64,000 bases of DNA from Kordia aestuariivivens (GTDB lineage Bacteria > Bacteroidota > Bacteroidia > Flavobacteriales > Flavobacteriaceae), in NCBI RefSeq assembly GCF_014397005.1, contig NZ_JACGWS010000003.1, forward strand, positions 62,001 to 126,000, given 5' to 3'. Made by a program: the position numbers and the translations under genes. Of the stretch, positions 1 to 64,000 are shown in pieces (the stretch's first letter is position 1; each line of letters opens with the position of its first letter). Under the pieces are notes generated by a model, which saw only the letters and a program-made list of their open reading frames with translations, had not been told where the DNA came from and did not search any database.

Positions 1-880
1 GACGTAACGCGTAATGCATAATATTGAAGAAAAACGTGGCACCAATCGCGTGATTTTCATCTTTTGCGGCTAACATTCGTTGTGCAATATAACCACCACC
101 GCCAGGTTCTGCGCCCGGAAACCAAGAACTCCACCATTGTACTGCGAGCGGAATAATGATCAGCGTAATCAGTATTTCTTTATTATTAAAATCAGGAAAA
201 ATATTAATCTTATCGGCTACATTTTCATGTGTAATTAAGTTTTGAATTCCGCCAACTTCTTCAAGATTGACACAGTAATAAGCAGCTCCAATTGCTCCTG
301 CCATTGCTACAAAAAACAGTAAAAAATCGGTATATACAACACCTTTAAATCCCCCAATAGCACTAAATATTACCGTAATCGTTCCTGCATACAATATAGT
401 TTCTACAGGTTCTAATCCGAGCATAATTCCGCCAATTTTTATCGCGGCAAGCGTTACACCAGCCATTGCAAATATGTTGAAAATGACACCTAAATATACC
501 GCACGAAACCATCGCAAGAATTTTGCAGGTTTTCCGCCGTAGCGCAATTCGTAAAATTCAATATCGGTTGCAACATTTGATTTTCGCCATAGTTTTGCAT
601 ACACAAAAACTGTTAACAAACCTGTAATTAAAAATGCCCACCACATCCAGTTGGAAGAAACACCATCTTTACGAACAATATCGGTTACAAAGTTTGGCGT
701 ATCGGTTGAAAAAGTAGTTGCTACCATAGAAACTCCCAAAATCCACCACGGCATATTTCTTCCTGATAAAAAATATTCACTTGTATTTTTCCCTGAAGTT
801 TTGGATACGTATATTCCGATCCCTAAAACAATGGCAAAAAATCCAATAATGAGGCTATAATCTAGTACTGATAATTCCAT
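1..880 (-). CDS. sodium:solute symporter (SSS family), C-terminus cut off by window edge
   Basis: The minus strand reads open from ATG at 880 to the window edge, about 293 codons, with the C-terminus missing. The start MELSVLDYSLIIGFFAIVLG is a membrane segment, followed by YFLSGRNMPWWILGVSMVAT, the typical first loop and helix of Na+/solute symporters. Further hydrophobic helices follow, then a region with WWSSWFPGAEPGGGGYIAQR, also family-like. It probably imports a small organic solute with sodium; the substrate cannot be read. The next gene (1116) is divergent, so the 235-bp gap should hold promoters for both. Confidence 0.85.
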   Translation of the reverse strand, partial: MELSVLDYSLIIGFFAIVLGIGIYVSKTSGKNTSEYFLSGRNMPWWILGVSMVATTFSTDTPNFVTDIVRKDGVSSNWMWWAFLITGLLTVFVYAKLWRKSNVATDIEFYELRYGGKPAKFLRWFRAVYLGVIFNIFAMAGVTLAAIKIGGIMLGLEPVETILYAGTITVIFSAIGGFKGVVYTDFLLFFVAMAGAIGAAYYCVNLEEVGGIQNLITHENVADKINIFPDFNNKEILITLIIIPLAVQWWSSWFPGAEPGGGGYIAQRMLAAKDENHAIGATFFFNIMHYALR

Positions 881-1115
881 ACAATAGGTTTAAAAAAGGT
901 AATACAATTGGTCAGATAATGGCGCATATCATTTTGAGTTATGAACAAAAAAATGATATATTTCCATTTCAACGGTTGTTTTGAGTTTTAAAGGCTTCAA
1001 TATATAAATATCCTTAATATTTTAACCAATTATTAACAGCAATAAACGAATAATTTTAACAATTTGCATCGTTCAAATGTGATTAGTAAATTCACGCGTC
1101 AAAAAAAGTACCCAA

Positions 1116-2111
1116 ATGGAAGAAACAATAGATATTAAAGCTATTAACGAAAAGATTGAAAGAGAAAGTGCCTTTGTCGATTTGCTTACGATGGAAATCA
1201 ATAAAGTAATCGTCGGGCAAAAGCACATGGTAGAACGCTTATTGATAGGTTTGCTTGGAAAAGGACACGTCCTTTTAGAAGGTGTTCCTGGATTGGCAAA
1301 AACATTAGTGATCAATACGCTGAGTAAAGCTGTGCAAGGAAGCTTTAGCAGAATTCAGTTTACGCCCGATTTATTGCCAGCAGATGTTGTTGGAACCATG
1401 ATTTACAACATGAAAGAGAATGATTTCTCTATTAGAAAAGGACCTATTTTTGCAAATTTTGTGCTTGCAGATGAAATCAACAGAGCGCCAGCCAAAGTAC
1501 AATCAGCATTGTTAGAAGCCATGCAGGAAAAGCAAGTGACTATTGGAGACGAAACGTTTATTTTAGATAAACCTTTCTTAGTAATGGCAACGCAAAACCC
1601 TGTGGAACAAGAAGGAACCTATCCGCTACCAGAAGCACAAGTGGATCGTTTTATGCTAAAAACCGTGATTGATTATCCAAAAATGGATGAAGAACAATTG
1701 ATCATGCGTGCCAACTTAAAAGGAACTTTTGAAAAAGTAAATCCTGTCGTTACGGTAGAACAAATCTTAAGAGCGCAAGAAGCGGTTAAGGATGTTTACA
1801 TGGACGAAAAGATTGAAAAATATATTTTGGATATCATTTTCGCTACGCGGTATCCAGAAAAATACAAATTAGCAGAATTAAAACCATTAATCAGTTTTGG
1901 AGCATCGCCTCGTGGAAGTATCAACTTAGCGAATGCGGCTAAATGTTACGCGTTTATCAGACGAAGAGGTTATGTAATTCCAGAAGATGTTCGCGCCGTT
2001 GTACACGATGTATTGCGTCACAGAATTGGAATTACGTATGAAGCAGAAGCTGAAAACATTACTTCCGAAGAAATCATCAACAAGATTGTAAATGAAATTG
2101 AAGTACCTTAA
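1116..2111 (+). CDS. moxR: MoxR family AAA+ ATPase, first gene of Bat operon
   Basis: A 331-residue AAA+ ATPase of the MoxR class. The Walker A motif EGVPGLAKT is at residues 55-63, Walker B FVLADE at about 115-120, and MATQNPVEQEGTYPLPEAQ, the sensor region typical of MoxR, at about 157-175. MoxR proteins are thought to act as chaperones for VWA-domain proteins, and the downstream genes encode a DUF58 protein and two VWA proteins. The order moxR-DUF58-batA-batB-batC-batD-batE is the Bacteroidota aerotolerance (Bat) arrangement. Length is normal and the protein looks cytoplasmic. Confidence 0.95.
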   Translation: MEETIDIKAINEKIERESAFVDLLTMEINKVIVGQKHMVERLLIGLLGKGHVLLEGVPGLAKTLVINTLSKAVQGSFSRIQFTPDLLPADVVGTMIYNMKENDFSIRKGPIFANFVLADEINRAPAKVQSALLEAMQEKQVTIGDETFILDKPFLVMATQNPVEQEGTYPLPEAQVDRFMLKTVIDYPKMDEEQLIMRANLKGTFEKVNPVVTVEQILRAQEAVKDVYMDEKIEKYILDIIFATRYPEKYKLAELKPLISFGASPRGSINLANAAKCYAFIRRRGYVIPEDVRAVVHDVLRHRIGITYEAEAENITSEEIINKIVNEIEVP

Positions 2112-2138
2112 AAAGGTGTGAGTTATGAGTATTGAGTT

Positions 2139-2218
2139 GTGAGTTTTCAGTTTGCTGAAAACTCTAATAATTACTCACTGCAAACTGCAAACTGCAAACT
2201 GAACACTGCATACTGAAA
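2139..2218 (+). repeat. moxR-DUF58 gap: hairpin plus simple repeats
   Basis: The gap between moxR and the DUF58 gene holds a perfect 10-bp hairpin (GAGTTTTCAG, loop TTTG, CTGAAAACTC; 2141-2164) followed by a 7-bp direct repeat, CAAACTG, three times in a row, and diverged CACTGCA/TACTG variants. There is no T-tract, so a terminator is unlikely. It may be an mRNA processing or stability element, or simple sequence expansion. Both hairpin arms and the tandem repeat are directly visible. Confidence 0.6.
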
Positions 2219-2219
2219 A

Positions 2220-3086
2220 ATGGATACAAAAGAGTTACTTAAAAAAGTACGAAAAATAGAAATTAAAACGCGCCGATTGAGCGATCATATCTTCGGAGGA
2301 GAATATCATTCTACCTTCAAAGGAAGAGGAATGACGTTTAGCGAAGTGCGTCAGTATCAATTTGGCGATGATGTACGAAATATTGACTGGAATGTAACCG
2401 CGCGTTACAACGAACCGTTCATTAAAGTTTTTGAAGAAGAACGCGAACTCACCATGATGTTAATGGTAGATGTTTCTGGTTCAGAATTATTTGGAACCAA
2501 TACGCAATTTAAAAACGAAACGATCACGGAAATTTCGGCAACGCTGGCGTTTTCTGCCATGCAGAATAATGATAAAGTGGGATTGATTCTGTTTTCAGAC
2601 GAAATTGAATTATACATTCCACCAAAAAAAGGAAAATCACACGTATTGCGCATTATTCGTGAACTGTTAGAATTTACACCTAAAAGTACCAAAACAGACA
2701 TTTCACAAGCATTGCGATTTTTATCGAGTGTAATGAAGAAAAAAGCAATCGTTTTTATGCTATCAGATTTTATTGCAGATGAATACGAACAAACCTTGAA
2801 GATTTCGGCAAAAAGACACGACCTTACCGGAATTCGAATTTTTGATGAACGCGAAGCTGCAATTCCAAATTTAGGAATGGTGCAAATGCAAGATAGCGAA
2901 ACAGGTGAAACCATGTTGGTCAATACAAGTTCAAAAACGGTGCGTACCAACTATGCGAAATTTTACCAAAACAAAGTAAACTACTTTCAAGAATTGTTTT
3001 CTAGAAGTGGCGCAGGCGCATTAAGTGCGCGTGTTGATGAAAGTTACGTGAAAAAACTATTAGGCTATTTTAAACGAAGAGGATAA
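2220..3086 (+). CDS. DUF58 domain-containing protein of Bat operon
   Basis: A 288-residue protein with the DUF58 signature YQFGDDVRNIDWNVTARY at about residues 43-60. A VWA-like beta strand with a DxSxS-type metal site, MLMVDVSGS, follows at about 80. There is no signal peptide or membrane segment, so it is presumably cytoplasmic and works with MoxR. DUF58 proteins are nearly always encoded next to moxR. The exact biochemical role is not established. The next gene starts 13 bp downstream in the same direction. Confidence 0.92.
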   Translation: MDTKELLKKVRKIEIKTRRLSDHIFGGEYHSTFKGRGMTFSEVRQYQFGDDVRNIDWNVTARYNEPFIKVFEEERELTMMLMVDVSGSELFGTNTQFKNETITEISATLAFSAMQNNDKVGLILFSDEIELYIPPKKGKSHVLRIIRELLEFTPKSTKTDISQALRFLSSVMKKKAIVFMLSDFIADEYEQTLKISAKRHDLTGIRIFDEREAAIPNLGMVQMQDSETGETMLVNTSSKTVRTNYAKFYQNKVNYFQELFSRSGAGALSARVDESYVKKLLGYFKRRG

Positions 3087-3099
3087 AAAGAAATTACGA

Positions 3100-4770
3100 A
3101 TGAAGAATTATACATTACAAATACACAAAGCATTATTTTCGCTCAAGCAGACGAAGATGATCCTTTTCGTTTGTACGTTTCTTTTGAGTCTCAACATGCA
3201 CGCACAAAAAGTGGCGGCAGTTGTAGATTCTACACAAATAAAAATTGGAGAAGAAATAAAATTGTCCATTTTGGTGGAAGCAGATTCTACGGCAAGTGTT
3301 GTATTTCCAGAAGGCGATACTTTATTTATACCGTTGGAATTATTAGAATCGTACAAAGCAGATACCATAAAGAAAGATGCGAAGTACAATTTGATCAAAA
3401 AATACGGACTCACGCAATTTGATTCTGGCGTGTATTTCATTCCGAAGCAAAAAATACTCATCAACGAAAAGCCTTTCTTTACAGATTCTATTCGTATTGC
3501 TGTGGCAGATGTTCCTGTCGATACGTTGAAGCAGAAAATGTTTGAAATAAAATCGCTCGTTTCCGTACCAAAAGGAAGCAGCAATTGGTGGAAGTATTTG
3601 TTGATTGTTTTAGGATTGTTAGCAGCATTTGGAGCATACTTTTACTACTTTGTATTTCAGTTGAAGGCAAAAAAGAAAAAGAAAAAAGAAGCAGAAATTC
3701 CACCGTATGATAGAGCTTTACTACAATTAAATGAGCTTGATAATTCTACGTTATTACTAAAATCAGAATACAAAGATTACTATTCCGAATTGACCAATAT
3801 TGTACGTCAATATATAGAAGAAGAAGTTCGAATTGATGCTTTAGAAAGTACTACGGAAGAACTCATTCGTAAAATAGAAGCACAAAAAGATGCAGGGTAT
3901 TTAGATTTAAAAGATGAAACCATCCGAAATCTGAAAAACGTATTGCAAACTGCCGATTTGGTAAAATTTGCAAAATCAAAACCTGATGATGCTGTTGTGC
4001 AAGCCGATCGTAATTTGGTAGAACACATTGTTGTGGAAACCAAAGAAGCAATTCCGGAAATCTCAGAAGAAGAATTACGAAAAGACGAAGAATACAAATT
4101 GCGATTGCTCGAAGAACAACGTAAAAAACGACGTTTTAGAAATGCTGCTATCGGAATTGTGGCAATGATCATTGTATTTGGCGGATTGATTGGCTATGCA
4201 ACCTTATCGTATGTAAAAGAAAACACGTATATCGGTCATTCTATGGACGATTTAATCGATAGCGAATGGGTTATTAGTGAATATGGAGCTTCAGGCTTTA
4301 CCATTTCAACACCAAAAGTATTGAAACGTATTTCACCTATAAAAGTCCCAGACAGTATTGCGTCACAATTTGATTCGCAAATGTTTCAGTACAACAGTTA
4401 CTTAGCACCATTTACGATCAATCTGGAAACAGTGACATTCAAAGAAAAAACAGACATTACAGCAGATAAAATCTCAGAGAAGATTTTGCGACAGATGGAA
4501 GAATCTGGCGCAAAACATATTGTCGTAAAATATGATGAATACGAATCGCCACGTGGAATCAAAGGATTAAAAATGTATGGAAGTGCTGTCTTCAATGATG
4601 TAGAAAATCCGTTAGGAACTTCACAAAAAAGAGCCTACGAAGTATACATTTTTCAAGAAGGCGTTGGCATACAAGTGCTGCGTTTTGCATACACAGTAAA
4701 AGATGAAGAAGCTGAAAAAGTATTGGATAGAGTTATGAACTCATTAGCGCAAATAGAAGAACCAAAATGA
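3100..4770 (+). CDS. two-TM protein of Bat operon (hypothetical)
   Basis: A 556-residue membrane protein found between the DUF58 gene and batA. The N-terminus has a hydrophobic signal (MILFVCTFLLSLNMHAQ) preceded by 19 polar residues, so translation might instead start at Met20 (3157). A beta-rich periplasmic domain (about 37-160) is followed by TM WWKYLLIVLGLLAAFGAYFY (about 165-185), then a Lys/Glu-rich cytoplasmic helical region, a second TM at about 348-372, and a C-terminal extracytoplasmic domain. The layout recalls BatD/DUF4381-type proteins, but I do not assign a family. It overlaps batA by 4 bp, indicating translational coupling. Confidence 0.85.
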   Translation: MKNYTLQIHKALFSLKQTKMILFVCTFLLSLNMHAQKVAAVVDSTQIKIGEEIKLSILVEADSTASVVFPEGDTLFIPLELLESYKADTIKKDAKYNLIKKYGLTQFDSGVYFIPKQKILINEKPFFTDSIRIAVADVPVDTLKQKMFEIKSLVSVPKGSSNWWKYLLIVLGLLAAFGAYFYYFVFQLKAKKKKKKEAEIPPYDRALLQLNELDNSTLLLKSEYKDYYSELTNIVRQYIEEEVRIDALESTTEELIRKIEAQKDAGYLDLKDETIRNLKNVLQTADLVKFAKSKPDDAVVQADRNLVEHIVVETKEAIPEISEEELRKDEEYKLRLLEEQRKKRRFRNAAIGIVAMIIVFGGLIGYATLSYVKENTYIGHSMDDLIDSEWVISEYGASGFTISTPKVLKRISPIKVPDSIASQFDSQMFQYNSYLAPFTINLETVTFKEKTDITADKISEKILRQMEESGAKHIVVKYDEYESPRGIKGLKMYGSAVFNDVENPLGTSQKRAYEVYIFQEGVGIQVLRFAYTVKDEEAEKVLDRVMNSLAQIEEPK

Positions 4771-5777
4771 TGTTAGAAAATTACAATTTTGCCCATCCAC
4801 AATTTTTCTGGTTGCTGTTGTTTATTCCAATAGCAATCGCTTGGTATATTTGGAAAAAACCAAAACAATTGGCATCCGTAAAAATGTCAAGTTTGCAAGG
4901 TTTCAAAGCTACACCAAGCATATTACCAAAATTGAAGCCTATACTATTTGCGTTGCGAATGTTAGCCGTAGCCGCATTAATTATAGCATTGGCGCGTCCG
5001 CAGATCAAAGAAGTTTCTACACGTATCAAAACCAACAAAGGAATTGATATTGTGATGGCAATTGACGTTTCGGCGAGTATGTTATCGAAAGATTTAAAAC
5101 CAAACCGATTAATTGCACTAAAAAGAGTAGCTGCCGAATTCATTGACGGACGACCAAGCGATCGAATTGGATTGGTTGTATATGCAGGAGAAAGTTTTAC
5201 CAAAACACCAATTACAACAGATAAAAACATCATTCAAAATGCGTTGAAAGATATTAAATACAAATATGGCGAACTAGAAGGTGGAACCGCAATTGGTATG
5301 GGATTGGCTACGGCGGTTAACCGTTTAAAAGATAGCAAAGCCAAAAGTAAAGTCATTATTTTATTGACAGATGGAGTCAATAATACAGGATTTATTGAAC
5401 CGCAAATTGCTTCTGAATTAGCCGTAGAATATGGAGTAAAAACCTATACAATTGGTATTGGAACCAACGGAATGGCATCTACTCCTGTATCGCTAAATCC
5501 TGATGGAACCATTCGATTTATGAATATGGAAGTGAAGATTGATGAAGACTTGTTGAAACAAATTGCAAAAACGACAGGCGGAAAATACTTTAGAGCTACC
5601 AACAGCAAAAAACTGGCGGAAATCTATGAAGAAATCAATAAGTTAGAAAAAACAGAAATAGAAGAGTTCCGATATACAAACTATGATGAGAAATTCAGAA
5701 TATTTGTACTATTTGCGGGCATCTTATTATTGATAGAAATACTATTGCGTAAAACACTATTTAGAAGTTTTATCTAA
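4767..5777 (+). CDS. batA: BatA, membrane-anchored VWA domain protein
   Basis: A 336-residue protein with two N-terminal TM helices (FFWLLLFIPIAIAWYIW; LFALRMLAVAALIIALA), a von Willebrand factor A domain, and a C-terminal TM (FVLFAGILLLIEILL). The MIDAS motif is intact: MAIDVSASM with D100, S102 and S104. A Thr/Asp site follows in GGTAIGMG and LLTDGVNN. In Bacteroidota BatA and BatB are linked to stress or oxygen tolerance and to membrane-associated protein complexes; the mechanism is not settled. ATG overlaps the preceding stop, so it is part of the same operon. Confidence 0.95.
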   Translation: MMLENYNFAHPQFFWLLLFIPIAIAWYIWKKPKQLASVKMSSLQGFKATPSILPKLKPILFALRMLAVAALIIALARPQIKEVSTRIKTNKGIDIVMAIDVSASMLSKDLKPNRLIALKRVAAEFIDGRPSDRIGLVVYAGESFTKTPITTDKNIIQNALKDIKYKYGELEGGTAIGMGLATAVNRLKDSKAKSKVIILLTDGVNNTGFIEPQIASELAVEYGVKTYTIGIGTNGMASTPVSLNPDGTIRFMNMEVKIDEDLLKQIAKTTGGKYFRATNSKKLAEIYEEINKLEKTEIEEFRYTNYDEKFRIFVLFAGILLLIEILLRKTLFRSFI

Positions 5778-5781
5778 AATA

Positions 5782-6294
5782 ATGAAGGCAAAAGGTGTAA
5801 TCATATTAGGCAGTTCAAGAAGTTATGGAAATACACATACAATTGTTTCCGAACTTCAGCAACAAACAGGTTTTGATTTGGTTGATTTAAAACAATATCA
5901 AATAAATCATTTTGAATACGATTTAAAAAATGAAGATGATTTCAATGCACTGTTTAAAAATTTAACTGAAAATTATGAAACTTTTGTGTTTGCCACACCA
6001 ATTTATTGGTATACTATGAGCGGTATGATGAAAGTGTTTTTTGATAGAATATCTGACTTTTTATTTGAAGAAAAAGAAGTTGGAAGACGATTGAGGCAAA
6101 AAACAATGGGCGTAGTGAGTTGTGGCTCAGATAGCGAAATAAAACAAGGTTTTGAAATGCCTTTTGTAGAAAGTGCAGCGTATCTTGGAATGGAATATAT
6201 AGGACACATCCATACATGGATTGAACATAAAAAAATAACACAAGAAGTGCAGCAAAGCATTACAAACTTTGCGAATCAATTGATGCGAAAATAA
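5782..6294 (+). CDS. flavodoxin-fold NAD(P)H-dependent oxidoreductase inside Bat operon
   Basis: A 170-residue protein with the flavodoxin-like fold. GSSRSYGNTHTIVSEL at residues 10-25 is the FMN phosphate-binding loop, and FATPIYWYTMSGMMKVFFDR at about 71-90 is the second flavin-binding loop seen in NADPH-dependent FMN reductases. It should use FMN to reduce an unknown substrate in the cytoplasm. It sits 4 bp after batA and 1 bp before batB on the same strand, so it must be co-transcribed with the bat genes although it is not a core member of that operon. Confidence 0.88.
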   Translation: MKAKGVIILGSSRSYGNTHTIVSELQQQTGFDLVDLKQYQINHFEYDLKNEDDFNALFKNLTENYETFVFATPIYWYTMSGMMKVFFDRISDFLFEEKEVGRRLRQKTMGVVSCGSDSEIKQGFEMPFVESAAYLGMEYIGHIHTWIEHKKITQEVQQSITNFANQLMRK

Positions 6295-6295
6295 T

Positions 6296-7330
6296 ATGCT
6301 AGAAGAAAAAAAATATTTTTATTTACTAATCATCATCCCAATTGCGGTATTGGTATTTATGCTCTTGCAACTCTGGAAACGAAGTGCACAGCGTAAATTT
6401 GCTGATAAACAATTGTTAGAACGGTTAAGTCCTGAAAAATCAATTTTCAAACCTATTTTGAAATTGACTATTTGGTGTTTGGCAATCGCTTCTTTAGTTG
6501 TAGCATTGGTAAATCCTAAAATTGGCACAAAATTGGAGACGGTAAAACGTGAAGGTGTTGATATTGTATTTGCAGTTGATGTCTCTAAAAGTATGTTGGC
6601 AGAAGATATTTCACCAAGCCGATTGGACAAAGCAAAACGGATTGTTTCTGAAATTATCAATAATTTGGGAAGTGACCGTATTGGAATCATCGCGTATGCG
6701 GGAAGAGCTGTACCACAATTGCCAATTACAACCGATTTTTCGGCAGCAAAAATGTTTTTATCAAACCTAAATACAGACATGTTGTCTTCGCAAGGAACTG
6801 CCATTGATGATGCCATTCGTTTGGCAAAAACGTACTATGATGATGTGGAACAAACCAATAGAGTTTTGGTTATTATTTCTGATGGAGAAGATCATACAGG
6901 TGGCGCAGGAAAACTAGCGGAAGAAGCTACGAAAGAAGGCATAAAAACCTATACAATTGGAGTTGGAACACCAAAAGGCGGACGAATTCCAATCAAAAGA
7001 AGAGGCGTAACCGAATCATATAAACGCGATTTACAAGGTGAAGTTGTCATTACCCGACTGAATGAAAAAACCTTAAAGGATATTGCTTCGGAAGGAAACG
7101 GTGAATATATCGACGGAACTGTCACGGAAGAAGCGGTGGAATTCATCAAAAATCAATTAAGTGTGATGGATAAAACAGAATTTGAAGCGAAAAAATTCTC
7201 GGAATATCAAGATCAATTTCAATGGTTTCTTGGTTTGGCAATCTTCTTATTACTCTTAGATGTATTTCTATTAGAACGAAAAACAGCATGGTTGCAAAAG
7301 TTGAATTTATTTAATGAAAAAGGAGCATGA
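6296..7330 (+). CDS. batB: BatB, membrane-anchored VWA domain protein
   Basis: A 344-residue paralogue of BatA with the same layout: N-terminal TMs (FYLLIIIPIAVLVFMLL; LTIWCLAIASLVVALV), a VWA domain with MIDAS motif FAVDVSKSM (D95, S97, S99), GTAIDDAI and IISDGEDHTGG, and a C-terminal TM (FLGLAIFLLLLDVFLL). It differs from BatA in the insert GGRIPIKRRGVTESYKRD. It overlaps batC by 4 bp. BatA and BatB are expected to form a membrane complex with their VWA domains exposed on the same side. Confidence 0.95.
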   Translation: MLEEKKYFYLLIIIPIAVLVFMLLQLWKRSAQRKFADKQLLERLSPEKSIFKPILKLTIWCLAIASLVVALVNPKIGTKLETVKREGVDIVFAVDVSKSMLAEDISPSRLDKAKRIVSEIINNLGSDRIGIIAYAGRAVPQLPITTDFSAAKMFLSNLNTDMLSSQGTAIDDAIRLAKTYYDDVEQTNRVLVIISDGEDHTGGAGKLAEEATKEGIKTYTIGVGTPKGGRIPIKRRGVTESYKRDLQGEVVITRLNEKTLKDIASEGNGEYIDGTVTEEAVEFIKNQLSVMDKTEFEAKKFSEYQDQFQWFLGLAIFLLLLDVFLLERKTAWLQKLNLFNEKGA

Positions 7331-8178
7331 AAAATATAAAAAACATTCTAATTTTATTGCTGACAGTTTCTGTGGCGTTTGCCCAAAATAAGGAAGCTGA
7401 ACAGATTAAAAAAGAATCAAACAATTACACATACAAAGCAAATAAAGCATTGCAAGAAAATAGTTTTGCAGACGCAGAAGCTGAATACAGGAAAGCAATT
7501 TCTAAAGATGGCGAAAACGTAACAGCAAGGTATAACTTAGGAAATGCGTATTACGAAAATGAAAGCTATGAAGAAGCGTTCAATCGATACAAGCAAGCTT
7601 CTGAAGTTGCGTTGACAAAAGCGGAAAAACATAGTGCATTTCATAATATGGGGAATATCTTTATGAAAAATAAAGAATACGCAAAAGCGGTTGAATCTTA
7701 TAAAAGAGCGCTTCGCAACAATCCAACGGACGATGAAACACGCTACAATTTGGCGTTGGCCAAAGACATGCTAGAGAAAAATCCTCCGAAAGAAGACGAC
7801 AAAGACAAAAAGGACAAGGACAAGAAGGAAGAAGACAAAGAGCAGGACAAAAAAGATCAAGATAATAAAGACAAGGATAAAAACGAAGACGAAGGAGACA
7901 AGGAGAAAGATAAAGGCGGAAAAGACGATAAAGATAAAGACGGCGAAGGCGATAAAGAGAAAGAAAAAAATAAACAAGACGATAAAAAAGATCAAAACAA
8001 ATCGGATCAAAAAGACGATCAAAACAAACAGCAGCAGAAGCCAAAGCCAAATCAGTTGTCGCCACAACAAGTAAAAAGTTTGTTACAAGCGATGAACAAT
8101 GCGGAAAAGAAAACACAAGACAAACTCAACGAGAAAAAAGGAAAAGGCATTAAAGTAAAAGCTGAAAAAGACTGGTAA
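7327..8178 (+). CDS. batC: BatC, TPR protein with highly charged tail
   Basis: A 283-residue protein with a signal peptide (ILILLLTVSVAFAQ), then about three tetratricopeptide repeats between residues 35 and 150 (for example ARYNLGNAYYENESYEEAF and AFHNMGNIFMKNKEYAKAV). A low-complexity Lys/Asp/Glu/Gln region of about 90 residues follows, then a short conserved end (LSPQQVKSLLQAMNNAEKK). The order and TPR fold match BatC. The charged tract comes from GAC/AAA/AAG-rich DNA that also opens long meaningless reading frames on the other strand. A periplasmic scaffold role is inferred from the TPRs. Confidence 0.93.
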   Translation: MKNIKNILILLLTVSVAFAQNKEAEQIKKESNNYTYKANKALQENSFADAEAEYRKAISKDGENVTARYNLGNAYYENESYEEAFNRYKQASEVALTKAEKHSAFHNMGNIFMKNKEYAKAVESYKRALRNNPTDDETRYNLALAKDMLEKNPPKEDDKDKKDKDKKEEDKEQDKKDQDNKDKDKNEDEGDKEKDKGGKDDKDKDGEGDKEKEKNKQDDKKDQNKSDQKDDQNKQQQKPKPNQLSPQQVKSLLQAMNNAEKKTQDKLNEKKGKGIKVKAEKDW

Positions 8179-8224
8179 TTATTCAAACAAAAAATAAAAA
8201 ACGACAAAAAAGTCGTCAGAATAC

Positions 8225-9994
8225 ATGAAAATAAAAGCATACATATCCACCATCATTTTCTTGCTATTTGCAAGCGTAGTCACTGCGCAGGTTACTTTTG
8301 AAACCAAAGTAAGTAAAAAGAAGCTTGGCGTGAATGAGCGTTTGCGTGTAGACTTTGAAATGGACAGAGATGGCGATAATTTTACAGCGCCAAAATTCAC
8401 AGGATTCCGCATAGCTGCAGGACCGATACAATCTATGAATCACGTTTGGAACAATGGACAACGTTCGTTTTCAAAAACATATACGTATTTCTTACAACCA
8501 ACGGCAGAAGGAAAATTTACCATCAAGCAAGCTAAAGTTGAAATTGACGGAAAAGTTTATAAAACATTGCCCGTAACGGTTCAGGTGATCAAAGCTGTGA
8601 ACAAACCGAAAGACGGAAACAATACAGAGTATACGGTTTCGGAAGGATTGCATTTAGTAACCGAAATTACGAATGGAAACCCGTATTTAAACGAACCAGT
8701 AACCGTTTCGTACAAATTGTATGTAAAACCAGGGATCAATGTTAATGATTACAGAGAACTTGGAAAACCAACATTCAATAACTTTTGGAGCCAAAATATT
8801 GAAACCCGACTCAAAGCGCAAAGCGGGACTTACAAAGGCGAACAGTATTCGTTTGTTATATTAAAACGATTTGTGTTATATCCGCAAAAAACAGGCAATC
8901 AAGTTATAGAGCCATTTTCTATAGATGTACAAGTTTCTGTCCGATCGCAACGTAGAGATGTATTTGGAAGTCGTTATGAAACCGTTCATAAAACCTTATC
9001 ATCTTCTCAAAGAACCATTAAAGTAAAAGCATTGCCAGAAGCTGGAAAACCAGCAGGTTTTTCAGGCGCCGTTGGAGATTTTGACTTTGAAGTAACTACA
9101 AGCAAAACATCATTAGATGCTACTGAGTCGCTTCAAGCAAAAGTAGAAGTATCAGGAAAAGGAAACTTAAAATTATTTCAATTACCAAAACTTAATCTTC
9201 CAAGTTCATTAGAAGTATACGATCCTGAATTTACAGAACGTGTATCTACGCGCTTAAGCGGAATGCAAGGGAAAATTTCAGACAGCTATACGGTAGTTCC
9301 ACAATACAAAGGAAAATATCCAATTCCAAGCATTTCATTCTCGTATTTTGATCCAAAAGAAAAAAAATACAAAACCTTAACTTCCGAAGAAATTGTAATC
9401 AATGTTATTGAAGGTCCAGTAAACACAATGGCTTCAACCAATACTGACAATCAAACCAACACACAAAAACAAGCAATTACAACCAATGGTTCACAATTTA
9501 GATTCTTAAAAACAGATGCTAATTTAACCGCAATTGAAACTGAAAATTTCTTCAAATCGAACTTGTTCTACGGATTGTTATTTGGGCCATTCTTCTTCAT
9601 TCCAATTATTTTGATGGTCAGAAGAAAAAAGCGTGCGTTTGACAATGATATTCAAGGAAGTAAAACACGTTTGGCAAATCGCTTAGCGAAGAAATATCTA
9701 TCAGAAGCCAAGAAAAAATTAGGCGACAAAGAAGCTTTTTATGAAGTGTTAGAACGCGCATTGCACAATTATTTACGTGCAAAACTCAGCATAGAAACAT
9801 CTGAATTTAGCAAAGAAAAAATCAGTCAATTATTGGGAGAACGCAGCGTAAAACCTGAAACAGTAACCGATTTCATTGGGTTGTTAGAAAGTTGCGAATT
9901 TGCACGCTATACGCCAGCAACAGATGGAACAATTACGAAAGATTACGAAAAATCGGTGCAAACCATTTCGCAAATTGACAAACAAATTAAGTAG
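8225..9994 (+). CDS. batD: BatD, oxygen-tolerance family protein
   Basis: A 589-residue protein with a signal peptide (IIFLLFASVVTAQ), a long beta-rich periplasmic region made of immunoglobulin-like segments (about 20-430), one TM helix (LFYGLLFGPFFFIPIILMV, about 447-465), and a basic cytoplasmic C-terminal domain of about 120 residues. This is the BatD architecture. The 46-bp gap from batC contains a small ACGAC/GTCGT hairpin (8204-8218). The 6-bp gap to batE keeps the operon continuous. Confidence 0.93.
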   Translation: MKIKAYISTIIFLLFASVVTAQVTFETKVSKKKLGVNERLRVDFEMDRDGDNFTAPKFTGFRIAAGPIQSMNHVWNNGQRSFSKTYTYFLQPTAEGKFTIKQAKVEIDGKVYKTLPVTVQVIKAVNKPKDGNNTEYTVSEGLHLVTEITNGNPYLNEPVTVSYKLYVKPGINVNDYRELGKPTFNNFWSQNIETRLKAQSGTYKGEQYSFVILKRFVLYPQKTGNQVIEPFSIDVQVSVRSQRRDVFGSRYETVHKTLSSSQRTIKVKALPEAGKPAGFSGAVGDFDFEVTTSKTSLDATESLQAKVEVSGKGNLKLFQLPKLNLPSSLEVYDPEFTERVSTRLSGMQGKISDSYTVVPQYKGKYPIPSISFSYFDPKEKKYKTLTSEEIVINVIEGPVNTMASTNTDNQTNTQKQAITTNGSQFRFLKTDANLTAIETENFFKSNLFYGLLFGPFFFIPIILMVRRKKRAFDNDIQGSKTRLANRLAKKYLSEAKKKLGDKEAFYEVLERALHNYLRAKLSIETSEFSKEKISQLLGERSVKPETVTDFIGLLESCEFARYTPATDGTITKDYEKSVQTISQIDKQIK

Positions 9995-10000
9995 AAAGAA

Positions 10001-10762
10001 ATGAAAATCAAGATCACATATTTGCTTCTCGTGTTCATTTCTAGTTGTACACTAGCATTTGGACAAGATAATACAGCGTTATTTGAAGCGGCAAACAAAG
10101 CGTATAACGAAGGAAACTATCAAGAAGCCATTCCACAATACAAATCAATTTTGGAAACAGGAAATCATTCCGCAGCGATTTATTACAATCTTGGAAATGC
10201 GTATTATAAAAGCAATGAAATAGGGCCAAGTGTTTATTACTTTGAAAAAGCGTTGCAGCTTTCGCCGAATGATAAAGATATTTTGAATAATTTGGCGTTT
10301 GCCAGAAACATGACGATTGATGCTATAGAACCGTTGCCAAAAACACAACTTTCTAAATTTGTCGGAAACATCACGGGAACATTTACCTATAATCAATGGG
10401 CGTGGATTGCTGTTATTTGTGGATTTTTATGCGTAATTTCATTCCTGTTGTATCAATTTGCATATCGAAGCTTAAAAAAAAGAATCTATTTTATAGTCAG
10501 TTTTATTGCATTTCTTTTTATTTTGGGAACTGTTGCAATTGCATACCAACAATATGGAAGAGCACAAAAAGATCGTCCTGCAATTATATATGCAACGGAA
10601 ACAGCCGTAAAATCTGAACCAAACTTACGAAGCGATGAAGTTTTTGTATTGCATGAAGGAACTAAGGTTCAGGTATTAGATACTGTAGATAACTGGAAAA
10701 AAATTCAACTCATCGATGGAAAAGTCGGTTGGATTATTGCAGAGGACGTAAACGAATTATAA
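10001..10762 (+). CDS. batE: BatE, TPR and SH3-like domain protein
   Basis: A 253-residue last gene of the Bat operon. It has a signal peptide (LLLVFISSCTLAFGQ), about two TPRs (residues 25-105; AIYYNLGNAYYKSNEIGPSV), two TM helices (WAWIAVICGFLCVISFLLY; IVSFIAFLFILGTVAIAY), and a C-terminal bacterial SH3-like domain (about 197-253; GTKVQVLDTVDNWKKI, GKVGWIIAEDV). The SH3 fold in such proteins often binds cell wall peptides, but no ligand can be read here. No strong intrinsic terminator follows. Confidence 0.92.
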   Translation: MKIKITYLLLVFISSCTLAFGQDNTALFEAANKAYNEGNYQEAIPQYKSILETGNHSAAIYYNLGNAYYKSNEIGPSVYYFEKALQLSPNDKDILNNLAFARNMTIDAIEPLPKTQLSKFVGNITGTFTYNQWAWIAVICGFLCVISFLLYQFAYRSLKKRIYFIVSFIAFLFILGTVAIAYQQYGRAQKDRPAIIYATETAVKSEPNLRSDEVFVLHEGTKVQVLDTVDNWKKIQLIDGKVGWIIAEDVNEL

Positions 10763-10810
10763 TTTTTTTGCTAACTTTTAGGCATTAAAAATATCCCATA
10801 ACAACTCAAA

Positions 10811-10829
10811 ATGTATGTTTTTCATACAT
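10811..10829. promoter_or_regulatory. palindrome upstream of SulP gene
   Basis: A perfect 7-bp inverted repeat, ATGTATG with 5-nt spacer TTTTT and CATACAT, lies 22 bp upstream of the SulP start codon and about 50 bp after batE. It could be an operator for a dimeric regulator or a weak hairpin. Its function is inferred only from position. Confidence 0.3.
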
Positions 10830-10851
10830 ATATTACAACTCAAACCAACAG

Positions 10852-12726
10852 ATGAAAAAATTATTTTCGAATATTAAAGGTGACGCTTTTGGAGGAATTA
10901 CAGCGGGAATCGTTGCGCTACCTTTAGCTTTAGCTTTCGGAGTTTCCTCAGGATTAGGACCAAGTGCAGGATTGTACGGAGCCATTTTTATTGGATTCTT
11001 TGCCGCTTTATTTGGCGGAACCAATACACAAATTTCTGGACCAACCGCACCAATGACTGCCGTAAGTATGGTGGTTATTGCGGGAATTGTAGCTGCAAAC
11101 GAAGGCGATATTGACAAAGCATTGCCCGCAATTTTAACCGTTTTCTTATTGGCTGGTTTGTTTCAAGTTGGTTTAGGAGCATTGAAGTTAGGAACCTATA
11201 TCAAATACATTCCGTATCCTGTGGTTTCTGGTTTTATGACGGCAATTGGTGTCATCATTCTCATCACGCAAATCTTACCTTCTATCGGATATTATCCAAA
11301 AGAAGATGTGGAATATGTGAATCAATTTAGAGCACAAGCAGAAGAAGTAATTCTGGAAAACATTCTAAAAGAAGAACAGGAAGAAGGAATTCTTGTATTG
11401 GAAAATTTTGAAGAAACCATTAAGCGTGGAGAAAAAATCACGGAAGATGATATTTCAAAAGAATCAAAAACATTAGCCAAAAACAATGCTTCAGGTGTTA
11501 TTGGTGCTGTGAAAATATTACCGCGCGCACTCAAAAACATTAAGTGGTTAGAACTCATATTGGCACTCGGAACCATCTTGATTATTTATGGTTTCAAGCG
11601 GATTACAAAAGTCGTCCCAAGTACCTTGGTGGCACTCGTCGTCATGTCGGGAATTGCCGTTGGTTTTGGATTGGACTATAAACCAATTGAAAAGATCACG
11701 GGAGATTTCCCAATGCCAAACATGGAAATATTTACAGGATTTAGTTTGGGAGGTATTACGCCTTATGTATTTACCGCATTGACCTTGGCGTTATTAGGAG
11801 CGATTGACTCTTTATTGACAAGTGTTGTGGCGGATAATATGACCAAAACAAAACACCAACCGAACAAAGAATTGGTGGGACAGGGAATTGGAAATTCTAT
11901 TGCTGCCATATTTGGAGGAATTCCAGGTGCTGGAGCAACGATTCGTACGGTTGTAAATATCAATTCTGGAGGAAAAACGAAGCTTTCTGGAATGATTGCT
12001 GGTATATTGTTATTAATAATTCTATTGGCTTTAGGACCAGTTGCATCTAGAATTCCTGCTGCGGTATTAGCCGGAATTTTAATTACAGTTGGTATTGGTG
12101 TGATGGATTACAAAGGATTGCGAGCAATTCCAAGTTTGCCAAAAGACATGAAAATAGGTATAGGGAATTTCAAATTTAAATTAAGTTCAGAAGTACTTAT
12201 TATGTTGATCGTTCTTGGATTGTCTACTTTTTGGGATTTAATTTATGCCGTAGGAATCGGATTGGTAATCGCTTCGTTGATGTTCATGAAAAAGATTGGA
12301 GACATTACTGCCAAAGGTTCAGATATAAAAACCTTGCGTGAAGAAGCGTGGGACGATGAAATGGATTTTCCTGAGAATTTAAAAGAAGAAGTATTCATCA
12401 AACATATCAAAGGACCTTTATTCTTTGGTTCTACAAGTGAGATTCAGGCGTTAGCCAAACAATTGCCAGATACGGCGCGTACGGTCATTATTCGTATGGG
12501 AAGAATGCAATATATTGATCAATCAGGATTGTATGCGTTGGAAGATATTCTGATCGATTTAAAAAGTGCGGGACGAAAAGTATTGTTTGTCAACATTCCA
12601 AAACAGCCAAAATACATGATGGAACGTATTGATATCATTCCTGATTTAATTCCGGAAGAAGATTGCTATAAGTCCTTTGAAAAGTGTTTGCAATGGATTA
12701 AAGCGAATGTAGAAGATGTGGTTTAG
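10852..12726 (+). CDS. SulP family anion transporter with STAS domain
   Basis: A 624-residue SulP protein. The start region GDAFGGITAGIVALPLALAF is the family's first helix and loop, and TQISGPTAPMTAVSMVVIAG and GGIPGAGATIRTVVNINSG are also SulP-like. About 10-14 membrane helices are followed by a C-terminal STAS domain (about 520-620), with the conserved IDQSG segment in RMQYIDQSGLYALEDI. An unusually acidic loop of about 70 residues (about 150-225) splits two helices. Such proteins carry sulfate, bicarbonate or other anions; the substrate is not evident. It is monocistronic, ending at a clear terminator. Confidence 0.9.
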   Translation: MKKLFSNIKGDAFGGITAGIVALPLALAFGVSSGLGPSAGLYGAIFIGFFAALFGGTNTQISGPTAPMTAVSMVVIAGIVAANEGDIDKALPAILTVFLLAGLFQVGLGALKLGTYIKYIPYPVVSGFMTAIGVIILITQILPSIGYYPKEDVEYVNQFRAQAEEVILENILKEEQEEGILVLENFEETIKRGEKITEDDISKESKTLAKNNASGVIGAVKILPRALKNIKWLELILALGTILIIYGFKRITKVVPSTLVALVVMSGIAVGFGLDYKPIEKITGDFPMPNMEIFTGFSLGGITPYVFTALTLALLGAIDSLLTSVVADNMTKTKHQPNKELVGQGIGNSIAAIFGGIPGAGATIRTVVNINSGGKTKLSGMIAGILLLIILLALGPVASRIPAAVLAGILITVGIGVMDYKGLRAIPSLPKDMKIGIGNFKFKLSSEVLIMLIVLGLSTFWDLIYAVGIGLVIASLMFMKKIGDITAKGSDIKTLREEAWDDEMDFPENLKEEVFIKHIKGPLFFGSTSEIQALAKQLPDTARTVIIRMGRMQYIDQSGLYALEDILIDLKSAGRKVLFVNIPKQPKYMMERIDIIPDLIPEEDCYKSFEKCLQWIKANVEDVV

Positions 12727-12751
12727 TGAGAAAAACGAATTATAAAATTAT

Positions 12752-12786
12752 AAAACCCGCTAAGCTTTGAGAGTTTAGCGGGTTTT
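12752..12786 (+). terminator. intrinsic terminator after SulP gene
   Basis: A perfect stem AAAACCCGCTAA with TTAGCGGGTTTT encloses a 10-nt loop and ends in T-rich sequence, 25 bp after the SulP stop codon. The arms are symmetric, so it could also end the opposing toxin-immunity transcript, which runs toward it on the minus strand. Confidence 0.9.
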
Positions 12787-12802
12787 GTATGAGTTTTTCA
12801 CA

Positions 12803-12889
12803 CTATTTAAAATTTACAATATCCCAAAAACCATCTTCATCTTTTTTTAGTTTTCCAAGTTTCATTTGATCTTTTGAAATATAGTATTA
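12803..12889 (-). pseudogene. 3' fragment of a second Imm35-type immunity gene
   Basis: On the minus strand this stretch encodes KDQMKLGKLKKDEDGFWD followed by IVNFK and a TAG stop (12803-12805). It is nearly identical to the end of the intact immunity gene at 13830-14192 (KDKMKLGKLEKDDDGFWD, IVNFR). About 70 bp align at the DNA level, starting near the stop codons. Upstream (above 12889) the frame is closed by a TAA and the similarity fades after about 26 codons. It is therefore the remnant of a duplicated or displaced immunity cassette at the end of the toxin locus. Confidence 0.8.
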
Positions 12890-12916
12890 CGTAATTTTAA
12901 AGTGTTTTCTGTCTAG

Positions 12917-13342
12917 CTACCTAGTTCTCCTTTGAAAATCCCTTATAGGGACATTGTAGTTTGTTTTAACAAATTCATAAATTTCTTCAATATCATTTTT
13001 ACTCAATGACGCATTAAATTCTACATGTTCTTCCTTTAATTTGAAAATATAGTTTAGCTCTGGTATTTTTTCAAATACCAGTTTAAATTCTCTAGATGCC
13101 CTTTCAAAACCTTCCTTCGACATGAACTCCCTTTCGTAAATTACATACTTATTGGGGTTAAAATCTGGAAGATTATGATTTCTTGGATTGATCCAGCCAA
13201 ATAGATTCAATACTCGACTATTAGCCATTCTTATTCCTATTTCTTTTTGAGCTCTTATTAAACAATTATCAGGTTTTACCACTACTCTATAATCAAAGTT
13301 GTCAATCATATCTGTTAGTAGTTTTTGAATTTTTGGTTTCAT
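12917..13342 (-). CDS. hypothetical protein of toxin-immunity locus
   Basis: A 141-residue protein with no signal or membrane segment. I recognise no family. It has a Trp/Asn/Pro-rich centre (LFGWINPRNHNLPDFNPNKY) and a charged, probably alpha/beta, remainder. It is last in a same-strand series: toxin, Imm35, the 118-aa gene, this gene, Imm35 remnant. Small unknown genes downstream of polymorphic toxins are often extra immunity genes, which would fit here as inference only. The 40-bp gap to the 118-aa gene suggests co-transcription. Confidence 0.65.
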   Translation of the reverse strand: MKPKIQKLLTDMIDNFDYRVVVKPDNCLIRAQKEIGIRMANSRVLNLFGWINPRNHNLPDFNPNKYVIYEREFMSKEGFERASREFKLVFEKIPELNYIFKLKEEHVEFNASLSKNDIEEIYEFVKTNYNVPIRDFQRRTR

Positions 13343-13382
13343 AGTTTATTATTAAGTATGACAACAATATTATTAGTTATTT

Positions 13383-13739
13383 TCATTGTTCTAGGTCAAA
13401 AAAATCTTTTATACTGTAAAACTTCATGACACCAATTCTAACATATAGCATTTCCATTGTTTCTGCATTAGTTGTAATAGAATTAGCTCTTTGTGTAATA
13501 GAAGAGGTATAAACAGTATTGAACGCATCAATTATTTCATCATCTTTTGTTTTGAAATTTTTATGAAAAGAGGTGTCAATATCTGAAATAGCAATTCCTT
13601 TTTTGTCTAATAATTCTTTAATTTTATAAGACAAACTTAATTCTTTATTTTTAATTTCATTTCTCTCTTCTGTAGAAAGGCTCTCCAAATATTCTAATTG
13701 TTTTTTAAACTTTTCTTCTAGAACCTTATTAATATCCAT
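13383..13739 (-). CDS. hypothetical protein of toxin-immunity locus
   Basis: A 118-residue, strongly charged, mostly helical protein (start MDINKVLEEKFKKQLEYLES). The segment YKIKELLDKKGIAISDIDTSF resembles the opening of a helix-turn-helix antitoxin, but the rest (TSSITQRANSITTNAETMEM) does not give a clear HTH match. No signal or membrane helix. It lies between the Imm35 gene and the 141-aa gene on the same strand. It may be an immunity protein or a regulator. Confidence 0.65.
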   Translation of the reverse strand: MDINKVLEEKFKKQLEYLESLSTEERNEIKNKELSLSYKIKELLDKKGIAISDIDTSFHKNFKTKDDEIIDAFNTVYTSSITQRANSITTNAETMEMLYVRIGVMKFYSIKDFFDLEQ

Positions 13740-13829
13740 AGTTATTTTTTTAAAGTTATATTTCGTAGACCAATCCCTAATGCGTGTTAATTTTATGATT
13801 TGTAAACTAACTATGCTGTTAATTTTTTA

Positions 13830-14192
13830 TCAATCATTATATGATCTGAAATTCACAATATCCCAAAAACCATCATCATCTTTTTCTAGTTTTCCAAGTT
13901 TCATTTTATCTTTGAGATACATTTTAACATTATCTTCATAAGAATACGCTGTATGCATCTTATATGTATCTAGCGTATCTCGCTCCACAATTACAGGGCC
14001 GTTACCAATAAGCGGCGATTCTTTGTCAGGGTCTCTTACATCATAACAAAAAACCCAACCAAAATCAAATTCTTCAGTTGCATCTTCATATATTATAATA
14101 TCAATTTCTTCTTCTTCATTCCACAAAACATCTTTGATTATAAAATCTATATATTCTTGCATTATTGTTTGCGCTTGTTCTTTAGTGTTCAT
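13830..14192 (-). CDS. Imm35/YrhB-like immunity protein
   Basis: A 120-residue acidic protein (early stretch NEEEEIDIIIYEDATEEFDF). Its pattern EEFDFGWVFCYD then LIGNGPVIVERDTLDTYKMH then a helix ending in FWDIVNF matches Imm35/YrhB immunity proteins, which accompany papain-fold toxins. It starts only 12 bp after the toxin stop codon on the same strand, the usual toxin-then-immunity order, so it should bind and block the toxin's C-terminal domain. A fragment of a near-identical gene lies at 12803-12889. Family assignment is from motif memory, not a search. Confidence 0.82.
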   Translation of the reverse strand: MNTKEQAQTIMQEYIDFIIKDVLWNEEEEIDIIIYEDATEEFDFGWVFCYDVRDPDKESPLIGNGPVIVERDTLDTYKMHTAYSYEDNVKMYLKDKMKLGKLEKDDDGFWDIVNFRSYND

Positions 14193-14204
14193 TATTTTTT
14201 AATT

Positions 14205-16850
14205 TTAAAAATTTGTTGGTAAAAATTGATATGTATCATATATTAAATTTGCTTTTTTCCCAGTTTGGCCATCTAAAAATTTAATAACACCATTATCATT
14301 AACAGCATTAAAAACATGCCCTATACTTCTTCCATTAACCTTACCATATACAATGCCGCGTTGTCCATTTTTTAAAGTCTCTCGTATTTTTTTTGGAGGC
14401 ATATCCAATATAAATTTTTTCCCAAATTCTTTTTCAAGTACGGTTAAGTACGTCCCTGTATCATAAGAAGCGGTATTTATAAATTTTCCATTTTTCCACC
14501 TTTTTCTTATTGTGTATGGAACAGCAGAAGTGGGGAAGCCTGCTAATATTCTATCAACGGCAATGGCACAATTAGCACAATTAAGACTGCTTTTAATTTC
14601 TCCAGTATAGAAATCTCTATTCACATGCCATATACTTTTTGCCTTTTTATTTTTTGTGGCAATTCTCTGAAGTTCACCAAGCACCTCAACTTTATCCGCT
14701 TCATCAATTTGTTTTGCGGCAACAAGGTCATCAAGTATTTTACTTAATTTATCTGACTCTACAGTTGATAATATTTTAGCATTTGTCTTTAATCCACCTG
14801 AAATAGCATCCGTAAGGTCTACAGACAAAGTAAGCATTTCCATCCAAAATAGAAAATTAGTTAATGCTTGTCCAAAAGGAGTTTCATCTAATCCAGTTAT
14901 CCGTAATAATATATTAATAGTTCCACTTGATATTTCTACGGCTGCCAGCGTTCCTTTTGCCGCTTTGTATACATAGAACGTGTTTTTGAGCTTAATACCG
15001 TTTTTTAGATAGCCAGCAGCATCTGCAATTCGTGCTAAATGTCGGAACTTTGCTAAGTTTCCAACACCTGAAAGCGTTGTAAGGATATCAAATGTGTAGG
15101 AAACAGTTGTGCCTACATTGCTCCAAAATGCTTTGTCTTCACTTGCTTTTATTAATAATGCAGGTGAAACTTTCTGAACTTGAATAGCACTTTTATCAGA
15201 AGGGTTTGGTAAAAATATTGGATACAATGGATGGTATGTAATTTCCCAGTCGCCTTCTATAAATGCTGTAATTCCTCTCGCCCTTTCTTTTCCATACACA
15301 AGTCTAAAACCGTCATCAAGCCAACTTGCATCAGGAGTGAATACAATATTTTCTTTTTCATCAAATTCGGTATTAATGTCACTTGTGTAAAATCCAATTA
15401 CTTTATCAGTTTCATACGCTAACATTCTTGGAGGTTTCTGTTTATCCTTCTTTTCGATATCCGTTAGTTTTGTAAGATACGTCGTCTCTTTATAGATGCT
15501 TTTTTCAGGATTGATATATGAACTGTTTCTCCAAATTTTATAAATTAAGTAATTATATTTCACAAAACTACTAGTGTTCATTCTATCGTAAAAGGCAAGT
15601 AAATAACTTTGTCCCTTAAATCTTCTTCTGAGTAATTCGTTTAGTATATGATCGTTTTTTTCTTTGTCTTTATAGCCTTTATACGCTTGAATTAATTCTA
15701 AAATCTCGAATAATTTCAACGTAATATCTTCTACATTTGTTGCATAATTTGATATAGGGATTTTTAATACGTTGTCAATACATGACCAAATAAATTCTTC
15801 TCCTAATATAGTAGTGTCAGTTCCTTTTTGCTTAAATAGTTTTTGTTCTTTGATAAAGAAATTAGTCGGAACATAATACAAAATGGTAAGAATCCCATAA
15901 ATATGATCTTCATTGAGTTTTAAGTATTCAAGAATAATTTCCACATAGTCTGCAAAGAAATCTTTTTTCCGAAAACCAGAACCTTCCCAAAGATCTAATA
16001 GTGATACACCATTAGTAAAATAGGTAAGTTGCATAAATGCTAAGAAACCTTCAATATAATTGAACACAAGCTTTATGGCAGGTTGTAAGCGTCCATCAGT
16101 AAACGGAATTTCAAAATGATCATTCAGTATTTTGTGATACTCGTAGTATAAAGTGATTTTTCCTTGCTCTGTTCTAATTTTTGGGTACCAATAGACTTTT
16201 CCTGCTTGTAGATACAAATTCACATTGACAATCCGTTTTTTAAACTCTTCCCTAGATTGCTCCATTAAAAGTTCTCCAATAATAATTTCTATTGGCACAT
16301 TGGTATAGCCAGCAGCATTTTTATAATTCAATTCGTGCGTTCCACTGGTAAGTCCGCCTAAATGCTTTGGGTTATAATCTAATGTCTTATGTCCAAAAAG
16401 GGTAATTTCAGGAAGTGCAATTTCTACGGAATAAATTTTTTGTTCTTCAATATGGTAATAATGAATAAACTGTAAATCAATAGGAATAAAAGTCAAATGA
16501 TTATATGGGAGAAAATGACTCTCGTTAGTATTTAAAAGTAATGCATGTTCTAAACTTAAATACTTAGTGATACCATCTCGCTCTCTTTGGAAATAATAAT
16601 CAATGTTATCTCCATCTCTAGTAACAACGAGTGGGTGCTCTATATTTATTAGACTAAACCCTCCGTTTAAACCATACGTTATTGGGAGTTCGTTCCTAAG
16701 TATTTTAGTAACATTTTCGGACAAAATATTTTGATTTTCATCTAAAAAATCACTGTCAATCCTAACTAAATGATATTCTTTTTTAAAATTACTTGTAGCC
16801 GTATATTTTTTTGGATTTAGATAACTCGTTAATATATTTACATTTTCCAT
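14205..16850 (-). CDS. polymorphic toxin with C-terminal papain-fold (Tox-PL-like) domain
   Basis: An 881-residue protein with no signal peptide. The first 580 residues or so show no motif I recognise and would be the delivery/trafficking part. A moderately hydrophobic helical region with Gly/Ala follows (about 600-700; LTTLSGVGNLAKFRHLARIA). The last 130 residues carry a papain-like triad: Cys in SLNCANCAIAVDRIL (C758, C761), His in GHVFNAVN (H845) and Asp/Gln in FLDGQTG (D860, Q862). This order matches papain fold toxin 1, members of which deamidate or cleave target proteins. The adjacent Imm35 gene supports the call. With no signal and no type IX C-terminal domain, delivery by a contractile system (T6SS or eCIS) is inferred. 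Confidence 0.85.
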   Translation of the reverse strand: MENVNILTSYLNPKKYTATSNFKKEYHLVRIDSDFLDENQNILSENVTKILRNELPITYGLNGGFSLINIEHPLVVTRDGDNIDYYFQRERDGITKYLSLEHALLLNTNESHFLPYNHLTFIPIDLQFIHYYHIEEQKIYSVEIALPEITLFGHKTLDYNPKHLGGLTSGTHELNYKNAAGYTNVPIEIIIGELLMEQSREEFKKRIVNVNLYLQAGKVYWYPKIRTEQGKITLYYEYHKILNDHFEIPFTDGRLQPAIKLVFNYIEGFLAFMQLTYFTNGVSLLDLWEGSGFRKKDFFADYVEIILEYLKLNEDHIYGILTILYYVPTNFFIKEQKLFKQKGTDTTILGEEFIWSCIDNVLKIPISNYATNVEDITLKLFEILELIQAYKGYKDKEKNDHILNELLRRRFKGQSYLLAFYDRMNTSSFVKYNYLIYKIWRNSSYINPEKSIYKETTYLTKLTDIEKKDKQKPPRMLAYETDKVIGFYTSDINTEFDEKENIVFTPDASWLDDGFRLVYGKERARGITAFIEGDWEITYHPLYPIFLPNPSDKSAIQVQKVSPALLIKASEDKAFWSNVGTTVSYTFDILTTLSGVGNLAKFRHLARIADAAGYLKNGIKLKNTFYVYKAAKGTLAAVEISSGTINILLRITGLDETPFGQALTNFLFWMEMLTLSVDLTDAISGGLKTNAKILSTVESDKLSKILDDLVAAKQIDEADKVEVLGELQRIATKNKKAKSIWHVNRDFYTGEIKSSLNCANCAIAVDRILAGFPTSAVPYTIRKRWKNGKFINTASYDTGTYLTVLEKEFGKKFILDMPPKKIRETLKNGQRGIVYGKVNGRSIGHVFNAVNDNGVIKFLDGQTGKKANLIYDTYQFLPTNF

Positions 16851-17054
16851 CGTTTATGCATCTGTTTTCATATTTATAATTTGGTTTAAAATTATTCCAT
16901 AGATAGCCCTGTCATCCACTTAAAGTGATGATGTAAAACGGTCTTCTAAAGACTGCTTTTGAGTTATGTAATGGGAAGCACTTATTTAAAAGTACGTAAT
17001 GCTTTTTTAAACAAAGAATAAAATGTATAAGCGTTGATTTTTTTGTATAAGCGT

Positions 17055-17086
17055 AACATTTTAACTTAATTTTTAGTTAAAATGTT
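17055..17086. promoter_or_regulatory. 12-bp AT-rich inverted repeat in toxin upstream region
   Basis: The 371-bp gap upstream of the toxin (16851-17221) has no gene. It holds a perfect inverted repeat AACATTTTAACT / AGTTAAAATGTT with an 8-nt spacer. Just before it are two direct copies of TGTATAAGCGT (about 17023 and 17045). Smaller hairpins (CACTT/AAGTG near 16918; GTCTT/AAGAC near 16942) lie nearer the toxin start. These could be operator sites or a weak terminator for minus-strand genes at 17.2-18.9 kb. Confidence 0.4.
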
Positions 17087-17221
17087 TATATTTTCAACAT
17101 TTCATGCTTAAAAAACGAGCGTATAATTATCTCAGCAATTAACTAATAATTGACGAAAGAGCGTTTATTTTTTAGATATTGAAACTGTAGTTGCAGTAAT
17201 TTTTAGAAGAATAGTGATCAA

Positions 17222-17635
17222 CTAAAACAACAAATCAAACAAAAAAGCTACCAAGCTATACAATCCGTAAATAATCAGCGCAATCAGTAAGAAGATCATT
17301 CCTAGGCAACAACCACAGTTTTTGCTTCTCTTGGGTTGAAATGCTTCAAAACGGCTATTTGATTCATACGTTTGATCATTGTCACGCACAGTAATTCCTT
17401 CTGCGGGTAAAAAATAACCGTGCTCAGAACGTCCATCAACAAACAAAACCCAATCTGTTTCACAAAATGTACATTGATAATTTTCGTCAAACAAAGCACT
17501 TCGGGTTTCGCCTGCATTTATGACGCGTACAAAAGTTCCGTCAATACATTTCGCTTGAAGGATCTCTTTAAAATCTCCAAAATCTTCTTGTGAAGAGAAA
17601 TTATTTACAGTAAGTGGCGTACAATGTTCGCACAT
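17222..17635 (-). CDS. Cys-rich protein with C-terminal membrane anchor
   Basis: A 137-residue protein starting MCEHCTPLTV, with a further CTFCETDW pair (CxxC) near residue 56-60, which together could bind zinc. A Cys-rich stretch KNCGCCLG precedes a C-terminal hydrophobic helix (MIFLLIALIIYGLYSLVAFL) that would anchor it in the inner membrane. The start MCEHC resembles MCEKC in the 41-residue gene just upstream (17648-17773). No family recognised. Confidence 0.7.
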   Translation of the reverse strand: MCEHCTPLTVNNFSSQEDFGDFKEILQAKCIDGTFVRVINAGETRSALFDENYQCTFCETDWVLFVDGRSEHGYFLPAEGITVRDNDQTYESNSRFEAFQPKRSKNCGCCLGMIFLLIALIIYGLYSLVAFLFDLLF

Positions 17636-17647
17636 GAATAGTTATTT

Positions 17648-17773
17648 TTAGGCAGTTTTCACACGTTTAACTTTCCCTTTCAAAGAAGTCGTATTTAGCT
17701 TTTTCTGAAACGGTTTTATTGCGTTTTCATCAGCAAGATGTTTTAGTTCGGGATTTGCACATTTTTCACACAT
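17648..17773 (-). CDS. 41-aa CxxC micro-protein
   Basis: A short open frame on the minus strand, ATG at 17773 and TAA at 17648, encodes MCEKCANPELKHLADENAIK then a Lys-rich tail ending VKRVKTA. It lies between the lipoprotein gene (ending 17785) and the Cys-rich gene (starting 17635), with 11- and 12-bp gaps, so it fits the operon. Its MCExC start matches the MCEHC start of its neighbour, suggesting the two share a zinc-knuckle-like N-terminus. No homologue recognised. Confidence 0.6.
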   Translation of the reverse strand: MCEKCANPELKHLADENAIKPFQKKLNTTSLKGKVKRVKTA

Positions 17774-17784
17774 AGCTTGAGCAT

Positions 17785-18264
17785 TTATTTTAAATCACTT
17801 GCTTTATATATTGTAATAGGTTTAGCGTCTAATGTATAGGCTGCTAAAATTGATTTCGCATCATCTTCAGAAAGATACGATAAATCAATCTCTTGTAATA
17901 CTTCGTTTTCAGGAAGACTAGATCGTATTAGTACAAGCTTGAAAACTTCGTTTTTTGTAGCTAAGGAAATGGTTTTATCTTTGCAAAAACTAGTATAAGC
18001 GTTTGCCATCATCATCCATATAGCGATTTCATTATCAGGATTTAAATCTCTTTTAAAATTTTCAATCCATTTTTCTTTCGGAGTTGGATCAACCTCTTTA
18101 AAAGTTTCAAATAAATAAGTAATTTGTTCAATTTGCTTATCAGTCAGCGTTTTATTTAAAATTGGACCTTGTTCAATTGTATTTGGATCAACAAGCTGAA
18201 CTTTTTGTTCCTTTTTGCAACCAATTAAAAAAAGTAGCAACACTAGAAGTAATCCTCGAATCAT
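17785..18264 (-). CDS. hypothetical lipoprotein
   Basis: A 159-residue protein with a lipoprotein signal, MIRGLLLVLLLFLIGCKKEQ, with the lipid-accepting Cys at residue 16. The mature part is helical and acidic, with no recognised domain. KK directly after Cys is common in flavobacterial lipoproteins and does not by itself predict surface export. It lies 16 bp downstream of the cvpA-like gene on the same strand, suggesting one transcript with the Cys-motif genes. Confidence 0.75.
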   Translation of the reverse strand: MIRGLLLVLLLFLIGCKKEQKVQLVDPNTIEQGPILNKTLTDKQIEQITYLFETFKEVDPTPKEKWIENFKRDLNPDNEIAIWMMMANAYTSFCKDKTISLATKNEVFKLVLIRSSLPENEVLQEIDLSYLSEDDAKSILAAYTLDAKPITIYKASDLK

Positions 18265-18280
18265 AAATTATAGAATAAAA

Positions 18281-18856
18281 TTAATTTTCAGTTTCTTCAA
18301 TCGTTTTCAAATCGTTTTCTAGCTCTTTTTGTTCTTTTTCAGGATCTTTCTCGTCATCTATAGTTTGATCTGTTTCTTGCAAAACATATGCAAACACAAA
18401 ACCGCCAACTTCTTTCACAGGTTTGTACAATACAGATTCTTCAACTTTCTCCTTTGCGACAAATTCCATCGTATTATTCGTTCTATCAAAAAACACTAAA
18501 ATAGCACCTAACATCACGGCTACTTTCAATCCGCCAAACGCGCCACCCAAAAGTTTATTTAAAATACCTAACGAAGCAAAATCGGCAATCTTTGTCAATA
18601 ACTTTCCAGCCATGGTAATTAAAATTAAAATCACAACGAACGTAATTGCGAAAGCTGTCAAATTAATATATTTCTCGTCCCAACTTTCAAAACTATCTTT
18701 TAAAAAATCGCCTGCAAAATATGAAAAGTGAATTGCGCCGTAAACTCCAGCAATCAAAGCGACTAACGAAGCAACTTCTACAAAAAGTCCTTTCATTAAT
18801 CCGCGTACAAATCCAAACAGAATAAGTCCGCCCAAAATGATATCTATAATGTTCAT
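18281..18856 (-). CDS. CvpA family membrane protein
   Basis: A 191-residue protein with four membrane helices, starting MNIIDIILGGLILFGFVRGL. The segment with FVRGLMKGLFVEVASLVALI is typical of CvpA (colicin V production) proteins, and LGGAFGGLKVAVMLGAILVF is the family's last helix. The C-terminus is an acidic cytoplasmic tail rich in Glu, Asp and Lys. CvpA proteins are widespread inner-membrane proteins linked to envelope stress and to colicin V export in E. coli. Confidence 0.88.
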   Translation of the reverse strand: MNIIDIILGGLILFGFVRGLMKGLFVEVASLVALIAGVYGAIHFSYFAGDFLKDSFESWDEKYINLTAFAITFVVILILITMAGKLLTKIADFASLGILNKLLGGAFGGLKVAVMLGAILVFFDRTNNTMEFVAKEKVEESVLYKPVKEVGGFVFAYVLQETDQTIDDEKDPEKEQKELENDLKTIEETEN

Positions 18857-19021
18857 GAAAATCGAGTTTTAACAAATATAGAATTTTTATTGATAGTGTT
18901 TTATTGCATTTCGATTCCGCTCAATGCGCTTTATTATAAAAATTTATTTACCTACAGCTTATTTAGAATAAAAAGGTGATACTTCCTTTTCTTTTTAGCT
19001 TGTACTGAGTTTAGTTTGAAA

Positions 19022-19196
19022 GCCATTCTTTTTCCGCAGTATAGCAGCTATTTTCCGTTAAAAATTTTTGAAGCCTTGGAGAAAATTTAGGAAAATAGAT
19101 GTGGTTTTAGTTTTCCTGAGAAAACTAAAAATACCTCTGGAAAAAGCGCACTTTCTTTTGTTTCTGTTTTCTTTGTGCGAGCAAAAAAAATGAAAA
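19022..19196 (+). repeat. structured dispersed element, family A, copy 1
   Basis: Most of the 460-bp divergent gap between cvpA and the gene at 19317 is this element, which recurs at 42955-43130. The outer stem is CTTTTTCC (19028-19035) with GGAAAAAG (19139-19146). Stem 2 is CTATTTTCC (19048-19056) with GGAAAATAG (19090-19098), extended inward by AAATTTT/AAAATTT around TTGAAGCCTTGGAG. Stem 3 is TTTTAGTTTTC/GAAAACTAAAA with loop CTGA. A downstream TTTG..CAAA hairpin follows. In the other copy the stem sequences differ but still pair. No open reading frame explains it. The coding strand of the element is unknown. Confidence 0.75.
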
Positions 19197-19316
19197 TTAG
19201 TAAGAAAAATTAGGGTATTTGATTAGTGTTTAGAATTGAGATACCTAAGTTTTTTTGAGAAATATACTGATATCAATACGCGTTAATTACCTTTGCAGCT
19301 GAAAAAGAACGAAATA

Positions 19317-19673
19317 ATGGCAAGAGACGAACAATTAAAGGAACGGTGGAATGGATTAGTTGAAAAACTAACGCTTCAATTTGCAGAAGGCGACACACTA
19401 GACTTGGATGCAATTATCTATTTAATTGGCGTGCAAGAATTGGGTCAAATCCATAAAACATTCAAAAAAGACGAAAAAGTAAACCTCATGCATATTGCTA
19501 TTTGTCGTTTGTTGGAACCGTATGGTTATTACGAATTTGACTATTTTGATGATGATGGTTGGCCACATTACAAATTCAAAGAAGAATTGCCAACATTAAA
19601 AGCGGGAGAGCAAACTGTTTTAATGAAAGAAGCCATCGTTAATTACTTTTTGGAAAAGGAATACATTGTATAA
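19317..19673 (+). CDS. conserved flavobacterial hypothetical protein
   Basis: A 118-residue protein starting MARDEQLKERWNGLVEKLTL. An in-frame ATG 24 bp upstream exists, but the MARDEQ start looks like the usual one. It is acidic with no signal or membrane segment; LDAIIYLIGVQELG and HIAICRLLEPYGYYEFDYFD look like a compact helical domain. Function unknown. It precedes pheS by 43 bp on the same strand, although a promoter-like sequence lies in between. Confidence 0.75.
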   Translation: MARDEQLKERWNGLVEKLTLQFAEGDTLDLDAIIYLIGVQELGQIHKTFKKDEKVNLMHIAICRLLEPYGYYEFDYFDDDGWPHYKFKEELPTLKAGEQTVLMKEAIVNYFLEKEYIV

Positions 19674-19693
19674 GCTAGTTTTGTTTAAATTTG
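19666..19693 (+). promoter_or_regulatory. candidate Bacteroidota promoter for pheS
   Basis: TTG (19666-19668), 17 bp, then TAAATTTG (19686-19693), a perfect match to the Bacteroidota minus-7 element TAnnTTTG. The expected transcription start falls around 19698-19700, giving a short leader before the pheS ATG at 19717. Confidence 0.55.
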
Positions 19694-19716
19694 CAAGCTA
19701 AATTAAGAAGATCGTC

Positions 19717-20736
19717 ATGATAGATAAGATCAAGGAACATATTGCTGAGGTAGAAAAGTTTACTACAAAAGCAAAAGAAGATATTGAAAACTTCAGAATT
19801 AAATACTTAGGTAAAAAAGGATTACTAAAAGAATTTTTTGCTGAATTTAAGAATGTTCCTAATGAACAAAAGAAAGAGTTTGGTCAAATTGTAAACCAAT
19901 TACAAAAAGCGGCTCAAGAAAAAGTAAATGCTTTAAAAGAAGTGTTGGAAAACAATGTGGAAGAAAAAAGTGTTTATGGTGATTTAACGCGTCCGGCTGA
20001 ACCGATTGAAATTGGTGCACGTCATCCAATATCATTAGTAAAGAATCAAATTACAGATATCTTTTCGCGTATTGGATTTAATGTGTCTGAAGGACCAGAA
20101 ATAGAAGATGATTGGCACAATTTTACCGCATTGAATCTTCCAGAATATCATCCAGCACGTGATATGCAGGATACATTTTTCATTCAAACAAATCCAGATA
20201 TTTTATTACGAACACACACAAGTTCGGTGCAAGTTCGATACATGGAAAACAACCAACCGCCAATTCGTACGATTTCTCCAGGAAGAGTATATCGCAATGA
20301 AGTGATTTCGGCACGTTCTCACTGCTTTTTCCATCAAATAGAAGGATTATATATAGACAAAGATGTAAGCTTTGCAGACTTAAAACAAACCTTGCAACAT
20401 TTCACTAAAGAGATGTTTGGAAAGTCGAAAATTCGCTTGCGTCCTTCGTATTTCCCGTTTACAGAACCAAGCGCAGAAATTGATGTGTATTGGGGATTGG
20501 AAACAGAAACCGATCACAAAATTACCAAAGGAACAGGTTGGTTAGAAATCGGTGGTTGCGGAATGGTAGATCCGAATGTGTTGACAAACTGCGGTATTGA
20601 CCCAGAAGAATATTCAGGATTTGCGTTCGGTGTTGGAATTGATCGTATTGCGATGTTATTACACCAAATAGGTGATATTCGTTTGTTGAGTGAAAACGAT
20701 GTACGCTTCTTAGCGCAATTCAAATCGGCATTATAA
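19717..20736 (+). CDS. pheS: phenylalanine-tRNA ligase alpha subunit
   Basis: A 339-residue class II aminoacyl-tRNA synthetase subunit, the normal length for PheS. It joins Phe to tRNA-Phe together with PheT. The N-terminal coiled coil (about 1-85) binds tRNA. The catalytic domain has motif 2 in GRVYRNEVISARSHCFFHQI and motif 3 in GFAFGVGIDRIAML; ALNLPEYHPARDMQDTFFI is also characteristic. pheT is not in this window, so the two subunit genes are separate, as is usual in Bacteroidota. No Phe-rich leader peptide is visible upstream. Confidence 0.97.
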   Translation: MIDKIKEHIAEVEKFTTKAKEDIENFRIKYLGKKGLLKEFFAEFKNVPNEQKKEFGQIVNQLQKAAQEKVNALKEVLENNVEEKSVYGDLTRPAEPIEIGARHPISLVKNQITDIFSRIGFNVSEGPEIEDDWHNFTALNLPEYHPARDMQDTFFIQTNPDILLRTHTSSVQVRYMENNQPPIRTISPGRVYRNEVISARSHCFFHQIEGLYIDKDVSFADLKQTLQHFTKEMFGKSKIRLRPSYFPFTEPSAEIDVYWGLETETDHKITKGTGWLEIGGCGMVDPNVLTNCGIDPEEYSGFAFGVGIDRIAMLLHQIGDIRLLSENDVRFLAQFKSAL

Positions 20737-20737
20737 C

Positions 20738-20822
20738 CTAGCGTTATTACGAGCTAGAGCGAAGTAATCTGTTACTTAAAAAGCAGATTGCCACAACTTT
20801 TTCAAAGTTTCGCAATGACGGA
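20738..20822. repeat. palindromic intergenic repeat after pheS
   Basis: An imperfect long hairpin fills the pheS downstream gap: arms CGTTATTACGA and TCGCAATGACG, and AGTAATCTG and CAGATTG, around a TTACTTAAAAAG loop. The arm sequence (CGTCATTGCGA.. read from the other side, ..AATCTG) is of a type widely scattered between flavobacterial genes. It could end pheS transcription, but is more likely a dispersed palindromic repeat. Confidence 0.65.
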
Positions 20823-20851
20823 ATTTATTTTTTACAGAAATAATACGCAAA

Positions 20852-21247
20852 ATGAAAAAAGACATTGAAATTCCACAAGTAGAAGGCTTGTATATGGCTG
20901 TTGTAGAAGAATACAATGAAATCTACAAATCAGACGATTGGAACGCGTATATCATCAATGAAAAGGATGTTGACTTAGAAATGATATTGATTGTTACGCG
21001 CGGATACGATGCGGAAAGAGAAACGTCAACAATGCGTCACAAATTGGCAAAATTGCCTGCAAAATCGTATGCAAAAGCGGAGTGGTTGCAAGAAGATGTT
21101 TTTGCATTAAATAACGAGTTTAGAGTTACCTTTTTTGAAGGTGGAAAAATGTATGATAAAAAGTATCTTTTCAGAAAAAACACGATTAACAAGAATGCGT
21201 TTCAAGAAATTCCACTAATGAATACGACTGGGATTTTGGTGAAATAG
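20852..21247 (+). CDS. hypothetical protein
   Basis: A 131-residue soluble protein starting MKKDIEIPQVEGLYMAVVEE. It appears to be a compact alpha/beta protein without signal or membrane helices. LILIVTRGYD-like strands and a C-terminal DKKYLFRKNT strand are visible, but I recognise no family. It ends just before the 17-bp tandem repeat. Its own promoter is not obvious, and it is separated from pheS by a palindromic repeat. Confidence 0.72.
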   Translation: MKKDIEIPQVEGLYMAVVEEYNEIYKSDDWNAYIINEKDVDLEMILIVTRGYDAERETSTMRHKLAKLPAKSYAKAEWLQEDVFALNNEFRVTFFEGGKMYDKKYLFRKNTINKNAFQEIPLMNTTGILVK

Positions 21248-21250
21248 ACT

Positions 21251-21393
21251 TGTTGGAATCGCTTCGCTGTTGGAATCGCTTCGCTGTTGGAATCGCTTCG
21301 CTGTTGGAATCGCTTCGCTGTTGGAATCGCTTCGCTGTTGGAATCGCTTCGCTGTTGGAATCGCTTCGCTGTTGGAATCGCTTCGCTGTTGGA
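21251..21393 (+). repeat. 17-bp tandem repeat, eight copies plus a partial one
   Basis: The unit TGTTGGAATCGCTTCGC repeats exactly eight times from 21251 to 21386, followed by TGTTGGA of a ninth. It starts 3 bp after a stop codon. Because 17 is not a multiple of 3 the array reads open as an artificial 17-residue peptide repeat, but that is not a gene. The unit resembles ATCGCTTCGCTGTT-type segments in other intergenic repeats of this window (reverse strand near 54000-54015 and 31457-31475). Confidence 0.95.
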
Positions 21394-21427
21394 TTTATCT
21401 CACTAGTTCGCTATAAATTATTCATAA

Positions 21428-21470
21428 CGTCACTTCGAGCGATTTTCGACAGAAAATTGTATCGAGAAGT
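21428..21470. repeat. dispersed repeat, family C
   Basis: Begins CGTCACTTCGAGCGATTTTC and ends GTATCGAGAAGT, with partly complementary ends (ACTTCGA / TCGAGAAGT). Relatives are at 25884-25926, 53830-53883, 58273-58320 and 60418-60494. The 204 bp between this array and the antitoxin gene holds no other feature I can support. Confidence 0.7.
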
Positions 21471-21596
21471 ATTTTACTTTCAAAACATTCAAGTTTTTGA
21501 ATACATCTTCAAATTAAAATATCAATTTCACTTTATATCTTCATATAAATGATTTATGATAATTTACGTATATTTGGTAGTATAGTACTTTTTATA

Positions 21597-21842
21597 ATGG
21601 GAGCAATAGAGTTAAAAAATAAAATAATACAACTTTTAAATACTGATAACATATCTTATTTAAAGGAAGTCTTTGATTTTGCTGAAAAAAATAAATTACA
21701 ACATACAGATTCTTTTCAGGAATTGCCAACTCCTATTCAAGAACTACTTTTAGAAAGTGCAGCACAAGCCGATCGAGGTGAACTTACGTCTCATGATAAA
21801 GTTATGGAAGAAGTGCAAAAAAGATATAATCTCACCAAATAA
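21597..21842 (+). CDS. type II antitoxin, short helical protein
   Basis: An 81-residue protein from MGAIELKNKIIQLLNTDN. A longer in-frame start at 21549 exists but would add a hydrophobic 16-residue stretch not expected here. The pattern of a leading helix, then LPTPIQELLLESAAQADRGE, LTSHDKVMEEVQKRYN, is that of small antitoxins paired with ParE/RelE toxins; the C-terminal helix would bind the toxin. It is followed after 3 bp by the toxin gene. Confidence 0.78.
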   Translation: MGAIELKNKIIQLLNTDNISYLKEVFDFAEKNKLQHTDSFQELPTPIQELLLESAAQADRGELTSHDKVMEEVQKRYNLTK

Positions 21843-21845
21843 TAG

Positions 21846-22163
21846 ATGTCCAAAATAATAGTTTCGTGGACACCTTATGCTAAATTTTCATATTTTGATG
21901 AGTTAGATTTTATTGAATCTAAATGGACTTCTAAAGAAGTGAATGCTTTTATCGCTCTTGTTAATGGATTTATTGAAAACTTGTCTTGTGGTATTATTCA
22001 AGGAAAAAAATATTCACCTAAAAATATTCATTCATTAGTAATCTCAAAACAAACAACAGTATTTTATAGAATGCATCCAGATCAAGATTTAATCACATTA
22101 CTTTTATTTTGGAACAATCAAAAAGATTCAAATATGTTGAAAAAGACTTTACAAAGGATATAA
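21846..22163 (+). CDS. RelE/ParE superfamily toxin
   Basis: A 105-residue protein starting MSKIIVSWTPYAKFSYFDEL. It shows the ParE/RelE pattern: a beta strand (KIIVSWTPYA), two helices (about 15-48), then strands with SLVISKQTTVFYRMH and ITLLLFWNNQKD. The late F/W-x-N-x-Q/R pattern, FWNNQKD, is typical of ParE-like toxins. The target, gyrase or ribosome, cannot be told from sequence. With the preceding gene it forms a complete type II toxin-antitoxin operon. Confidence 0.8.
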   Translation: MSKIIVSWTPYAKFSYFDELDFIESKWTSKEVNAFIALVNGFIENLSCGIIQGKKYSPKNIHSLVISKQTTVFYRMHPDQDLITLLLFWNNQKDSNMLKKTLQRI

Positions 22164-22226
22164 TTGCAGAAAAACAATCATTCCATTTTCAAATTAACAC
22201 ATTGAAACATTTTCAAATTGAAAACA

Positions 22227-23228
22227 TCAATCCAACTTATCCGTTAACTTCTGAAAAACTTTCTTAGGATCTTTATTCTGATATAGAATTGCGTAGACAG
22301 CATCAATAATTGGCATTTGTGTCTTCTTAGTATTTTTCTGATTCAATAAATACGCGCTGTTCGTTGCATAATAACCTTCAGCAACCATATTCATTTCCAT
22401 TTGAGCAGACTTTACAGTGTAGCCTTTTCCAATCATGTTTCCGAACATTCTGTTTCGAGAGAATACCGAATAACCAGTTACGAGTAAATCGCCCAAATAG
22501 GCAGAGTTATTGATGTTCCGTTTCATCTTGTGCACTTTCTTGATAAAACGTTTCATTTCGCGAATAGCGTTGCTCATTAACACACTTTGGAAATTATCGC
22601 CATAACCCAATCCGTGTGCAATTCCGGCAGCAATAGCGTAGATATTTTTCAACATCACGGCATATTCTGTTCCAATAACATCATCACTTGTTTTCGTTTT
22701 GATATAATCGCTTGCTAAAACATCAGCAATTTTTTGTGCTTTTTCTTGATCGGCACATGAAATTGTCAAATATGACAAACGTTCGAGTGCAACTTCTTCG
22801 GCATGACAAGGACCTGCAATAACGGCAATGTTTTCAAACGGAGTTTTGTAAATATCATGAAAATGTTCCCCAACCAATAATCCTGATTCAGGAATGATTC
22901 CTTTTACGGCAGAAACGATGATTTTATCAGAAATATCAACCGTTAGTTTTTGTAATTCTGAAAAAACAAAGGCAGACGGAATGACAAAAATCAACACATC
23001 GGCATACTTGGCAGTTTCGTTAATATCGTTACTAAGTTTTAGTTTATCAATATTAAACTCTACCGAACTCAAATAACTCGGATTGTGTTGTTCCTTTAAT
23101 AAATGCTCTTTTGTATACACACTTCGCATGTACCAACCTACTTCATCTAAGTTCTCACAAAGCATTTTCACAATCGCGGTTGCCCAACTTCCTGCGCCAA
23201 AAACAGCATATTTTAATTCTTTGTCCAT
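22227..23228 (-). CDS. gpsA: NAD(P)-dependent glycerol-3-phosphate dehydrogenase
   Basis: A 333-residue protein that makes sn-glycerol 3-phosphate from dihydroxyacetone phosphate for phospholipid synthesis. The N-terminal nucleotide-binding site is FGAGSWATAIVKML (residues 10-23). VIPSAFVFSELQ, VSAVKGIIPESG and AGPCHAEEVALERLSYLTIS are family motifs, and the catalytic Lys region is GTEYAVMLKNIYAIAAGI. Length matches GpsA. It is convergent with the toxin-antitoxin operon and divergent from the lipoprotein gene at 23357. Confidence 0.95.
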   Translation of the reverse strand: MDKELKYAVFGAGSWATAIVKMLCENLDEVGWYMRSVYTKEHLLKEQHNPSYLSSVEFNIDKLKLSNDINETAKYADVLIFVIPSAFVFSELQKLTVDISDKIIVSAVKGIIPESGLLVGEHFHDIYKTPFENIAVIAGPCHAEEVALERLSYLTISCADQEKAQKIADVLASDYIKTKTSDDVIGTEYAVMLKNIYAIAAGIAHGLGYGDNFQSVLMSNAIREMKRFIKKVHKMKRNINNSAYLGDLLVTGYSVFSRNRMFGNMIGKGYTVKSAQMEMNMVAEGYYATNSAYLLNQKNTKKTQMPIIDAVYAILYQNKDPKKVFQKLTDKLD

Positions 23229-23356
23229 AAAATAGTTGATCTATAATTCAAAAATACGCAAAATATTGCTCTTAACGCATGCTTGAAAATCAAGAGTTTG
23301 CTTTTTTGGCATGTGTTTTGAATACTATTAAACATCAACATTAAACAGATTGGCTT

Positions 23357-24301
23357 ATGAAGACTCTAAAATTACTCTTAACAATTACATTAGTTAGTTC
23401 AATAATGAGCTCATGTTATACGGAAGTTATAGTAGAAGATCCAATTATTGATCCACCAGGAATTACTTTGAATCAGTTATTGAACTCGTATGAATTATGG
23501 TATGTAAATATCAACGAAACTACTGGAAACGGTGAAGTTCCGTTTTTACAACGTGCGTTTACGGTATCATTTATCAATGGAACCTTGTATGCAAACAATA
23601 ATATTTCGGGAATAGGAACCAACGGAAACGGATATGGAATTGATGTTGGAATCTACGGAACTGATTTCGATTTTGTAGAGATTGATCATGATATTGATGG
23701 ATTTTATCCATTGCGTGTAGATCAACTTAGTGTAAACAGAATTCGTATGGTTGATACAGCTACAAATACAAGTTATTACTTAACAGGATATCAACGTTCA
23801 AATTTTGATTACGATTTCGTATTCTATGACAATATTCACTATTTATTACAAGAATTTACGGCATGGAAAAAAACATTTACAAGTCAGACTGGAATGCTAA
23901 ATGCATTTGATGATGAAAATTTCTTAACGTTTTTATCAGGTGGAAATGATGATACATTTTTATCATCTACAGATAATGTAGATACGCCAATTGCAGATAT
24001 AATCTACGATTACGAAGGAATTTATACAGTGTATGATGTAGCTGGCGATCCGTACTCGAAAGTTTTAACATTAGATTATGATTATCTGGACAATGAATAT
24101 TTTGAATTGAACGTTATAGATGACGGAAACATAGAGTTGTTTCACCCAGATTCTGGAACAACATACGAGTTTCAAGGAAGAGGTTACATTCAATTCTTAC
24201 GTCCGTCAGCAGATGGAAGTACAACACAGTTGAAGCAGACCGATAAAAAACGTAAAAAAATTATCAATAAGAAGTTCAATAAAGACGACTTTAAGAAATA
24301 A
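23357..24301 (+). CDS. hypothetical lipoprotein
   Basis: A 314-residue protein with a lipoprotein signal (LLLTITLVSSIMSSC, Cys at residue 20). The mature part is acidic, Asp/Asn/Tyr-rich and mostly beta (DYDFVFYDNIHYLLQ, KVLTLDYDYLDNEYFELN), ending in a Lys-rich tail (KKRKKIINKKFNKDDFKK). I recognise no family. The basic tail after an acidic domain is unusual. It ends at a strong terminator 34 bp downstream and seems monocistronic. Confidence 0.78.
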   Translation: MKTLKLLLTITLVSSIMSSCYTEVIVEDPIIDPPGITLNQLLNSYELWYVNINETTGNGEVPFLQRAFTVSFINGTLYANNNISGIGTNGNGYGIDVGIYGTDFDFVEIDHDIDGFYPLRVDQLSVNRIRMVDTATNTSYYLTGYQRSNFDYDFVFYDNIHYLLQEFTAWKKTFTSQTGMLNAFDDENFLTFLSGGNDDTFLSSTDNVDTPIADIIYDYEGIYTVYDVAGDPYSKVLTLDYDYLDNEYFELNVIDDGNIELFHPDSGTTYEFQGRGYIQFLRPSADGSTTQLKQTDKKRKKIINKKFNKDDFKK

Positions 24302-24334
24302 AAACATAAAGACTTTGGTTGGTTATTTAGTTTA

Positions 24335-24376
24335 GAAACAGTTTTCACGACTTTGTGAAAACTGTTTCTTTTTTTT
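24335..24376 (+). terminator. intrinsic terminator after lipoprotein gene
   Basis: A perfect stem of about 14 bp (GAAACAGTTTTCAC with GTGAAAACTGTTTC) encloses a short GACTTT-type loop and is followed by TTCTTTTTTTT. It lies directly before the 122-bp repeat array. Confidence 0.92.
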
Positions 24377-24382
24377 AATGAA

Positions 24383-24700
24383 ACTCAGTTTTGAAAAGCC
24401 TGAAAGGCGCATGCAAAACTGCAAGTTGAATTAACTCCGCTGCAGAGCGGAGTCTTCTGCAAACGATTTCTAATTTTCTTTTCATCACAAATTACAGTTT
24501 GAAATAAGTATTTTGAAAAGCCTGAAAGTCGCATGCAAAACTGCAAGTTGAATTAACTCTGCTGCGGAGCGGAATCTTCTGCAAACGATTTCTAATTTTC
24601 TTTTCATCACAAATTACAGTTTGAAATAAGTATTTTGAAAAGCTTGAAAAGCTGCGTGCAAAATGCAACTTAAAGAAACTTTTTGCAGTACATCGTTTAG
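24383..24700 (+). repeat. 122-bp structured tandem repeat, family B
   Basis: Three unit starts (TTGAAAAG at 24391, 24513 and 24635) are exactly 122 bp apart; two units are full and the third is diverged and incomplete. Each unit starts with a hairpin (unit 1 CAGTTTTG/CAAAACTG around GCCTGAAAGGC; unit 3 ATTTTG/CAAAAT around AGCTTGAAAAGCT) and then a second hairpin (unit 1 CTCCGCT, GCAG, AGCGGAG). A relative lies at 43276-43350. The rest of the 499-bp gap is AT-rich without a gene. Confidence 0.85.
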
Positions 24701-24800
24701 TTACATAAATACTATTGAACTTTTGTGAACCACATGATTTTTCGTACATTAACAATTCAATAAAAACCTCAATTAACAAATAATAAAACAAAGAACAATT

Positions 24801-25307
24801 ATGGGATTATTTTCATTTATAAAAGATGCAGGTGCCAAAATATTTGGTGGAAAAACATCCGCTGAAAAAGCCGCAGAAGAAGCTATTGAAAAAGCTGAAG
24901 AACATTTAGAAGAAGTTGCAATTAAGAGAGCTGAAGATGAAGCGTCAATCAAAGAGACAATTCATGATTTAGATTTACACGTGGAAGATTTATATGTTTC
25001 ACTTGAAGGCGACACGGCAATCATTACTGGAAAAGCATACGATCAGGCAACTAAAGAAAAAGTAGTTTTAGTCGTAGGAAACACACATGGAATTGCCATG
25101 GTTGATGACAGAATGGAAGTAGAACACAAAGAACCAGAAGCACAATTTCATACCGTAGCTAAAGGTGATACACTTGGAAAAATTGCCAAACAATATTATG
25201 GAAATGCTATGAAATATCCAGTAATTTTTGAAGCAAACAAACCAATGTTGAAAAATCCAGATTTAATATATCCGGGACAAGTATTACGAATTCCAGCATT
25301 GGATTAA
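24801..25307 (+). CDS. BON and LysM domain protein (Kbp/YgaU-like)
   Basis: A 168-residue protein. After an Ala/Glu-rich helix (about 15-50) comes a BON domain (about 53-105; DLHVEDLYVSLEGDTAIITG) and a LysM domain (about 118-166; HTVAKGDTLGKIAKQYYGNA then YPGQVLRIP). This order and length match E. coli Kbp (YgaU), a potassium-binding protein. There is no signal peptide, as in Kbp. A potassium-sensing role is inferred by homology of architecture. It ends at its own terminator. Confidence 0.9.
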   Translation: MGLFSFIKDAGAKIFGGKTSAEKAAEEAIEKAEEHLEEVAIKRAEDEASIKETIHDLDLHVEDLYVSLEGDTAIITGKAYDQATKEKVVLVVGNTHGIAMVDDRMEVEHKEPEAQFHTVAKGDTLGKIAKQYYGNAMKYPVIFEANKPMLKNPDLIYPGQVLRIPALD

Positions 25308-25320
25308 CATACAAATATGA

Positions 25321-25348
25321 AAAACTCCTCAATCTTGAGGAGTTTTTT
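25321..25348 (+). terminator. intrinsic terminator after BON-LysM gene
   Basis: AAAACTCCTCAA pairs with TTGAGGAGTTTT, with a tight loop and a following T-run, 13 bp after the stop codon. Confidence 0.93.
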
Positions 25349-25392
25349 GCTACATATAAGTTAAAAACCTACAAAAAAGGGGAAAAGTCCCC

Positions 25393-25424
25393 TTGTTCCG
25401 TACCTCGAAAAACGTCTAATATTG
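25393..25424 (+). promoter_or_regulatory. candidate promoter for gene at 25446
   Basis: TTG (25393-25395), 21 bp, TAATATTG (25417-25424), one mismatch to TAnnTTTG. A hairpin AAGGGGA/TCCCCTT (about 25376-25394) overlaps the minus-33 region and might be an operator. The predicted start of transcription lies past the ATG at 25422, which supports choosing the ATG at 25446. Confidence 0.45.
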
Positions 25425-25445
25425 CTTTCTAAACAAACCAATATT

Positions 25446-25832
25446 ATGAGAAGCTATCGTCCACTAATAATTATTCCGCTTTCTATATTGTTATTGATCC
25501 TTTTGGGAATTACATCTTTCGTAATGCCAAAAAAGGAAATTATTGGAACTTGGGCGTCACAATCGAACCCAGAATATACATTAGAGTTTCTTCAAAATGG
25601 AATTGGGAAAGATTACTACGCAAATAAAGAAGGCAAAAATTATCATTATACCATAGCGACACAATGCGATGAATATAGCACGTATCGTTCGTTATTTGTC
25701 AAAATAACTGACGATCAAGGTGAATCTTCAAGATGTTATGAGTTGAAAGGTGTCAACGAACGCAACGATGGTACTTTAGTCTTAGTTGATATGGAAAACA
25801 ACGAAGAATATGTGTATACGAAAATTCAATAA
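25446..25832 (+). CDS. hypothetical membrane-anchored protein
   Basis: A 128-residue protein with one N-terminal hydrophobic helix (LIIIPLSILLLILLGITSFV). The remainder, from IIGTWASQSNPEYTLEFLQN, looks like a small beta-barrel of the lipocalin-like kind often seen in Bacteroidota (GTW start, repeated strands). No family is certain. An in-frame ATG at 25422 would add eight residues but lies inside the likely promoter. Confidence 0.7.
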   Translation: MRSYRPLIIIPLSILLLILLGITSFVMPKKEIIGTWASQSNPEYTLEFLQNGIGKDYYANKEGKNYHYTIATQCDEYSTYRSLFVKITDDQGESSRCYELKGVNERNDGTLVLVDMENNEEYVYTKIQ

Positions 25833-25883
25833 TTAAAAGATTGAATAAGACTGTTGTTCTATATTCATGATTTTTTTACAAAT

Positions 25884-25926
25884 CGTCATTTCAAGTGATT
25901 TTCGCCAGAAAATAGTATCGAGAAAT
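25884..25926. repeat. dispersed repeat, family C
   Basis: CGTCATTTCAAGTGATTTTC ... AGTATCGAGAAAT, a diverged copy of the sequence at 21428-21470, lying between convergent genes. Confidence 0.6.
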
Positions 25927-25985
25927 ACTTTCAAGTCACAAGCTACATTTTCAAATCAGACAATCTTCAAATTGAAAAATTAAGA

Positions 25986-26567
25986 TTACTTCTTATAAAA
26001 ATTCATCTCATCAATATATTCCCAAACATTTTCAGGTAATAATGGTTTGATGTTTTTCTTTTCTTTAATTGCTTTTCGAATAAACGTAGAAGAAATTTCC
26101 ATAATCGGCGCATTCACCTTATGAATCTTAGGATGATCTTTAAATTGATGTTCTACTAAACCTTCCGAAACTCTAGGATATACATACACATCGTGGTTTG
26201 CTAAAATCACATCGTAGTTTTTCCACTTGTGAAATCCTTTTAAATTGTCTTCGCCCATAATAAGGCAAAACTCATGCGTCGGATATTTTTCTTGTAAATG
26301 CGCTAAGGTATTTACGGTATAATTTGGTTGTGGTAAGTTGAATTCTATTTTGCTTGGCTTAATCTTAGGATACTCGTCCGTAGCAACCATGACCATTTGA
26401 TAGCGATGATGATTATCGAGTAAGCTACTTTTCTTTTTAAACGGATTGTGTGGCGTTACCACCATCCAAATAGCGTCTAAGTCGCTGTATTCTGCCATGT
26501 GATTGGCAATTGCCAAATGTCCAATATGAATCGGATTGAACGTGCCAAAATACAAACCAATTTTCAT
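25986..26567 (-). CDS. nadD: nicotinate-nucleotide adenylyltransferase
   Basis: A 193-residue enzyme that adenylates nicotinate mononucleotide in NAD synthesis. The nucleotidyltransferase motif is GLYFGTFNPIHIGHLAIAN near the N-terminus (HxGH), with the second motif ISSTFIRKAI near the C-terminus. MVVTPHNPFKKKSSLLDNHH and IMGEDNLKGFHKWKNY are NadD-like. I start at MKIGLYFG (26567); an upstream in-frame ATG at 26585 would overlap gmk. It lies 1 bp after the gmk stop, so yicC-gmk-nadD form one operon. Confidence 0.95.
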   Translation of the reverse strand: MKIGLYFGTFNPIHIGHLAIANHMAEYSDLDAIWMVVTPHNPFKKKSSLLDNHHRYQMVMVATDEYPKIKPSKIEFNLPQPNYTVNTLAHLQEKYPTHEFCLIMGEDNLKGFHKWKNYDVILANHDVYVYPRVSEGLVEHQFKDHPKIHKVNAPIMEISSTFIRKAIKEKKNIKPLLPENVWEYIDEMNFYKK

Positions 26568-26568
26568 T

Positions 26569-27153
26569 TTATTTATTTGTTTCAATTCCTAAATATTCAG
26601 CAACTATCTTTTCGGCTTCTGCTTTTGCTCTGTCCAAATCGTCATTCATTACAATCACGTCAAACTGTGGCGCTGTTGCCATTTCTACGGCAGCTTTGGC
26701 AACACGCATATCAATTTTTTCGTCACTTTCAGTTTTTCTACCTTTTAGGCGTACAATCAATTCATTAATACTTGGTGGCTCTACAAAAACAGTTAACGTT
26801 TCTTCTGGAAATTTTCGTTTGATACGTAAAGCGCCAACAACGTCAATATCAAAAATAACGTTTCTTCCTGCATCACAAATACGATCAACTTCTGTTTTAA
26901 GTGTTCCGTAATAATTTTCAGGATACACTTCTTCCCACTCTAAAAATTCTTTGTTTTTAATTTTTTGTCTAAACGCTGCAGGAGATAAAAAATAATAATC
27001 TTTTCCTTCGATTTCTGTACCGCGTTTTTCGCGAGAAGCTGCCGAAATAGAAAATTCTAAATTCAATTTAGGAATTCCTAATAAGTGATGAACAATAGTG
27101 GTTTTCCCTGCGCCAGAAGGTGCTGCAAATACAATTAGCTTGCCTCTTTTCAT
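26569..27153 (-). CDS. gmk: guanylate kinase
   Basis: A 194-residue enzyme that phosphorylates GMP to GDP with ATP. The P-loop is APSGAGKTT near residue 11, and SREKRGTEIEGKDYYFLSP is the GMP-binding region. VIFDIDVVGALRIK and the LID region RLKGRKTESDEKIDMRV follow. Length is normal. Its ATG directly abuts the yicC stop codon (27154), implying coupled translation. Confidence 0.96.
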   Translation of the reverse strand: MKRGKLIVFAAPSGAGKTTIVHHLLGIPKLNLEFSISAASREKRGTEIEGKDYYFLSPAAFRQKIKNKEFLEWEEVYPENYYGTLKTEVDRICDAGRNVIFDIDVVGALRIKRKFPEETLTVFVEPPSINELIVRLKGRKTESDEKIDMRVAKAAVEMATAPQFDVIVMNDDLDRAKAEAEKIVAEYLGIETNK

Positions 27154-28014
27154 TTACAACACGTTTAAAAGTTGTTCTTTTATTTTCTCCAATTCGTCTT
27201 TCATCTGTACGACCAATTGTTGCATGGGCGCGTAATTAGATTTAGAACCAATGGTGTTGATTTCACGACCAATTTCTTGCGTAATGAAGCCTAACTTTTT
27301 CCCATTAGAATCGGTAGAATGTAACGACTTTGAAAAATAATCTAAGTGGTTTGCCAACCGAACTTTTTCTTCAGTAATATCAAATTTTTCTAAATAATAA
27401 ATCAATTCTTGCTCAAAACGATTTTCGTCTACTTGTTCTTTCAAATCATCCAAGGCTTTGCGAAGTCTTCCTCTCACAGAATTCATACGTTCATCGTCCA
27501 TTTCAATAATACTAGTTAGTAAATTTGAAATGTTTTTCACACGAAGTAAAAAGTCTTGTTCTAACACTTTTCCTTCTTCCAAGCGATATTCGTTGAGTTC
27601 TTTAATGGCATGTTGCAATGCATTTTGAATGACTTCAAATTCTTTTGCATCTATTTCCTCACGTTCGGTTTTTAATGAATCGGGCATACGAACGACCATT
27701 TTCAATAACTCTATATCATCTGCTTCAGGTTCAATATCGCGCAATTGACGCATATATTCTTTTACAACTGCTTTGTTGATTACGGTAGAAGTTTCTTCCG
27801 CAGTGGCTTCTATATACAAAGAGAAATCAACCTTTCCTCTTACTAAAGTAGCCGCAATTGTTTTACGCATTGCCAATTCTTTTTCCCGATAAGAAGAAGG
27901 AATTCGAGCATTCAAATCCAAACTCTTGCTGTTCAGTGATTTTAATTCAATAGTTATTTTTTTAGACGGAAGTTGTTCAACAGACTTTCCGAATCCGGTC
28001 ATAGACTTTATCAT
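27154..28014 (-). CDS. yicC: YicC family endoribonuclease-like protein
   Basis: A 286-residue YicC protein: the start MIKSMTGFGKSVEQLPSKKI and the end MQQLVVQMKDELEKIKEQLL are diagnostic, with ELIYYLEKFDITEEKVRLAN in the C-terminal DUF1732 part. In E. coli YicC is an RNase involved in small RNA decay. It leads an operon with gmk and nadD; the yicC-gmk link is common in bacteria. Cytoplasmic. Confidence 0.93.
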   Translation of the reverse strand: MIKSMTGFGKSVEQLPSKKITIELKSLNSKSLDLNARIPSSYREKELAMRKTIAATLVRGKVDFSLYIEATAEETSTVINKAVVKEYMRQLRDIEPEADDIELLKMVVRMPDSLKTEREEIDAKEFEVIQNALQHAIKELNEYRLEEGKVLEQDFLLRVKNISNLLTSIIEMDDERMNSVRGRLRKALDDLKEQVDENRFEQELIYYLEKFDITEEKVRLANHLDYFSKSLHSTDSNGKKLGFITQEIGREINTIGSKSNYAPMQQLVVQMKDELEKIKEQLLNVL

Positions 28015-28200
28015 AACGGCAAAAATAATAAAAATAGCGACAACGTTTCGGTTTCTTTGTGGCTATTCTGTATGTATTCAAGACTTTTGTGAAAACAGTT
28101 TTTTGGCTGTGGCCGAAAGTTTAATGAAATAATGTGATGATAAACCAAGATAAATCGTTCATATTATCATTCGTTTTTTTATTTTTGACAAAACTACCTG

Positions 28201-28878
28201 ATGCCTTTAATATTATTATCTATTGCTCCTGCGCTTTTGATTATAACTTATATTTATTACAGTGATAAATATGATAAGGAACCACGGCACTTATTATTCA
28301 TCTGTTTCTTTTTGGGTGCTGTTGGGAGTATTTTAATTGCGTCTGTCTCTCATTTATTTGTTTCACAATACTATCCTGGGTTAGAAGAACCAATTGTTTG
28401 GGTTCAATTTTGCAAAGCCTTTTTTGTTGTGGCTTTGGTAGAAGAATTTAGCAAATATATATTTGTGCGGTACTTTGCCCAAAATCACAAAGAGTTTGAC
28501 GAACCGTACGACGGAATTATGTATGCCATTATGGTTTCTATGGGTTTTGCAGTCACCGAAAACTTAGCGTATGCGTTTCAAGGTGGAATAGACATTGCCA
28601 TATACAGAGCTTTTACAGCAGTTCCAGCACATGCAACTTTTGGAATTATTATGGGCTATTATATGGGAAAAGCAAAATTTTCCAGAAACCGTGTGAAGTA
28701 CAATTTGATGGGATTAGCGTTGGCGACTTTCTTTCATGGAATTTATGACTTCTTCTTATTTATCAATTACATTCCAGGAATTTCCATCGGAGCATTTATG
28801 TCATTAGCTGTTGGATTATTATTATCACAAAAAGCCATTCGGCTTCATCAACAAAACTCACATTTTAAACCGAAGTAG
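28201..28878 (+). CDS. PrsW family intramembrane metalloprotease
   Basis: A 225-residue membrane protein with about seven helices. The PrsW/CPBP-like motifs are present: ALVEEFSKYIFVRY (EExxK), GFAVTENLAYAF (ExxxY), AVPAHATFGIIMGYYMG and FFHGIYDFFLF, which contribute Glu and His metal ligands. The loop YDKEPRHLLFICFFLGAVGS near the N-terminus is also PrsW-like. In Bacillus PrsW cleaves an anti-sigma factor; no anti-sigma gene is nearby. Its end overlaps the convergent hydrolase gene by 14 bp. Confidence 0.9.
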   Translation: MPLILLSIAPALLIITYIYYSDKYDKEPRHLLFICFFLGAVGSILIASVSHLFVSQYYPGLEEPIVWVQFCKAFFVVALVEEFSKYIFVRYFAQNHKEFDEPYDGIMYAIMVSMGFAVTENLAYAFQGGIDIAIYRAFTAVPAHATFGIIMGYYMGKAKFSRNRVKYNLMGLALATFFHGIYDFFLFINYIPGISIGAFMSLAVGLLLSQKAIRLHQQNSHFKPK

Positions 28879-29827
28879 CAAAGCTCAAAGCTTGTGCTTC
28901 TGAATGGTAAATTTGACCAAACTCAAAAAAACCTACATGTCCACCGTATTTTGGCATTTCTAAATACAAATCGTCGTTTTCTTCTGCTTCTTTAATTGGA
29001 TAGCAATCTTTAGATAAAAAAGAATCATTTAAGGAATTAATAACTAAGGTCGGAATTTTAATATAGCGCAAAAACTGTAATGAAGAACACTTTTTATAAT
29101 AATCTAGTGCATCTTTAAAACCATGCGCTTTAGAAGAATATAAATCGTCAATTTTAAATAAAGTATCTGCTTTTTTAATATCCTCTAAACTCAATAATGA
29201 TGGAAATGCTTTATGTTTTTCCATGAGTTTTTCTTGTAAATGTTTTATAAAACGATTGGTGTACAAGCGATTCTCTAACCGATTCATCTGCTGTAATGAA
29301 CCATGCAAAGAACAAGGAACGGAAATAGCGATTCCGGCTTTTACTTCTTTAGGAACACGAATTGATTCGCCTAAATATTTCAACAACATATTTCCGCCCA
29401 AGCTAAATCCTTTCATAATAATATGATCGTATTTTGGATGGTTTGTAAGCACATGTGCAACAACTTCTCTCAAATCGTCCGTAGCACCAGCATTGTAAGA
29501 ACGATACAAACGATTGGGTTCGCCACTACAGCTTCTGTAGTTCATAGCAATAGCATCATACTCATGATCATTAAATAATTTTGCCGATCGCGTAATATAA
29601 GCGCGTTGTGCATTTCCTTCCAAACCATGTAGTAAAATGATAAGCTTATTGGTTTTTTTCTTGGCAAAACTCCAATCTAAATCTATAAAATCACTATCAC
29701 TTAAAGTAATACGTTCTCTTTTCTGTTCAATTTTTGCGCCTTTTCGGAATAAACCTGAATACACCGTTGAAACATGACCATTTTTAAAAATAAGTGGTGG
29801 ATCGTAATACGTATTTAATATTGGCAT
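28865..29827 (-). CDS. alpha/beta hydrolase, YheT/COG0429 type
   Basis: A 320-residue hydrolase. LIILLHGLEGNAQRAYITRS contains the oxyanion segment, MKGFSLGGNMLLKYLGES the nucleophile elbow (GFSLGGN, Ser), and YGGHVGFFE the catalytic His. AMNYRSCSGEPNRLYRSYNA is characteristic of the YheT group, esterases of uncertain substrate. No signal peptide. It overlaps the convergent PrsW gene by 14 bp and is divergent from the thioesterase gene with a 33-bp gap. Confidence 0.9.
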   Translation of the reverse strand: MPILNTYYDPPLIFKNGHVSTVYSGLFRKGAKIEQKRERITLSDSDFIDLDWSFAKKKTNKLIILLHGLEGNAQRAYITRSAKLFNDHEYDAIAMNYRSCSGEPNRLYRSYNAGATDDLREVVAHVLTNHPKYDHIIMKGFSLGGNMLLKYLGESIRVPKEVKAGIAISVPCSLHGSLQQMNRLENRLYTNRFIKHLQEKLMEKHKAFPSLLSLEDIKKADTLFKIDDLYSSKAHGFKDALDYYKKCSSLQFLRYIKIPTLVINSLNDSFLSKDCYPIKEAEENDDLYLEMPKYGGHVGFFEFGQIYHSEAQALSFATSV

Positions 29828-29860
29828 ACTATTTTTGATAAATAAAAAAATAAATATACA

Positions 29861-30337
29861 ATGTATTTTAAAGAATTTGAAATTCGTTGGAGTGATTTAG
29901 ATGCAAATCGTCATTTAGCCAACGCTGCGTACATAAACTTTATGAGTCATACGCGAATGGGGTTTCTCATTGAGAATGGTTTTACGCAAAAAGAATTAGC
30001 CAAAAACAATATTGGTCCAGTAGTATTTTACGAGCATGTGTATTATTTTAAAGAAGCATTTTTAGGGAAACCTGTACGCGTTTCGCTAGAAGTTGCAGGA
30101 CTGAGTGAAGACGGAATGTTCTTTGAGTTTATTCATAATTTTTATGATACTAACGGAAAAAACTTTGCAAGTTGTGAAATTATGGGTGCTTGGATCGATT
30201 TAAAATCACGTCAATTGATTGGATTACCAGTATTTTTTAATGATGCATTGCGCAATGCGCCAAAAGCAAAAAACTTTAAAGTATTGACAAAAGAAGATAC
30301 GCGAAAATTCGGGAAGAAGCCTCAAGATTTACAGTAA
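29861..30337 (+). CDS. acyl-CoA thioesterase, hotdog fold
   Basis: A 158-residue 4HBT-type protein starting MYFKEFEIRWSDLDANRHLA. The DLDANRHLANAAYINFM segment is the hotdog active-site motif (Asp/Asn) and helix. The following strands (PVRVSLEVAGLSEDG, ASCEIMGAWIDLKSRQLIGL) complete one hotdog domain. It would hydrolyse acyl-CoA or acyl-carrier thioesters in the cytoplasm; the substrate is unknown. Confidence 0.88.
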   Translation: MYFKEFEIRWSDLDANRHLANAAYINFMSHTRMGFLIENGFTQKELAKNNIGPVVFYEHVYYFKEAFLGKPVRVSLEVAGLSEDGMFFEFIHNFYDTNGKNFASCEIMGAWIDLKSRQLIGLPVFFNDALRNAPKAKNFKVLTKEDTRKFGKKPQDLQ

Positions 30338-30439
30338 CTATTTGATTTTGATCAATAACTATACTTTTACAAGAAAAAATAAGTTTTACTATGATATAAG
30401 TAATAGAAATTCCTATTAAACCTACTGTTACGTGTAATT

Positions 30440-31252
30440 ATGAGAAAAATATTATATATGATTTTTGTTTTAACTTCAATAACATCTTGTAGTCAAGATG
30501 TAGACAAGCTAGTCTCTGAAATTTCAGATAAAAATATTGTTGAATATGAACATGTTGGAATTGGAGGCTGGACAGGACAAAATTATTTAAAATTTAAAGA
30601 ATTAAGTCAAAAGGCAAACTCCAATCAGTTAATACAATTACTAACACATGAAAATCCTGTAGTTGTCTGTTATGCAAGTTGGGCATTGATTGAACAGGAA
30701 TACGAAGACTTACCTAAAATCTTTGAGACGCTAATTAAAGACGGTAGAATTGTTGAAACGTATTCAGGTTGTCTACTTAATAAAGATAAATTATCGAGCG
30801 AATTTTATCATAGATACTGGAATTTAGTGAATATGAAAAATGCAAAAGATGAAGTCCTTTTTGAGCTTGATAAAATAATAATAGCATCAGAAAATCCAAA
30901 CAAGTCATTGTTAGGGAGAGCTTTGGAAAATAGAATGTATGATGATGATTTAAAAGAAACAATTTATACATTAGGATTTAAAAAAGATTACATTGATGCA
31001 ATATTTTATTTGTGTAATTGGCATAGGTCAGTATATAGTGATGAATTGCAATCGTTTATCATAAATGAATTAAAAACAACAAAATTTAAAGGTAGAAATT
31101 CATCAACATACTATAAACTTTTAGATGAATTGATAAAATTTAATAATAAGGACTTACATGATTTTATTGTAGATAAATACAGATCAGATTTGCCAAATAT
31201 TAATGAAATTGAAAATTTTGTAAACCTTTTTGAAAGAAATAATATCTTTTAA
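30440..31252 (+). CDS. hypothetical lipoprotein, HEAT-like helical
   Basis: A 270-residue protein with a lipoprotein signal (ILYMIFVLTSITSC, Cys at residue 17). The mature part is almost all helical, with a HEAT-repeat-like stretch (QLIQLLTHENPVVVCYASWA then LIEQEYEDLPKIFETLIKDG). Codon use is notably AT-rich (many AAT, ATA, TTA). I recognise no specific family. It is isolated, with a gene-free 346 bp downstream. Confidence 0.72.
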   Translation: MRKILYMIFVLTSITSCSQDVDKLVSEISDKNIVEYEHVGIGGWTGQNYLKFKELSQKANSNQLIQLLTHENPVVVCYASWALIEQEYEDLPKIFETLIKDGRIVETYSGCLLNKDKLSSEFYHRYWNLVNMKNAKDEVLFELDKIIIASENPNKSLLGRALENRMYDDDLKETIYTLGFKKDYIDAIFYLCNWHRSVYSDELQSFIINELKTTKFKGRNSSTYYKLLDELIKFNNKDLHDFIVDKYRSDLPNINEIENFVNLFERNNIF

Positions 31253-31598
31253 CTAATAATATTAGTGCCCGATAAAATTTTTGATATTCTTCTCAATACC
31301 CTACGATCAATGAGTTTCTAGGAAAGTATTCATGAACAACCATTGCTTTTAATCAATCTTCATTAGGAATGAAAGTATTATTGGCAAGCATAAAAAAATA
31401 TAATTATAATCTCTGTTTTTCAATTAGTTGCATAACGAGTCTTTATGCTATAATCTAACAGCGCAGCGATCTTTAATCTTTTATCGAACAACAGTGAAAT
31501 ACTAATCTTATATCTTCAAGAAATTCAGTAACTATTTGATTATTAGTTAAAAAACAGTACATTTAAAATACTAACCTATATTAACTAACATCAAAATT
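31253..31598. other. gene-free interval
   Basis: No supported gene. It contains a short relative of the AACAGCGAAGCGATC repeat (AACAGCGCAGCGATC near 31458-31473) that also underlies the 17-bp tandem array at 21251, and otherwise plain AT-rich sequence. It presumably holds the promoter of the DUF1761 gene, but no convincing TAnnTTTG element is visible. Confidence 0.6.
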
Positions 31599-32033
31599 AT
31601 GGAAAACATTAATTGGATTGCACTTGTAGTAGCGGCTTTGTCTACACTTGTGATTGGCTTTTTGTGGTATGGACCTTTGTTTGGAAAAGCTTGGATGAAA
31701 GAAACAGGCATGACCGAAGAGAAAGCACAGCAAGGAAGCATGCCATTGCGACTCGGATTGAGTGTTGTTTTAGCTTTTATAGCGGTATTTTTTATTTACA
31801 TGACTTCCGTTGCCACAGGTGGAGAACCTGGGGATCCACATGGACAAGAAAAGTTTTTAACTTTTGGGCATGGTGTTGTGCATGGACTTTTGGTTTCGTT
31901 ATTTGTTGTCATGCCAGCCTTGGTAACGAATGCAATGTACGAGCAAAAATCATTCAAATACATGTTGATCAACGTCGGATATTGGGTAGTTTCGTTTGCT
32001 ATTATGGGCGGAATTGTCAATGCTTGGACGTAA
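31599..32033 (+). CDS. DUF1761 family membrane protein
   Basis: A 144-residue protein with four membrane helices. The start NWIALVVAALSTLVIGFLWY and following GPLFGKAWMKETGMTEEKA are the DUF1761 signature. A loop with GEPGDPHGQ precedes the third helix. Function unknown; probably inner membrane. It is monocistronic and ends at a long palindrome shared with the convergent tectonin-like gene. Confidence 0.9.
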   Translation: MENINWIALVVAALSTLVIGFLWYGPLFGKAWMKETGMTEEKAQQGSMPLRLGLSVVLAFIAVFFIYMTSVATGGEPGDPHGQEKFLTFGHGVVHGLLVSLFVVMPALVTNAMYEQKSFKYMLINVGYWVVSFAIMGGIVNAWT

Positions 32034-32052
32034 TATTAAAAAATAACAATAA

Positions 32053-32195
32053 AAAAAAAAGAGGCTGTCTAAAAAGTCAAAATTTCGTCAAACCGAACTT
32101 GATTCGGTTTCTCATAATCATTGATAATCAGTGTGATGAGATTCTGAATCAAGTTCAGAATGACGCTTTCTAAAAACTTTTCAGACAGCCTCTTT
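32053..32195. repeat. 140-bp near-perfect palindrome between convergent genes
   Basis: Two arms of about 60 bp face each other around a 20-nt centre. The outer ends AAAAAGAGGCTGTCT and AGACAGCCTCTTTTT pair perfectly, and GAACTTGATTC and GAATCAAGTTC lie further in; most of the sequence between also pairs. It can act as a bidirectional terminator. The inner part is of the TCATTCTGAACTTGATTCAG repeat type (family D), also seen near 43365 and 53960. The GAGGCTGTCT ends resemble transposon terminal repeats, so a non-autonomous element is possible. Confidence 0.85.
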
Positions 32196-32900
32196 TTATC
32201 CTTTCCAAATAGCATTCCGAAGCCCAATAACATACGGAATTCCTCTATGAACAGTAAGATCTAAGGCTCTTCCGCCGCCACGATATTCGTTCCAGCGACC
32301 AAAACGGTACGTAAAAATTCCGTTATTTATACCAATAACCCAAACCGTTCCGCGATCGCAATATATTTTTTGACCAATTCCATTTCCGCGAAGTTGTATC
32401 CAGCCCATGCCGTTTCCACGCCATATACTTCCGTCTTCCGCGATGATATATGGAATTCCATTATGTGCTGCAATATCAATAGCGCTTCCATATCCTGGAT
32501 ATAAATTCCAGTTTCTGCCATCAAATGAAAATATGTTGTTATTAACTCCTATAAGCCACAGTTGACCGTTGTCACTATAAATTCGCTTTCCGAGTCCGTT
32601 TCCAGGCATTGGAACCCAACCTGAACCTGTTCCTTTCCATATTCCGTTGTTGAGTCCAATAATATAAGGCGTTCCATTATGTACGGCAATATCTATTGCT
32701 TTTCCGCGACCAGGATATTCTTGCCACGTACGACCGTTATATGAAAAAACACTGTTTTGCATTCCAATAACCCAAAGAGTTCCATTGTCGTTATAAATAG
32801 CTTTTCCTTGTCCGCCACCGCGAAGTTGTTTCCAAACTTGTGCATTTCCAAAAGAAACACAAAAAAGGACGAGTACTAAAGCGCAAATAATTTTTTTCAT
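32196..32900 (-). CDS. secreted tectonin-like beta-propeller protein
   Basis: A 234-residue protein with a signal peptide (ICALVLVLFCVSFGNAQ). The mature part is about six tectonin-type repeats of about 36 residues, each with a W and a pattern like NGTLWVIGMQNSVFSYNGRT then WQEYPGRGKAIDIAVHNGTP. These alternate between two repeat types. Tectonin/tachylectin-1 proteins are six-bladed propellers that bind glycans such as LPS. The ligand here is unknown. There is no C-terminal sorting domain, so the protein may be periplasmic or released. Confidence 0.88.
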   Translation of the reverse strand: MKKIICALVLVLFCVSFGNAQVWKQLRGGGQGKAIYNDNGTLWVIGMQNSVFSYNGRTWQEYPGRGKAIDIAVHNGTPYIIGLNNGIWKGTGSGWVPMPGNGLGKRIYSDNGQLWLIGVNNNIFSFDGRNWNLYPGYGSAIDIAAHNGIPYIIAEDGSIWRGNGMGWIQLRGNGIGQKIYCDRGTVWVIGINNGIFTYRFGRWNEYRGGGRALDLTVHRGIPYVIGLRNAIWKG

Positions 32901-32985
32901 AATAGCTATTAATAATGTTGTGCTTAAATGTACAAATTTAATGCCATTCAGAAATAATAGAAAAAGTCAAGATGAATTCTTAAGC

Positions 32986-33021
32986 AAAAAACCTCCGAAA
33001 CAATAGTTCCGAAGGTTTTTT
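32986..33021. terminator. intrinsic terminator downstream of amt
   Basis: Arms AAAAAACCTCCGAAAC and GTTCCGAAGGTTTTTT pair at 14 of 16 positions around AATA. It lies about 45 bp after the amt stop (minus strand), reading into T-rich sequence on that strand. Confidence 0.85.
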
Positions 33022-33065
33022 CAACAATTAAATTTATACATAACAATTAGTATGTATTTTTATTA

Positions 33066-34373
33066 TTAGCCTCTATCACGTTTTCCTGGATATGCAATTT
33101 CTCCATGTTCAGAAAGGTCTAATCCAACCATTTCTTCTTCTTCAGTAACCCGAAGTCCCATCGTTGATTTTAAGATTTTAAAAACGATAAAAGATAATAC
33201 AACAGCCCAAACAGCATACGCTAAACTACCTAGAGCTTGTACTCCTAGTTGTTCTGCGCCACCACCGTTAAAAAGACCTATGCCTTTATCACCATTAATA
33301 CCCCAAAGGCCTATCACTACAGTTCCCCAAACACCAGCAACGCCGTGTACAGAAGCTGCTCCGATGGCATCGTCAATTTTAAGTTTCTTTTCAATAAATT
33401 CTATTGAGAATACAACAATAATACCTCCAATAAGTCCTGCAAAAACAGCTCCAATTGCAGACATATTTCCGCAACCCGCAGTAATACTTACCAACCCAGC
33501 TAATGCACCATTTAGTGTTTGTGGTAAATTAGGTTTTCCATACCAAATCCATGTCGTTATTAATGCACCTAAACCACCTGCTGCGGCAGCTAAGTTTGTA
33601 ATTAAAATAACATTAGAAGCTCCGATAGCATCAGCTCCGCCCCATGCAAGTTGAGATCCACCATTAAAACCAAACCATCCTAACCAAAGGATAAATACAC
33701 CTAAAGTTGCCAAAACTTGATTGTGACCAGGAATTGAGAATACTTTTCCATCTACAAATTTACCAATTCTTGGCCCTACCATAATGGCAGCAACTAAAGC
33801 AGCCCATCCACCCACAGAGTGAACAATAGAAGAACCTGCAAAATCAATAAATCCTAACTCTGTTAGCCAGCCAGATCCTTGCCATTGCCATCCACCAGCA
33901 ATTGGATAAATAAGTGCTGTCATCACAATAGAAAATATTACGTAGGTAGAATATTTAGTTCGTCCTGCAATAGCACCAGAAACAATCGTAGCTGCAGTAG
34001 CGGCAAACATTGTCTGAAAGAATAAATCGGCACCTTTACCTTGCATTAATCCACTCCAGAAAAATGTACCACTATCATTAGCTGTTCCATACATTAAAGA
34101 ATATCCAACGAACCAATAGGTTAGTGAACCGACACAAATATCAAGCAAGTTTTTCATTGCAATATTTGCTGCGTTTTTAGAGCGTGTCATTCCTGTTTCA
34201 ACAAGCGTAAATCCTGCTTGCATAAAAAATACTAGAATACCCGAAAGTAACATCCATAGCATTCCTAAATCTCCATTAATTGCACTCACTGCTTCTTCTA
34301 TATCTTTTGTGGAAGCTGGTGCAACATCTTGAATTGTAATTAGATTTGGTAAAATCGTTAAAAAATTATCCAT
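33066..34373 (-). CDS. amt: ammonium transporter, Amt family
   Basis: A 435-residue channel for ammonium with 11 membrane helices. The early segment FFMQAGFTLVETGMTRSKN, the pore region FAGSSIVHSVGGWAALVAA with the first conserved His, and DAIGAASVHGVAGVWGTVVI with the second conserved His are diagnostic. It lies 37 bp downstream of a porin gene on the same strand and opposite gltBD, so it belongs to a nitrogen-assimilation block. No glnK gene is adjacent. Confidence 0.97.
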   Translation of the reverse strand: MDNFLTILPNLITIQDVAPASTKDIEEAVSAINGDLGMLWMLLSGILVFFMQAGFTLVETGMTRSKNAANIAMKNLLDICVGSLTYWFVGYSLMYGTANDSGTFFWSGLMQGKGADLFFQTMFAATAATIVSGAIAGRTKYSTYVIFSIVMTALIYPIAGGWQWQGSGWLTELGFIDFAGSSIVHSVGGWAALVAAIMVGPRIGKFVDGKVFSIPGHNQVLATLGVFILWLGWFGFNGGSQLAWGGADAIGASNVILITNLAAAAGGLGALITTWIWYGKPNLPQTLNGALAGLVSITAGCGNMSAIGAVFAGLIGGIIVVFSIEFIEKKLKIDDAIGAASVHGVAGVWGTVVIGLWGINGDKGIGLFNGGGAEQLGVQALGSLAYAVWAVVLSFIVFKILKSTMGLRVTEEEEMVGLDLSEHGEIAYPGKRDRG

Positions 34374-34410
34374 CGTAATTATATTTATTGTTAGTTATCT
34401 TATTATGTAA

Positions 34411-35397
34411 TTAAAATTGGTAGATAGCAGCTAAAACAAAAGAACCTAAGCTTTTTGTTGCCATTAAATCTGTATCAATAAAAATATCTTCAGAACCACT
34501 ATCAAGTCTAAATTCAGGTTTAATAATTAAATCTTCATCAACCACATAGCTTCCAGTAAGTGTTACTGAAAAAACACTAGGGTCATCACTGATGGCATCA
34601 CTTTGTGTTTGAAAATATTCGCCTCTCAAACCTATTGTTAAAGATTCGCTTGTGCTGTATTGAGGGTAAATATCTACTCCGTAGAATCCTTCACCTTCAT
34701 TATCTGCATACGCAGCATTAATTCCAATATAAAAGTCTTCAGTCGCATCAAAACCACCTGTATAATCTATTTCAAAACCTAGTCCGGCTTTGTCGTACAG
34801 TAAGTTTAAAAACTGATCGCTATATCCTAATTGTGCTCCTACGGCGTAACTTCCATCAGGATTAAATTCGGTCACATCCGTTTGATTAAACACACCTAGC
34901 ATCAAACTAAAATCTTCAGAAAGTGTAAAATCAGCTTTCAATCCAGTATGTGAAAATGGACCATTAGAGAATAAATAAGAAGTACTGTAGTTAAAGTTTC
35001 CAGTTGGAGAAATCACTTCATATCCTAAAAAAGTGTTGAACTTTCCAATAGTAAGCTTTGTGTTTTTGCTGATGTTGTAATAAGCAAATAACTGATTCAA
35101 TACAGTTGCACTTGCAGCTTCACCTCTTGGACCGAAAACTAAATCAGCAACAGCACCAACTTTCCCTTTTTCATAAGAAGCAATAATATTTCCCATACCT
35201 AATGAAAAACCAGCGGTGTCTGCAAAAGAAGTTGCTGGAGCAATTTGATTATCATCATTTGGGGCTGTGAAGTTAGTTCTGAAGTAAGCATCTATACTTC
35301 CTCCAAATGTGAATTTTTTTTCAGGAGCGTCTGTTTTTTCTTGTGCGCTCAAAACTAAACTTGTTAAAAGTAATGTTAGTGTAAATAAATGTTTCAT
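34411..35397 (-). CDS. outer membrane beta-barrel porin co-transcribed with amt
   Basis: A 328-residue protein with a signal peptide (LFTLTLLLTSLVLSAQ) and about 14-16 amphipathic strands alternating with Gly/Asn/Asp turns, ending in the outer-membrane C-terminal pattern FVLAAIYQF (final Phe). Motifs such as GSIDAYFRTNF at the start of the barrel match the putative porin family often placed next to amt in flavobacteria. It likely lets small nitrogenous solutes cross the outer membrane. First gene of the operon. Confidence 0.85.
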   Translation of the reverse strand: MKHLFTLTLLLTSLVLSAQEKTDAPEKKFTFGGSIDAYFRTNFTAPNDDNQIAPATSFADTAGFSLGMGNIIASYEKGKVGAVADLVFGPRGEAASATVLNQLFAYYNISKNTKLTIGKFNTFLGYEVISPTGNFNYSTSYLFSNGPFSHTGLKADFTLSEDFSLMLGVFNQTDVTEFNPDGSYAVGAQLGYSDQFLNLLYDKAGLGFEIDYTGGFDATEDFYIGINAAYADNEGEGFYGVDIYPQYSTSESLTIGLRGEYFQTQSDAISDDPSVFSVTLTGSYVVDEDLIIKPEFRLDSGSEDIFIDTDLMATKSLGSFVLAAIYQF

Positions 35398-35426
35398 AAA
35401 TTTTGAATTATATGGTTATTCCGATC

Positions 35427-35459
35427 CAAATCTATATAAACTTTACTTGCACCCACAAA
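35427..35459 (-). promoter_or_regulatory. candidate promoter for porin-amt operon
   Basis: On the minus strand TTTG (35459-35456), 21 bp, then TAGATTTG (35434-35427), a perfect TAnnTTTG. The expected transcription start near 35421 leaves a leader of about 24 nt before the ATG at 35397. Confidence 0.65.
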
Positions 35460-35461
35460 AA

Positions 35462-35526
35462 AATAGGGTCAAACGATTCATTTTTATTAAATAACAATTT
35501 TGAACCCTATTATTTTTAGGGTTAAC
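35462..35526. promoter_or_regulatory. three copies of a TAGGGTT-like motif upstream of porin-amt
   Basis: AATAGGGTCAA (35462-35472) abuts the minus-33 box of the porin-amt promoter. TTGAACCCTATT (35500-35511) is its inverse, and AGGGTTAAC (35518-35526) is a third copy. The spacing and inverted arrangement suggest binding sites for a dimeric regulator of nitrogen genes. The remainder of the 435-bp gap to gltB is AT-rich. Confidence 0.5.
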
Positions 35527-35803
35527 TATTTTTTATAAGTTTTTTTGATAAATCAATAATCAGAATTTTACAAAATTCACATGATTTTAATAATTTTGAT
35601 GAAAAATCTGTAATTAAATTGATCTTTCGCAAACGTTTTCGCAAATAATGGATGTTTTTTTAAATATTTTAACATTGAATATTTTGTAAAATAAGCATGC
35701 TAAAAATGTTAAAAATGTATTTAAAAGGTCTGAAATTCCGAATCTCGAAATAATCATTTACACATAGTGACACTTCAAAAATGACACTATATATTCGTTC
35801 TTG

Positions 35804-35817
35804 AAAAAGTACTTTTT
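35804..35817. promoter_or_regulatory. perfect palindrome upstream of gltB
   Basis: AAAAAGTACTTTTT is a 14-bp perfect palindrome 15 bp before the gltB ATG. A further inverted pair, ATAGTG (35764-35769) and CACTAT (35785-35790), lies just upstream. These could be operator sites for gltBD; no matching regulator gene is in the window. Confidence 0.35.
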
Positions 35818-35832
35818 ACGTACCAAAACAAG

Positions 35833-38800
35833 ATGATTATGCTAAAGAAACAAGGACTGTATTTGCCAGAATTTGAACATGATAATTGCGGTGCAGGATT
35901 TATATGTAGTTTAACGGGAAAACGTTCTAATGATATCATTCATAAAGCACTTGAAATTTTAGTAAAACTAGAACATCGTGGTGCTGTAAGTTCGGATGGT
36001 GTCACAGGCGATGGCGCAGGAATTCTAATAGATATTCCTCATAAATTCTTTGAAAAATTCTGCGACTTTAAACTTCCAAAAGCAGGTGAATATGCAGCAA
36101 GCAATGTCTTTTTACCAAAAAAAGAAAATCAACGAAACTATTGTATTGATGTATTTGAAGCAGAAATTGACAAACAAGGCTTACAGCTTATAGGTTGGAG
36201 AGATGTTCCTGTAAACAGTGAAGTTTTAGGAGAAATTGCGAAAACAACAGAACCTTTTGTAAAACAATTATTCATAGGTAAATCTAATCCAGATCAATCA
36301 GATTTCGATTTTAAACTAAAACTATTCGCAGCACGAAAAATTGCCGAACATACAATATATGATTCCAAACTATCTGAATCGCAATTTTTTTACGTTCCGA
36401 GTTTATCTACCAAAATCATCATATATAAAGGATTACTAAAACCAGAACATATCAATGAATACTATCTAGATTTATATGACTCGGTTTTAGATACGCGTTT
36501 GGCTTTAGTACATCAGCGTTTTTCAACCAATACATTTCCAACGTGGGATTTAGCACAACCATTCAGGTACATCTGTCATAATGGAGAAATAAATACCTTG
36601 AGGGGAAATGTATCGCGCATGTTTTCACGTGAAGAAATTATGGAAAGTCCATTATTTGGTGATGACATCAAAAAAATAATTCCAACCATACTAAAAGGAA
36701 AATCAGATTCAGCAACCTTAGATATGGTAGTCGAATTATTACTCATGACAGGTCGTTCATTACCTGAAGCAATGATGATGTTAGTGCCAGAAGCTTGGGA
36801 AAAAAACGCCAACATGAATGACACCAAAAAAGCGTTCTATGAATACAATTCGTGTGTCATGGAACCTTGGGACGGGCCAGCATCGATTCCGTTTACGGAT
36901 GGGAATTACATTGGTGCCGTATTAGACAGAAATGGTTTGCGACCTTCACGATATACGGTGACCAAAAGTGGAAACGTAATCATGTCTTCAGAAACGGGTG
37001 TTGTAGACATAAAACCAGAAAATGTACGTTTTCATGGGCGTTTAGAACCAGGAAAAATGTTTCTAGTAAACATGAATGAAGGTCGAATTGTCAATGATGA
37101 AGAAATAAAAGAAGAAATAGCGTCAAGACATCCATACAGAAAATGGTTGAACGAAAACTTGGTACATCTAAAAGCAATTTCAGCAAAAAAAGGACCTATT
37201 AAATATGATGAAATAGACTTAAAAAAGCGAAAAGTAGTTTTTGGCTATACACAAGAAGATTTAAATACGATTATCAGACCAATGGCGCAACTGGCAAAAG
37301 AACCAATTGGATCTATGGGAAGCGATACGCCAATTGCAATACTATCTGAACGTCCACAACTTGTGTACAACTACTTCAAACAACTCTTTGCCCAAGTGAC
37401 CAATCCGCCTTTAGATGGAATCCGAGAAGAACTCATTACAGACATCAGTCTAACCTTAGGAAGTGATGTAAACTTATTTGACATCAATGCGGAACACTGT
37501 AAAAAGTTAAAAATTCAAAACCCAGTCATCTCAAAACACGATTTAGATAAAATTAGAAACTACGATACCAATCCTAATTTCAAAGTAGAGTCTATTTCAA
37601 TGTTATATGAAGTAAACAGAGGTTTAAATGAACTCGAAGTAGCATTGGAAAACTTAATGTCTAAAGCTTCAAAAGCAATAGATGATGGCGCAAACATTAT
37701 CATTCTGTCGGATAGATATGTTGATGAAAATCACGCGCCAATTCCAGCATTATTGGCATGTTCCTATGTTAATCATGCGTTGCATAAACTAAAAAAACGT
37801 TCAAAAATTAGCTTGATTATTGAATCTGCGGAACCAAGAGAAGTGCATCATTTTGCTTTACTATTTGGTTTTGGTGCGAGTGCTGTAAATCCATACATCG
37901 TAAATGAAATTGTTCAAGAACAAGTTGAATCTAACGATGTTACAGATTTAGAATATTTGGCAGCAATAAAAAACTATAACAAAGCGATCGGAAAAGGGAT
38001 TCTAAAAGTGATGAATAAAATCGGAATCTCTACGTTGAATTCGTATCGTGGATCTCAACTATTTGAATGTGTTGGAATTAATTCACAAACGGTTCATAAA
38101 TACTTTCCAAACACACCAACGCGAATCCAAGGAATTGGTTTAAGAGAAATTGAAAAAGAAATCGTAAAACGTCACAAAAAAGCATTTCAAGCAAATGAAA
38201 CAACTGCGGATATTGAAATTGGCGGAGAATACAGATGGCGACGTGGACAAGAAAAACATGTATTCAATCCATTAACGGTAGCAAAACTTCAAGAATCGGT
38301 TCGAACCAATAAATCGTCTACTTTCAAGGAATATTCCAACTTGGTAAACGATCAATCGAAAAGCTTAATGACTATTAGAGGTTTATTTGAATTTGATCAA
38401 TTCGATCCAATTCCAATAGAAGAAGTAGAACCTTGGACAGCAATTGTAAAGCGTTTCAAAACAGGCGCAATGTCGTATGGTTCCATAAGCAAAGAAGCAC
38501 ACGAAAACTTAGCGGTTGCCATGAACAGAATTGGCGGAAAAAGCAACTCGGGTGAAGGTGGAGAAAATCAAGAACGTTTCTACAAAAGCTCGCAAGGCGA
38601 CTGGAAAAACTCAGCCATAAAACAAGTAGCTTCTGGACGATTTGGAGTGACTTCAAACTACCTTACTAGCGCGAACGAAATTCAAATAAAAATAGCACAA
38701 GGCGCAAAACCAGGAGAAGGCGGACAATTGCCAGGTCCAAAAGTAAATCATGAAATTGCCAAAACACGAAATTCCACGCCGTATGTAGGGTTAATTTCGC

Positions 38801-40338
38801 CGCCGCCGCATCATGATATCTATTCCATTGAAGATTTATCTCAACTCATATATGATTTAAAATCTGCAAACCGAGAAGCACGAATCAATGTAAAACTAGT
38901 CTCTGAAATTGGCGTTGGAACGGTTGCTGCCGGAGTTGCAAAAGCAAAAGCAGATGTTGTTTTAATATCAGGTTTTGACGGCGGAACAGGTGCATCACCA
39001 TTAACATCACTAAAACATGCAGGTTTACCTTGGGAATTAGGAATTGCGGAAGCGCAACAAACCTTAGTCATGAACGATCTAAGAAACAGAATCGTCTTAG
39101 AATGCGACGGGCAACTAAAAACGGGTCGTGATGTTGCGATTGCGTGTTTGCTAGGCGCAGAAGAATTTGGTTTTGCAACGGCACCTTTAGTTGCTTCGGG
39201 TTGTATCATGATGCGTGTTTGCCACCTAAATACATGTCCAGTTGGTATTGCGACTCAAAATCCAGAACTGCGTAAAAAATTCAAGGGCAAGCCAGAACAT
39301 GTAGTAAACTATATGTATTTCGTAGCACAAGAATTACGTGAAATAATGGCTTCACTAGGTTTCAAAACGGTGAATGAAATGGTAGGTCAAGTGCAGAAAT
39401 TAAATCGCAACAAAGCAATTGAACATTACAAAGCATCAGGAATTGACTTAACGCCAATACTACATAAAATTGATGTTCCCGCAGACACCAAACTATACAA
39501 TACGGAAAAGCAAGATCACCATCTGGAAACACACTTAGATTTCCTAATCATAAAGCAGGCGCATCAAGCATTATTCCGAAGACAAGAAACACATTTAACA
39601 TTGCCAATAACAAACATAGATAGAGCTGTTGGAGCCATATTGAGCAATGAAATATCTAAAATATATGGAGCCGATGGTTTGCCAGAAGATACTATAAACA
39701 TTGATTTCAGCGGTTCAGCAGGACAAAGTTTTGGAGCATTTGCAACCAAAGGATTAACTTTTACAGTAGATGGAAATACGAATGACTATCTAGGAAAAGG
39801 ATTGTCAGGAGCAAAACTAATCATCAAAGTTCCGAAAGCATGTACTATTGTGCCAGAAGACAATATCATTACGGGGAATGTAACCTTATATGGCGCAACT
39901 GCTGGAGAAGTCTACATCAACGGAAAAGCTGGTGAACGTTTTTGCGTTCGTAACTCTGGAGCAAAAGCGGTTGTGGAAGGAATTGGCGATCACGGATGTG
40001 AATACATGACTGGAGGAATTGCAGTAATTCTCGGTAAAGTAGGACGAAACTTTGGCGCAGGAATGAGCGGAGGAATCGCGTATGTTTTAGATGAAGACAA
40101 TCTATTTACAGATAACTGTAATGGAGAAGATTTAAACATTGATCCACTGAAATCAAAAGAAGATCAAATACAACTAAAACAATTAATTGAAAATCATTTT
40201 GAAGCAACATCGAGTCCGTTAGCAAAACGAATATTGCAAAACTGGGAAAGCTACCTTTCAAAATTTAAAAAAGTACTTCCAGAAGAATATAGAAAAGCCT
40301 TAATAAGAATAGAAAACGAACAATTACAAACAGCGTAA
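35833..40338 (+). CDS. gltB: glutamate synthase large subunit
   Basis: A 1501-residue NADPH-type GOGAT alpha subunit. After a short propeptide the glutaminase nucleophile is Cys19 in FEHDNCGAGF (a start at Met3, 35839, is equally possible). It has a class II amidotransferase domain, a central domain, and an FMN/2-oxoglutarate domain with PGEGGQLPGPKV and SPPPHHDIYSIEDL. The iron-sulfur motif is CIMMRVCHLNTCPVG (C1124, C1130, C1135), and the C-terminus is a GXGXG helix domain. With GltD it makes two glutamates from glutamine and 2-oxoglutarate. It is 2 bp from gltD. Confidence 0.98.
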   Translation: MIMLKKQGLYLPEFEHDNCGAGFICSLTGKRSNDIIHKALEILVKLEHRGAVSSDGVTGDGAGILIDIPHKFFEKFCDFKLPKAGEYAASNVFLPKKENQRNYCIDVFEAEIDKQGLQLIGWRDVPVNSEVLGEIAKTTEPFVKQLFIGKSNPDQSDFDFKLKLFAARKIAEHTIYDSKLSESQFFYVPSLSTKIIIYKGLLKPEHINEYYLDLYDSVLDTRLALVHQRFSTNTFPTWDLAQPFRYICHNGEINTLRGNVSRMFSREEIMESPLFGDDIKKIIPTILKGKSDSATLDMVVELLLMTGRSLPEAMMMLVPEAWEKNANMNDTKKAFYEYNSCVMEPWDGPASIPFTDGNYIGAVLDRNGLRPSRYTVTKSGNVIMSSETGVVDIKPENVRFHGRLEPGKMFLVNMNEGRIVNDEEIKEEIASRHPYRKWLNENLVHLKAISAKKGPIKYDEIDLKKRKVVFGYTQEDLNTIIRPMAQLAKEPIGSMGSDTPIAILSERPQLVYNYFKQLFAQVTNPPLDGIREELITDISLTLGSDVNLFDINAEHCKKLKIQNPVISKHDLDKIRNYDTNPNFKVESISMLYEVNRGLNELEVALENLMSKASKAIDDGANIIILSDRYVDENHAPIPALLACSYVNHALHKLKKRSKISLIIESAEPREVHHFALLFGFGASAVNPYIVNEIVQEQVESNDVTDLEYLAAIKNYNKAIGKGILKVMNKIGISTLNSYRGSQLFECVGINSQTVHKYFPNTPTRIQGIGLREIEKEIVKRHKKAFQANETTADIEIGGEYRWRRGQEKHVFNPLTVAKLQESVRTNKSSTFKEYSNLVNDQSKSLMTIRGLFEFDQFDPIPIEEVEPWTAIVKRFKTGAMSYGSISKEAHENLAVAMNRIGGKSNSGEGGENQERFYKSSQGDWKNSAIKQVASGRFGVTSNYLTSANEIQIKIAQGAKPGEGGQLPGPKVNHEIAKTRNSTPYVGLISPPPHHDIYSIEDLSQLIYDLKSANREARINVKLVSEIGVGTVAAGVAKAKADVVLISGFDGGTGASPLTSLKHAGLPWELGIAEAQQTLVMNDLRNRIVLECDGQLKTGRDVAIACLLGAEEFGFATAPLVASGCIMMRVCHLNTCPVGIATQNPELRKKFKGKPEHVVNYMYFVAQELREIMASLGFKTVNEMVGQVQKLNRNKAIEHYKASGIDLTPILHKIDVPADTKLYNTEKQDHHLETHLDFLIIKQAHQALFRRQETHLTLPITNIDRAVGAILSNEISKIYGADGLPEDTINIDFSGSAGQSFGAFATKGLTFTVDGNTNDYLGKGLSGAKLIIKVPKACTIVPEDNIITGNVTLYGATAGEVYINGKAGERFCVRNSGAKAVVEGIGDHGCEYMTGGIAVILGKVGRNFGAGMSGGIAYVLDEDNLFTDNCNGEDLNIDPLKSKEDQIQLKQLIENHFEATSSPLAKRILQNWESYLSKFKKVLPEEYRKALIRIENEQLQTA

Positions 40339-40340
40339 CG

Positions 40341-41807
40341 ATGGGAAAGATAACTGGTTTTTTAGAATATGAGCGTCAAGATGAAACCTATAAAACGCCA
40401 AAAAAACGAATAAAAAATTACAAAGAATTTACCATTCCGTTAGAAACACCTGAACTTCAAAATCAAGGTGCGCGTTGTATGGATTGTGGAATTCCATTCT
40501 GTCACAGTGGTTGTCCGTTAGGAAACTTAATTCCCGATTTCAATGACAAAGTGTACAAAGGCAAATGGAAAGAAGCTGCAGAAATATTACATGCGACTAA
40601 TAACTTTCCAGAATTTACAGGTCGTTTATGTCCTGCGCCGTGTGAAGAAGCGTGTGTATTAGGAATCAATGAAGATCCTGTAAGTATTGAAAACATTGAA
40701 AAAAACATCGTAGAAACCGCTTTCGCGGAAGGTTGGATTGTTGCAAAATCACCAAAAATAAGAACCGGAAAATCAGTTGCTGTCATCGGTTCTGGTCCAG
40801 CAGGTTTAGCAGCTGCGCAACAATTAAATCGTGCAGGTCATACAATAACTGTTTTTGAACGCGATGAAAAAATTGGCGGTTTATTGCGCTACGGAATTCC
40901 CGATTTTAAAATGGAAAAACAGGTCATTGACCGTCGTATAAAAGTATTAGCAGAAGAAGGAATCACGTTCAAAACCAATGCGCATGTTGGAGTAGACATC
41001 CATGCCAATCAACTAAAAGAAGACTTTGACGCCATTGTTCTTTGTGGTGGTGCCACGGTAAAACGTTCCATTCCCATAAAAGGAGCAGAACTGAAAGGCG
41101 TACATCAAGCAATGGATTTCCTAAAACGAAATAATCAATATGTAGATGGTTTAGTTGATTTTGATCAAATAACGTCCGCAAAAGGCAAAAACGTGATTGT
41201 CATTGGTGGTGGCGATACAGGTTCTGATTGTATCGGAACGAGCAATCGTCACGGAGCAACATCAGTCACAAACTTTGAAATCTTAAGCAAGCCAACAATC
41301 GGTCGTCCTGCGCATCAACCGTGGCCATATTGGCCTATGAAACTCAAAGAAACATCATCGCATCAAGAAGGTGTGGAACGATTTTTTAGTATCTCAACAA
41401 AAGAATTTGTAGGCGACAAAAAAGGAAACCTTATCGGATTAAAAACAGTGGAAGTAGAATGGATTTTCAAAAAAGGCGAACGACCACAATTAAACGAAAT
41501 TCCAAACACTGAAAAACAATGGGACTGTGATTTAGTATTACTAGCATTAGGGTTTACAGGTGCAGAAAAAACATTAGCAGACGAATTTGGAGTGGAAATG
41601 GATTTCAGAACCAACATCAAAGCGACTACAAAAAACTATGCGACAAATGTCTCAGGTGTTTTCACAGCTGGCGATATGCGTAGAGGGCAATCATTAATTG
41701 TTTGGGCAATTTCGGAAGGTCGTCAAGCGGCATATCATGTAGATGCTTTTTTGATGGGAAGTTCTAATTTACCGTTGAAAGATGATAGTGATTTGCCGCG
41801 TGTGTGA
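40341..41807 (+). CDS. gltD: glutamate synthase small subunit
   Basis: A 488-residue GOGAT beta subunit that passes electrons from NADPH to GltB. The N-terminal Cys clusters (CMDCGIPFCHSGCPLGN; LCPAPCEEACVLGI) bind 4Fe-4S centres. The FAD motif is AVIGSGPAGLAAAQQL (about 148-163) and the NADPH motif VIVIGGGDTGSDCIGTS. The C-terminus has VFTAGDMRRGQSLIVWAI. It forms an operon with gltB; length is typical. Confidence 0.97.
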   Translation: MGKITGFLEYERQDETYKTPKKRIKNYKEFTIPLETPELQNQGARCMDCGIPFCHSGCPLGNLIPDFNDKVYKGKWKEAAEILHATNNFPEFTGRLCPAPCEEACVLGINEDPVSIENIEKNIVETAFAEGWIVAKSPKIRTGKSVAVIGSGPAGLAAAQQLNRAGHTITVFERDEKIGGLLRYGIPDFKMEKQVIDRRIKVLAEEGITFKTNAHVGVDIHANQLKEDFDAIVLCGGATVKRSIPIKGAELKGVHQAMDFLKRNNQYVDGLVDFDQITSAKGKNVIVIGGGDTGSDCIGTSNRHGATSVTNFEILSKPTIGRPAHQPWPYWPMKLKETSSHQEGVERFFSISTKEFVGDKKGNLIGLKTVEVEWIFKKGERPQLNEIPNTEKQWDCDLVLLALGFTGAEKTLADEFGVEMDFRTNIKATTKNYATNVSGVFTAGDMRRGQSLIVWAISEGRQAAYHVDAFLMGSSNLPLKDDSDLPRV

Positions 41808-41885
41808 TTTCATTCGTTAAGTATTTTGATGTAGAAACACACGCAACCAAACCACCATTTATGTATCTACAAAACAAAAAGACTT

Positions 41886-42671
41886 ATGTTAAACAAAATA
41901 CCAAAAACTGGATTACTCATATTAATTCTATTTATTTTTAGTTGTAACAGTTCTGATGACGCTACTGAAGAGCAAGTAATTAACTGTATTCCTGGAGCTT
42001 TACAAAATGGAATTATTGCGTTTTACCCTTTCAATAATGGTTCAATCAATGATTTTTCAGGGAATGGGTATAATTTGACTAATACTTCAACCGCTAGCTC
42101 TGGAACGGATAGAGATGGAAATTTAGATTGTGCATTTAATTTTACTGCCGGGAATAACGAATTTCTAGAATATGCTAATCCTGCATTTTTAGATAATTTT
42201 CAAAACGCTCCTTTTTCAATTTCACTATGGTATAACCCAACTGGTACAGATTGGAGTTTTGAAGTTCCTATGAAAAGAAGTTATGTTTCTGATTGTCAAA
42301 ACCATACTGGTCAATGGGCAATTATACTTTTTGACTGTAGAAGAGCAGTATTTGAAGTAAACCAAAACTATATTTGGAGTGACTATTATAATACTGATGG
42401 TTGTATTGAAACTACACTTGAACTTTCTAATACTTGGCAACACTTAACTGTTACTTATGATGGTGCAACAGGTCTAGAGCTTTATAGAAATGGTGTTTCA
42501 ACAACAGACATAATAGCGGGAACTTCAAACTCTTGTGGAATGCCACCTCTTGGAGATTTAATTTTAGGAGAAGACTTTAATGGATTGTTAGATGACATTA
42601 TTATTTATGACCATGTTTTATCCCAGTCAGAAATTACAACATTATACAATTTACCAGGATGTTGTCTATAA
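41886..42671 (+). CDS. LamG/concanavalin-like domain lipoprotein
   Basis: A 261-residue protein with a lipoprotein signal (GLLILILFIFSC). The mature part, from residue 35 or so, is a LamG-type jelly roll: GIIAFYPFNNGSINDFSGNG, FSISLWYNPTGTDWSFEVP, WQHLTVTYDGATGLELYRNG, GLLDDIIIYDHVLSQSEITT. Such domains bind glycans or proteins at the cell surface. It is an isolated gene between gltD and the ilv leader. Confidence 0.85.
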   Translation: MLNKIPKTGLLILILFIFSCNSSDDATEEQVINCIPGALQNGIIAFYPFNNGSINDFSGNGYNLTNTSTASSGTDRDGNLDCAFNFTAGNNEFLEYANPAFLDNFQNAPFSISLWYNPTGTDWSFEVPMKRSYVSDCQNHTGQWAIILFDCRRAVFEVNQNYIWSDYYNTDGCIETTLELSNTWQHLTVTYDGATGLELYRNGVSTTDIIAGTSNSCGMPPLGDLILGEDFNGLLDDIIIYDHVLSQSEITTLYNLPGCCL

Positions 42672-42754
42672 AAAAACGCTATGCGCAACAAGCCGCATAT
42701 AAATACATGTGTAACTATATCAATTCAAAATCAATCAATTTTTTAAACAAAAAC

Positions 42755-42786
42755 TTGGATTCCAAAAAAAACTTTTTCAATATTTG
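42755..42786 (+). promoter_or_regulatory. possible promoter for ilv leader
   Basis: TTG (42755-42757), 21 bp, AATATTTG (42779-42786), seven of eight matching TAnnTTTG. Transcription would start only a few bases before the leader ATG at 42795, so either the leader mRNA has almost no 5' untranslated sequence or the true promoter is elsewhere in 42672-42790. Confidence 0.35.
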
Positions 42787-42794
42787 AGTAACAA

Positions 42795-42857
42795 ATGAAC
42801 AAACAAAACATAAATATCATTGCTATCAATGTCATTGTGATTCGCTCACAGAGATAA
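42795..42857 (+). CDS. Ile/Val-rich leader peptide 1 of ilv operon
   Basis: A 20-codon frame encodes MNKQNINIIAINVIVIRSQR and ends in TAA. Six of 20 residues are Ile and two Val, with no Leu, in a region that otherwise lacks genes. The stop codon is followed at once by GGAATGC, able to pair with the first arm of a terminator at 42896. This is the layout of a transcription-attenuation leader peptide that senses charged tRNA-Ile and tRNA-Val, matching the ilv genes downstream. Because of its short length, confidence rests on composition and context. Confidence 0.62.
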   Translation: MNKQNINIIAINVIVIRSQR

Positions 42858-42921
42858 GGAATGCATATAAAAATTTAACTATAAAATTTACAAAGCCTTC
42901 CGAAATTGGAAGGTTTTTTTT
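42858..42921 (+). promoter_or_regulatory. attenuator 1: antiterminator candidate and intrinsic terminator
   Basis: Terminator: CCTTCC (42896-42901), loop GAAATT, GGAAGG (42908-42913), then eight T. The stem extends by AAAG/TTTT with one G-T pair. The alternative pairing is GGAATGC (42858-42864) with GCCTTCC (42895-42901), six of seven bases, exclusive with the terminator. It is weaker than that of attenuator 2. Confidence 0.6.
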
Positions 42922-42954
42922 ATGAATGTTTGTTAGATGTGAGAATGAAGCACG

Positions 42955-43130
42955 ATTTTCGTCTTTTCCGCAGTGTAGTAGGAATTTTTCGTTAAAAATT
43001 TTTGAAGCCTTGGAGAAAATTTAGAAAAATTCATACGGTTCTAGTTTTTCAGAGAAAAAACTAGAAACACCTCTGGAAAAGCGCCATTTCTTTTGTTTCT
43101 TTTCTTTGGGCGAACAAAGAAAACGAAAAA
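42955..43130 (+). repeat. structured dispersed element, family A, copy 2
   Basis: Second copy of the element at 19022-19196, here between the two ilv attenuators. The outer stem is CTTTTCC (42963-42969) with GGAAAAG (43075-43081). Stem 2 is GAATTTTTC with GAAAAATTC around the identical core TTGAAGCCTTGGAG. Stem 3 is TTCTAGTTTTT with AAAAACTAGAA. The 3' hairpin is TTTTCTTTG/CAAAGAAAA with loop GGCGAA. Each stem differs in sequence from copy 1 but remains paired. Confidence 0.75.
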
Positions 43131-43157
43131 TAAAAAACTGAATTTTAATAAAAAAAG

Positions 43158-43211
43158 ATGAATCAAATAATTATCAGCAGTATCGTCATTATCATTATAA
43201 ACTCTTCCTGA
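43158..43211 (+). CDS. Ile-rich leader peptide 2 of ilv operon
   Basis: A 17-codon frame encodes MNQIIISSIVIIIINSS and ends in TGA. Eight of 17 residues are Ile, one is Val and none is Leu; the run IVIIII lies just before the stop. The stop codon directly precedes the antiterminator arm of the terminator at 43242-43274. A ribosome slowed at the Ile codons would leave that arm free, while one reaching the stop would cover it. This is a textbook attenuation leader for an Ile/Val operon, and ilvE follows downstream. Confidence 0.82.
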   Translation: MNQIIISSIVIIIINSS

Positions 43212-43274
43212 GTTGATACAGATTTGCTATTCATAAAACTGAAGCCTGTATCAACAACGATACAGGCTTTTTTT
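43212..43274 (+). promoter_or_regulatory. attenuator 2: mutually exclusive antiterminator and terminator
   Basis: Antiterminator: GTTGATACAG (43212-43221) pairs perfectly over 10 bp with CTGTATCAAC (43246-43255). Terminator: AAGCCTGTATC (43242-43252) pairs with GATACAGGCTT (43259-43269), followed by a T-run (43268-43274). The two structures share CTGTATC and exclude each other. Confidence 0.82.
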
Positions 43275-43275
43275 A

Positions 43276-43440
43276 GTGAAACTCACCATTGAAAAGTCTG
43301 CAGGACACATTCAATGGTGTAAGTTGAACTAATCCTACTGTAGAGCGGGATCTCATTATGAAAAACTTGTGCTGAACTTGATTCAGTATCTAATGGCGAA
43401 GACAAAACAGTAAGTTGAAGGAATCACCGCTGAAAATCGG
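43276..43440 (+). repeat. family B repeat plus family D fragment before ilvE
   Basis: GAAACTCACCATTGAAAAG starts a segment aligned with the 122-bp units at 24383: hairpin CACCATTGAA/TTCAATGGTG, then AAGTTGAA and an AGAGCGG..ATCT segment. It then runs into a family D piece (TGCTGAACTTGATTCAG, about 43363-43380). As at 24.4 kb, it follows an intrinsic terminator directly. From 43440 to ilvE (43605) the sequence is AT-rich with nothing I can assign. Confidence 0.7.
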
Positions 43441-43604
43441 GATCTCACAATTAAAAATCACACGTTGAACATCGTATATAATAATATTTAAAATATTGAA
43501 AATCAATAAAATAACTAAAAAAAGTAGCAATTGGTTTTAGGTTAACAAATGAAATCAAGTACTAAAAAACAGCACAATAAATTAATTTCGAACTAATAAC
43601 AATT

Positions 43605-44504
43605 ATGAACATGTATTATAAAGAAGATAGTATCATATATCACAACGGTACTTACATGCATCCAGAAAATGCTTCTGGAAACCTATACAGTCAAGCATTA
43701 CACTATGGAAATGGTGTTTTTGAAGGCATCAGAGCGTACAAAACAAAATCTGGCGCAAAAATCTTCAAAGCGGAAGCACATTACAAACGTTTACAATATG
43801 GCGCTGAGGTGATGGGAATTCCATTCAACTATTCTATCAATGAATTGGTAGAAATCACATACACACTATTAGAAAAAAACAACCTCCAAGACGCGTACAT
43901 ACGACCAATCATTTCCACAGGATCCGATATGAGTCTATCAACGGCTGAAGAAGCTACACTCACAATCCAATGCTGGGAATGGGGAAAATTCATGGGCGAC
44001 AAACTCCTAAAAGTAAAAACATCGTCCTTTCAAAGACCAAATCCAAAATCGTGTTTTGTAGAAGCAAAAATCACAGGACATTACGTAAACTCTATTCTAT
44101 CTACCAATGAAGCAAAAAATGCAGGATATGATGAAGCTTTATTACTCGATATGAATGGTCATGTTGCTGAATGTTCGGGCGCTAACATATTCATGGAAAA
44201 AGATGGAAAACTATACACGCCAAAACGTGGACACATCATGGCAGGAATTACGCGTGATACCATTATAGAAATCTCTAAAGAAGTTGGTTTTCCAATAGAA
44301 GAAAAACAATTCACACTACAAGAACTAAAACAAGCTGATAGCGCATTCTTCACAGGAACTGCGGCTGAAGTTGTTGGTTTACAATCATTAGATACTTATG
44401 TTTTTCCACTTTCGTGGGAAGCGTCTCTCGGTTACAAACTCATGAAACTATACAAACAAGAAGTGCTTTGTGAACGCTCTCAAAAACTCTCAGAAGCTGT
44501 ATGA
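43605..44504 (+). CDS. ilvE: branched-chain amino acid aminotransferase
   Basis: A 299-residue PLP class IV aminotransferase that does the last step of Ile, Val and Leu synthesis. [19 protein letters not shown] near the N-terminus and the Schiff-base Lys155 in [14 protein letters not shown] are diagnostic. [20 protein letters not shown] and [12 protein letters not shown] complete the family motifs. It is the first structural gene behind the attenuators, and overlaps ilvD by 4 bp. Confidence 0.95.
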
Positions 44505-46180
44505 ACACATTAAACAAATATAGTAAAACGGTCACGCAAGATCCTACGCAACCTGCGGCACAAGCCATGTTGCATGCAATTGGATTAACGAAAGAAGACT
44601 TTTTCAAACCCATCATCGGAATTGCAAGTACAGGATACGAAGGAAATCCGTGTAACATGCACTTAAATGATTTGGCAAAACTAACGAAACAAGGAACTAA
44701 AAATGTGGATGTCATTGGACTCATCTTCAATACTATTGGCGTAAGTGACGGAATCTCCATGGGAACTCCCGGAATGCGCTATTCGTTACCTTCGCGCGAT
44801 ATCATTGCAGACTCTATGGAAACGGTAGTGCAAGCAATGAGTTACGACGGATTAATTACGGTTGTTGGTTGTGACAAAAACATGCCCGGCGCATTAATGG
44901 CAATGATTCGCTTAAATCGTCCAAGTATCTTAGTCTATGGCGGAACGATTGATTCTGGTTGTCACAACGGAAAAAAACTCGATGTGGTTTCTGCTTTTGA
45001 AGCTTGGGGAAGCAAAGTTGCTGGAACGATGAACGAAACAGAATATCAAAGCATTGTAGAAAAAGCCTGTCCCGGTGCGGGTGCTTGTGGCGGAATGTAC
45101 ACGGCAAACACCATGGCTTCTGCAATAGAAGCCTTAGGAATGACCTTACCATTCAATTCATCAAATCCTGCGTTGAGCGATGCAAAACAACAAGAATCAG
45201 TTGCGGCTGGTGAAGCAATGCGTTTACTTTTAGAAAAAGACATCAAACCTTCGGATATCATTACGCGAAAATCTTTAGAAAACGCAATTCGATTAATAAC
45301 TATTCTTGGTGGATCAACCAATGCAGTATTGCACTTTTTGGCAATTGCCAGAGCTGCACAAATAGATTTTACACTCAAAGACTTTCAAGAAATAAGTGAT
45401 ACCACACCATTTTTGGCGGATTTAAAACCAAGCGGAAAATATCTCATGGAAGATGTACACGCGGTTGGCGGAATTCCTGCGGTATTAAAATACCTACTAA
45501 AAAAAGGATTACTTCATGGCGATTGTTTAACCGTTACCGGAAAAACCATTGCTGAAAACCTATTAGATGTGGACGATTTGACGGAAGGGCAAGATGTCAT
45601 CAAACCCATTGAAAATCCAATCAAAATATCTGGGCATTTGCGGATGTTGTACGGAAACTTAGCGTGCGATGGAAGTGTTGCCAAAATCACAGGAAAAGAA
45701 GGATTAACCTTTTCAGGAAAAGCAAAAGTATTTGAAAGCGAATATGAAGCAAACGACGGAATTCGTGATGGAAAAGTAAAAAAAGGCGATGTAGTCGTCA
45801 TTCGGTATGAAGGTCCAAAAGGTGGTCCAGGAATGCCAGAAATGTTAAAGCCAACGGCTGCAATCATGGGCGCAGGTTTAGGAAAAGATGTCGCGCTGAT
45901 TACTGACGGACGTTTTTCAGGCGGAACACACGGTTTTGTCGTCGGACACATCACGCCAGAAGCACAAGAAGGCGGAACAATTGCATTAGTAAAAGATGGT
46001 GACATCATCACCATTGATGCAGAAACCAATTCAATTCAACTAGAAGTATTCGAAGAAGAATTACAGGAACGTAGAAAACAATGGAAAGCACCCGAACTCA
46101 AATTTGAACGCGGTGTATTATACAAATATGCAAAAACAGTTTCATCTGCATCCAAAGGATGTGTTACGGATGAGTTCTAG
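44501..46180 (+). CDS. ilvD: dihydroxy-acid dehydratase
   Basis: A 559-residue Fe-S enzyme that dehydrates dihydroxy acids to the 2-keto acid precursors of Ile and Val. [20 protein letters not shown] and [19 protein letters not shown] carry the Fe-S Cys ligands. [16 protein letters not shown] and [20 protein letters not shown] are family motifs. Length matches. It overlaps ilvE by 4 bp. Confidence 0.97.
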
Positions 46181-46237
46181 TTCCCACGAAAGTGGGAATC
46201 TCATCATTGAGAAAAAAGGAATCTCATCATCGAGAAA
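46181..46237 (+). repeat. ilvD-ilvB gap: tetraloop hairpin and direct repeat
   Basis: Directly after the ilvD stop is TTCCCAC-GAAA-GTGGGAA (46181-46198), a 7-bp stem with a GNRA loop. It is followed by two copies of GGAATCTCATCAT(T/C)GAGAAA (from 46195 and 46220). No T-run follows, so it is a repeat or mRNA stability element rather than a terminator. Confidence 0.6.
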
Positions 46238-46269
46238 CTAAAAGCAAATCGATACAAAAAATATAAGAG

Positions 46270-48006
46270 ATGAAAGAAACTCAAACAATAGAAAATAAAG
46301 CCACGAATACACAACAAACAGAACGCATCTCAGGAAGCGAAGCTATTGTACGCTGTTTATTAGCGGAAGGTGTAGACATTATTTATGGCTATCCAGGTGG
46401 TGCAATCATGCCAGTATATGACGAATTATACAAATATCAAGACAAAATTCATCATGTACTTACACGTCATGAACAAGGTGCAACGCATTCGGCACAAGGA
46501 TATGCACGAATCTCTGGAAAAGTTGGTGTGGCGATGGCAACTTCAGGTCCGGGCGCAACAAACTTAGTCACGGGAATTGCGGATGCACAAATAGATTCCA
46601 CACCAATGGTATGTATTACAGGACAAGTAGCTTCACACTTATTGGGAAGTGATGCGTTTCAGGAAACGGATATTGTCGGAATCTCAACGCCAGTAACCAA
46701 ATGGAATCATCAAATAACGAAAGCATCTGAAATTCCAGAAGTCATGGCAAAAGCATTTTACATTGCCAAAAGTGGTCGTCCAGGTCCAGTTTTAATAGAC
46801 ATTACCAAAGATGCGCAATTTGAAGAATTTGATTTTGTTTATGAAAAATGTACAGGCGTTCGTAGTTACAAACCTGTTCCAGAAACAGATATAAAATCGG
46901 TTGAAGCTGCGGCGGAATTGATCAATAATGCTAAAAAACCATTGGTGGTTTGGGGACAAGGTGTGATATTAAGCGAAGCTGAAGAAGCATTCAAAGCATT
47001 TATAGAAAAAGCAGGAATTCCGTCAGCATGGACAATTTTGGGCGTTTCGGCAATTCCAACGGAACATCCGCTAAATGTCGGAATGTTAGGAATGCACGGA
47101 AACTATGCACCAAATGTATTAACCAATGAATGCGATGTATTAATTGCCATTGGAATGCGATTTGACGATCGTGTGACAGGAAAGCTAGATGAATACGCAC
47201 AACAAGCCAAAGTAATTCACTTTGAAATTGATCCTGCGGAAGTGGACAAAAACGTAAAAACTGATGTAGCCGTTTTAGGTGATGCAAAAGCGAGTTTAGA
47301 AGCAATTTTACCATTCATTCATAAAAACACACATACAGAATGGCATCAAAAATTCAAGGATTTATACGAAATTGAATATGAAAAAGTCATCAAACATGAC
47401 TTGCATCCAACGAAAGAAGGATTAACCATGGGCGAAGTGTTGCATCAAATAAATTTAGAAAGTAAAGGTGAAGCAGCCATTGTTTCTGATGTTGGGCAAC
47501 ACCAAATGATTGCATGTCGTTATGCAAAATTCAACCAAACAAAAAGTAACATTACTTCTGGCGGATTGGGCACGATGGGATTTGGATTACCAGCCGCAAT
47601 TGGCGCAAAAATGGCAGCTCCAGAACGTGAAGTCGTTTCTATTTCGGGTGATGGCGGTTACCAAATGACAATTCAGGAATTGGGAACTATTTTTCAACAA
47701 AAAACGGCAGTAAAAATTGTGGTGTTAAACAATGATTTCTTGGGAATGGTTCGACAGTGGCAACAACTATTTTTTGACAAACGCTATGCATCTACCGAAA
47801 TGACAAATCCAGATTTTGTAGCAATTGCAAAAGGGTATTATATAAACGCACGACGCGTTACAAAACGAGAAGAATTAGCGGAAGCGGTTGCCGAAATGAT
47901 GGCGAGCAAAGAAGCGTATTTCTTGGAAGTTTGTGTAGAAAAAGAAGGGAACGTGTTTCCAATGGTTCCTTCGGGAGCGTCGGTTTCAGATATACGATTA
48001 AGTTAA
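46270..48006 (+). CDS. ilvB: acetolactate synthase large subunit
   Basis: A 578-residue ThDP enzyme that makes acetolactate or acetohydroxybutyrate, the committed step to Val and Ile. VLTRHEQGATHSAQGYARIS holds the catalytic Glu, and GDGGYQMTIQELGTIFQQK plus LNNDFLGMVRQWQQLFF the ThDP/Mg site and substrate loop. GMRFDDRVTGK is in the FAD region. Followed after 135 bp by the regulatory subunit gene. Confidence 0.97.
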   Translation: MKETQTIENKATNTQQTERISGSEAIVRCLLAEGVDIIYGYPGGAIMPVYDELYKYQDKIHHVLTRHEQGATHSAQGYARISGKVGVAMATSGPGATNLVTGIADAQIDSTPMVCITGQVASHLLGSDAFQETDIVGISTPVTKWNHQITKASEIPEVMAKAFYIAKSGRPGPVLIDITKDAQFEEFDFVYEKCTGVRSYKPVPETDIKSVEAAAELINNAKKPLVVWGQGVILSEAEEAFKAFIEKAGIPSAWTILGVSAIPTEHPLNVGMLGMHGNYAPNVLTNECDVLIAIGMRFDDRVTGKLDEYAQQAKVIHFEIDPAEVDKNVKTDVAVLGDAKASLEAILPFIHKNTHTEWHQKFKDLYEIEYEKVIKHDLHPTKEGLTMGEVLHQINLESKGEAAIVSDVGQHQMIACRYAKFNQTKSNITSGGLGTMGFGLPAAIGAKMAAPEREVVSISGDGGYQMTIQELGTIFQQKTAVKIVVLNNDFLGMVRQWQQLFFDKRYASTEMTNPDFVAIAKGYYINARRVTKREELAEAVAEMMASKEAYFLEVCVEKEGNVFPMVPSGASVSDIRLS

Positions 48007-48141
48007 TTTATAATTAAAAATATAGAGAGTAGAATACAGAGAATAGAATATAGAACATAGAGAAAAGACTTTTTGAATTTATAGAAAAACTAGCGTTAGC
48101 ATCTTTTTTCTTTCGTCTTTTATCTAACATCTTTACAACAC

Positions 48142-48672
48142 ATGGAAAAAGAACTCAAACAATTTACGGTTTCGGTGTATACCGAAAATAACATTGGATT
48201 GTTGAATAGAATTTCAGCAATATTCCAACGTAGACATATCAATATAGAAAGTATCAACTCTTCGGTTTCAGAAATTGAAAGCGTTTCTCGATGGACGATT
48301 GTGGTGAATCTTTCGGAAGAACAGATGAAAAAAATCATCGGTCAAATTGAAAAACAAGTCGAAGTCATCAAAGCGTATTATCACACAGAAGAAGAAATCA
48401 TCTATCAAGAATCTTGCATCTTTAAAATGAAGTCAGATTTATTATTTGATGAACGACAAATTCAGAACATCATCAAAGATAGCAATGCACGAATTGTCAC
48501 AGTAAACCGGCAGTTTTTTGTCATTGAAAAATCGGGAAGAAAAGAAGAAATAGAATTATTGCACAGAGAATTAAGCGTTTTTGGAATCATGCAATTTACA
48601 CGTTCAGGACGTATTTCGGTGTCCAAAGAAGAAATGAAAATATCAAAAATGTTAGCAGCATTTAATCATTAA
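48142..48672 (+). CDS. ilvN: acetolactate synthase small (regulatory) subunit
   Basis: A 176-residue protein with an N-terminal ACT domain (about 6-80): FTVSVYTENNIGLLNRISAI then FQRRHINIESINSSVSEIES. The C-terminal domain follows (MKSDLLFDERQIQNIIKDSN; ARIVTVNRQFFVIEKSG). It gives the large subunit valine feedback control. The flanking gaps on both sides contain AGAGAATAGAATA-type low-complexity repeats. Confidence 0.94.
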   Translation: MEKELKQFTVSVYTENNIGLLNRISAIFQRRHINIESINSSVSEIESVSRWTIVVNLSEEQMKKIIGQIEKQVEVIKAYYHTEEEIIYQESCIFKMKSDLLFDERQIQNIIKDSNARIVTVNRQFFVIEKSGRKEEIELLHRELSVFGIMQFTRSGRISVSKEEMKISKMLAAFNH

Positions 48673-48824
48673 ATAAAAGAGATTAGAGAATAGAATAAAG
48701 AAAATAGACGGCTTTATTCTTTTAATTAAACCTAAATAGAAGTAAAAATAATAATAGAAATAAGACATCTGGAGAAGCACATCTATTCTCTTTTATTTTG
48801 TCTCTATGTTCAAAATTAAAAATC

Positions 48825-50321
48825 ATGTCAAATTACTTTAATACACTATCATTACGAGATCAATTAGCACAATTAGGAAAATGTAGATTTATGAATGCTT
48901 CAGAATTTGAAGATGGCGTACATGTGCTTGAAGGAAAGAAAATTGTCATTGTCGGTTGTGGCGCACAAGGACTCAATCAAGGACTAAACATGCGCGATTC
49001 AGGACTCGATATTTCGTATGCATTGCGACAAGCAGCCATTGACGAAGAACGCGCTTCATACATAAATGCGACCTCACGTGGTTTTAAAATCGGAACCTAT
49101 AAAAATTTAATTCCAACAGCTGATTTGGTATTGAATCTAACACCAGATAAACAACATACTTCGGTGGTAAAAGCTGTGATGCCTTTAATGAAAAAAGGAG
49201 CAACATTAAGTTATTCACACGGTTTTAATATTGTAGAAGAAGGTACAAAAATACGTGAAGATATTACCGTAATCATGGTCGCGCCAAAATGCCCAGGAAC
49301 GGAAGTTCGGGAAGAATACAAACGTGGTTTTGGAGTTCCGACACTAATTGCGGTGCACCCAGAAAATGATCCAGAAAACAAAGGTTGGGCGCAAGCAAAA
49401 GCCTATGCGGTTGCAACTGGCGGACACAAAGCAGGCGTGTTAGAATCTTCATTTGTTGCCGAAGTGAAAAGTGATTTAATGGGCGAACAAACCATTCTTT
49501 GTGGCGTATTGCAAACAGGTTCTATCTTGGCTTTTGATAAAATGGTCGCGGAAGGAATTGATGCGAATTATGCTGCAAAATTGATTCAACTCGGTTGGGA
49601 AACCATCACGGAAGCGTTGAAACATGGTGGAATTACCAATATGATGGATCGTTTGTCGAATCCTGCAAAGTTGAAAGCTTTTGAATTATCAGAAGAATTA
49701 AAAACGATCATGAAGCCATTATTTGAGAAACACATGGACGATATTATTTCGGGACATTTCTCAGAAACTATGATGGAAGATTGGGCAAATGACGATGTGA
49801 ATTTATTAAAATGGCGTGCTGCAACTGGCGAAACTGCCTTTGAAAAAACAGCATTGACAACCGATCATATTTCGGAACAGGAATATTTTGATCACGGTGT
49901 GTTATTAGTTGCTTTTGTAAAATCGGGTGTAGAATTGGCGTTTGAAACGATGGTAAGTGCAGGGATTATTGAAGATTCAGCATATTACGAATCGCTTCAC
50001 GAATTGCCATTAATCGCAAATACGATTGCTCGAAAAAAATTATTTGAAATGAATCGTGTGATTTCTGATACCGCAGAATATGGTTGTTATTTATTCGATC
50101 ATGCATGCAAACCATTATTAAAAGACTTTATGAAAACGGTTGATACAACTGTTGTTGGAACCTCATTTTCAAGTTCAAATGGTGTTGATAATTTAGACTT
50201 AATTGCGGTAAATGATGCCATTCGAAATCATCCAATAGAAGCTGTTGGAAAACGACTCAGAGCTGCAATGACGGCGATGAAGACGATCAAAACAGTAAAA
50301 GAAACTGTTCAACATGTCTAA
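48825..50321 (+). CDS. ilvC: ketol-acid reductoisomerase, class II
   Basis: A 498-residue long-form (class II, E. coli-type) enzyme that rearranges and reduces acetohydroxy acids with NADPH. The start [20 protein letters not shown] is the usual class II N-terminus; an ATG 27 bp upstream adds an unlikely MSLCSKLKI. The Rossmann motif is [20 protein letters not shown], and [20 protein letters not shown] and the duplicated C-terminal helical domain follow. Its end overlaps the next gene by 8 bp. Confidence 0.96.
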
Positions 50322-50781
50322 TGAGCCTGATTTTTGGACTTCTTTAGTCGATGCTTTAAAAACATCAGGAGTTTCAAGATTAGAAACAATAGCAAATCAA
50401 ATTCAAGATCATACAGCTTTTGAAGATACGTTGGCGCTTCGCGCGAAATGGCTAGACAAAACAAATGTTGAATGCATTATGAATGCTTTCAAAAATTATA
50501 AAGGACAAATTCCTGTAAAGACACTAAGCTTTAGTTACAACAAAGAAATTGGTGATGAAGGCTCAATAATAATAGCGCAATCACTTCCAAAATCAATAGT
50601 GTCATTAGGTTTGGTCAGTTGTGGAATTACTGATATTGGTGGAGAAGCTATATTTAGTTGGATAAAAAACGCAACACAATTAAAAATGATTTGTATAGAA
50701 AACAATAATTTTTCTGCAGAATTAAAGAAAAAATATAGTGATTTCGCAAAAAGAAATCCAATGATTTTAGTCGTTACTTGA
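50314..50781 (+). CDS. small LRR-like protein inside ilv operon
   Basis: A 155-residue protein. The second half looks like two or three leucine-rich repeats of the ribonuclease-inhibitor type: [60 protein letters not shown]. The first half is helical ([20 protein letters not shown]). No signal peptide, so cytoplasmic. It overlaps ilvC by 8 bp and lies 32 bp before ilvA, so it must be co-transcribed. No role in branched-chain synthesis is known to me; a protein-binding role is inferred from the LRRs. Confidence 0.75.
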
Positions 50782-50813
50782 TCTTTAAAAAAGCAAAAAC
50801 ATAGCATTCAAAA

Positions 50814-52076
50814 ATGAACCTAACAACAACATACAGTCCAACACTCGAAGCCGTCAGGCAAGCAGCAAAAACGCTCAAAGGCATTGCTTCGTTGACACCA
50901 TTGAGTTACAACGAATACTATTCCAAACAATGGAATTGCAATGTGTTCTTTAAGCGAGAAGATTTGCAACAAGTACGTTCGTACAAAATTAGAGGTTCGT
51001 ATAACAAAATTGCTTCTTTGACAGCTTCACAAATTGAAAACGAAATTGTGTGTGCAAGTGCTGGAAATCATGCGCAAGGTGTTGCGATTTCATGTAAGTT
51101 ATTAAAAATAAAAGGCACGATTTTTATGCCAACACCAACGCCAAATCAAAAAATTGAGCAAGTAAAAATGTTTGGTGAAGAATATGTTGAGGTGGTTTTA
51201 GTTGGCGATAGTTTTGACGATGCGTATCATGCAGCAATGGAAGAGTCGGAGCGACTTAACAAAACATTTATTCATCCGTTTAACGATGAAAAAGTCATTG
51301 AAGGACAAGCTACCATCGGTTTGGAAATTTTAAAACAAACAGAAAACCCAATTGATTATGTGTTTGTGCCTGTTGGTGGTGGCGGATTATCTGCGGGATT
51401 ATCTTCAATTTTTAAAATACTATCTCCAATGACAAAAATTATTGGCGTAGAACCAAAAGGTGCACCTTCAATGTCAACATCGATCAAAAATGATCGGAAT
51501 ACAACTTTAAAAAAAATTGAAAACTTTGTAGATGGTGCAGCAGTAAAACGTGTTGGCGATCTCAATTTTGCCATCTGTAAAGAAAATTTACACGATATGG
51601 TTACGGTTGATGAAGGCAATGTGTGTCAAACCATCCTAGATTTATACAACCGACAAGCCATTGTGGTAGAACCTGCTGGTGCTTTAAGTATTGGTGCTTT
51701 ATCGCAATATGCAGAACAAATAAAAGGAAAAAATGTAGTGTGTGTCATCAGCGGAAGCAATAATGATATTACACGAACGGCGGAAATTAAAGAACGTGCG
51801 TTGTTGTATGCGAATTTAAAACATTACTTCATCATCAAATTTCCACAACGTGCAGGTGCTTTACGCGAATTTTTAGCGGAAGTTTTAGGCCCAACGGACG
51901 ACATTACACATTTTGAATATACCAAAAAAACCAATCGTGAAAACGGCGCGGCAGTCGTTGGTTTGCAATTAAAAAATGCAGACGATTTAGAAGCGTTAAT
52001 CACTAAAATGAAATTGCGTAATTTTTACGGAGACTACCTAAACGACAAACCCGATTTATTTCAATTCTTAGTTTAA
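50814..52076 (+). CDS. ilvA: threonine ammonia-lyase, biosynthetic
   Basis: A 420-residue PLP enzyme that converts threonine to 2-oxobutanoate, the entry to Ile synthesis. The Schiff-base Lys58 is in VRSYKIRGSYNKI, ASAGNHAQGVAISC and VPVGGGGLSAGLSSIFK are fold-type II motifs. A single C-terminal ACT-like regulatory domain follows (about 335-420; FIIKFPQRAGALREFLAEVL), for Ile feedback. Last amino acid gene of the operon; gapN follows 12 bp later. Confidence 0.96.
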   Translation: MNLTTTYSPTLEAVRQAAKTLKGIASLTPLSYNEYYSKQWNCNVFFKREDLQQVRSYKIRGSYNKIASLTASQIENEIVCASAGNHAQGVAISCKLLKIKGTIFMPTPTPNQKIEQVKMFGEEYVEVVLVGDSFDDAYHAAMEESERLNKTFIHPFNDEKVIEGQATIGLEILKQTENPIDYVFVPVGGGGLSAGLSSIFKILSPMTKIIGVEPKGAPSMSTSIKNDRNTTLKKIENFVDGAAVKRVGDLNFAICKENLHDMVTVDEGNVCQTILDLYNRQAIVVEPAGALSIGALSQYAEQIKGKNVVCVISGSNNDITRTAEIKERALLYANLKHYFIIKFPQRAGALREFLAEVLGPTDDITHFEYTKKTNRENGAAVVGLQLKNADDLEALITKMKLRNFYGDYLNDKPDLFQFLV

Positions 52077-52088
52077 ACTAACTATTTT

Positions 52089-53666
52089 ATGAACATTCCC
52101 GAACAGTATCAAATTAAAAAAACAATAACTCAAAATACATATTTAGTTGATGGAGAATTAAAAACCTGGACAGGAGAAACGTCTCAGGTATATTCTACCA
52201 TTTCTTCAACAGAACCATACAAACCTACGTTACTTGGAACCATTCCGACGTTAGGAGAAAAAGAAGCATTAGACGCGTTGAATTCTGCAGTTACTGCGTA
52301 TGACAAAGGGCAAGGTTTGTGGCCAACAATGAAAGTTGTAGACAGAATTGCGTGCATGGAAAAATTTGTCACACAAATGAAAACCAAGCGTGATGAAGTT
52401 GTGAAGCTTTTAATGTGGGAAATTGGTAAAAACTTACCAGATTCAGAAAAGGAATTCGATAGAACCGTAGATTATGTATACGATACTATTGAAGACTACA
52501 AGCAAATGGACAGAGATTCTGCAAAGTTTGAAAAGCACGCTGGTGTAAACGCGCACATTCGTCGTGGGCCGCTTGGTGTTGTACTTTGTTTAGGACCGTA
52601 TAATTATCCTTTAAACGAAACATTTGCATTGTTGATTCCTGCATTAATTATGGGGAATTCCATCATTTTTAAACCTGCAAAATTTGGCGTTTTACTCTTA
52701 TCGCCTTTACTAGAAGCTTTTCAGAATAGTTTTCCAAAAGGCGCCGTGAATATTATCTACGGACGTGGAAGAACCGTTGCTTCACCAATTATGAAAGATG
52801 GTCGTGTGGATGTGTTGGCTTTAATTGGAAATAGTAAATCTGCGAATGCATTACAAAATGTACACCCAAAAAGTAATCGCTTGCGAATGGTGTTAGGATT
52901 GGAAGCTAAAAATCCTGCCATTGTACTGAAAGATGCCGATTTAGATTTAGCAATCAACGAATGTATTGCGGGAACGACTTCTTTCAATGGGCAACGTTGT
53001 ACGGCACTAAAAGTATTGTATGTGCATGAAGCGATTGTGGACGAATTTAACAAGCGTTTTTCTGAAAAAGTAGATGCATTAAAATTTGGAAATCCTTGGG
53101 AAGATGGCGCAAAATTAACGCCTTTGCCAGAACCAGATAAACCAGCTTATATTCAAGGGTTGATTGACGATGCAACAGCAAAAGGGGCAAAAATCATCAA
53201 TAAAAAAGGGGGAGAAACGACGGATAATTATATTTTTCCTGCGGTATTGTATCCTGTTACAAAAGATATGCGCGTGTATGAAGAAGAGCAATTTGGACCT
53301 GTAATTCCGGTGATTTCATTCTCGGATATTGAGGAACCTTTGGATGATATGGCGGCTTCTAATTATGGACAACAAGTAAGTTTATTCGGGAAAGATATCA
53401 AAACGTTGGCACCTTTAATAGATGTGTTAGTCAATCTAGTTTGTCGTGTGAATCTAAATAGTTCATGTCAACGTGGACCAGATGTCTATCCTTTTACTGG
53501 AAGAAAAGATTCTGCAGTAGCGACTTTAAGTGTGCATGATGCATTACGTTCATTTTCCATCAGAACTTTTGTTGCTTCAAAAGACAATGACTATAACAAT
53601 GCTATTTTAAAGGAATTATTACACACCAGAGCATCCAACTTTGTGAGTACGGATTATATTATTTAA
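52089..53666 (+). CDS. gapN: NADP-dependent glyceraldehyde-3-phosphate dehydrogenase
   Basis: A 525-residue aldehyde dehydrogenase of the GapN type. The catalytic Cys304 is in [13 protein letters not shown] and Glu272 in [33 protein letters not shown] and [18 protein letters not shown] are typical of GapN. It oxidises glyceraldehyde 3-phosphate to 3-phosphoglycerate and yields NADPH without ATP. Its place 12 bp after ilvA suggests co-transcription; IlvC and GltB/D both consume NADPH, which may explain it (inference). Confidence 0.9.
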
Positions 53667-53759
53667 GTAAAAATTAGATTGAAATATTTAAGAATTTAAA
53701 GCCTAAAAACACTTTTAACTTTTACATTTAAAATTTAGTGTTTTGCGGTTTTAAGCTAT

Positions 53760-54062
53760 TTTTTGCTCATTTCGATTTCTTTCAATGATAAAAAACCACT
53801 TGAAGTGACGTTTCTTGGATTCAAAAACACGTCACTTCGAATGATTTTTCGTAATGAAATGAAGAAAAATTGTATCGAGAAGTTTCGCCACGAATACACG
53901 AATATTTTTTAGCGTGTTTGTCGGCACGAGTTGTAAAACTTGCGCTAGCGTGTGGGAAGCTGAATCAAGTTCAGCTTGACGGAAAAGTCCAAAAATCTAA
54001 CAGCGAAGCGATCCAAGAGATTCCCGCTTACGCAGGAACGCGTCTAAAAGCAAAGCGCGTCT
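53760..54062. repeat. cluster of dispersed intergenic repeats
   Basis: The 404-bp gap after gapN holds no gene but several repeat pieces. These are an inverted pair GAAGTGACG/CGTCACTTC (53802-53838), a family C copy (53830-53883), a family D piece TGAATCAAGTTCAGCTTGAC (about 53960-53979), AACAGCGAAGCGATC (about 54000-54014), and GATTCCCGCTTACGCAGGAA (about 54019-54038). The stretch reads open as a 64-residue frame, which I do not accept as a gene. The cluster separates convergent genes and may end transcription. Confidence 0.75.
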
Positions 54063-54070
54063 AAAACTTT

Positions 54071-55210
54071 CTACTTAAAAACCGAATGCTCTCTAAAGCT
54101 TTTTATCTTAATATTCTTAATGAAAGGTCGCATGGCAGCGTTTAGTAGAGGTTGTTTGTGGCGAATGTAACAGGTAAGATCTTGTGGTTTTGCGCCTAAG
54201 GTACTTTTGATTTCGGAAGCGGTTCTTCCCAAATTGATGCGTTTTGCTTGACGTTGAATTCCCAAACGAACATAATCATTCAAGATGCGTGGATAAATGC
54301 CAAATTTTTTATTCAGTGAATAATCGAGTCCAATAAAATGGGCGTCTAAATTCTCCTGATTGCTCATGGCTGACAAGAAACCAACCAGTTTATCATTTAA
54401 AAAATAACCTTTTATAATAAATTGATCGCCATACGTTTCTTTGAGTTGCGTATAGGTATTCAAATTTAACACTTGCGCATTAAAATTCGCGTTCGCAATG
54501 GTGTTTTCGTATAAGGCTTGCAATTCGCTTTTGTGATGTTCTATATCTTGTGAAGTAAACAGTTTTACCGTTAATTTTTCACTTTTACTATCGGCTTTAT
54601 TTGCTTTGACTCTGTATTTAGATTTGAGCGCATTTTTATAATCATCAAACGATTTCCATTCCGATTGTAATCGAATAATCATATTCGGTTCCACCTTCAT
54701 CGGGATGTATTTATAATCTTTTAGTTGATCTGTAATCGGAAGTGATGCTTCTTTAAAGTCTTTTACAAAAACGGCATGCAACTTTTTCGTTTCTTTCATT
54801 AACACCTTTAAAGCGGCAACCAATTCGTGAAATCGCGCGTTGGTGTCTTCATCTTTTTTGATAAAAGTTCCGTATTCGCCACTCAAAAAAACGTTTCCAC
54901 AAAACATAATTTTAGGTGTACTCTTGTAGAATAAACTATTGATTCTTTTTTTGAATCGATCCGAAATCTTAACATTTTTCGTGATGGTTTCTATCGGAAT
55001 CGTTACTACTTGTGTCGCAGCAAAAGCAACTGCTTCTTGTTGATCGTTCAGAATGATGATATAGCGAAATACAATATCTTTATTCGAAATTTCGTACGCG
55101 TGTAAAAATTGTGGTGTATAATAGGTGTTGTCTAAACAACCTAATTGTTGCCAATATTCTTGGGGAATATCGTTGACATTATTATAAAAAAGAGGCTGTT
55201 TATAACTCAT
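54071..55210 (-). CDS. GNAT/FemAB-like N-acyltransferase
   Basis: A 379-residue soluble protein of the predicted N-acyltransferase group with two GNAT-like halves. KSKYRVKANKADSKSEKLTV, GYFLNDKLVGFLSAMSNQEN, then FIGLDYSLNKKFGIYPRILN and INLGRTASEIKSTLGAKP follow the BioF2/FemAB pattern. The substrate is unknown; related proteins modify peptides or lipids. It overlaps the exporter gene (55207) by 4 bp. Confidence 0.8.
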   Translation of the reverse strand: MSYKQPLFYNNVNDIPQEYWQQLGCLDNTYYTPQFLHAYEISNKDIVFRYIIILNDQQEAVAFAATQVVTIPIETITKNVKISDRFKKRINSLFYKSTPKIMFCGNVFLSGEYGTFIKKDEDTNARFHELVAALKVLMKETKKLHAVFVKDFKEASLPITDQLKDYKYIPMKVEPNMIIRLQSEWKSFDDYKNALKSKYRVKANKADSKSEKLTVKLFTSQDIEHHKSELQALYENTIANANFNAQVLNLNTYTQLKETYGDQFIIKGYFLNDKLVGFLSAMSNQENLDAHFIGLDYSLNKKFGIYPRILNDYVRLGIQRQAKRINLGRTASEIKSTLGAKPQDLTCYIRHKQPLLNAAMRPFIKNIKIKSFREHSVFK

Positions 55211-56106
55211 GTACTAGTTTTGGCTTTGTTCATTGAAACGAGATAAACTCCAGCAAAAATTAACAAAGCTGCTACAATTTTAATCAAATTTAGGGAATCG
55301 CTCCCCATAATGATGGCAAAAATTCCTGCAATCACTGGTTGAATGTATAAAAATGTACTTACAGTTGAGGCTTTTAATTGTCGCAATGCTAACGGATTTA
55401 AGAGGTAAGTCGCAAAAGTAGCACCAATAATTACAAATAAAGTTTCAAATATAATATACGGCGTGAAAACAGTCCAATCAACAGCTTCTAATTCTGAGAG
55501 TCCAAACGGTAATACCATGAAGGTTCCAAATAAAAACAACCATTTTATAAACGTAAACGGATGGTATTTTGAACTCAATTTTTTAATAATAATAATGTAA
55601 ATACTATACGAAACGGCATTGATAAATACAAGTAAATTCCCAAGTGGAATATTGTCTGAAGCCAATGCTGATTTCCCGTAAACACTTAATACAACCGCGC
55701 CTGAAAGTCCTAAAATAATTCCGATGATTTTTGTGGAAACAATCTTTTCTTTCAAAAATATTGCGGACATAATCAATACAATAATTGGGACAACAACCAT
55801 AATCACGGAAGCGTGAATGGGCGTTGTATATTCGAGTCCTTTAAAAAAAGTAAGCATGTTGAGTGCAATTCCGAAGATGGAAGCAAAAAAGAAAATGACA
55901 AAGTCTTTTCGATCAATCTTTTCTTTCGGTGCAAAAAAGCTAAAAAGCCAAAATAATACGGCAGCGCCAGCAACGCGAAGCAATATAAATCCGAAAGGTC
56001 TTATGTAGCCACCTTTTATTACATCTGATGCAAATGTAAACGTGACACCATAAAAAACTTGTACCAAAAAGGCAGCAACAAAAGCAAATTTCCTTTCTTT
56101 TACCAT
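55207..56106 (-). CDS. EamA/DMT superfamily transporter
   Basis: A 299-residue membrane protein with ten helices in two EamA repeats. The N-terminus is FVAAFLVQVFYGVTFTFASD; the second half has SSKYHPFTFIKWLFLFGTFM and FLYIQPVIAGIFAIIMGSD. Such proteins export amino acids or metabolites. Its ends overlap both neighbours (4 bp with the acyltransferase, 1 bp with the ArsC-like gene), showing a tight operon. Confidence 0.9.
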   Translation of the reverse strand: MVKERKFAFVAAFLVQVFYGVTFTFASDVIKGGYIRPFGFILLRVAGAAVLFWLFSFFAPKEKIDRKDFVIFFFASIFGIALNMLTFFKGLEYTTPIHASVIMVVVPIIVLIMSAIFLKEKIVSTKIIGIILGLSGAVVLSVYGKSALASDNIPLGNLLVFINAVSYSIYIIIIKKLSSKYHPFTFIKWLFLFGTFMVLPFGLSELEAVDWTVFTPYIIFETLFVIIGATFATYLLNPLALRQLKASTVSTFLYIQPVIAGIFAIIMGSDSLNLIKIVAALLIFAGVYLVSMNKAKTST

Positions 56107-56456
56107 TAGGAGATCGCTTCTTTAGCAGCAGCGACAGTTTTGGCAGAATTTCCAATGAAAATTTGATCTTCTACAATAATTACTGGACGTTTTAAAAAGG
56201 TATAATGTTCTAAAATATAGTGTTTGTAATCTTCTTCTTTTAATTCCTGATTTTTCAAATCCATTTCTTTGTACAACTTGGCGCGTTTGCTAAACAATGC
56301 TTCGTAGCTTCCAGAAAGCGCGTGCATTTCTTCGAGTTGCTTTACGGTAATTTCTTCTTCTTTAATTCCTTGCAGGACAAAATCGGAAGTTGGTTGAATA
56401 TCTTTAATGATTCGCTGACACGTATTACACGTCTTTAAATGATATATTTTCTTCAC
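56106..56456 (-). CDS. ArsC/Spx-like (YffB type) thioredoxin-fold protein
   Basis: A 116-residue thioredoxin-fold protein starting MKKIYHLKTCNTCQRIIKDI, with a CxxC (CNTC). The ArsC-family segment HYTFLKRPVIIVEDQIFIGN (RP motif) is near the end. It may be a glutathione- or thiol-dependent reductase rather than a true arsenate reductase; no arsenic genes are nearby. First gene of the operon with the exporter and acyltransferase. Confidence 0.85.
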   Translation of the reverse strand: MKKIYHLKTCNTCQRIIKDIQPTSDFVLQGIKEEEITVKQLEEMHALSGSYEALFSKRAKLYKEMDLKNQELKEEDYKHYILEHYTFLKRPVIIVEDQIFIGNSAKTVAAAKEAIS

Positions 56457-56563
56457 AGGTTTTAAATTTTAAAAAAGATTGATGCTCTTATTTGTTGTAA
56501 AATTGATGCAAAGAAAATTCTTTTCGACTAAAAAAGAATACTTTTAAGAAAAATATACTAAAA

Positions 56564-57019
56564 ATGAATTTTACGAGTACCATTACACACAAAAATAGAA
56601 TCATCTTAAAACGTTTTTTAGAACAAATATCTTTAGCCGATTTAAACAAAATTCCCGAAGGATTTTCCAATAATATTATATGGAATATTGCGCATGTTGT
56701 AGTGACACAACAATTGCTAACCTATAAATTATCAGGTTTGCCAATGCATGTTTCGGAAGAACTGGTGTCAAAATATAGAAACAAAACAAAGCCTGAAGGC
56801 GATGTTACTCAGGCAGAAGTTGACGAAATCAACGGTTTATTAGAAAGTTTGTTGATTCAAACCGAAAAAGATCTCGCAGCAGGAATTTTTAAAACCTATA
56901 CGGAGTATACGGTGAGTTTAGGAACAACGTTGACAAATGTGCAAGAAGCAATTGAATTCAATAATTTTCATGAAGGTATACATTTAGGATATATATTAGC
57001 ACTCAGAAAAGCAATCTAA
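56564..57019 (+). CDS. DinB family protein
   Basis: A 151-residue four-helix-bundle protein of the DinB_2 type: starting helix FTSTITHKNRIILKRFLEQI, IIWNIAHVVVTQQLLTYKLS with a metal His, and NFHEGIHLGYILALRKAI with the second His pair. Metal-dependent thiol transferases belong to this family; the substrate is unknown. It is followed after 3 bp by the antiporter gene. Confidence 0.85.
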   Translation: MNFTSTITHKNRIILKRFLEQISLADLNKIPEGFSNNIIWNIAHVVVTQQLLTYKLSGLPMHVSEELVSKYRNKTKPEGDVTQAEVDEINGLLESLLIQTEKDLAAGIFKTYTEYTVSLGTTLTNVQEAIEFNNFHEGIHLGYILALRKAI

Positions 57020-57022
57020 CTC

Positions 57023-58264
57023 ATGGACTATTTTTTAATTATTACTATACTTGTTTCCTTAGCCGCCGCTTTTGGATATATTAATGTGCGATTTTTAAAA
57101 CTACCAAACACGATTGGCTTAATGCTGATTACGATTCTCTTTACGCTGGCGGTATTTGCATTGAGTTATTTTGATGAAACCTTGCTAAATGCGGAAAGAT
57201 ACATCATTACACAAATAGATTTTAGAAGCGTATTGCTCGATATTATGCTGAGTTTCTTGCTCTTTGCAGGTGCTTTACATACCAACTTTGAACAACTCAA
57301 AGTGCAACGTTGGCCCGTATTGGTCTTTGCAACTTTAGGCGTGTTAGTTTCTACGTTTTTAGTCGGAATTGTGATGTTTTATGCGTTACAATTGACAGGT
57401 TTAGAAGTTAACTTTATCTATTGTTTGCTCTTTGGAGCGTTAATTTCTCCAACAGATCCGATTGCTGTTTTGGGAATTTTGAAAAAAGCAAATGTTCCTA
57501 AAAAACTAGAAGTGAAAATTGTAGGCGAATCGCTGTTTAATGACGGAGTTGGTGTCGTTATCTTTTTGACGATATTTCAAATAGCAAACTCAGGTCCTGG
57601 AAATATTGAAGTATTAGATGTTGTAAAATTATTTGGTTTGGAAGTTTTAGGTGGAATTCTATTGGGTGTTTTACTCGGTTGGGTTACATATAGATTGCTA
57701 AAATCAATTGACGATTACGATATTGAAGTCATCATTACGTTGGCGACCGTAATGGCTGGAACCGCCATTGCACATGAATTGCACGTTTCTGCACCGTTAG
57801 CGGTGGTGACTGCGGGATTAATTGTTGGAAATGATACTGTCAGAGGAAACGCGATGTCTAAAGTCACGGAAACCTATGTAGATAAATTTTGGGAACTGAT
57901 CGATATTTTACTAAACACAATTTTATTTGTGTTGATCGGAATGGAAATGCTTGTGATTGCCTTTGAAGTGAAATACATTGTTGCGGGATTATTAGCAATT
58001 CCGATTGTACTTGCTTGCAGATACATGTCATTATTATTTCCGATAAAATTCTTTGAGAAGAAACTCGATTTTGTCCCTAAAACCAATCTTATCATGACTT
58101 GGGGCGGATTGCGTGGCGGAATTTCTATTGCACTTGCGTTAGGATTGACCAATGATATGCATCGCGATTTGTTTTTGGTAATTACATACGTTGTTGTGAT
58201 ATTTTCAATCTTAGTACAAGGGTTAACCGTAGGAAAGTTGGTAAAGAAATTGAAGAAGGATTAG
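57023..58264 (+). CDS. Na+/H+ antiporter, CPA1/NhaP type
   Basis: A 413-residue membrane protein of about 12-13 helices. The key motif [20 protein letters not shown] and [20 protein letters not shown] carry the paired Asp of the CPA1 ion site. [17 protein letters not shown] is the conserved late motif. It exchanges Na+ (or K+) for H+ across the inner membrane. There is no long cytoplasmic C-terminal tail. Confidence 0.92.
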
Positions 58265-58272
58265 TTTTTGAA

Positions 58273-58320
58273 ACGTCACTTCTTCGAGTGAATTTGTGAA
58301 ACAAATTAGTATCGAGAAGT
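58273..58320. repeat. dispersed repeat, family C
   Basis: CGTCACTTCTTCGAGTGAAT ... AGTATCGAGAAGT, a further copy. The rest of the 233-bp gap to 58498 holds a CGTCAAGCTGAAAGGAATCT piece and AT-rich sequence, with no gene. Confidence 0.65.
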
Positions 58321-58497
58321 GCTTTAAAAATATTTTTTAATTTCGTTCGTCAAGCTGAAAGGAATCTCATAATAATAAGTCTAACATGTCTAACAAGTTC
58401 AAGAATCGAAGAAGTCTAGCATAAATAAAACGACTCATAACACTTTATAAAAAAATCTAAATACTGTATATTACCAGCCCATTTTGAAGAGAAAATT

Positions 58498-60366
58498 ATG
58501 GAATACAATAAGCCCCTAAATTATATAAAAGATGTGTTAGAAAACATGCCAACAGATTGGTTGGGTCTAACAACACATCGACTCGATATTTACGATGAAG
58601 AATTGGCGAAAGTTCAATTTTTAGATCAGTTTGAAATTTTATTCAATGATCATAATTCTGATGCATCAGCACTTCGTGAATTGCCAACTGCGTACGATTA
58701 TATTCGATTAGGACATCCATTATCGTGTGTGCTCGAATGGACAATTGCAAATTTACACAGTCTAAAACCAGAAAATGTCATCAGTTTTTCATCCAAAACG
58801 ACTCCTGTTTTAGCAATTCTAAGAAAAAATTTATTAGACAATAAAAATACGCAAATCATTTATACGGATGCATTACCCGATTTCTTTGATGCAGAAATTA
58901 TAAAGAATGTGTATGGATATCAATTTGAGTTAAAGAAAGTTGAGAAAGCGTCAGCAATTTCCGCGTTTGATGGAAGTACGGTTTTCATTTCACAACAAGA
59001 TGGAATTAGTACTCTTGATCTTAATCAAAATATTGACTTTTTTGTGAATCTTCACGGAGATTCAGGAAGTATTTTGCTCGTAAATGGCGAAGAAAATGAA
59101 AGTTATATTTCAGAAATTCAACATGTACGAAGAAGAGAAACCATTGCAATGACACCAATAAATTGTTTGACTGCTTTGAATGTGCTCACAGGAAAATCAA
59201 CTATTGATAATCAAACGAGCAATGTTGAAGATGACACTCGTGCTGAGCGGAGTCGAAGTAAAGCAAGTGTTTTAAATTTAATTAAAGAAATTACTGGTGT
59301 AAACACAAAACCACTTCTTGGTTCTAGTGGACTTTCTATTCAATATGCGATTATGATGGGACTCATTCATGATGCGCAGGAAAAACACAAAGGAAAAGCA
59401 ATCAAATTTGTGGTGCCTCCAAATTGTTATGGCGGCACAAACGATCAGGCTCGGCGTGTAGCTGCTTGTATTGACAATGTTGAAATCGTAGATTTACATG
59501 TGGACGGCGATCATGATATGGTACAAAGTATTGACAGCGTTTTAGCAAAAATTGCTGCCGAAGATGCGATTCCGTATATCATTGCTGAAATTCCAACAAA
59601 CCCAAGAGTGGAAGTTCCAGATTTGATACAATTAAAAGAGGTTTTAAGCGCAACACGTACAACTTCAACGGGCGAAACTGCGATTGATCCTGTTTTTATT
59701 CTAGATCAAACATTTTGTCCTAATGTGCTCTTTTTAGGCGAAGGAAAAATACTTTCAACGATTCGAACGATTTCGTATGCAAGTGGATCAAAATTTCCAA
59801 GTGGCGGACAATGTACTGCGGGTTATTGTGTGGGAAATGAAAAAGCTGAAGCATTGATTCAACACATAGAAATGCATTTACAACTTTGCGATAATGAAGC
59901 GACAGCACTTCAATTAGAAATATTAGACAAACAACTGCCTTCTATGAATCAAAGAATTGCGGATGCGTATCAAAATACACGCGAATTTGTAAACTTTATT
60001 CAGGAGACGTTACCAGCAGCGAAAATCAATTTTGTTTCGGAGGAATTAGCCGAACAAGGATTTACGCCATCGGTTTTTTCATTAGACCTTCCGACGAAAG
60101 GAAATACTCATGAAGAAAAAGAAGCGTATAAACGAAAATTAAATCACAGATTAATCAATATGATGATTACTAAAATTCCTAACGAAAGCAAGTATTGTGT
60201 CAGTTACGGACAGCTAAAAGGTTGTTATTGGACAATTCCTGCAACATCTACACAAGGAACTACCAAAGAAGGCGATAAAGATTATATTGCTCGTGTAGCA
60301 CTTTCTGCGAACATGGATTTAGAGCGACATAAAGAAGTGTTTTTGGATTTTGTAAAAACAATTTAA
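58498..60366 (+). CDS. Cys/Met metabolism-type PLP-dependent enzyme, 622 aa
   Basis: A 622-residue protein, longer than usual (about 400) for the family. The C-terminal two thirds look like a cystathionine gamma-synthase-type fold, with SYASGSKFPSGGQCTAGY placing the Schiff-base Lys at 432, PYIIAEIPTNPRVEVPDLIQ and FILDQTFCPNVLF. The N-terminal third (1-230) is a diverged repeat of a PLP fold. Residues 245-254 (DDTRAERSRS) come from a segment resembling an intergenic repeat (59230-59259). The substrate is not known; the metB-type gene lies 2 kb away. Confidence 0.75.
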   Translation: MEYNKPLNYIKDVLENMPTDWLGLTTHRLDIYDEELAKVQFLDQFEILFNDHNSDASALRELPTAYDYIRLGHPLSCVLEWTIANLHSLKPENVISFSSKTTPVLAILRKNLLDNKNTQIIYTDALPDFFDAEIIKNVYGYQFELKKVEKASAISAFDGSTVFISQQDGISTLDLNQNIDFFVNLHGDSGSILLVNGEENESYISEIQHVRRRETIAMTPINCLTALNVLTGKSTIDNQTSNVEDDTRAERSRSKASVLNLIKEITGVNTKPLLGSSGLSIQYAIMMGLIHDAQEKHKGKAIKFVVPPNCYGGTNDQARRVAACIDNVEIVDLHVDGDHDMVQSIDSVLAKIAAEDAIPYIIAEIPTNPRVEVPDLIQLKEVLSATRTTSTGETAIDPVFILDQTFCPNVLFLGEGKILSTIRTISYASGSKFPSGGQCTAGYCVGNEKAEALIQHIEMHLQLCDNEATALQLEILDKQLPSMNQRIADAYQNTREFVNFIQETLPAAKINFVSEELAEQGFTPSVFSLDLPTKGNTHEEKEAYKRKLNHRLINMMITKIPNESKYCVSYGQLKGCYWTIPATSTQGTTKEGDKDYIARVALSANMDLERHKEVFLDFVKTI

Positions 60367-60417
60367 GTAGACGAATCTCATATAAAACAAACATTAGAAA
60401 ACTAATAAAATTCGCAT

Positions 60418-60494
60418 TTGTCACTTCGAGCGCAGTCGAGAAGTTTTTAGAATCAACTATTTTTTTTGAGTCTCGACTGCGCTCGACTTGACAA
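60418..60494. terminator. palindromic repeat and bidirectional terminator
   Basis: TGTCACTTCGAGCGCAGTCGAGAAG pairs over about 16 central bases (TCGAGCGCAGTCGAGA with TCTCGACTGCGCTCGA), around a T-rich loop. It separates two convergent genes, so it likely ends both. It is of the CTTCGAGCGCAGTCGAGAAG repeat class. Confidence 0.8.
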
Positions 60495-60501
60495 TTTTAT
60501 A

Positions 60502-62151
60502 TTAGTTAGAACCTTCCTTAATCTTCACATAAAAGTTTTCATCAACCTTTGTAGAAATAATTTCAGAAGTTGTTTTTTCTGTGCTCCAAGAAGTCGTTGG
60601 TGATAGCCAAAGTTCATTTCCGTTGATCATTATTTTTACCTTCATATCAAAGTTTTCAAGAGCATTTTCCCAACGATACATGAGCTTTTTGCCCTCAGTT
60701 TTGTAACTGAATTTTGGAATATTTGTCGTTCTCAAGTATTGATCAAAAACGGAAGACAAATCAATTCCTGATTTCTCACTAATATAACTCTCAATCTGTT
60801 GTGTTGTTACTGTTTGATGGTAAAAATCTTTATTCAAACCACGCAAAATACTGCGCCATTTCTCGTCATTATTTATCAGTTGACGAATGGTGTGCAACAT
60901 GTTTGCACCTTTATAATACATATCGCTTGAACCTTCGTGATTTACATTATAAATTCCGATAATGGGTTTGTCATTTCGAATGCTTCTACGCGTTCCAATG
61001 ACATATTCCGAACTTGCTTTTTTCCCATAGAAATAATTCAAAAACAAATTTTCAGAATACGCGGTAAAACTCTCATGAATCCACATATCGGCAATGTCAA
61101 TATTAGTAATATTATTGGCAAACCATTCATGTCCCGATTCGTGAATGATGATAAAATCGAACTTCATTCCCCAGCCTGTTCCGCTTAAATCTCTTCCACG
61201 ATATCCGTTCATATATCCGTTTCCGTATGTTACCGAACTTTGGTGTTCCATGCCCAAATAGGGCGCTTCTACCAACTTATAACTATCTTCATAAAACGGA
61301 TACGGTCCAAACCAATGTTCAAAAGCTTCCATAGTTCGTGCGGCATCTTTAAACTGTTCTTTTGCTTTGGCTAGATTATCTCGCAGTACATAATAATCCA
61401 TATCCAACTCACCGTTTTCACCTTTGTATTTTTCGCCAAAATGCACATAATCGCCAATATTGATGTTCACTCCATAATTATTAATCGGGTTTAAAACGTT
61501 CCAGTGATACGTTTTTGTGTCATCTTCTTTTTCTTCAACTTTAATCAAACGTCCGTTGGAAACATTCATTAAATTTTTCGGAACATTCACACTAATTTTC
61601 ATGCTATCCACTTCATCATACATGTGATCTTTACACGGCCACCAAACACTTGCGCCCAATCCTTGACAGGAAGAAGCGATAAAAGGAAGTCCATTGCTAT
61701 CTTTTGTCCACGTAATACCTCCATCCCATGGCGGACGTTTGGCAACTTTTGGTTTTCCTTCGTAAAAAACTTTTATACTATATAGTTCTCCTAATTTTTG
61801 CGCTTCCGCGAGATGAATAAAATGCGCATTTCCATCATGCGTAATTTCTAATTCTTGATCGTTTTGAATCGCTTTTGTGAGTTGTAATGGCGCTTGCAAA
61901 TCAATTTGAAGCGTCTTTTGGTTATTTTCCAACACTTTATATTGAATGGTATTGCTTCCAGAAATTGTTTGATCAATTGGAGCTACTTTGATGTCTAAAT
62001 GATAATGTGTTAAATCCCACCAAACACGTTCAGGCGTAATGGAACCACGAAGTGTATCTTGTTTTGTGAAATTTTGAGAAAATGCTTGTGTGCTAAACAG
62101 ACCAAGCAAAATGAGAAGATGTATAGAGAAATTGTTATTTTTACGTATCAT
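60502..62151 (-). CDS. M1 family metallopeptidase
   Basis: A 549-residue zinc aminopeptidase with a signal peptide (LLILLGLFSTQAFSQ). The zinc site is HESGHEW (H337, E338, H341), with E360 in WIHESFTAYSEN. The substrate-binding GxMEN-type motif is YLGMEHQSSVTYGNGY, one residue off the usual Asn. The N-terminal beta domain and a short helical C-terminus are present. It would trim peptides in the periplasm. No sorting domain is visible. Confidence 0.95.
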   Translation of the reverse strand: MIRKNNNFSIHLLILLGLFSTQAFSQNFTKQDTLRGSITPERVWWDLTHYHLDIKVAPIDQTISGSNTIQYKVLENNQKTLQIDLQAPLQLTKAIQNDQELEITHDGNAHFIHLAEAQKLGELYSIKVFYEGKPKVAKRPPWDGGITWTKDSNGLPFIASSCQGLGASVWWPCKDHMYDEVDSMKISVNVPKNLMNVSNGRLIKVEEKEDDTKTYHWNVLNPINNYGVNINIGDYVHFGEKYKGENGELDMDYYVLRDNLAKAKEQFKDAARTMEAFEHWFGPYPFYEDSYKLVEAPYLGMEHQSSVTYGNGYMNGYRGRDLSGTGWGMKFDFIIIHESGHEWFANNITNIDIADMWIHESFTAYSENLFLNYFYGKKASSEYVIGTRRSIRNDKPIIGIYNVNHEGSSDMYYKGANMLHTIRQLINNDEKWRSILRGLNKDFYHQTVTTQQIESYISEKSGIDLSSVFDQYLRTTNIPKFSYKTEGKKLMYRWENALENFDMKVKIMINGNELWLSPTTSWSTEKTTSEIISTKVDENFYVKIKEGSN

Positions 62152-62349
62152 TTCGAATAAAAAATTAAGTATTTATAAAGGTACACCTATAATTGGAAAA
62201 CCAAAAAACTCAACGCGAAATGTGTATCAAAAGATAAAAAGCACAGATGAAATCGACATGAATAAAATATTCTTTAAGCATTTAAAAGGAAAGATTATTT
62301 TAATCATCAAAGGTAACATGTGACCCTAAAATAAAAATAAATTGAACAC

Positions 62350-63492
62350 ATGAAATTCAATACAAAAACAATACATGGCGGACAAGAACCTGATAAAGCG
62401 TACGGAGCTGTCATGCCGCCAATTTATCAAACATCTACATACGCACAAACAACGCCTGGCGGACATAAAGGATATGAGTATTCTCGAACGCACAATCCTA
62501 CGCGTACTGCTTTAGAAAAATCTTTTGCAAGCATTGAAAACGGAAACTATGGTTTGGCATTCGGATCAGGTTTGGCGGCAATTGATGCAATAATGAAACT
62601 ATTGCAACCTGGCGATGAGGTGATTTCTACAAGCGATTTATACGGAGGAACGTATCGATTGTTTACAAAGATCTTTGAAGGATTTGGAATCAAATTTCAC
62701 TTTATCGGCATGCAAAATGCTGCGAATATTGAATCGTATGTAAACGAAAACACAAAGCTGATTTGGGTTGAAACGCCTACAAATCCAATGATGAATATTA
62801 TTGATATTGAAGCGTCATCCGCAGTTGCTAAAAAACACAATATCATGTTAGCAGTTGATAATACATTTGCAACACCTTATCTACAACGCCCGTTAGATTT
62901 AGGCGCAGACATTGTCATGCATTCTGCAACAAAATATATTGGTGGACATAGTGATTTGGTCATGGGCGCTTTGGTAGTAAAAGACAAAAAACTTGCAGAT
63001 AAATTATACTTTATTCAAAATGCAAGCGGCGCTATTTGTGGACCTATGGATAGTTTTTTGGCATTGCGAGGAATTAAAACCTTGCACGTCCGCATGCAAC
63101 GTCACTGTGAAAACGGAAAAGCTGTGGCTGAATATTTAGCGCAGCATCCAGCAGTAGAAAATGTATACTGGCCAGGATTTGAAAGTCATCCAAATCATGA
63201 GATTGCGAAAAAGCAAATGGACGATTTTGGCGGAATGATCTCTTTTACTACAAAAGGGAATGATTACGAGAAATCAATAAAGATTGTCGAAAACCTCAAA
63301 GTTTTTGTACTGGCAGAATCTTTAGGTGGCGTTGAATCCTTAGCTGGACATCCGGCAAGTATGACGCACGCAAGTATTCCGAAGTCAGCAAGAGAAAAAA
63401 CAGGCGTGGTTGATTCTTTAATAAGATTAAGTGTCGGAATTGAAGATATCGACGATTTAATTGCCGATTTAGCACAAGCAATTGCAACGTAA
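62350..63492 (+). CDS. metB: cystathionine gamma-synthase-type PLP enzyme
   Basis: A 380-residue trans-sulfuration PLP enzyme. FNTKTIHGGQEPDKAYGAVM is the family start, and the Schiff-base Lys195 lies in MHSATKYIGGHSDLVMGA. YEYSRTHNPTRTALEKSFAS, AFGSGLAAIDAIM and SLGGVESLAGHPASMTHASI are characteristic. It may act as gamma-synthase, O-acetylhomoserine sulfhydrylase or gamma-lyase; sequence alone does not decide. The symbol is a best guess. Confidence 0.88.
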   Translation: MKFNTKTIHGGQEPDKAYGAVMPPIYQTSTYAQTTPGGHKGYEYSRTHNPTRTALEKSFASIENGNYGLAFGSGLAAIDAIMKLLQPGDEVISTSDLYGGTYRLFTKIFEGFGIKFHFIGMQNAANIESYVNENTKLIWVETPTNPMMNIIDIEASSAVAKKHNIMLAVDNTFATPYLQRPLDLGADIVMHSATKYIGGHSDLVMGALVVKDKKLADKLYFIQNASGAICGPMDSFLALRGIKTLHVRMQRHCENGKAVAEYLAQHPAVENVYWPGFESHPNHEIAKKQMDDFGGMISFTTKGNDYEKSIKIVENLKVFVLAESLGGVESLAGHPASMTHASIPKSAREKTGVVDSLIRLSVGIEDIDDLIADLAQAIAT

Positions 63493-63511
63493 ATTTAATT
63501 TTACCTCATAA

Positions 63512-63541
63512 AAAAAGCCATTCCGTAAAGAATGGCTTTTT
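63512..63541. terminator. bidirectional intrinsic terminator
   Basis: AAAAAGCCATTC and GAATGGCTTTTT pair around CGTAAA between the convergent metB-type and S46 peptidase genes, with T-runs in both directions. Confidence 0.93.
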
Positions 63542-63562
63542 CAATATACATAGTGTTTTAAA

Positions 63563-64000
63563 TTACTTTTTAATAGTCAATTCTTTGATAATGTTATCTG
63601 CGCCAGATAGTTTGTCAACTAACCAAAATACATAACGAATATCAACGTTGATGGTACGTTGTAATTTATCGTCAAAAATAACATCTCCAGCCATTGCTTC
63701 AATGTTTCCATCAAAAGCCAAACCGATCAATTCTCCATTTCCATTTAATACTGGCGATCCAGAGTTTCCTCCTGTGATGTCATTGTTTGTTAAGAAATTT
63801 ATAGGCATGTATCCGTTTTTATCAGCATACTGTCCAAAATCTTTCTTTTTGTATAAATCTAAAATACCTTGAGGCATATCAAATTCATCATCACCTGGTT
63901 GATATTTAGCAATCATACCTTTCATGGTTGTGTAGTTGTTGATTTTTGCATCGTTACGCGCATCTTTCGGTAATGCAACCACTTTCCCGTACGATAAACG
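63563..64000 (-). CDS. S46 family dipeptidyl peptidase (DPP7-like), N-terminus cut off
   Basis: The C-terminal 145 residues of a longer protein that continues past the window edge (S46 enzymes are about 700 residues). GGNSGSPVLNGNGELIGLAF carries the catalytic Ser (GNSGSP), and LQRTINVDIRYVFWLVDKLS is the usual tail. The residue after FD in AFDGNIEAM is Gly, as in DPP7, whereas the acid-specific DPP11 has Arg at the equivalent place as I recall. It removes dipeptides from peptides in the periplasm. Confidence 0.93.
   Translation of the reverse strand, partial: RLSYGKVVALPKDARNDAKINNYTTMKGMIAKYQPGDDEFDMPQGILDLYKKKDFGQYADKNGYMPINFLTNNDITGGNSGSPVLNGNGELIGLAFDGNIEAMAGDVIFDDKLQRTINVDIRYVFWLVDKLSGADNIIKELTIKK

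Follow-up and report, generated by a model that had tools for sequence, protein, structure and literature searches.

A structured, pseudoknotted RNA-like element scattered by MITEs in Kordia aestuariivivens and other flavobacteria

Two intergenic copies of one foldable sequence in Kordia aestuariivivens raise the question of what kind of element carries the fold, and whether the fold itself serves a purpose. The window, i.e., the whole stretch of 64,000 nucleotides that was analyzed, contains the 33-base core GTTAAAAATTTTTGAAGCCTTGGAGAAAATTTA exactly at 19057-19089 and 42991-43023 on the + strand, as the initial annotation had reported, and this core had no match at up to 3 mismatches in 100 shuffles. 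The stems listed in that annotation differ between the two copies and still pair, and RNAfold alone gave the same three-way junction in both. The proposed junction was correct but incomplete, as a pseudoknotted 3' hairpin also belongs to the fold (Table 1). The inner helix, the tail hairpin on the 3' side with its pseudoknot, the inverted ends, and the number of copies go beyond the earlier description.

Table 1. Positions of the two copies and their parts in the window (position 1 is its first nucleotide)
Feature	Position	Strand	Basis
Structured core, copy 1	19023..19197	+	model R1, 174.7 bits
Copy 1 P1	19028-19035 with 19139-19146 (span 19028..19146)	+	alignment, covariation, RNAfold
Copy 1 junction helix AGTAT/ATAC..T	19038-19042 with 19131-19136	+	alignment, covariation, RNAfold
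Copy 1 P2	19044-19056 with 19090-19102 (span 19044..19102)	+	alignment, covariation
Copy 1 inner helix P2b	19062-19068 with 19082-19088	+	G148 covariation; 4 double-change cells (own-genome set)
Copy 1 invariant loop	19069-19081	+	alignment
Copy 1 P3 hairpin	19105..19130	+	alignment, covariation
Copy 1 tail	19147..19195	+	covariation
Copy 1 pseudoknot arms	19147-19150 (CGCA), 19176-19179 (TGCG)	+	
Copy 1 tail hairpin strands	19161-19175, 19182-19195	+	
Copy 1 insertion, outer limits	18907..19283	.	no counterpart in relatives; exact joints unreadable
Structured core, copy 2	42957..43130	+	model R1, 174.5 bits
Copy 2 P1	42963-42969 with 43075-43081 (span 42963..43081)	+	alignment, RNAfold
Copy 2 P2	42978-42990 with 43024-43036 (span 42978..43036)	+	alignment, covariation
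Copy 2 P2b	42996-43002 with 43016-43022	+	alignment, covariation
Copy 2 invariant loop	43003-43015	+	alignment
Copy 2 P3 hairpin	43039..43066	+	alignment, covariation
Copy 2 tail	43082..43128	+	covariation
Copy 2 pseudoknot arms	43082-43085 (CGCC), 43109-43112 (GGCG)	+	
Copy 2 tail hairpin strands	43096-43108, 43115-43128	+	
Copy 2 insertion	42924..43146	.	no counterpart in G008; exact joints unreadable

The element is a structured RNA-like module of approximately 170 nt, which consists of a three-way junction, a long arm in which the invariant loop GAAGCCUUGGAR caps the inner helix (P2b), and a hairpin on the 3' side that forms a pseudoknot with the base of the junction. In a set of 35 copies drawn from several genera, pairing holds in 95.7% of 2071 cells (80.6% in shuffles) and 324 cells are double changes (98.6 in shuffles); in 45 copies of the own genome alone, the corresponding values are 96.2% (89.1%) and 190 (55.0), and slid controls left 43-62% of cells paired in both copy sets, counts made on alignments A2 and A3 being biased towards the model structure to which these alignments were fitted. 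A1 was produced with MAFFT alone, although its sequences were also those from which the structure had been drawn, and model R1 was built partly from sequences that it later matched. Each helix and the pseudoknot are backed by paired changes, all four pseudoknot pairs covary, and in G148 P2b has been rebuilt as GAAACGG/CCGUUUU beneath an unchanged loop. Selection on structure, which had been proposed from two copies, is supported by paired changes far beyond them, both in several genera and within the own genome.

G-U combinations exceed A-C combinations by 146:35 without four wobble-rich pairs and by 247:63 with them, which indicates that the + strand is the folded strand. RNAfold z-scores were -2.3 (copy 1) and -2.0 (copy 2) on the + strand and -3.1 and -3.0 on the - strand, so that folding energy counts for little as evidence and cannot tell the strands apart. 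It is very improbable that the pseudoknot signal is instead a terminator of the opposite strand, with the complement of the arms as its stem and a U-run supplied by the P1 complement: four to five T do follow the arm complement in the window copies, and tandem genes seldom hold the element in antisense, but such a terminator leaves unexplained both the covariation in P1, P2, P3, and P2b and the + strand G-U excess.

No Rfam family reached its gathering score in the window. For copy 2, 28 matches were listed at E<=10, the best being a snoRNA model (28.7 bits against a gathering score of 44, E 0.0019), and neither Flavo-1 nor HEARO was among them. The relation to Flavo-1 that had been left to a search was thus not borne out, and membership in this or any other family of Rfam 15 was rejected for lack of a credible match. 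Flavo-1 (RF01705), according to two reports, is a widespread structured flavobacterial motif of unknown function with many genomic matches (PMC2864571, PMC9723704), in which respects it resembles the present element; its matches in F. psychrophilum are reported to lie in sense or antisense without preference (PMC2864571, PMC9723704), whereas the element lacks a match to the model and is oriented with tandem genes. No description of the element was found in the literature searched, whose coverage excludes most subscription journals. The properties of a dispersed, structured, and pseudoknotted RNA adjoining variable flanks would also suit a nuclease guide RNA of the TnpB or IscB type, an origin made hardly credible by the lack of a TnpB domain in all 11 Kordia genomes (on which a TnpB omega-RNA was rejected), by the absence of HEARO, the Rfam model through which IscB was covered, among the matches listed, and by the lack of a recurrent neighbor gene. 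A leader or riboswitch tied to one gene class was likewise rejected, as no neighbor recurs and the largest protein cluster has 5 members.

A covariance-model search for further copies detected 72 strong ones in the own genome (150 of 7981 candidates scored), and an exact 26-base core occurs in at least 91 stretches from other genomes with flavobacterial titles. Leeuwenhoekiella blandensis MED217 is one of the carriers. Within Kordia, the number ranges from 1 to 118 per genome (150 candidates scored per genome; two genomes at 1), with 118 copies in G002, 50 in G003, 37 in G001, 4 in G005, and 1 in G007; one further per-genome count scored just 14 candidates per genome. None of 62 own-genome entries (61 distinct copies) lies inside an ORF of at least 80 aa. 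The site of copy 1 is empty of the element in all 10 relatives, and that of copy 2 lacks it in all 9 relatives whose site was obtained; the relatives are too diverged for exact joints to be read at either site, and the limits of the copy 1 insertion vary by relative from 18907-18917 to 19246-19283. Carriage by phages, viruses, or plasmids was rejected based on the exact 26-mer (viral contigs) and blastn (phages, plasmids), searches that distant variants could escape.

The element is scattered by small non-autonomous DNA transposons (MITEs). Many copies lie inside MITEs approximately 295 bp long, which have inverted ends and are bordered by target duplications of 4-5 bp. The TIR pattern matched 93 times in the own genome versus 18 times in the control, with pairs 131-465 bp apart. 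Of the 44 TIR pairs listed, 20 had an exact target duplication of at least 4 bp by a hand tally of printed rows. No autonomous relative with the same ends was seen by eye among the 93 own-genome TIR matches and the retrieved loci; such a partner would be expected to end in AACGTGAGTTCGATATAA. ERIC/IRU, BOX, RUP, and Correia elements are structured bacterial MITEs and, like the element, short, dispersed, intergenic, and foldable, with TIRs and target duplications. In the element, for which covariation was assessed, junction and pseudoknot covary over many genera, and its inner module outlives the MITE ends, with outer sequences that differ by genus. Papers on this comparison class are PMC2229807 and PMC2759123.

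The initial annotation had offered a regulatory RNA, an sRNA family, or a REP/MITE-like element as alternatives; selection on structure and a MITE vehicle are supported jointly, but REP in the RAYT sense is not. If the folded object were single-stranded DNA recognized by an HUH transposase (Y1, RAYT-type), as with REP and IS200/IS605, the folding of one strand alone would be accounted for, and one study reports that Bacteroidetes Y1 genes of subclass 2.6 lie next to atypical secondary structures of which the same genome holds further copies (PMC6006769). REP/RAYT systems are similar to the element in their dispersed intergenic secondary structures in Bacteroidetes, and G003, with its 50 copies, carries two Y1 genes. 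However, this explanation is unlikely: 5 of 11 Kordia genomes, including G002 and G001, have no Y1, while G005 and G007 have two each and few copies; the core and tail motifs are absent from 9 Y1 loci examined; TIRs with target duplications indicate another type of transposase; and the element, at ~170 nt, is no short palindrome. RAYT/REP was rejected, as in these genomes and loci Y1 was neither linked to the element nor tracked its copy number.

A further question is whether the fold merely serves the transposon. MITEs with the same ends but without the core also exist, which means that movement does not require the core. Fold tests covered 47 of the 72 strong copies, with broken or decayed folds under-sampled because only matches at E<=1e-12 entered and copies with nested inserts were mostly left out. 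Inverted ends were scored by fuzzy matching, with 300 random positions of the window as the reference; 28 copies had no recognizable inverted end (4 or more errors at 5' and 3 or more at 3'), 13 had a clear 5' repeat (up to 2 errors), and 6 in between were left out of the comparison. By hand tally, broken pairs averaged 2.2 in the 28 and 2.0 in the 13, classes that regroup the copies by hand; the script's own thresholds had given 2.0 for both ends (n=16), 2.28 for intermediate copies (n=29), and 1.0 for neither (n=2). The flank comparison covered 25 of the 28 end-less copies as well as 12 of the 13 that have a 5' end; among the former, 0 of 300 pairs were alike on either side. Some end-less copies retain part of the MITE 5' linker and thus resemble decayed MITEs. 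In at least one member of the end-less class (L017), a decayed end is visible on inspection.

These observations bear on a selfish cargo, whose RNA fold would aid MITE spread (for instance by supplying transposase or shielding an intermediate) and do nothing for the host, the end-less copies being survivors still to decay or descendants of relatives with other ends. Such a cargo is possible, if somewhat doubtful. It agrees with the more than hundredfold range in copy number within one genus and with the different outer sequences around the module in Salinimicrobium and Gillisia. Other repeats are nested within many copies, and one of three Winogradskyella copies apparently sharing a site is half deleted; both favor this explanation and imply that individual copies are dispensable. 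Against it stand the end-less copies, with unrelated flanks yet intact folds and in some cases part of the 5' linker, and the dispensability of the core for movement. Given many intact copies without jumping ends, the fold probably has a function of its own.

Tandem neighbor genes run in the same direction as the element in 57 cases and opposite in 16 (p 1.5e-6), counts that are not independent, as several copies from one locus share neighbors, and that are unaffected by the double entry of window copy 1 in the neighbor table. The 3'-end orientation bias alone is weak in the own genome (39:23, p 0.056), and 60:35 (p 0.013) in others. The best reading, to which we give a probability of roughly 45%, is a MITE-dispersed RNA acting in cis within read-through transcripts. 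The module would be transcribed in sense by read-through, fold in an intergenic part of the transcript or downstream of a stop codon, and bind a conserved host factor via the invariant loop; its cis effect might be, for example, to set or protect transcript ends or to keep the insertion harmless. The MITE would provide dispersal, and selection on the RNA would retain copies once the MITE ends decay. Low copy number (1 in two Kordia genomes), dispensable single copies, the weak 3'-end bias, and the under-sampling of decayed folds were counted against this reading.

Other structured families carry a similar 3' hairpin tail on different 5' bodies, a tail that is to be expected in them because the queries that found them carried it. 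In the CCGGCCTA family, the tail hairpin is present and a candidate pseudoknot arm occurs in just 2 of 10. Tail hairpins numbered 56 in 683,769 bases versus 0, 0, 0, 1, and 0 in Markov shuffles; as these loci had been selected by their core, the result shows non-chance occurrence and not the number of families. We tentatively suggest a superfamily of mobile structured RNAs of Bacteroidota, with the element as one member, in which several unrelated 5' domains may be joined to one shared pseudoknotted tail and served by a common trans-acting factor. SINE families may share the tail of a LINE, a likeness to these different bodies on a similar tail; the ends of the present element, unlike those of SINEs, are DNA-transposon ends that lie outside the tail, on which ground retrotransposition from a 3' end formed by the tail was rejected. 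If the superfamily holds, it would correspond in bacteria to tail-sharing SINE families, riding DNA transposons but working as RNA.

Bacterial MITEs are usually regarded as debris. Here, a complex pseudoknotted fold stays intact at many loci and in many genera after the transposon ends are lost, and it points to an RNA family, probably accompanied by several tail-sharing ones, without a match in Rfam 15. The function of dispersed repeats becomes directly testable, with a defined RNA that has an invariant loop and a single genome that offers sense, antisense, and broken copies.

Both copies of the structured element that had been claimed in the initial annotation were found in place in the window, with an identical 33-base core. 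In the source genome (5.46 Mb), a DNA search returned at least 41 matches (best 40 of 133 candidates scored), and the core pattern, with up to three mismatches, occurred 61 times, against 0 for the reversed pattern. By using R1, a covariance model built from 35 copies, at least 88 matches at E<=0.01 were detected in the same genome, including at least 72 strong copies at E below 1e-17 with the next best at 9.4e-10 (best 150 of 7981 candidates scored). Across 11 Kordia genomes (G000, the source, to G010), R1 matches at E<=0.001 numbered 81, 37, 118, 50, 22, 4, 46, 1, 11, 22, and 1, respectively, counts that include some weaker matches outside the element's family, such as four G008 loci representing another structured element. 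The single copy in G007 has its core interrupted by an insert, and the single match in G010 is weak. Close copies are present in K. jejudonensis and K. algicida. Moreover, an exact 26-mer was found in at least 91 stretches of GTDB genomes, all flavobacteria by title, the matches listed including the genera Kordia, Salinimicrobium, Dokdonia, Leeuwenhoekiella, Lutibacter, Gillisia, Winogradskyella, Salegentibacter, and Mesonia. A class-wide search gave matches at E<=1e-5 in 28 of 198 genomes, strong solely in the source genome and in G148, which belongs to a different family within the class and has 9 matches, 8 of them at 99-110 bits. The element was unmatched in Rfam, and no description of it was found in the literature searched.

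The element folds into a three-way junction closed by P1, with P2 as a long arm, P3 as a variable hairpin, and P2b as an inner helix above P2 that bears the loop GAAGCCUUGGAR; the loop of a 3' tail hairpin pairs with the four bases directly after P1, forming a pseudoknot. In the 35-copy alignment, both sides change in 30 of 61 pairs, and 95.7% of cells are paired vs 43-60% in slid controls; within the source genome alone, both sides change in 26 of 56 pairs. Watson-Crick pairs fill 396 of the 418 pseudoknot cells across 109 distinct rows, the six common arm pairs being CGCA/TGCG (29), TGTC/GACA (18), TGCC/GGCA (17), CGCC/GGCG (9), CGTC/GACG (8), and TTCC/GGAA (8). No double changes were found for P2b in the 35-copy alignment; four such cells occur inside the source genome, and in G148 this helix is rebuilt as GAAACGG/CCGUUUU with the loop unchanged. 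Folding energy picked out no strand. Non-Watson-Crick cells are G-U in 247 cases vs A-C in 63 (146 vs 35 without four wobble-rich pairs), and because G-U exceeds A-C, the + strand is the folded one.

The element is dispersed, and both window sites are empty in relatives. Both genes flanking copy 1 are present with no element between them in 10/10 relatives, and the same holds for copy 2 in all 9 relatives obtained (the G002 locus was missing); the simplest account is that both elements inserted in the lineage of the source genome. Two relatives, G002 and G003, have a copy at another position nearby, no more than about 2.5 kb from site 1. Inverted repeats like AACGTGAGTTCGATATAA often flank copies in the source genome and in K. 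jejudonensis, and this pattern has 93 matches in the source genome vs 18 in the control. Paired repeats lie 131-465 bp apart, most commonly 294-296 bp when the core is present, and of 44 listed pairs, 20, including one in Dokdonia, are bounded on the outside by exact target duplications of at least 4 bp. The outer sequences of Salinimicrobium and Gillisia copies differ. Core-less MITEs also occur in the source genome, most bearing a CTTCGAGCGCAGTCGAG-type hairpin.

With regard to candidate partners, Y1 transposase is absent in 5 of 11 Kordia genomes, including G002 (118 copies) and G001 (37), and two Y1 genes each occur in G005 (4 copies), G007 (1 copy), and G003 (50 copies). Neither core nor tail motif was found at any of nine Y1 loci; the sole Y1 gene found in the source genome has a different flanking hairpin, CCGATAGCGCGGACTTGCAGTCCGTGC. 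TnpB was found in none of the 11 Kordia genomes, and the element in no viral contigs, phages, or plasmids.

Among 47 copies of the source genome, a 5' repeat is recognizable in 13, and neither end rises above random level in 28. Mean broken pairs of about 55, tallied manually from per-copy rows, are 2.0 for the former vs 2.2 for the latter; many old copies are thus intact, but absence of decay is not implied since all 47 already matched R1 well. Flanks are shared in 0/300 pairs on either side among 25 of the 28 end-less copies, vs 36/66 (5') and 21/66 (3') pairs among 12 repeat-bearing ones. Some end-less copies look like decayed MITEs because they keep a short 5' MITE linker. Two observations speak against selection acting at all loci: some copies are broken up by nested repeats, and one of three Winogradskyella copies at an apparently shared site (L062) is half deleted. 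That site lies between a 203-aa gene and a 421-441-aa gene resembling bioA by eye. The nested repeats are of GTGCTGAACTTGATTCAG, CCTGTCCTGAGCGATAGTCGAAGG, and TCGAAGATTCATGAGTTC..GAACTAAAA types. One further copy ends abruptly within the core, and the ORF that follows resembles the start of an IS3-type transposase by eye.

Similar tails also occur in other families. A tail-hairpin scan of 1.17 Mb of collected loci gave 87 places, 68 with a core nearby; by manual reading, the other 19 comprised 4 interrupted copies, 4 of the G008 element, 10 of CCGGCCTA...GCCTAG or similar, and 1 other. A candidate pseudoknot arm accompanies 61 of the 68 and 10 of the 19. The weaker class-wide matches that were inspected, drawn from 10 genomes, belong to different structured sequences whose tail resembles this one; 16 such loci had no Rfam match at E<=0.1. 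In a CCACG..CGTGG type from other Bacteroidia, the pseudoknot arms co-vary (TGTC/GACA vs TGCC/GGCA), as do the two strands of P1 (CCACGCCC/GGGCGTGG vs CCACGAAAG/CTTTCGTGG).

Coordinates of the element's copies and of associated or similar features
Feature	Locus or genome	Position	Strand
Element, copy 1	the window	19023-19197	+
Element, copy 2	the window	42957-43130	+
Leader peptide rich in isoleucine (MNQIIISSIVIIIINSS) with attenuator-like hairpin, read by eye	the window	43158-43277	
Core-less MITEs, 131-263 bp, same inverted ends	L196-L202, source genome		
Different structured repeat, own P1 (CGTCTGTG..CACAGACT type), same pseudoknotted 3' tail	L164-L167, Kordia G008	all near 1501-1651	
CCGGCCTA...GCCTAG repeat with tail-like hairpin (Salinimicrobium, Leeuwenhoekiella, Salegentibacter)	L039	7253	
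Same repeat	L065	5770	
Same repeat	L075	5539	
Same repeat	L082	3695	
Same repeat	L083	5810	
Same repeat	L100	1355	
Several further structured repeat types, similar tail, other Bacteroidia	L231-L240 (G067, G057, G015, G062, G013, G186, G156)		
Element at apparently one site, Winogradskyella	L059, L062, L113		
Short repeats nested in copies	L028, L084, L102, L109, L119, L158, L211, L214		
Copy broken within core, then ORF	L206 (G000:C46)	near 152623	
Y1 transposase gene	L150 (G000:C5)	near 27753	

As for gene context, no recurrent neighbor gene was found beyond one cluster of 5. Copy 2, in sense orientation, is found immediately upstream of the isoleucine-rich leader and its attenuator-like hairpin, which precede ilvE, ilvD, ilvB, and ilvN. 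ORFs of at least 80 aa are overlapped in 0/62 entries of the source genome and 4/99 others. Between tandem neighbors, the element runs with them in 57 cases and against them in 16 (p 1.5e-6; 23:7 in the source genome, 34:9 in others), and orientation by adjoining gene 3' ends shows a weaker bias (39:23, p 0.056, and 60:35, p 0.013, respectively). From its strand, orientation, and persistence, we infer, at somewhat less than even odds, that the element works in cis within read-through RNA.
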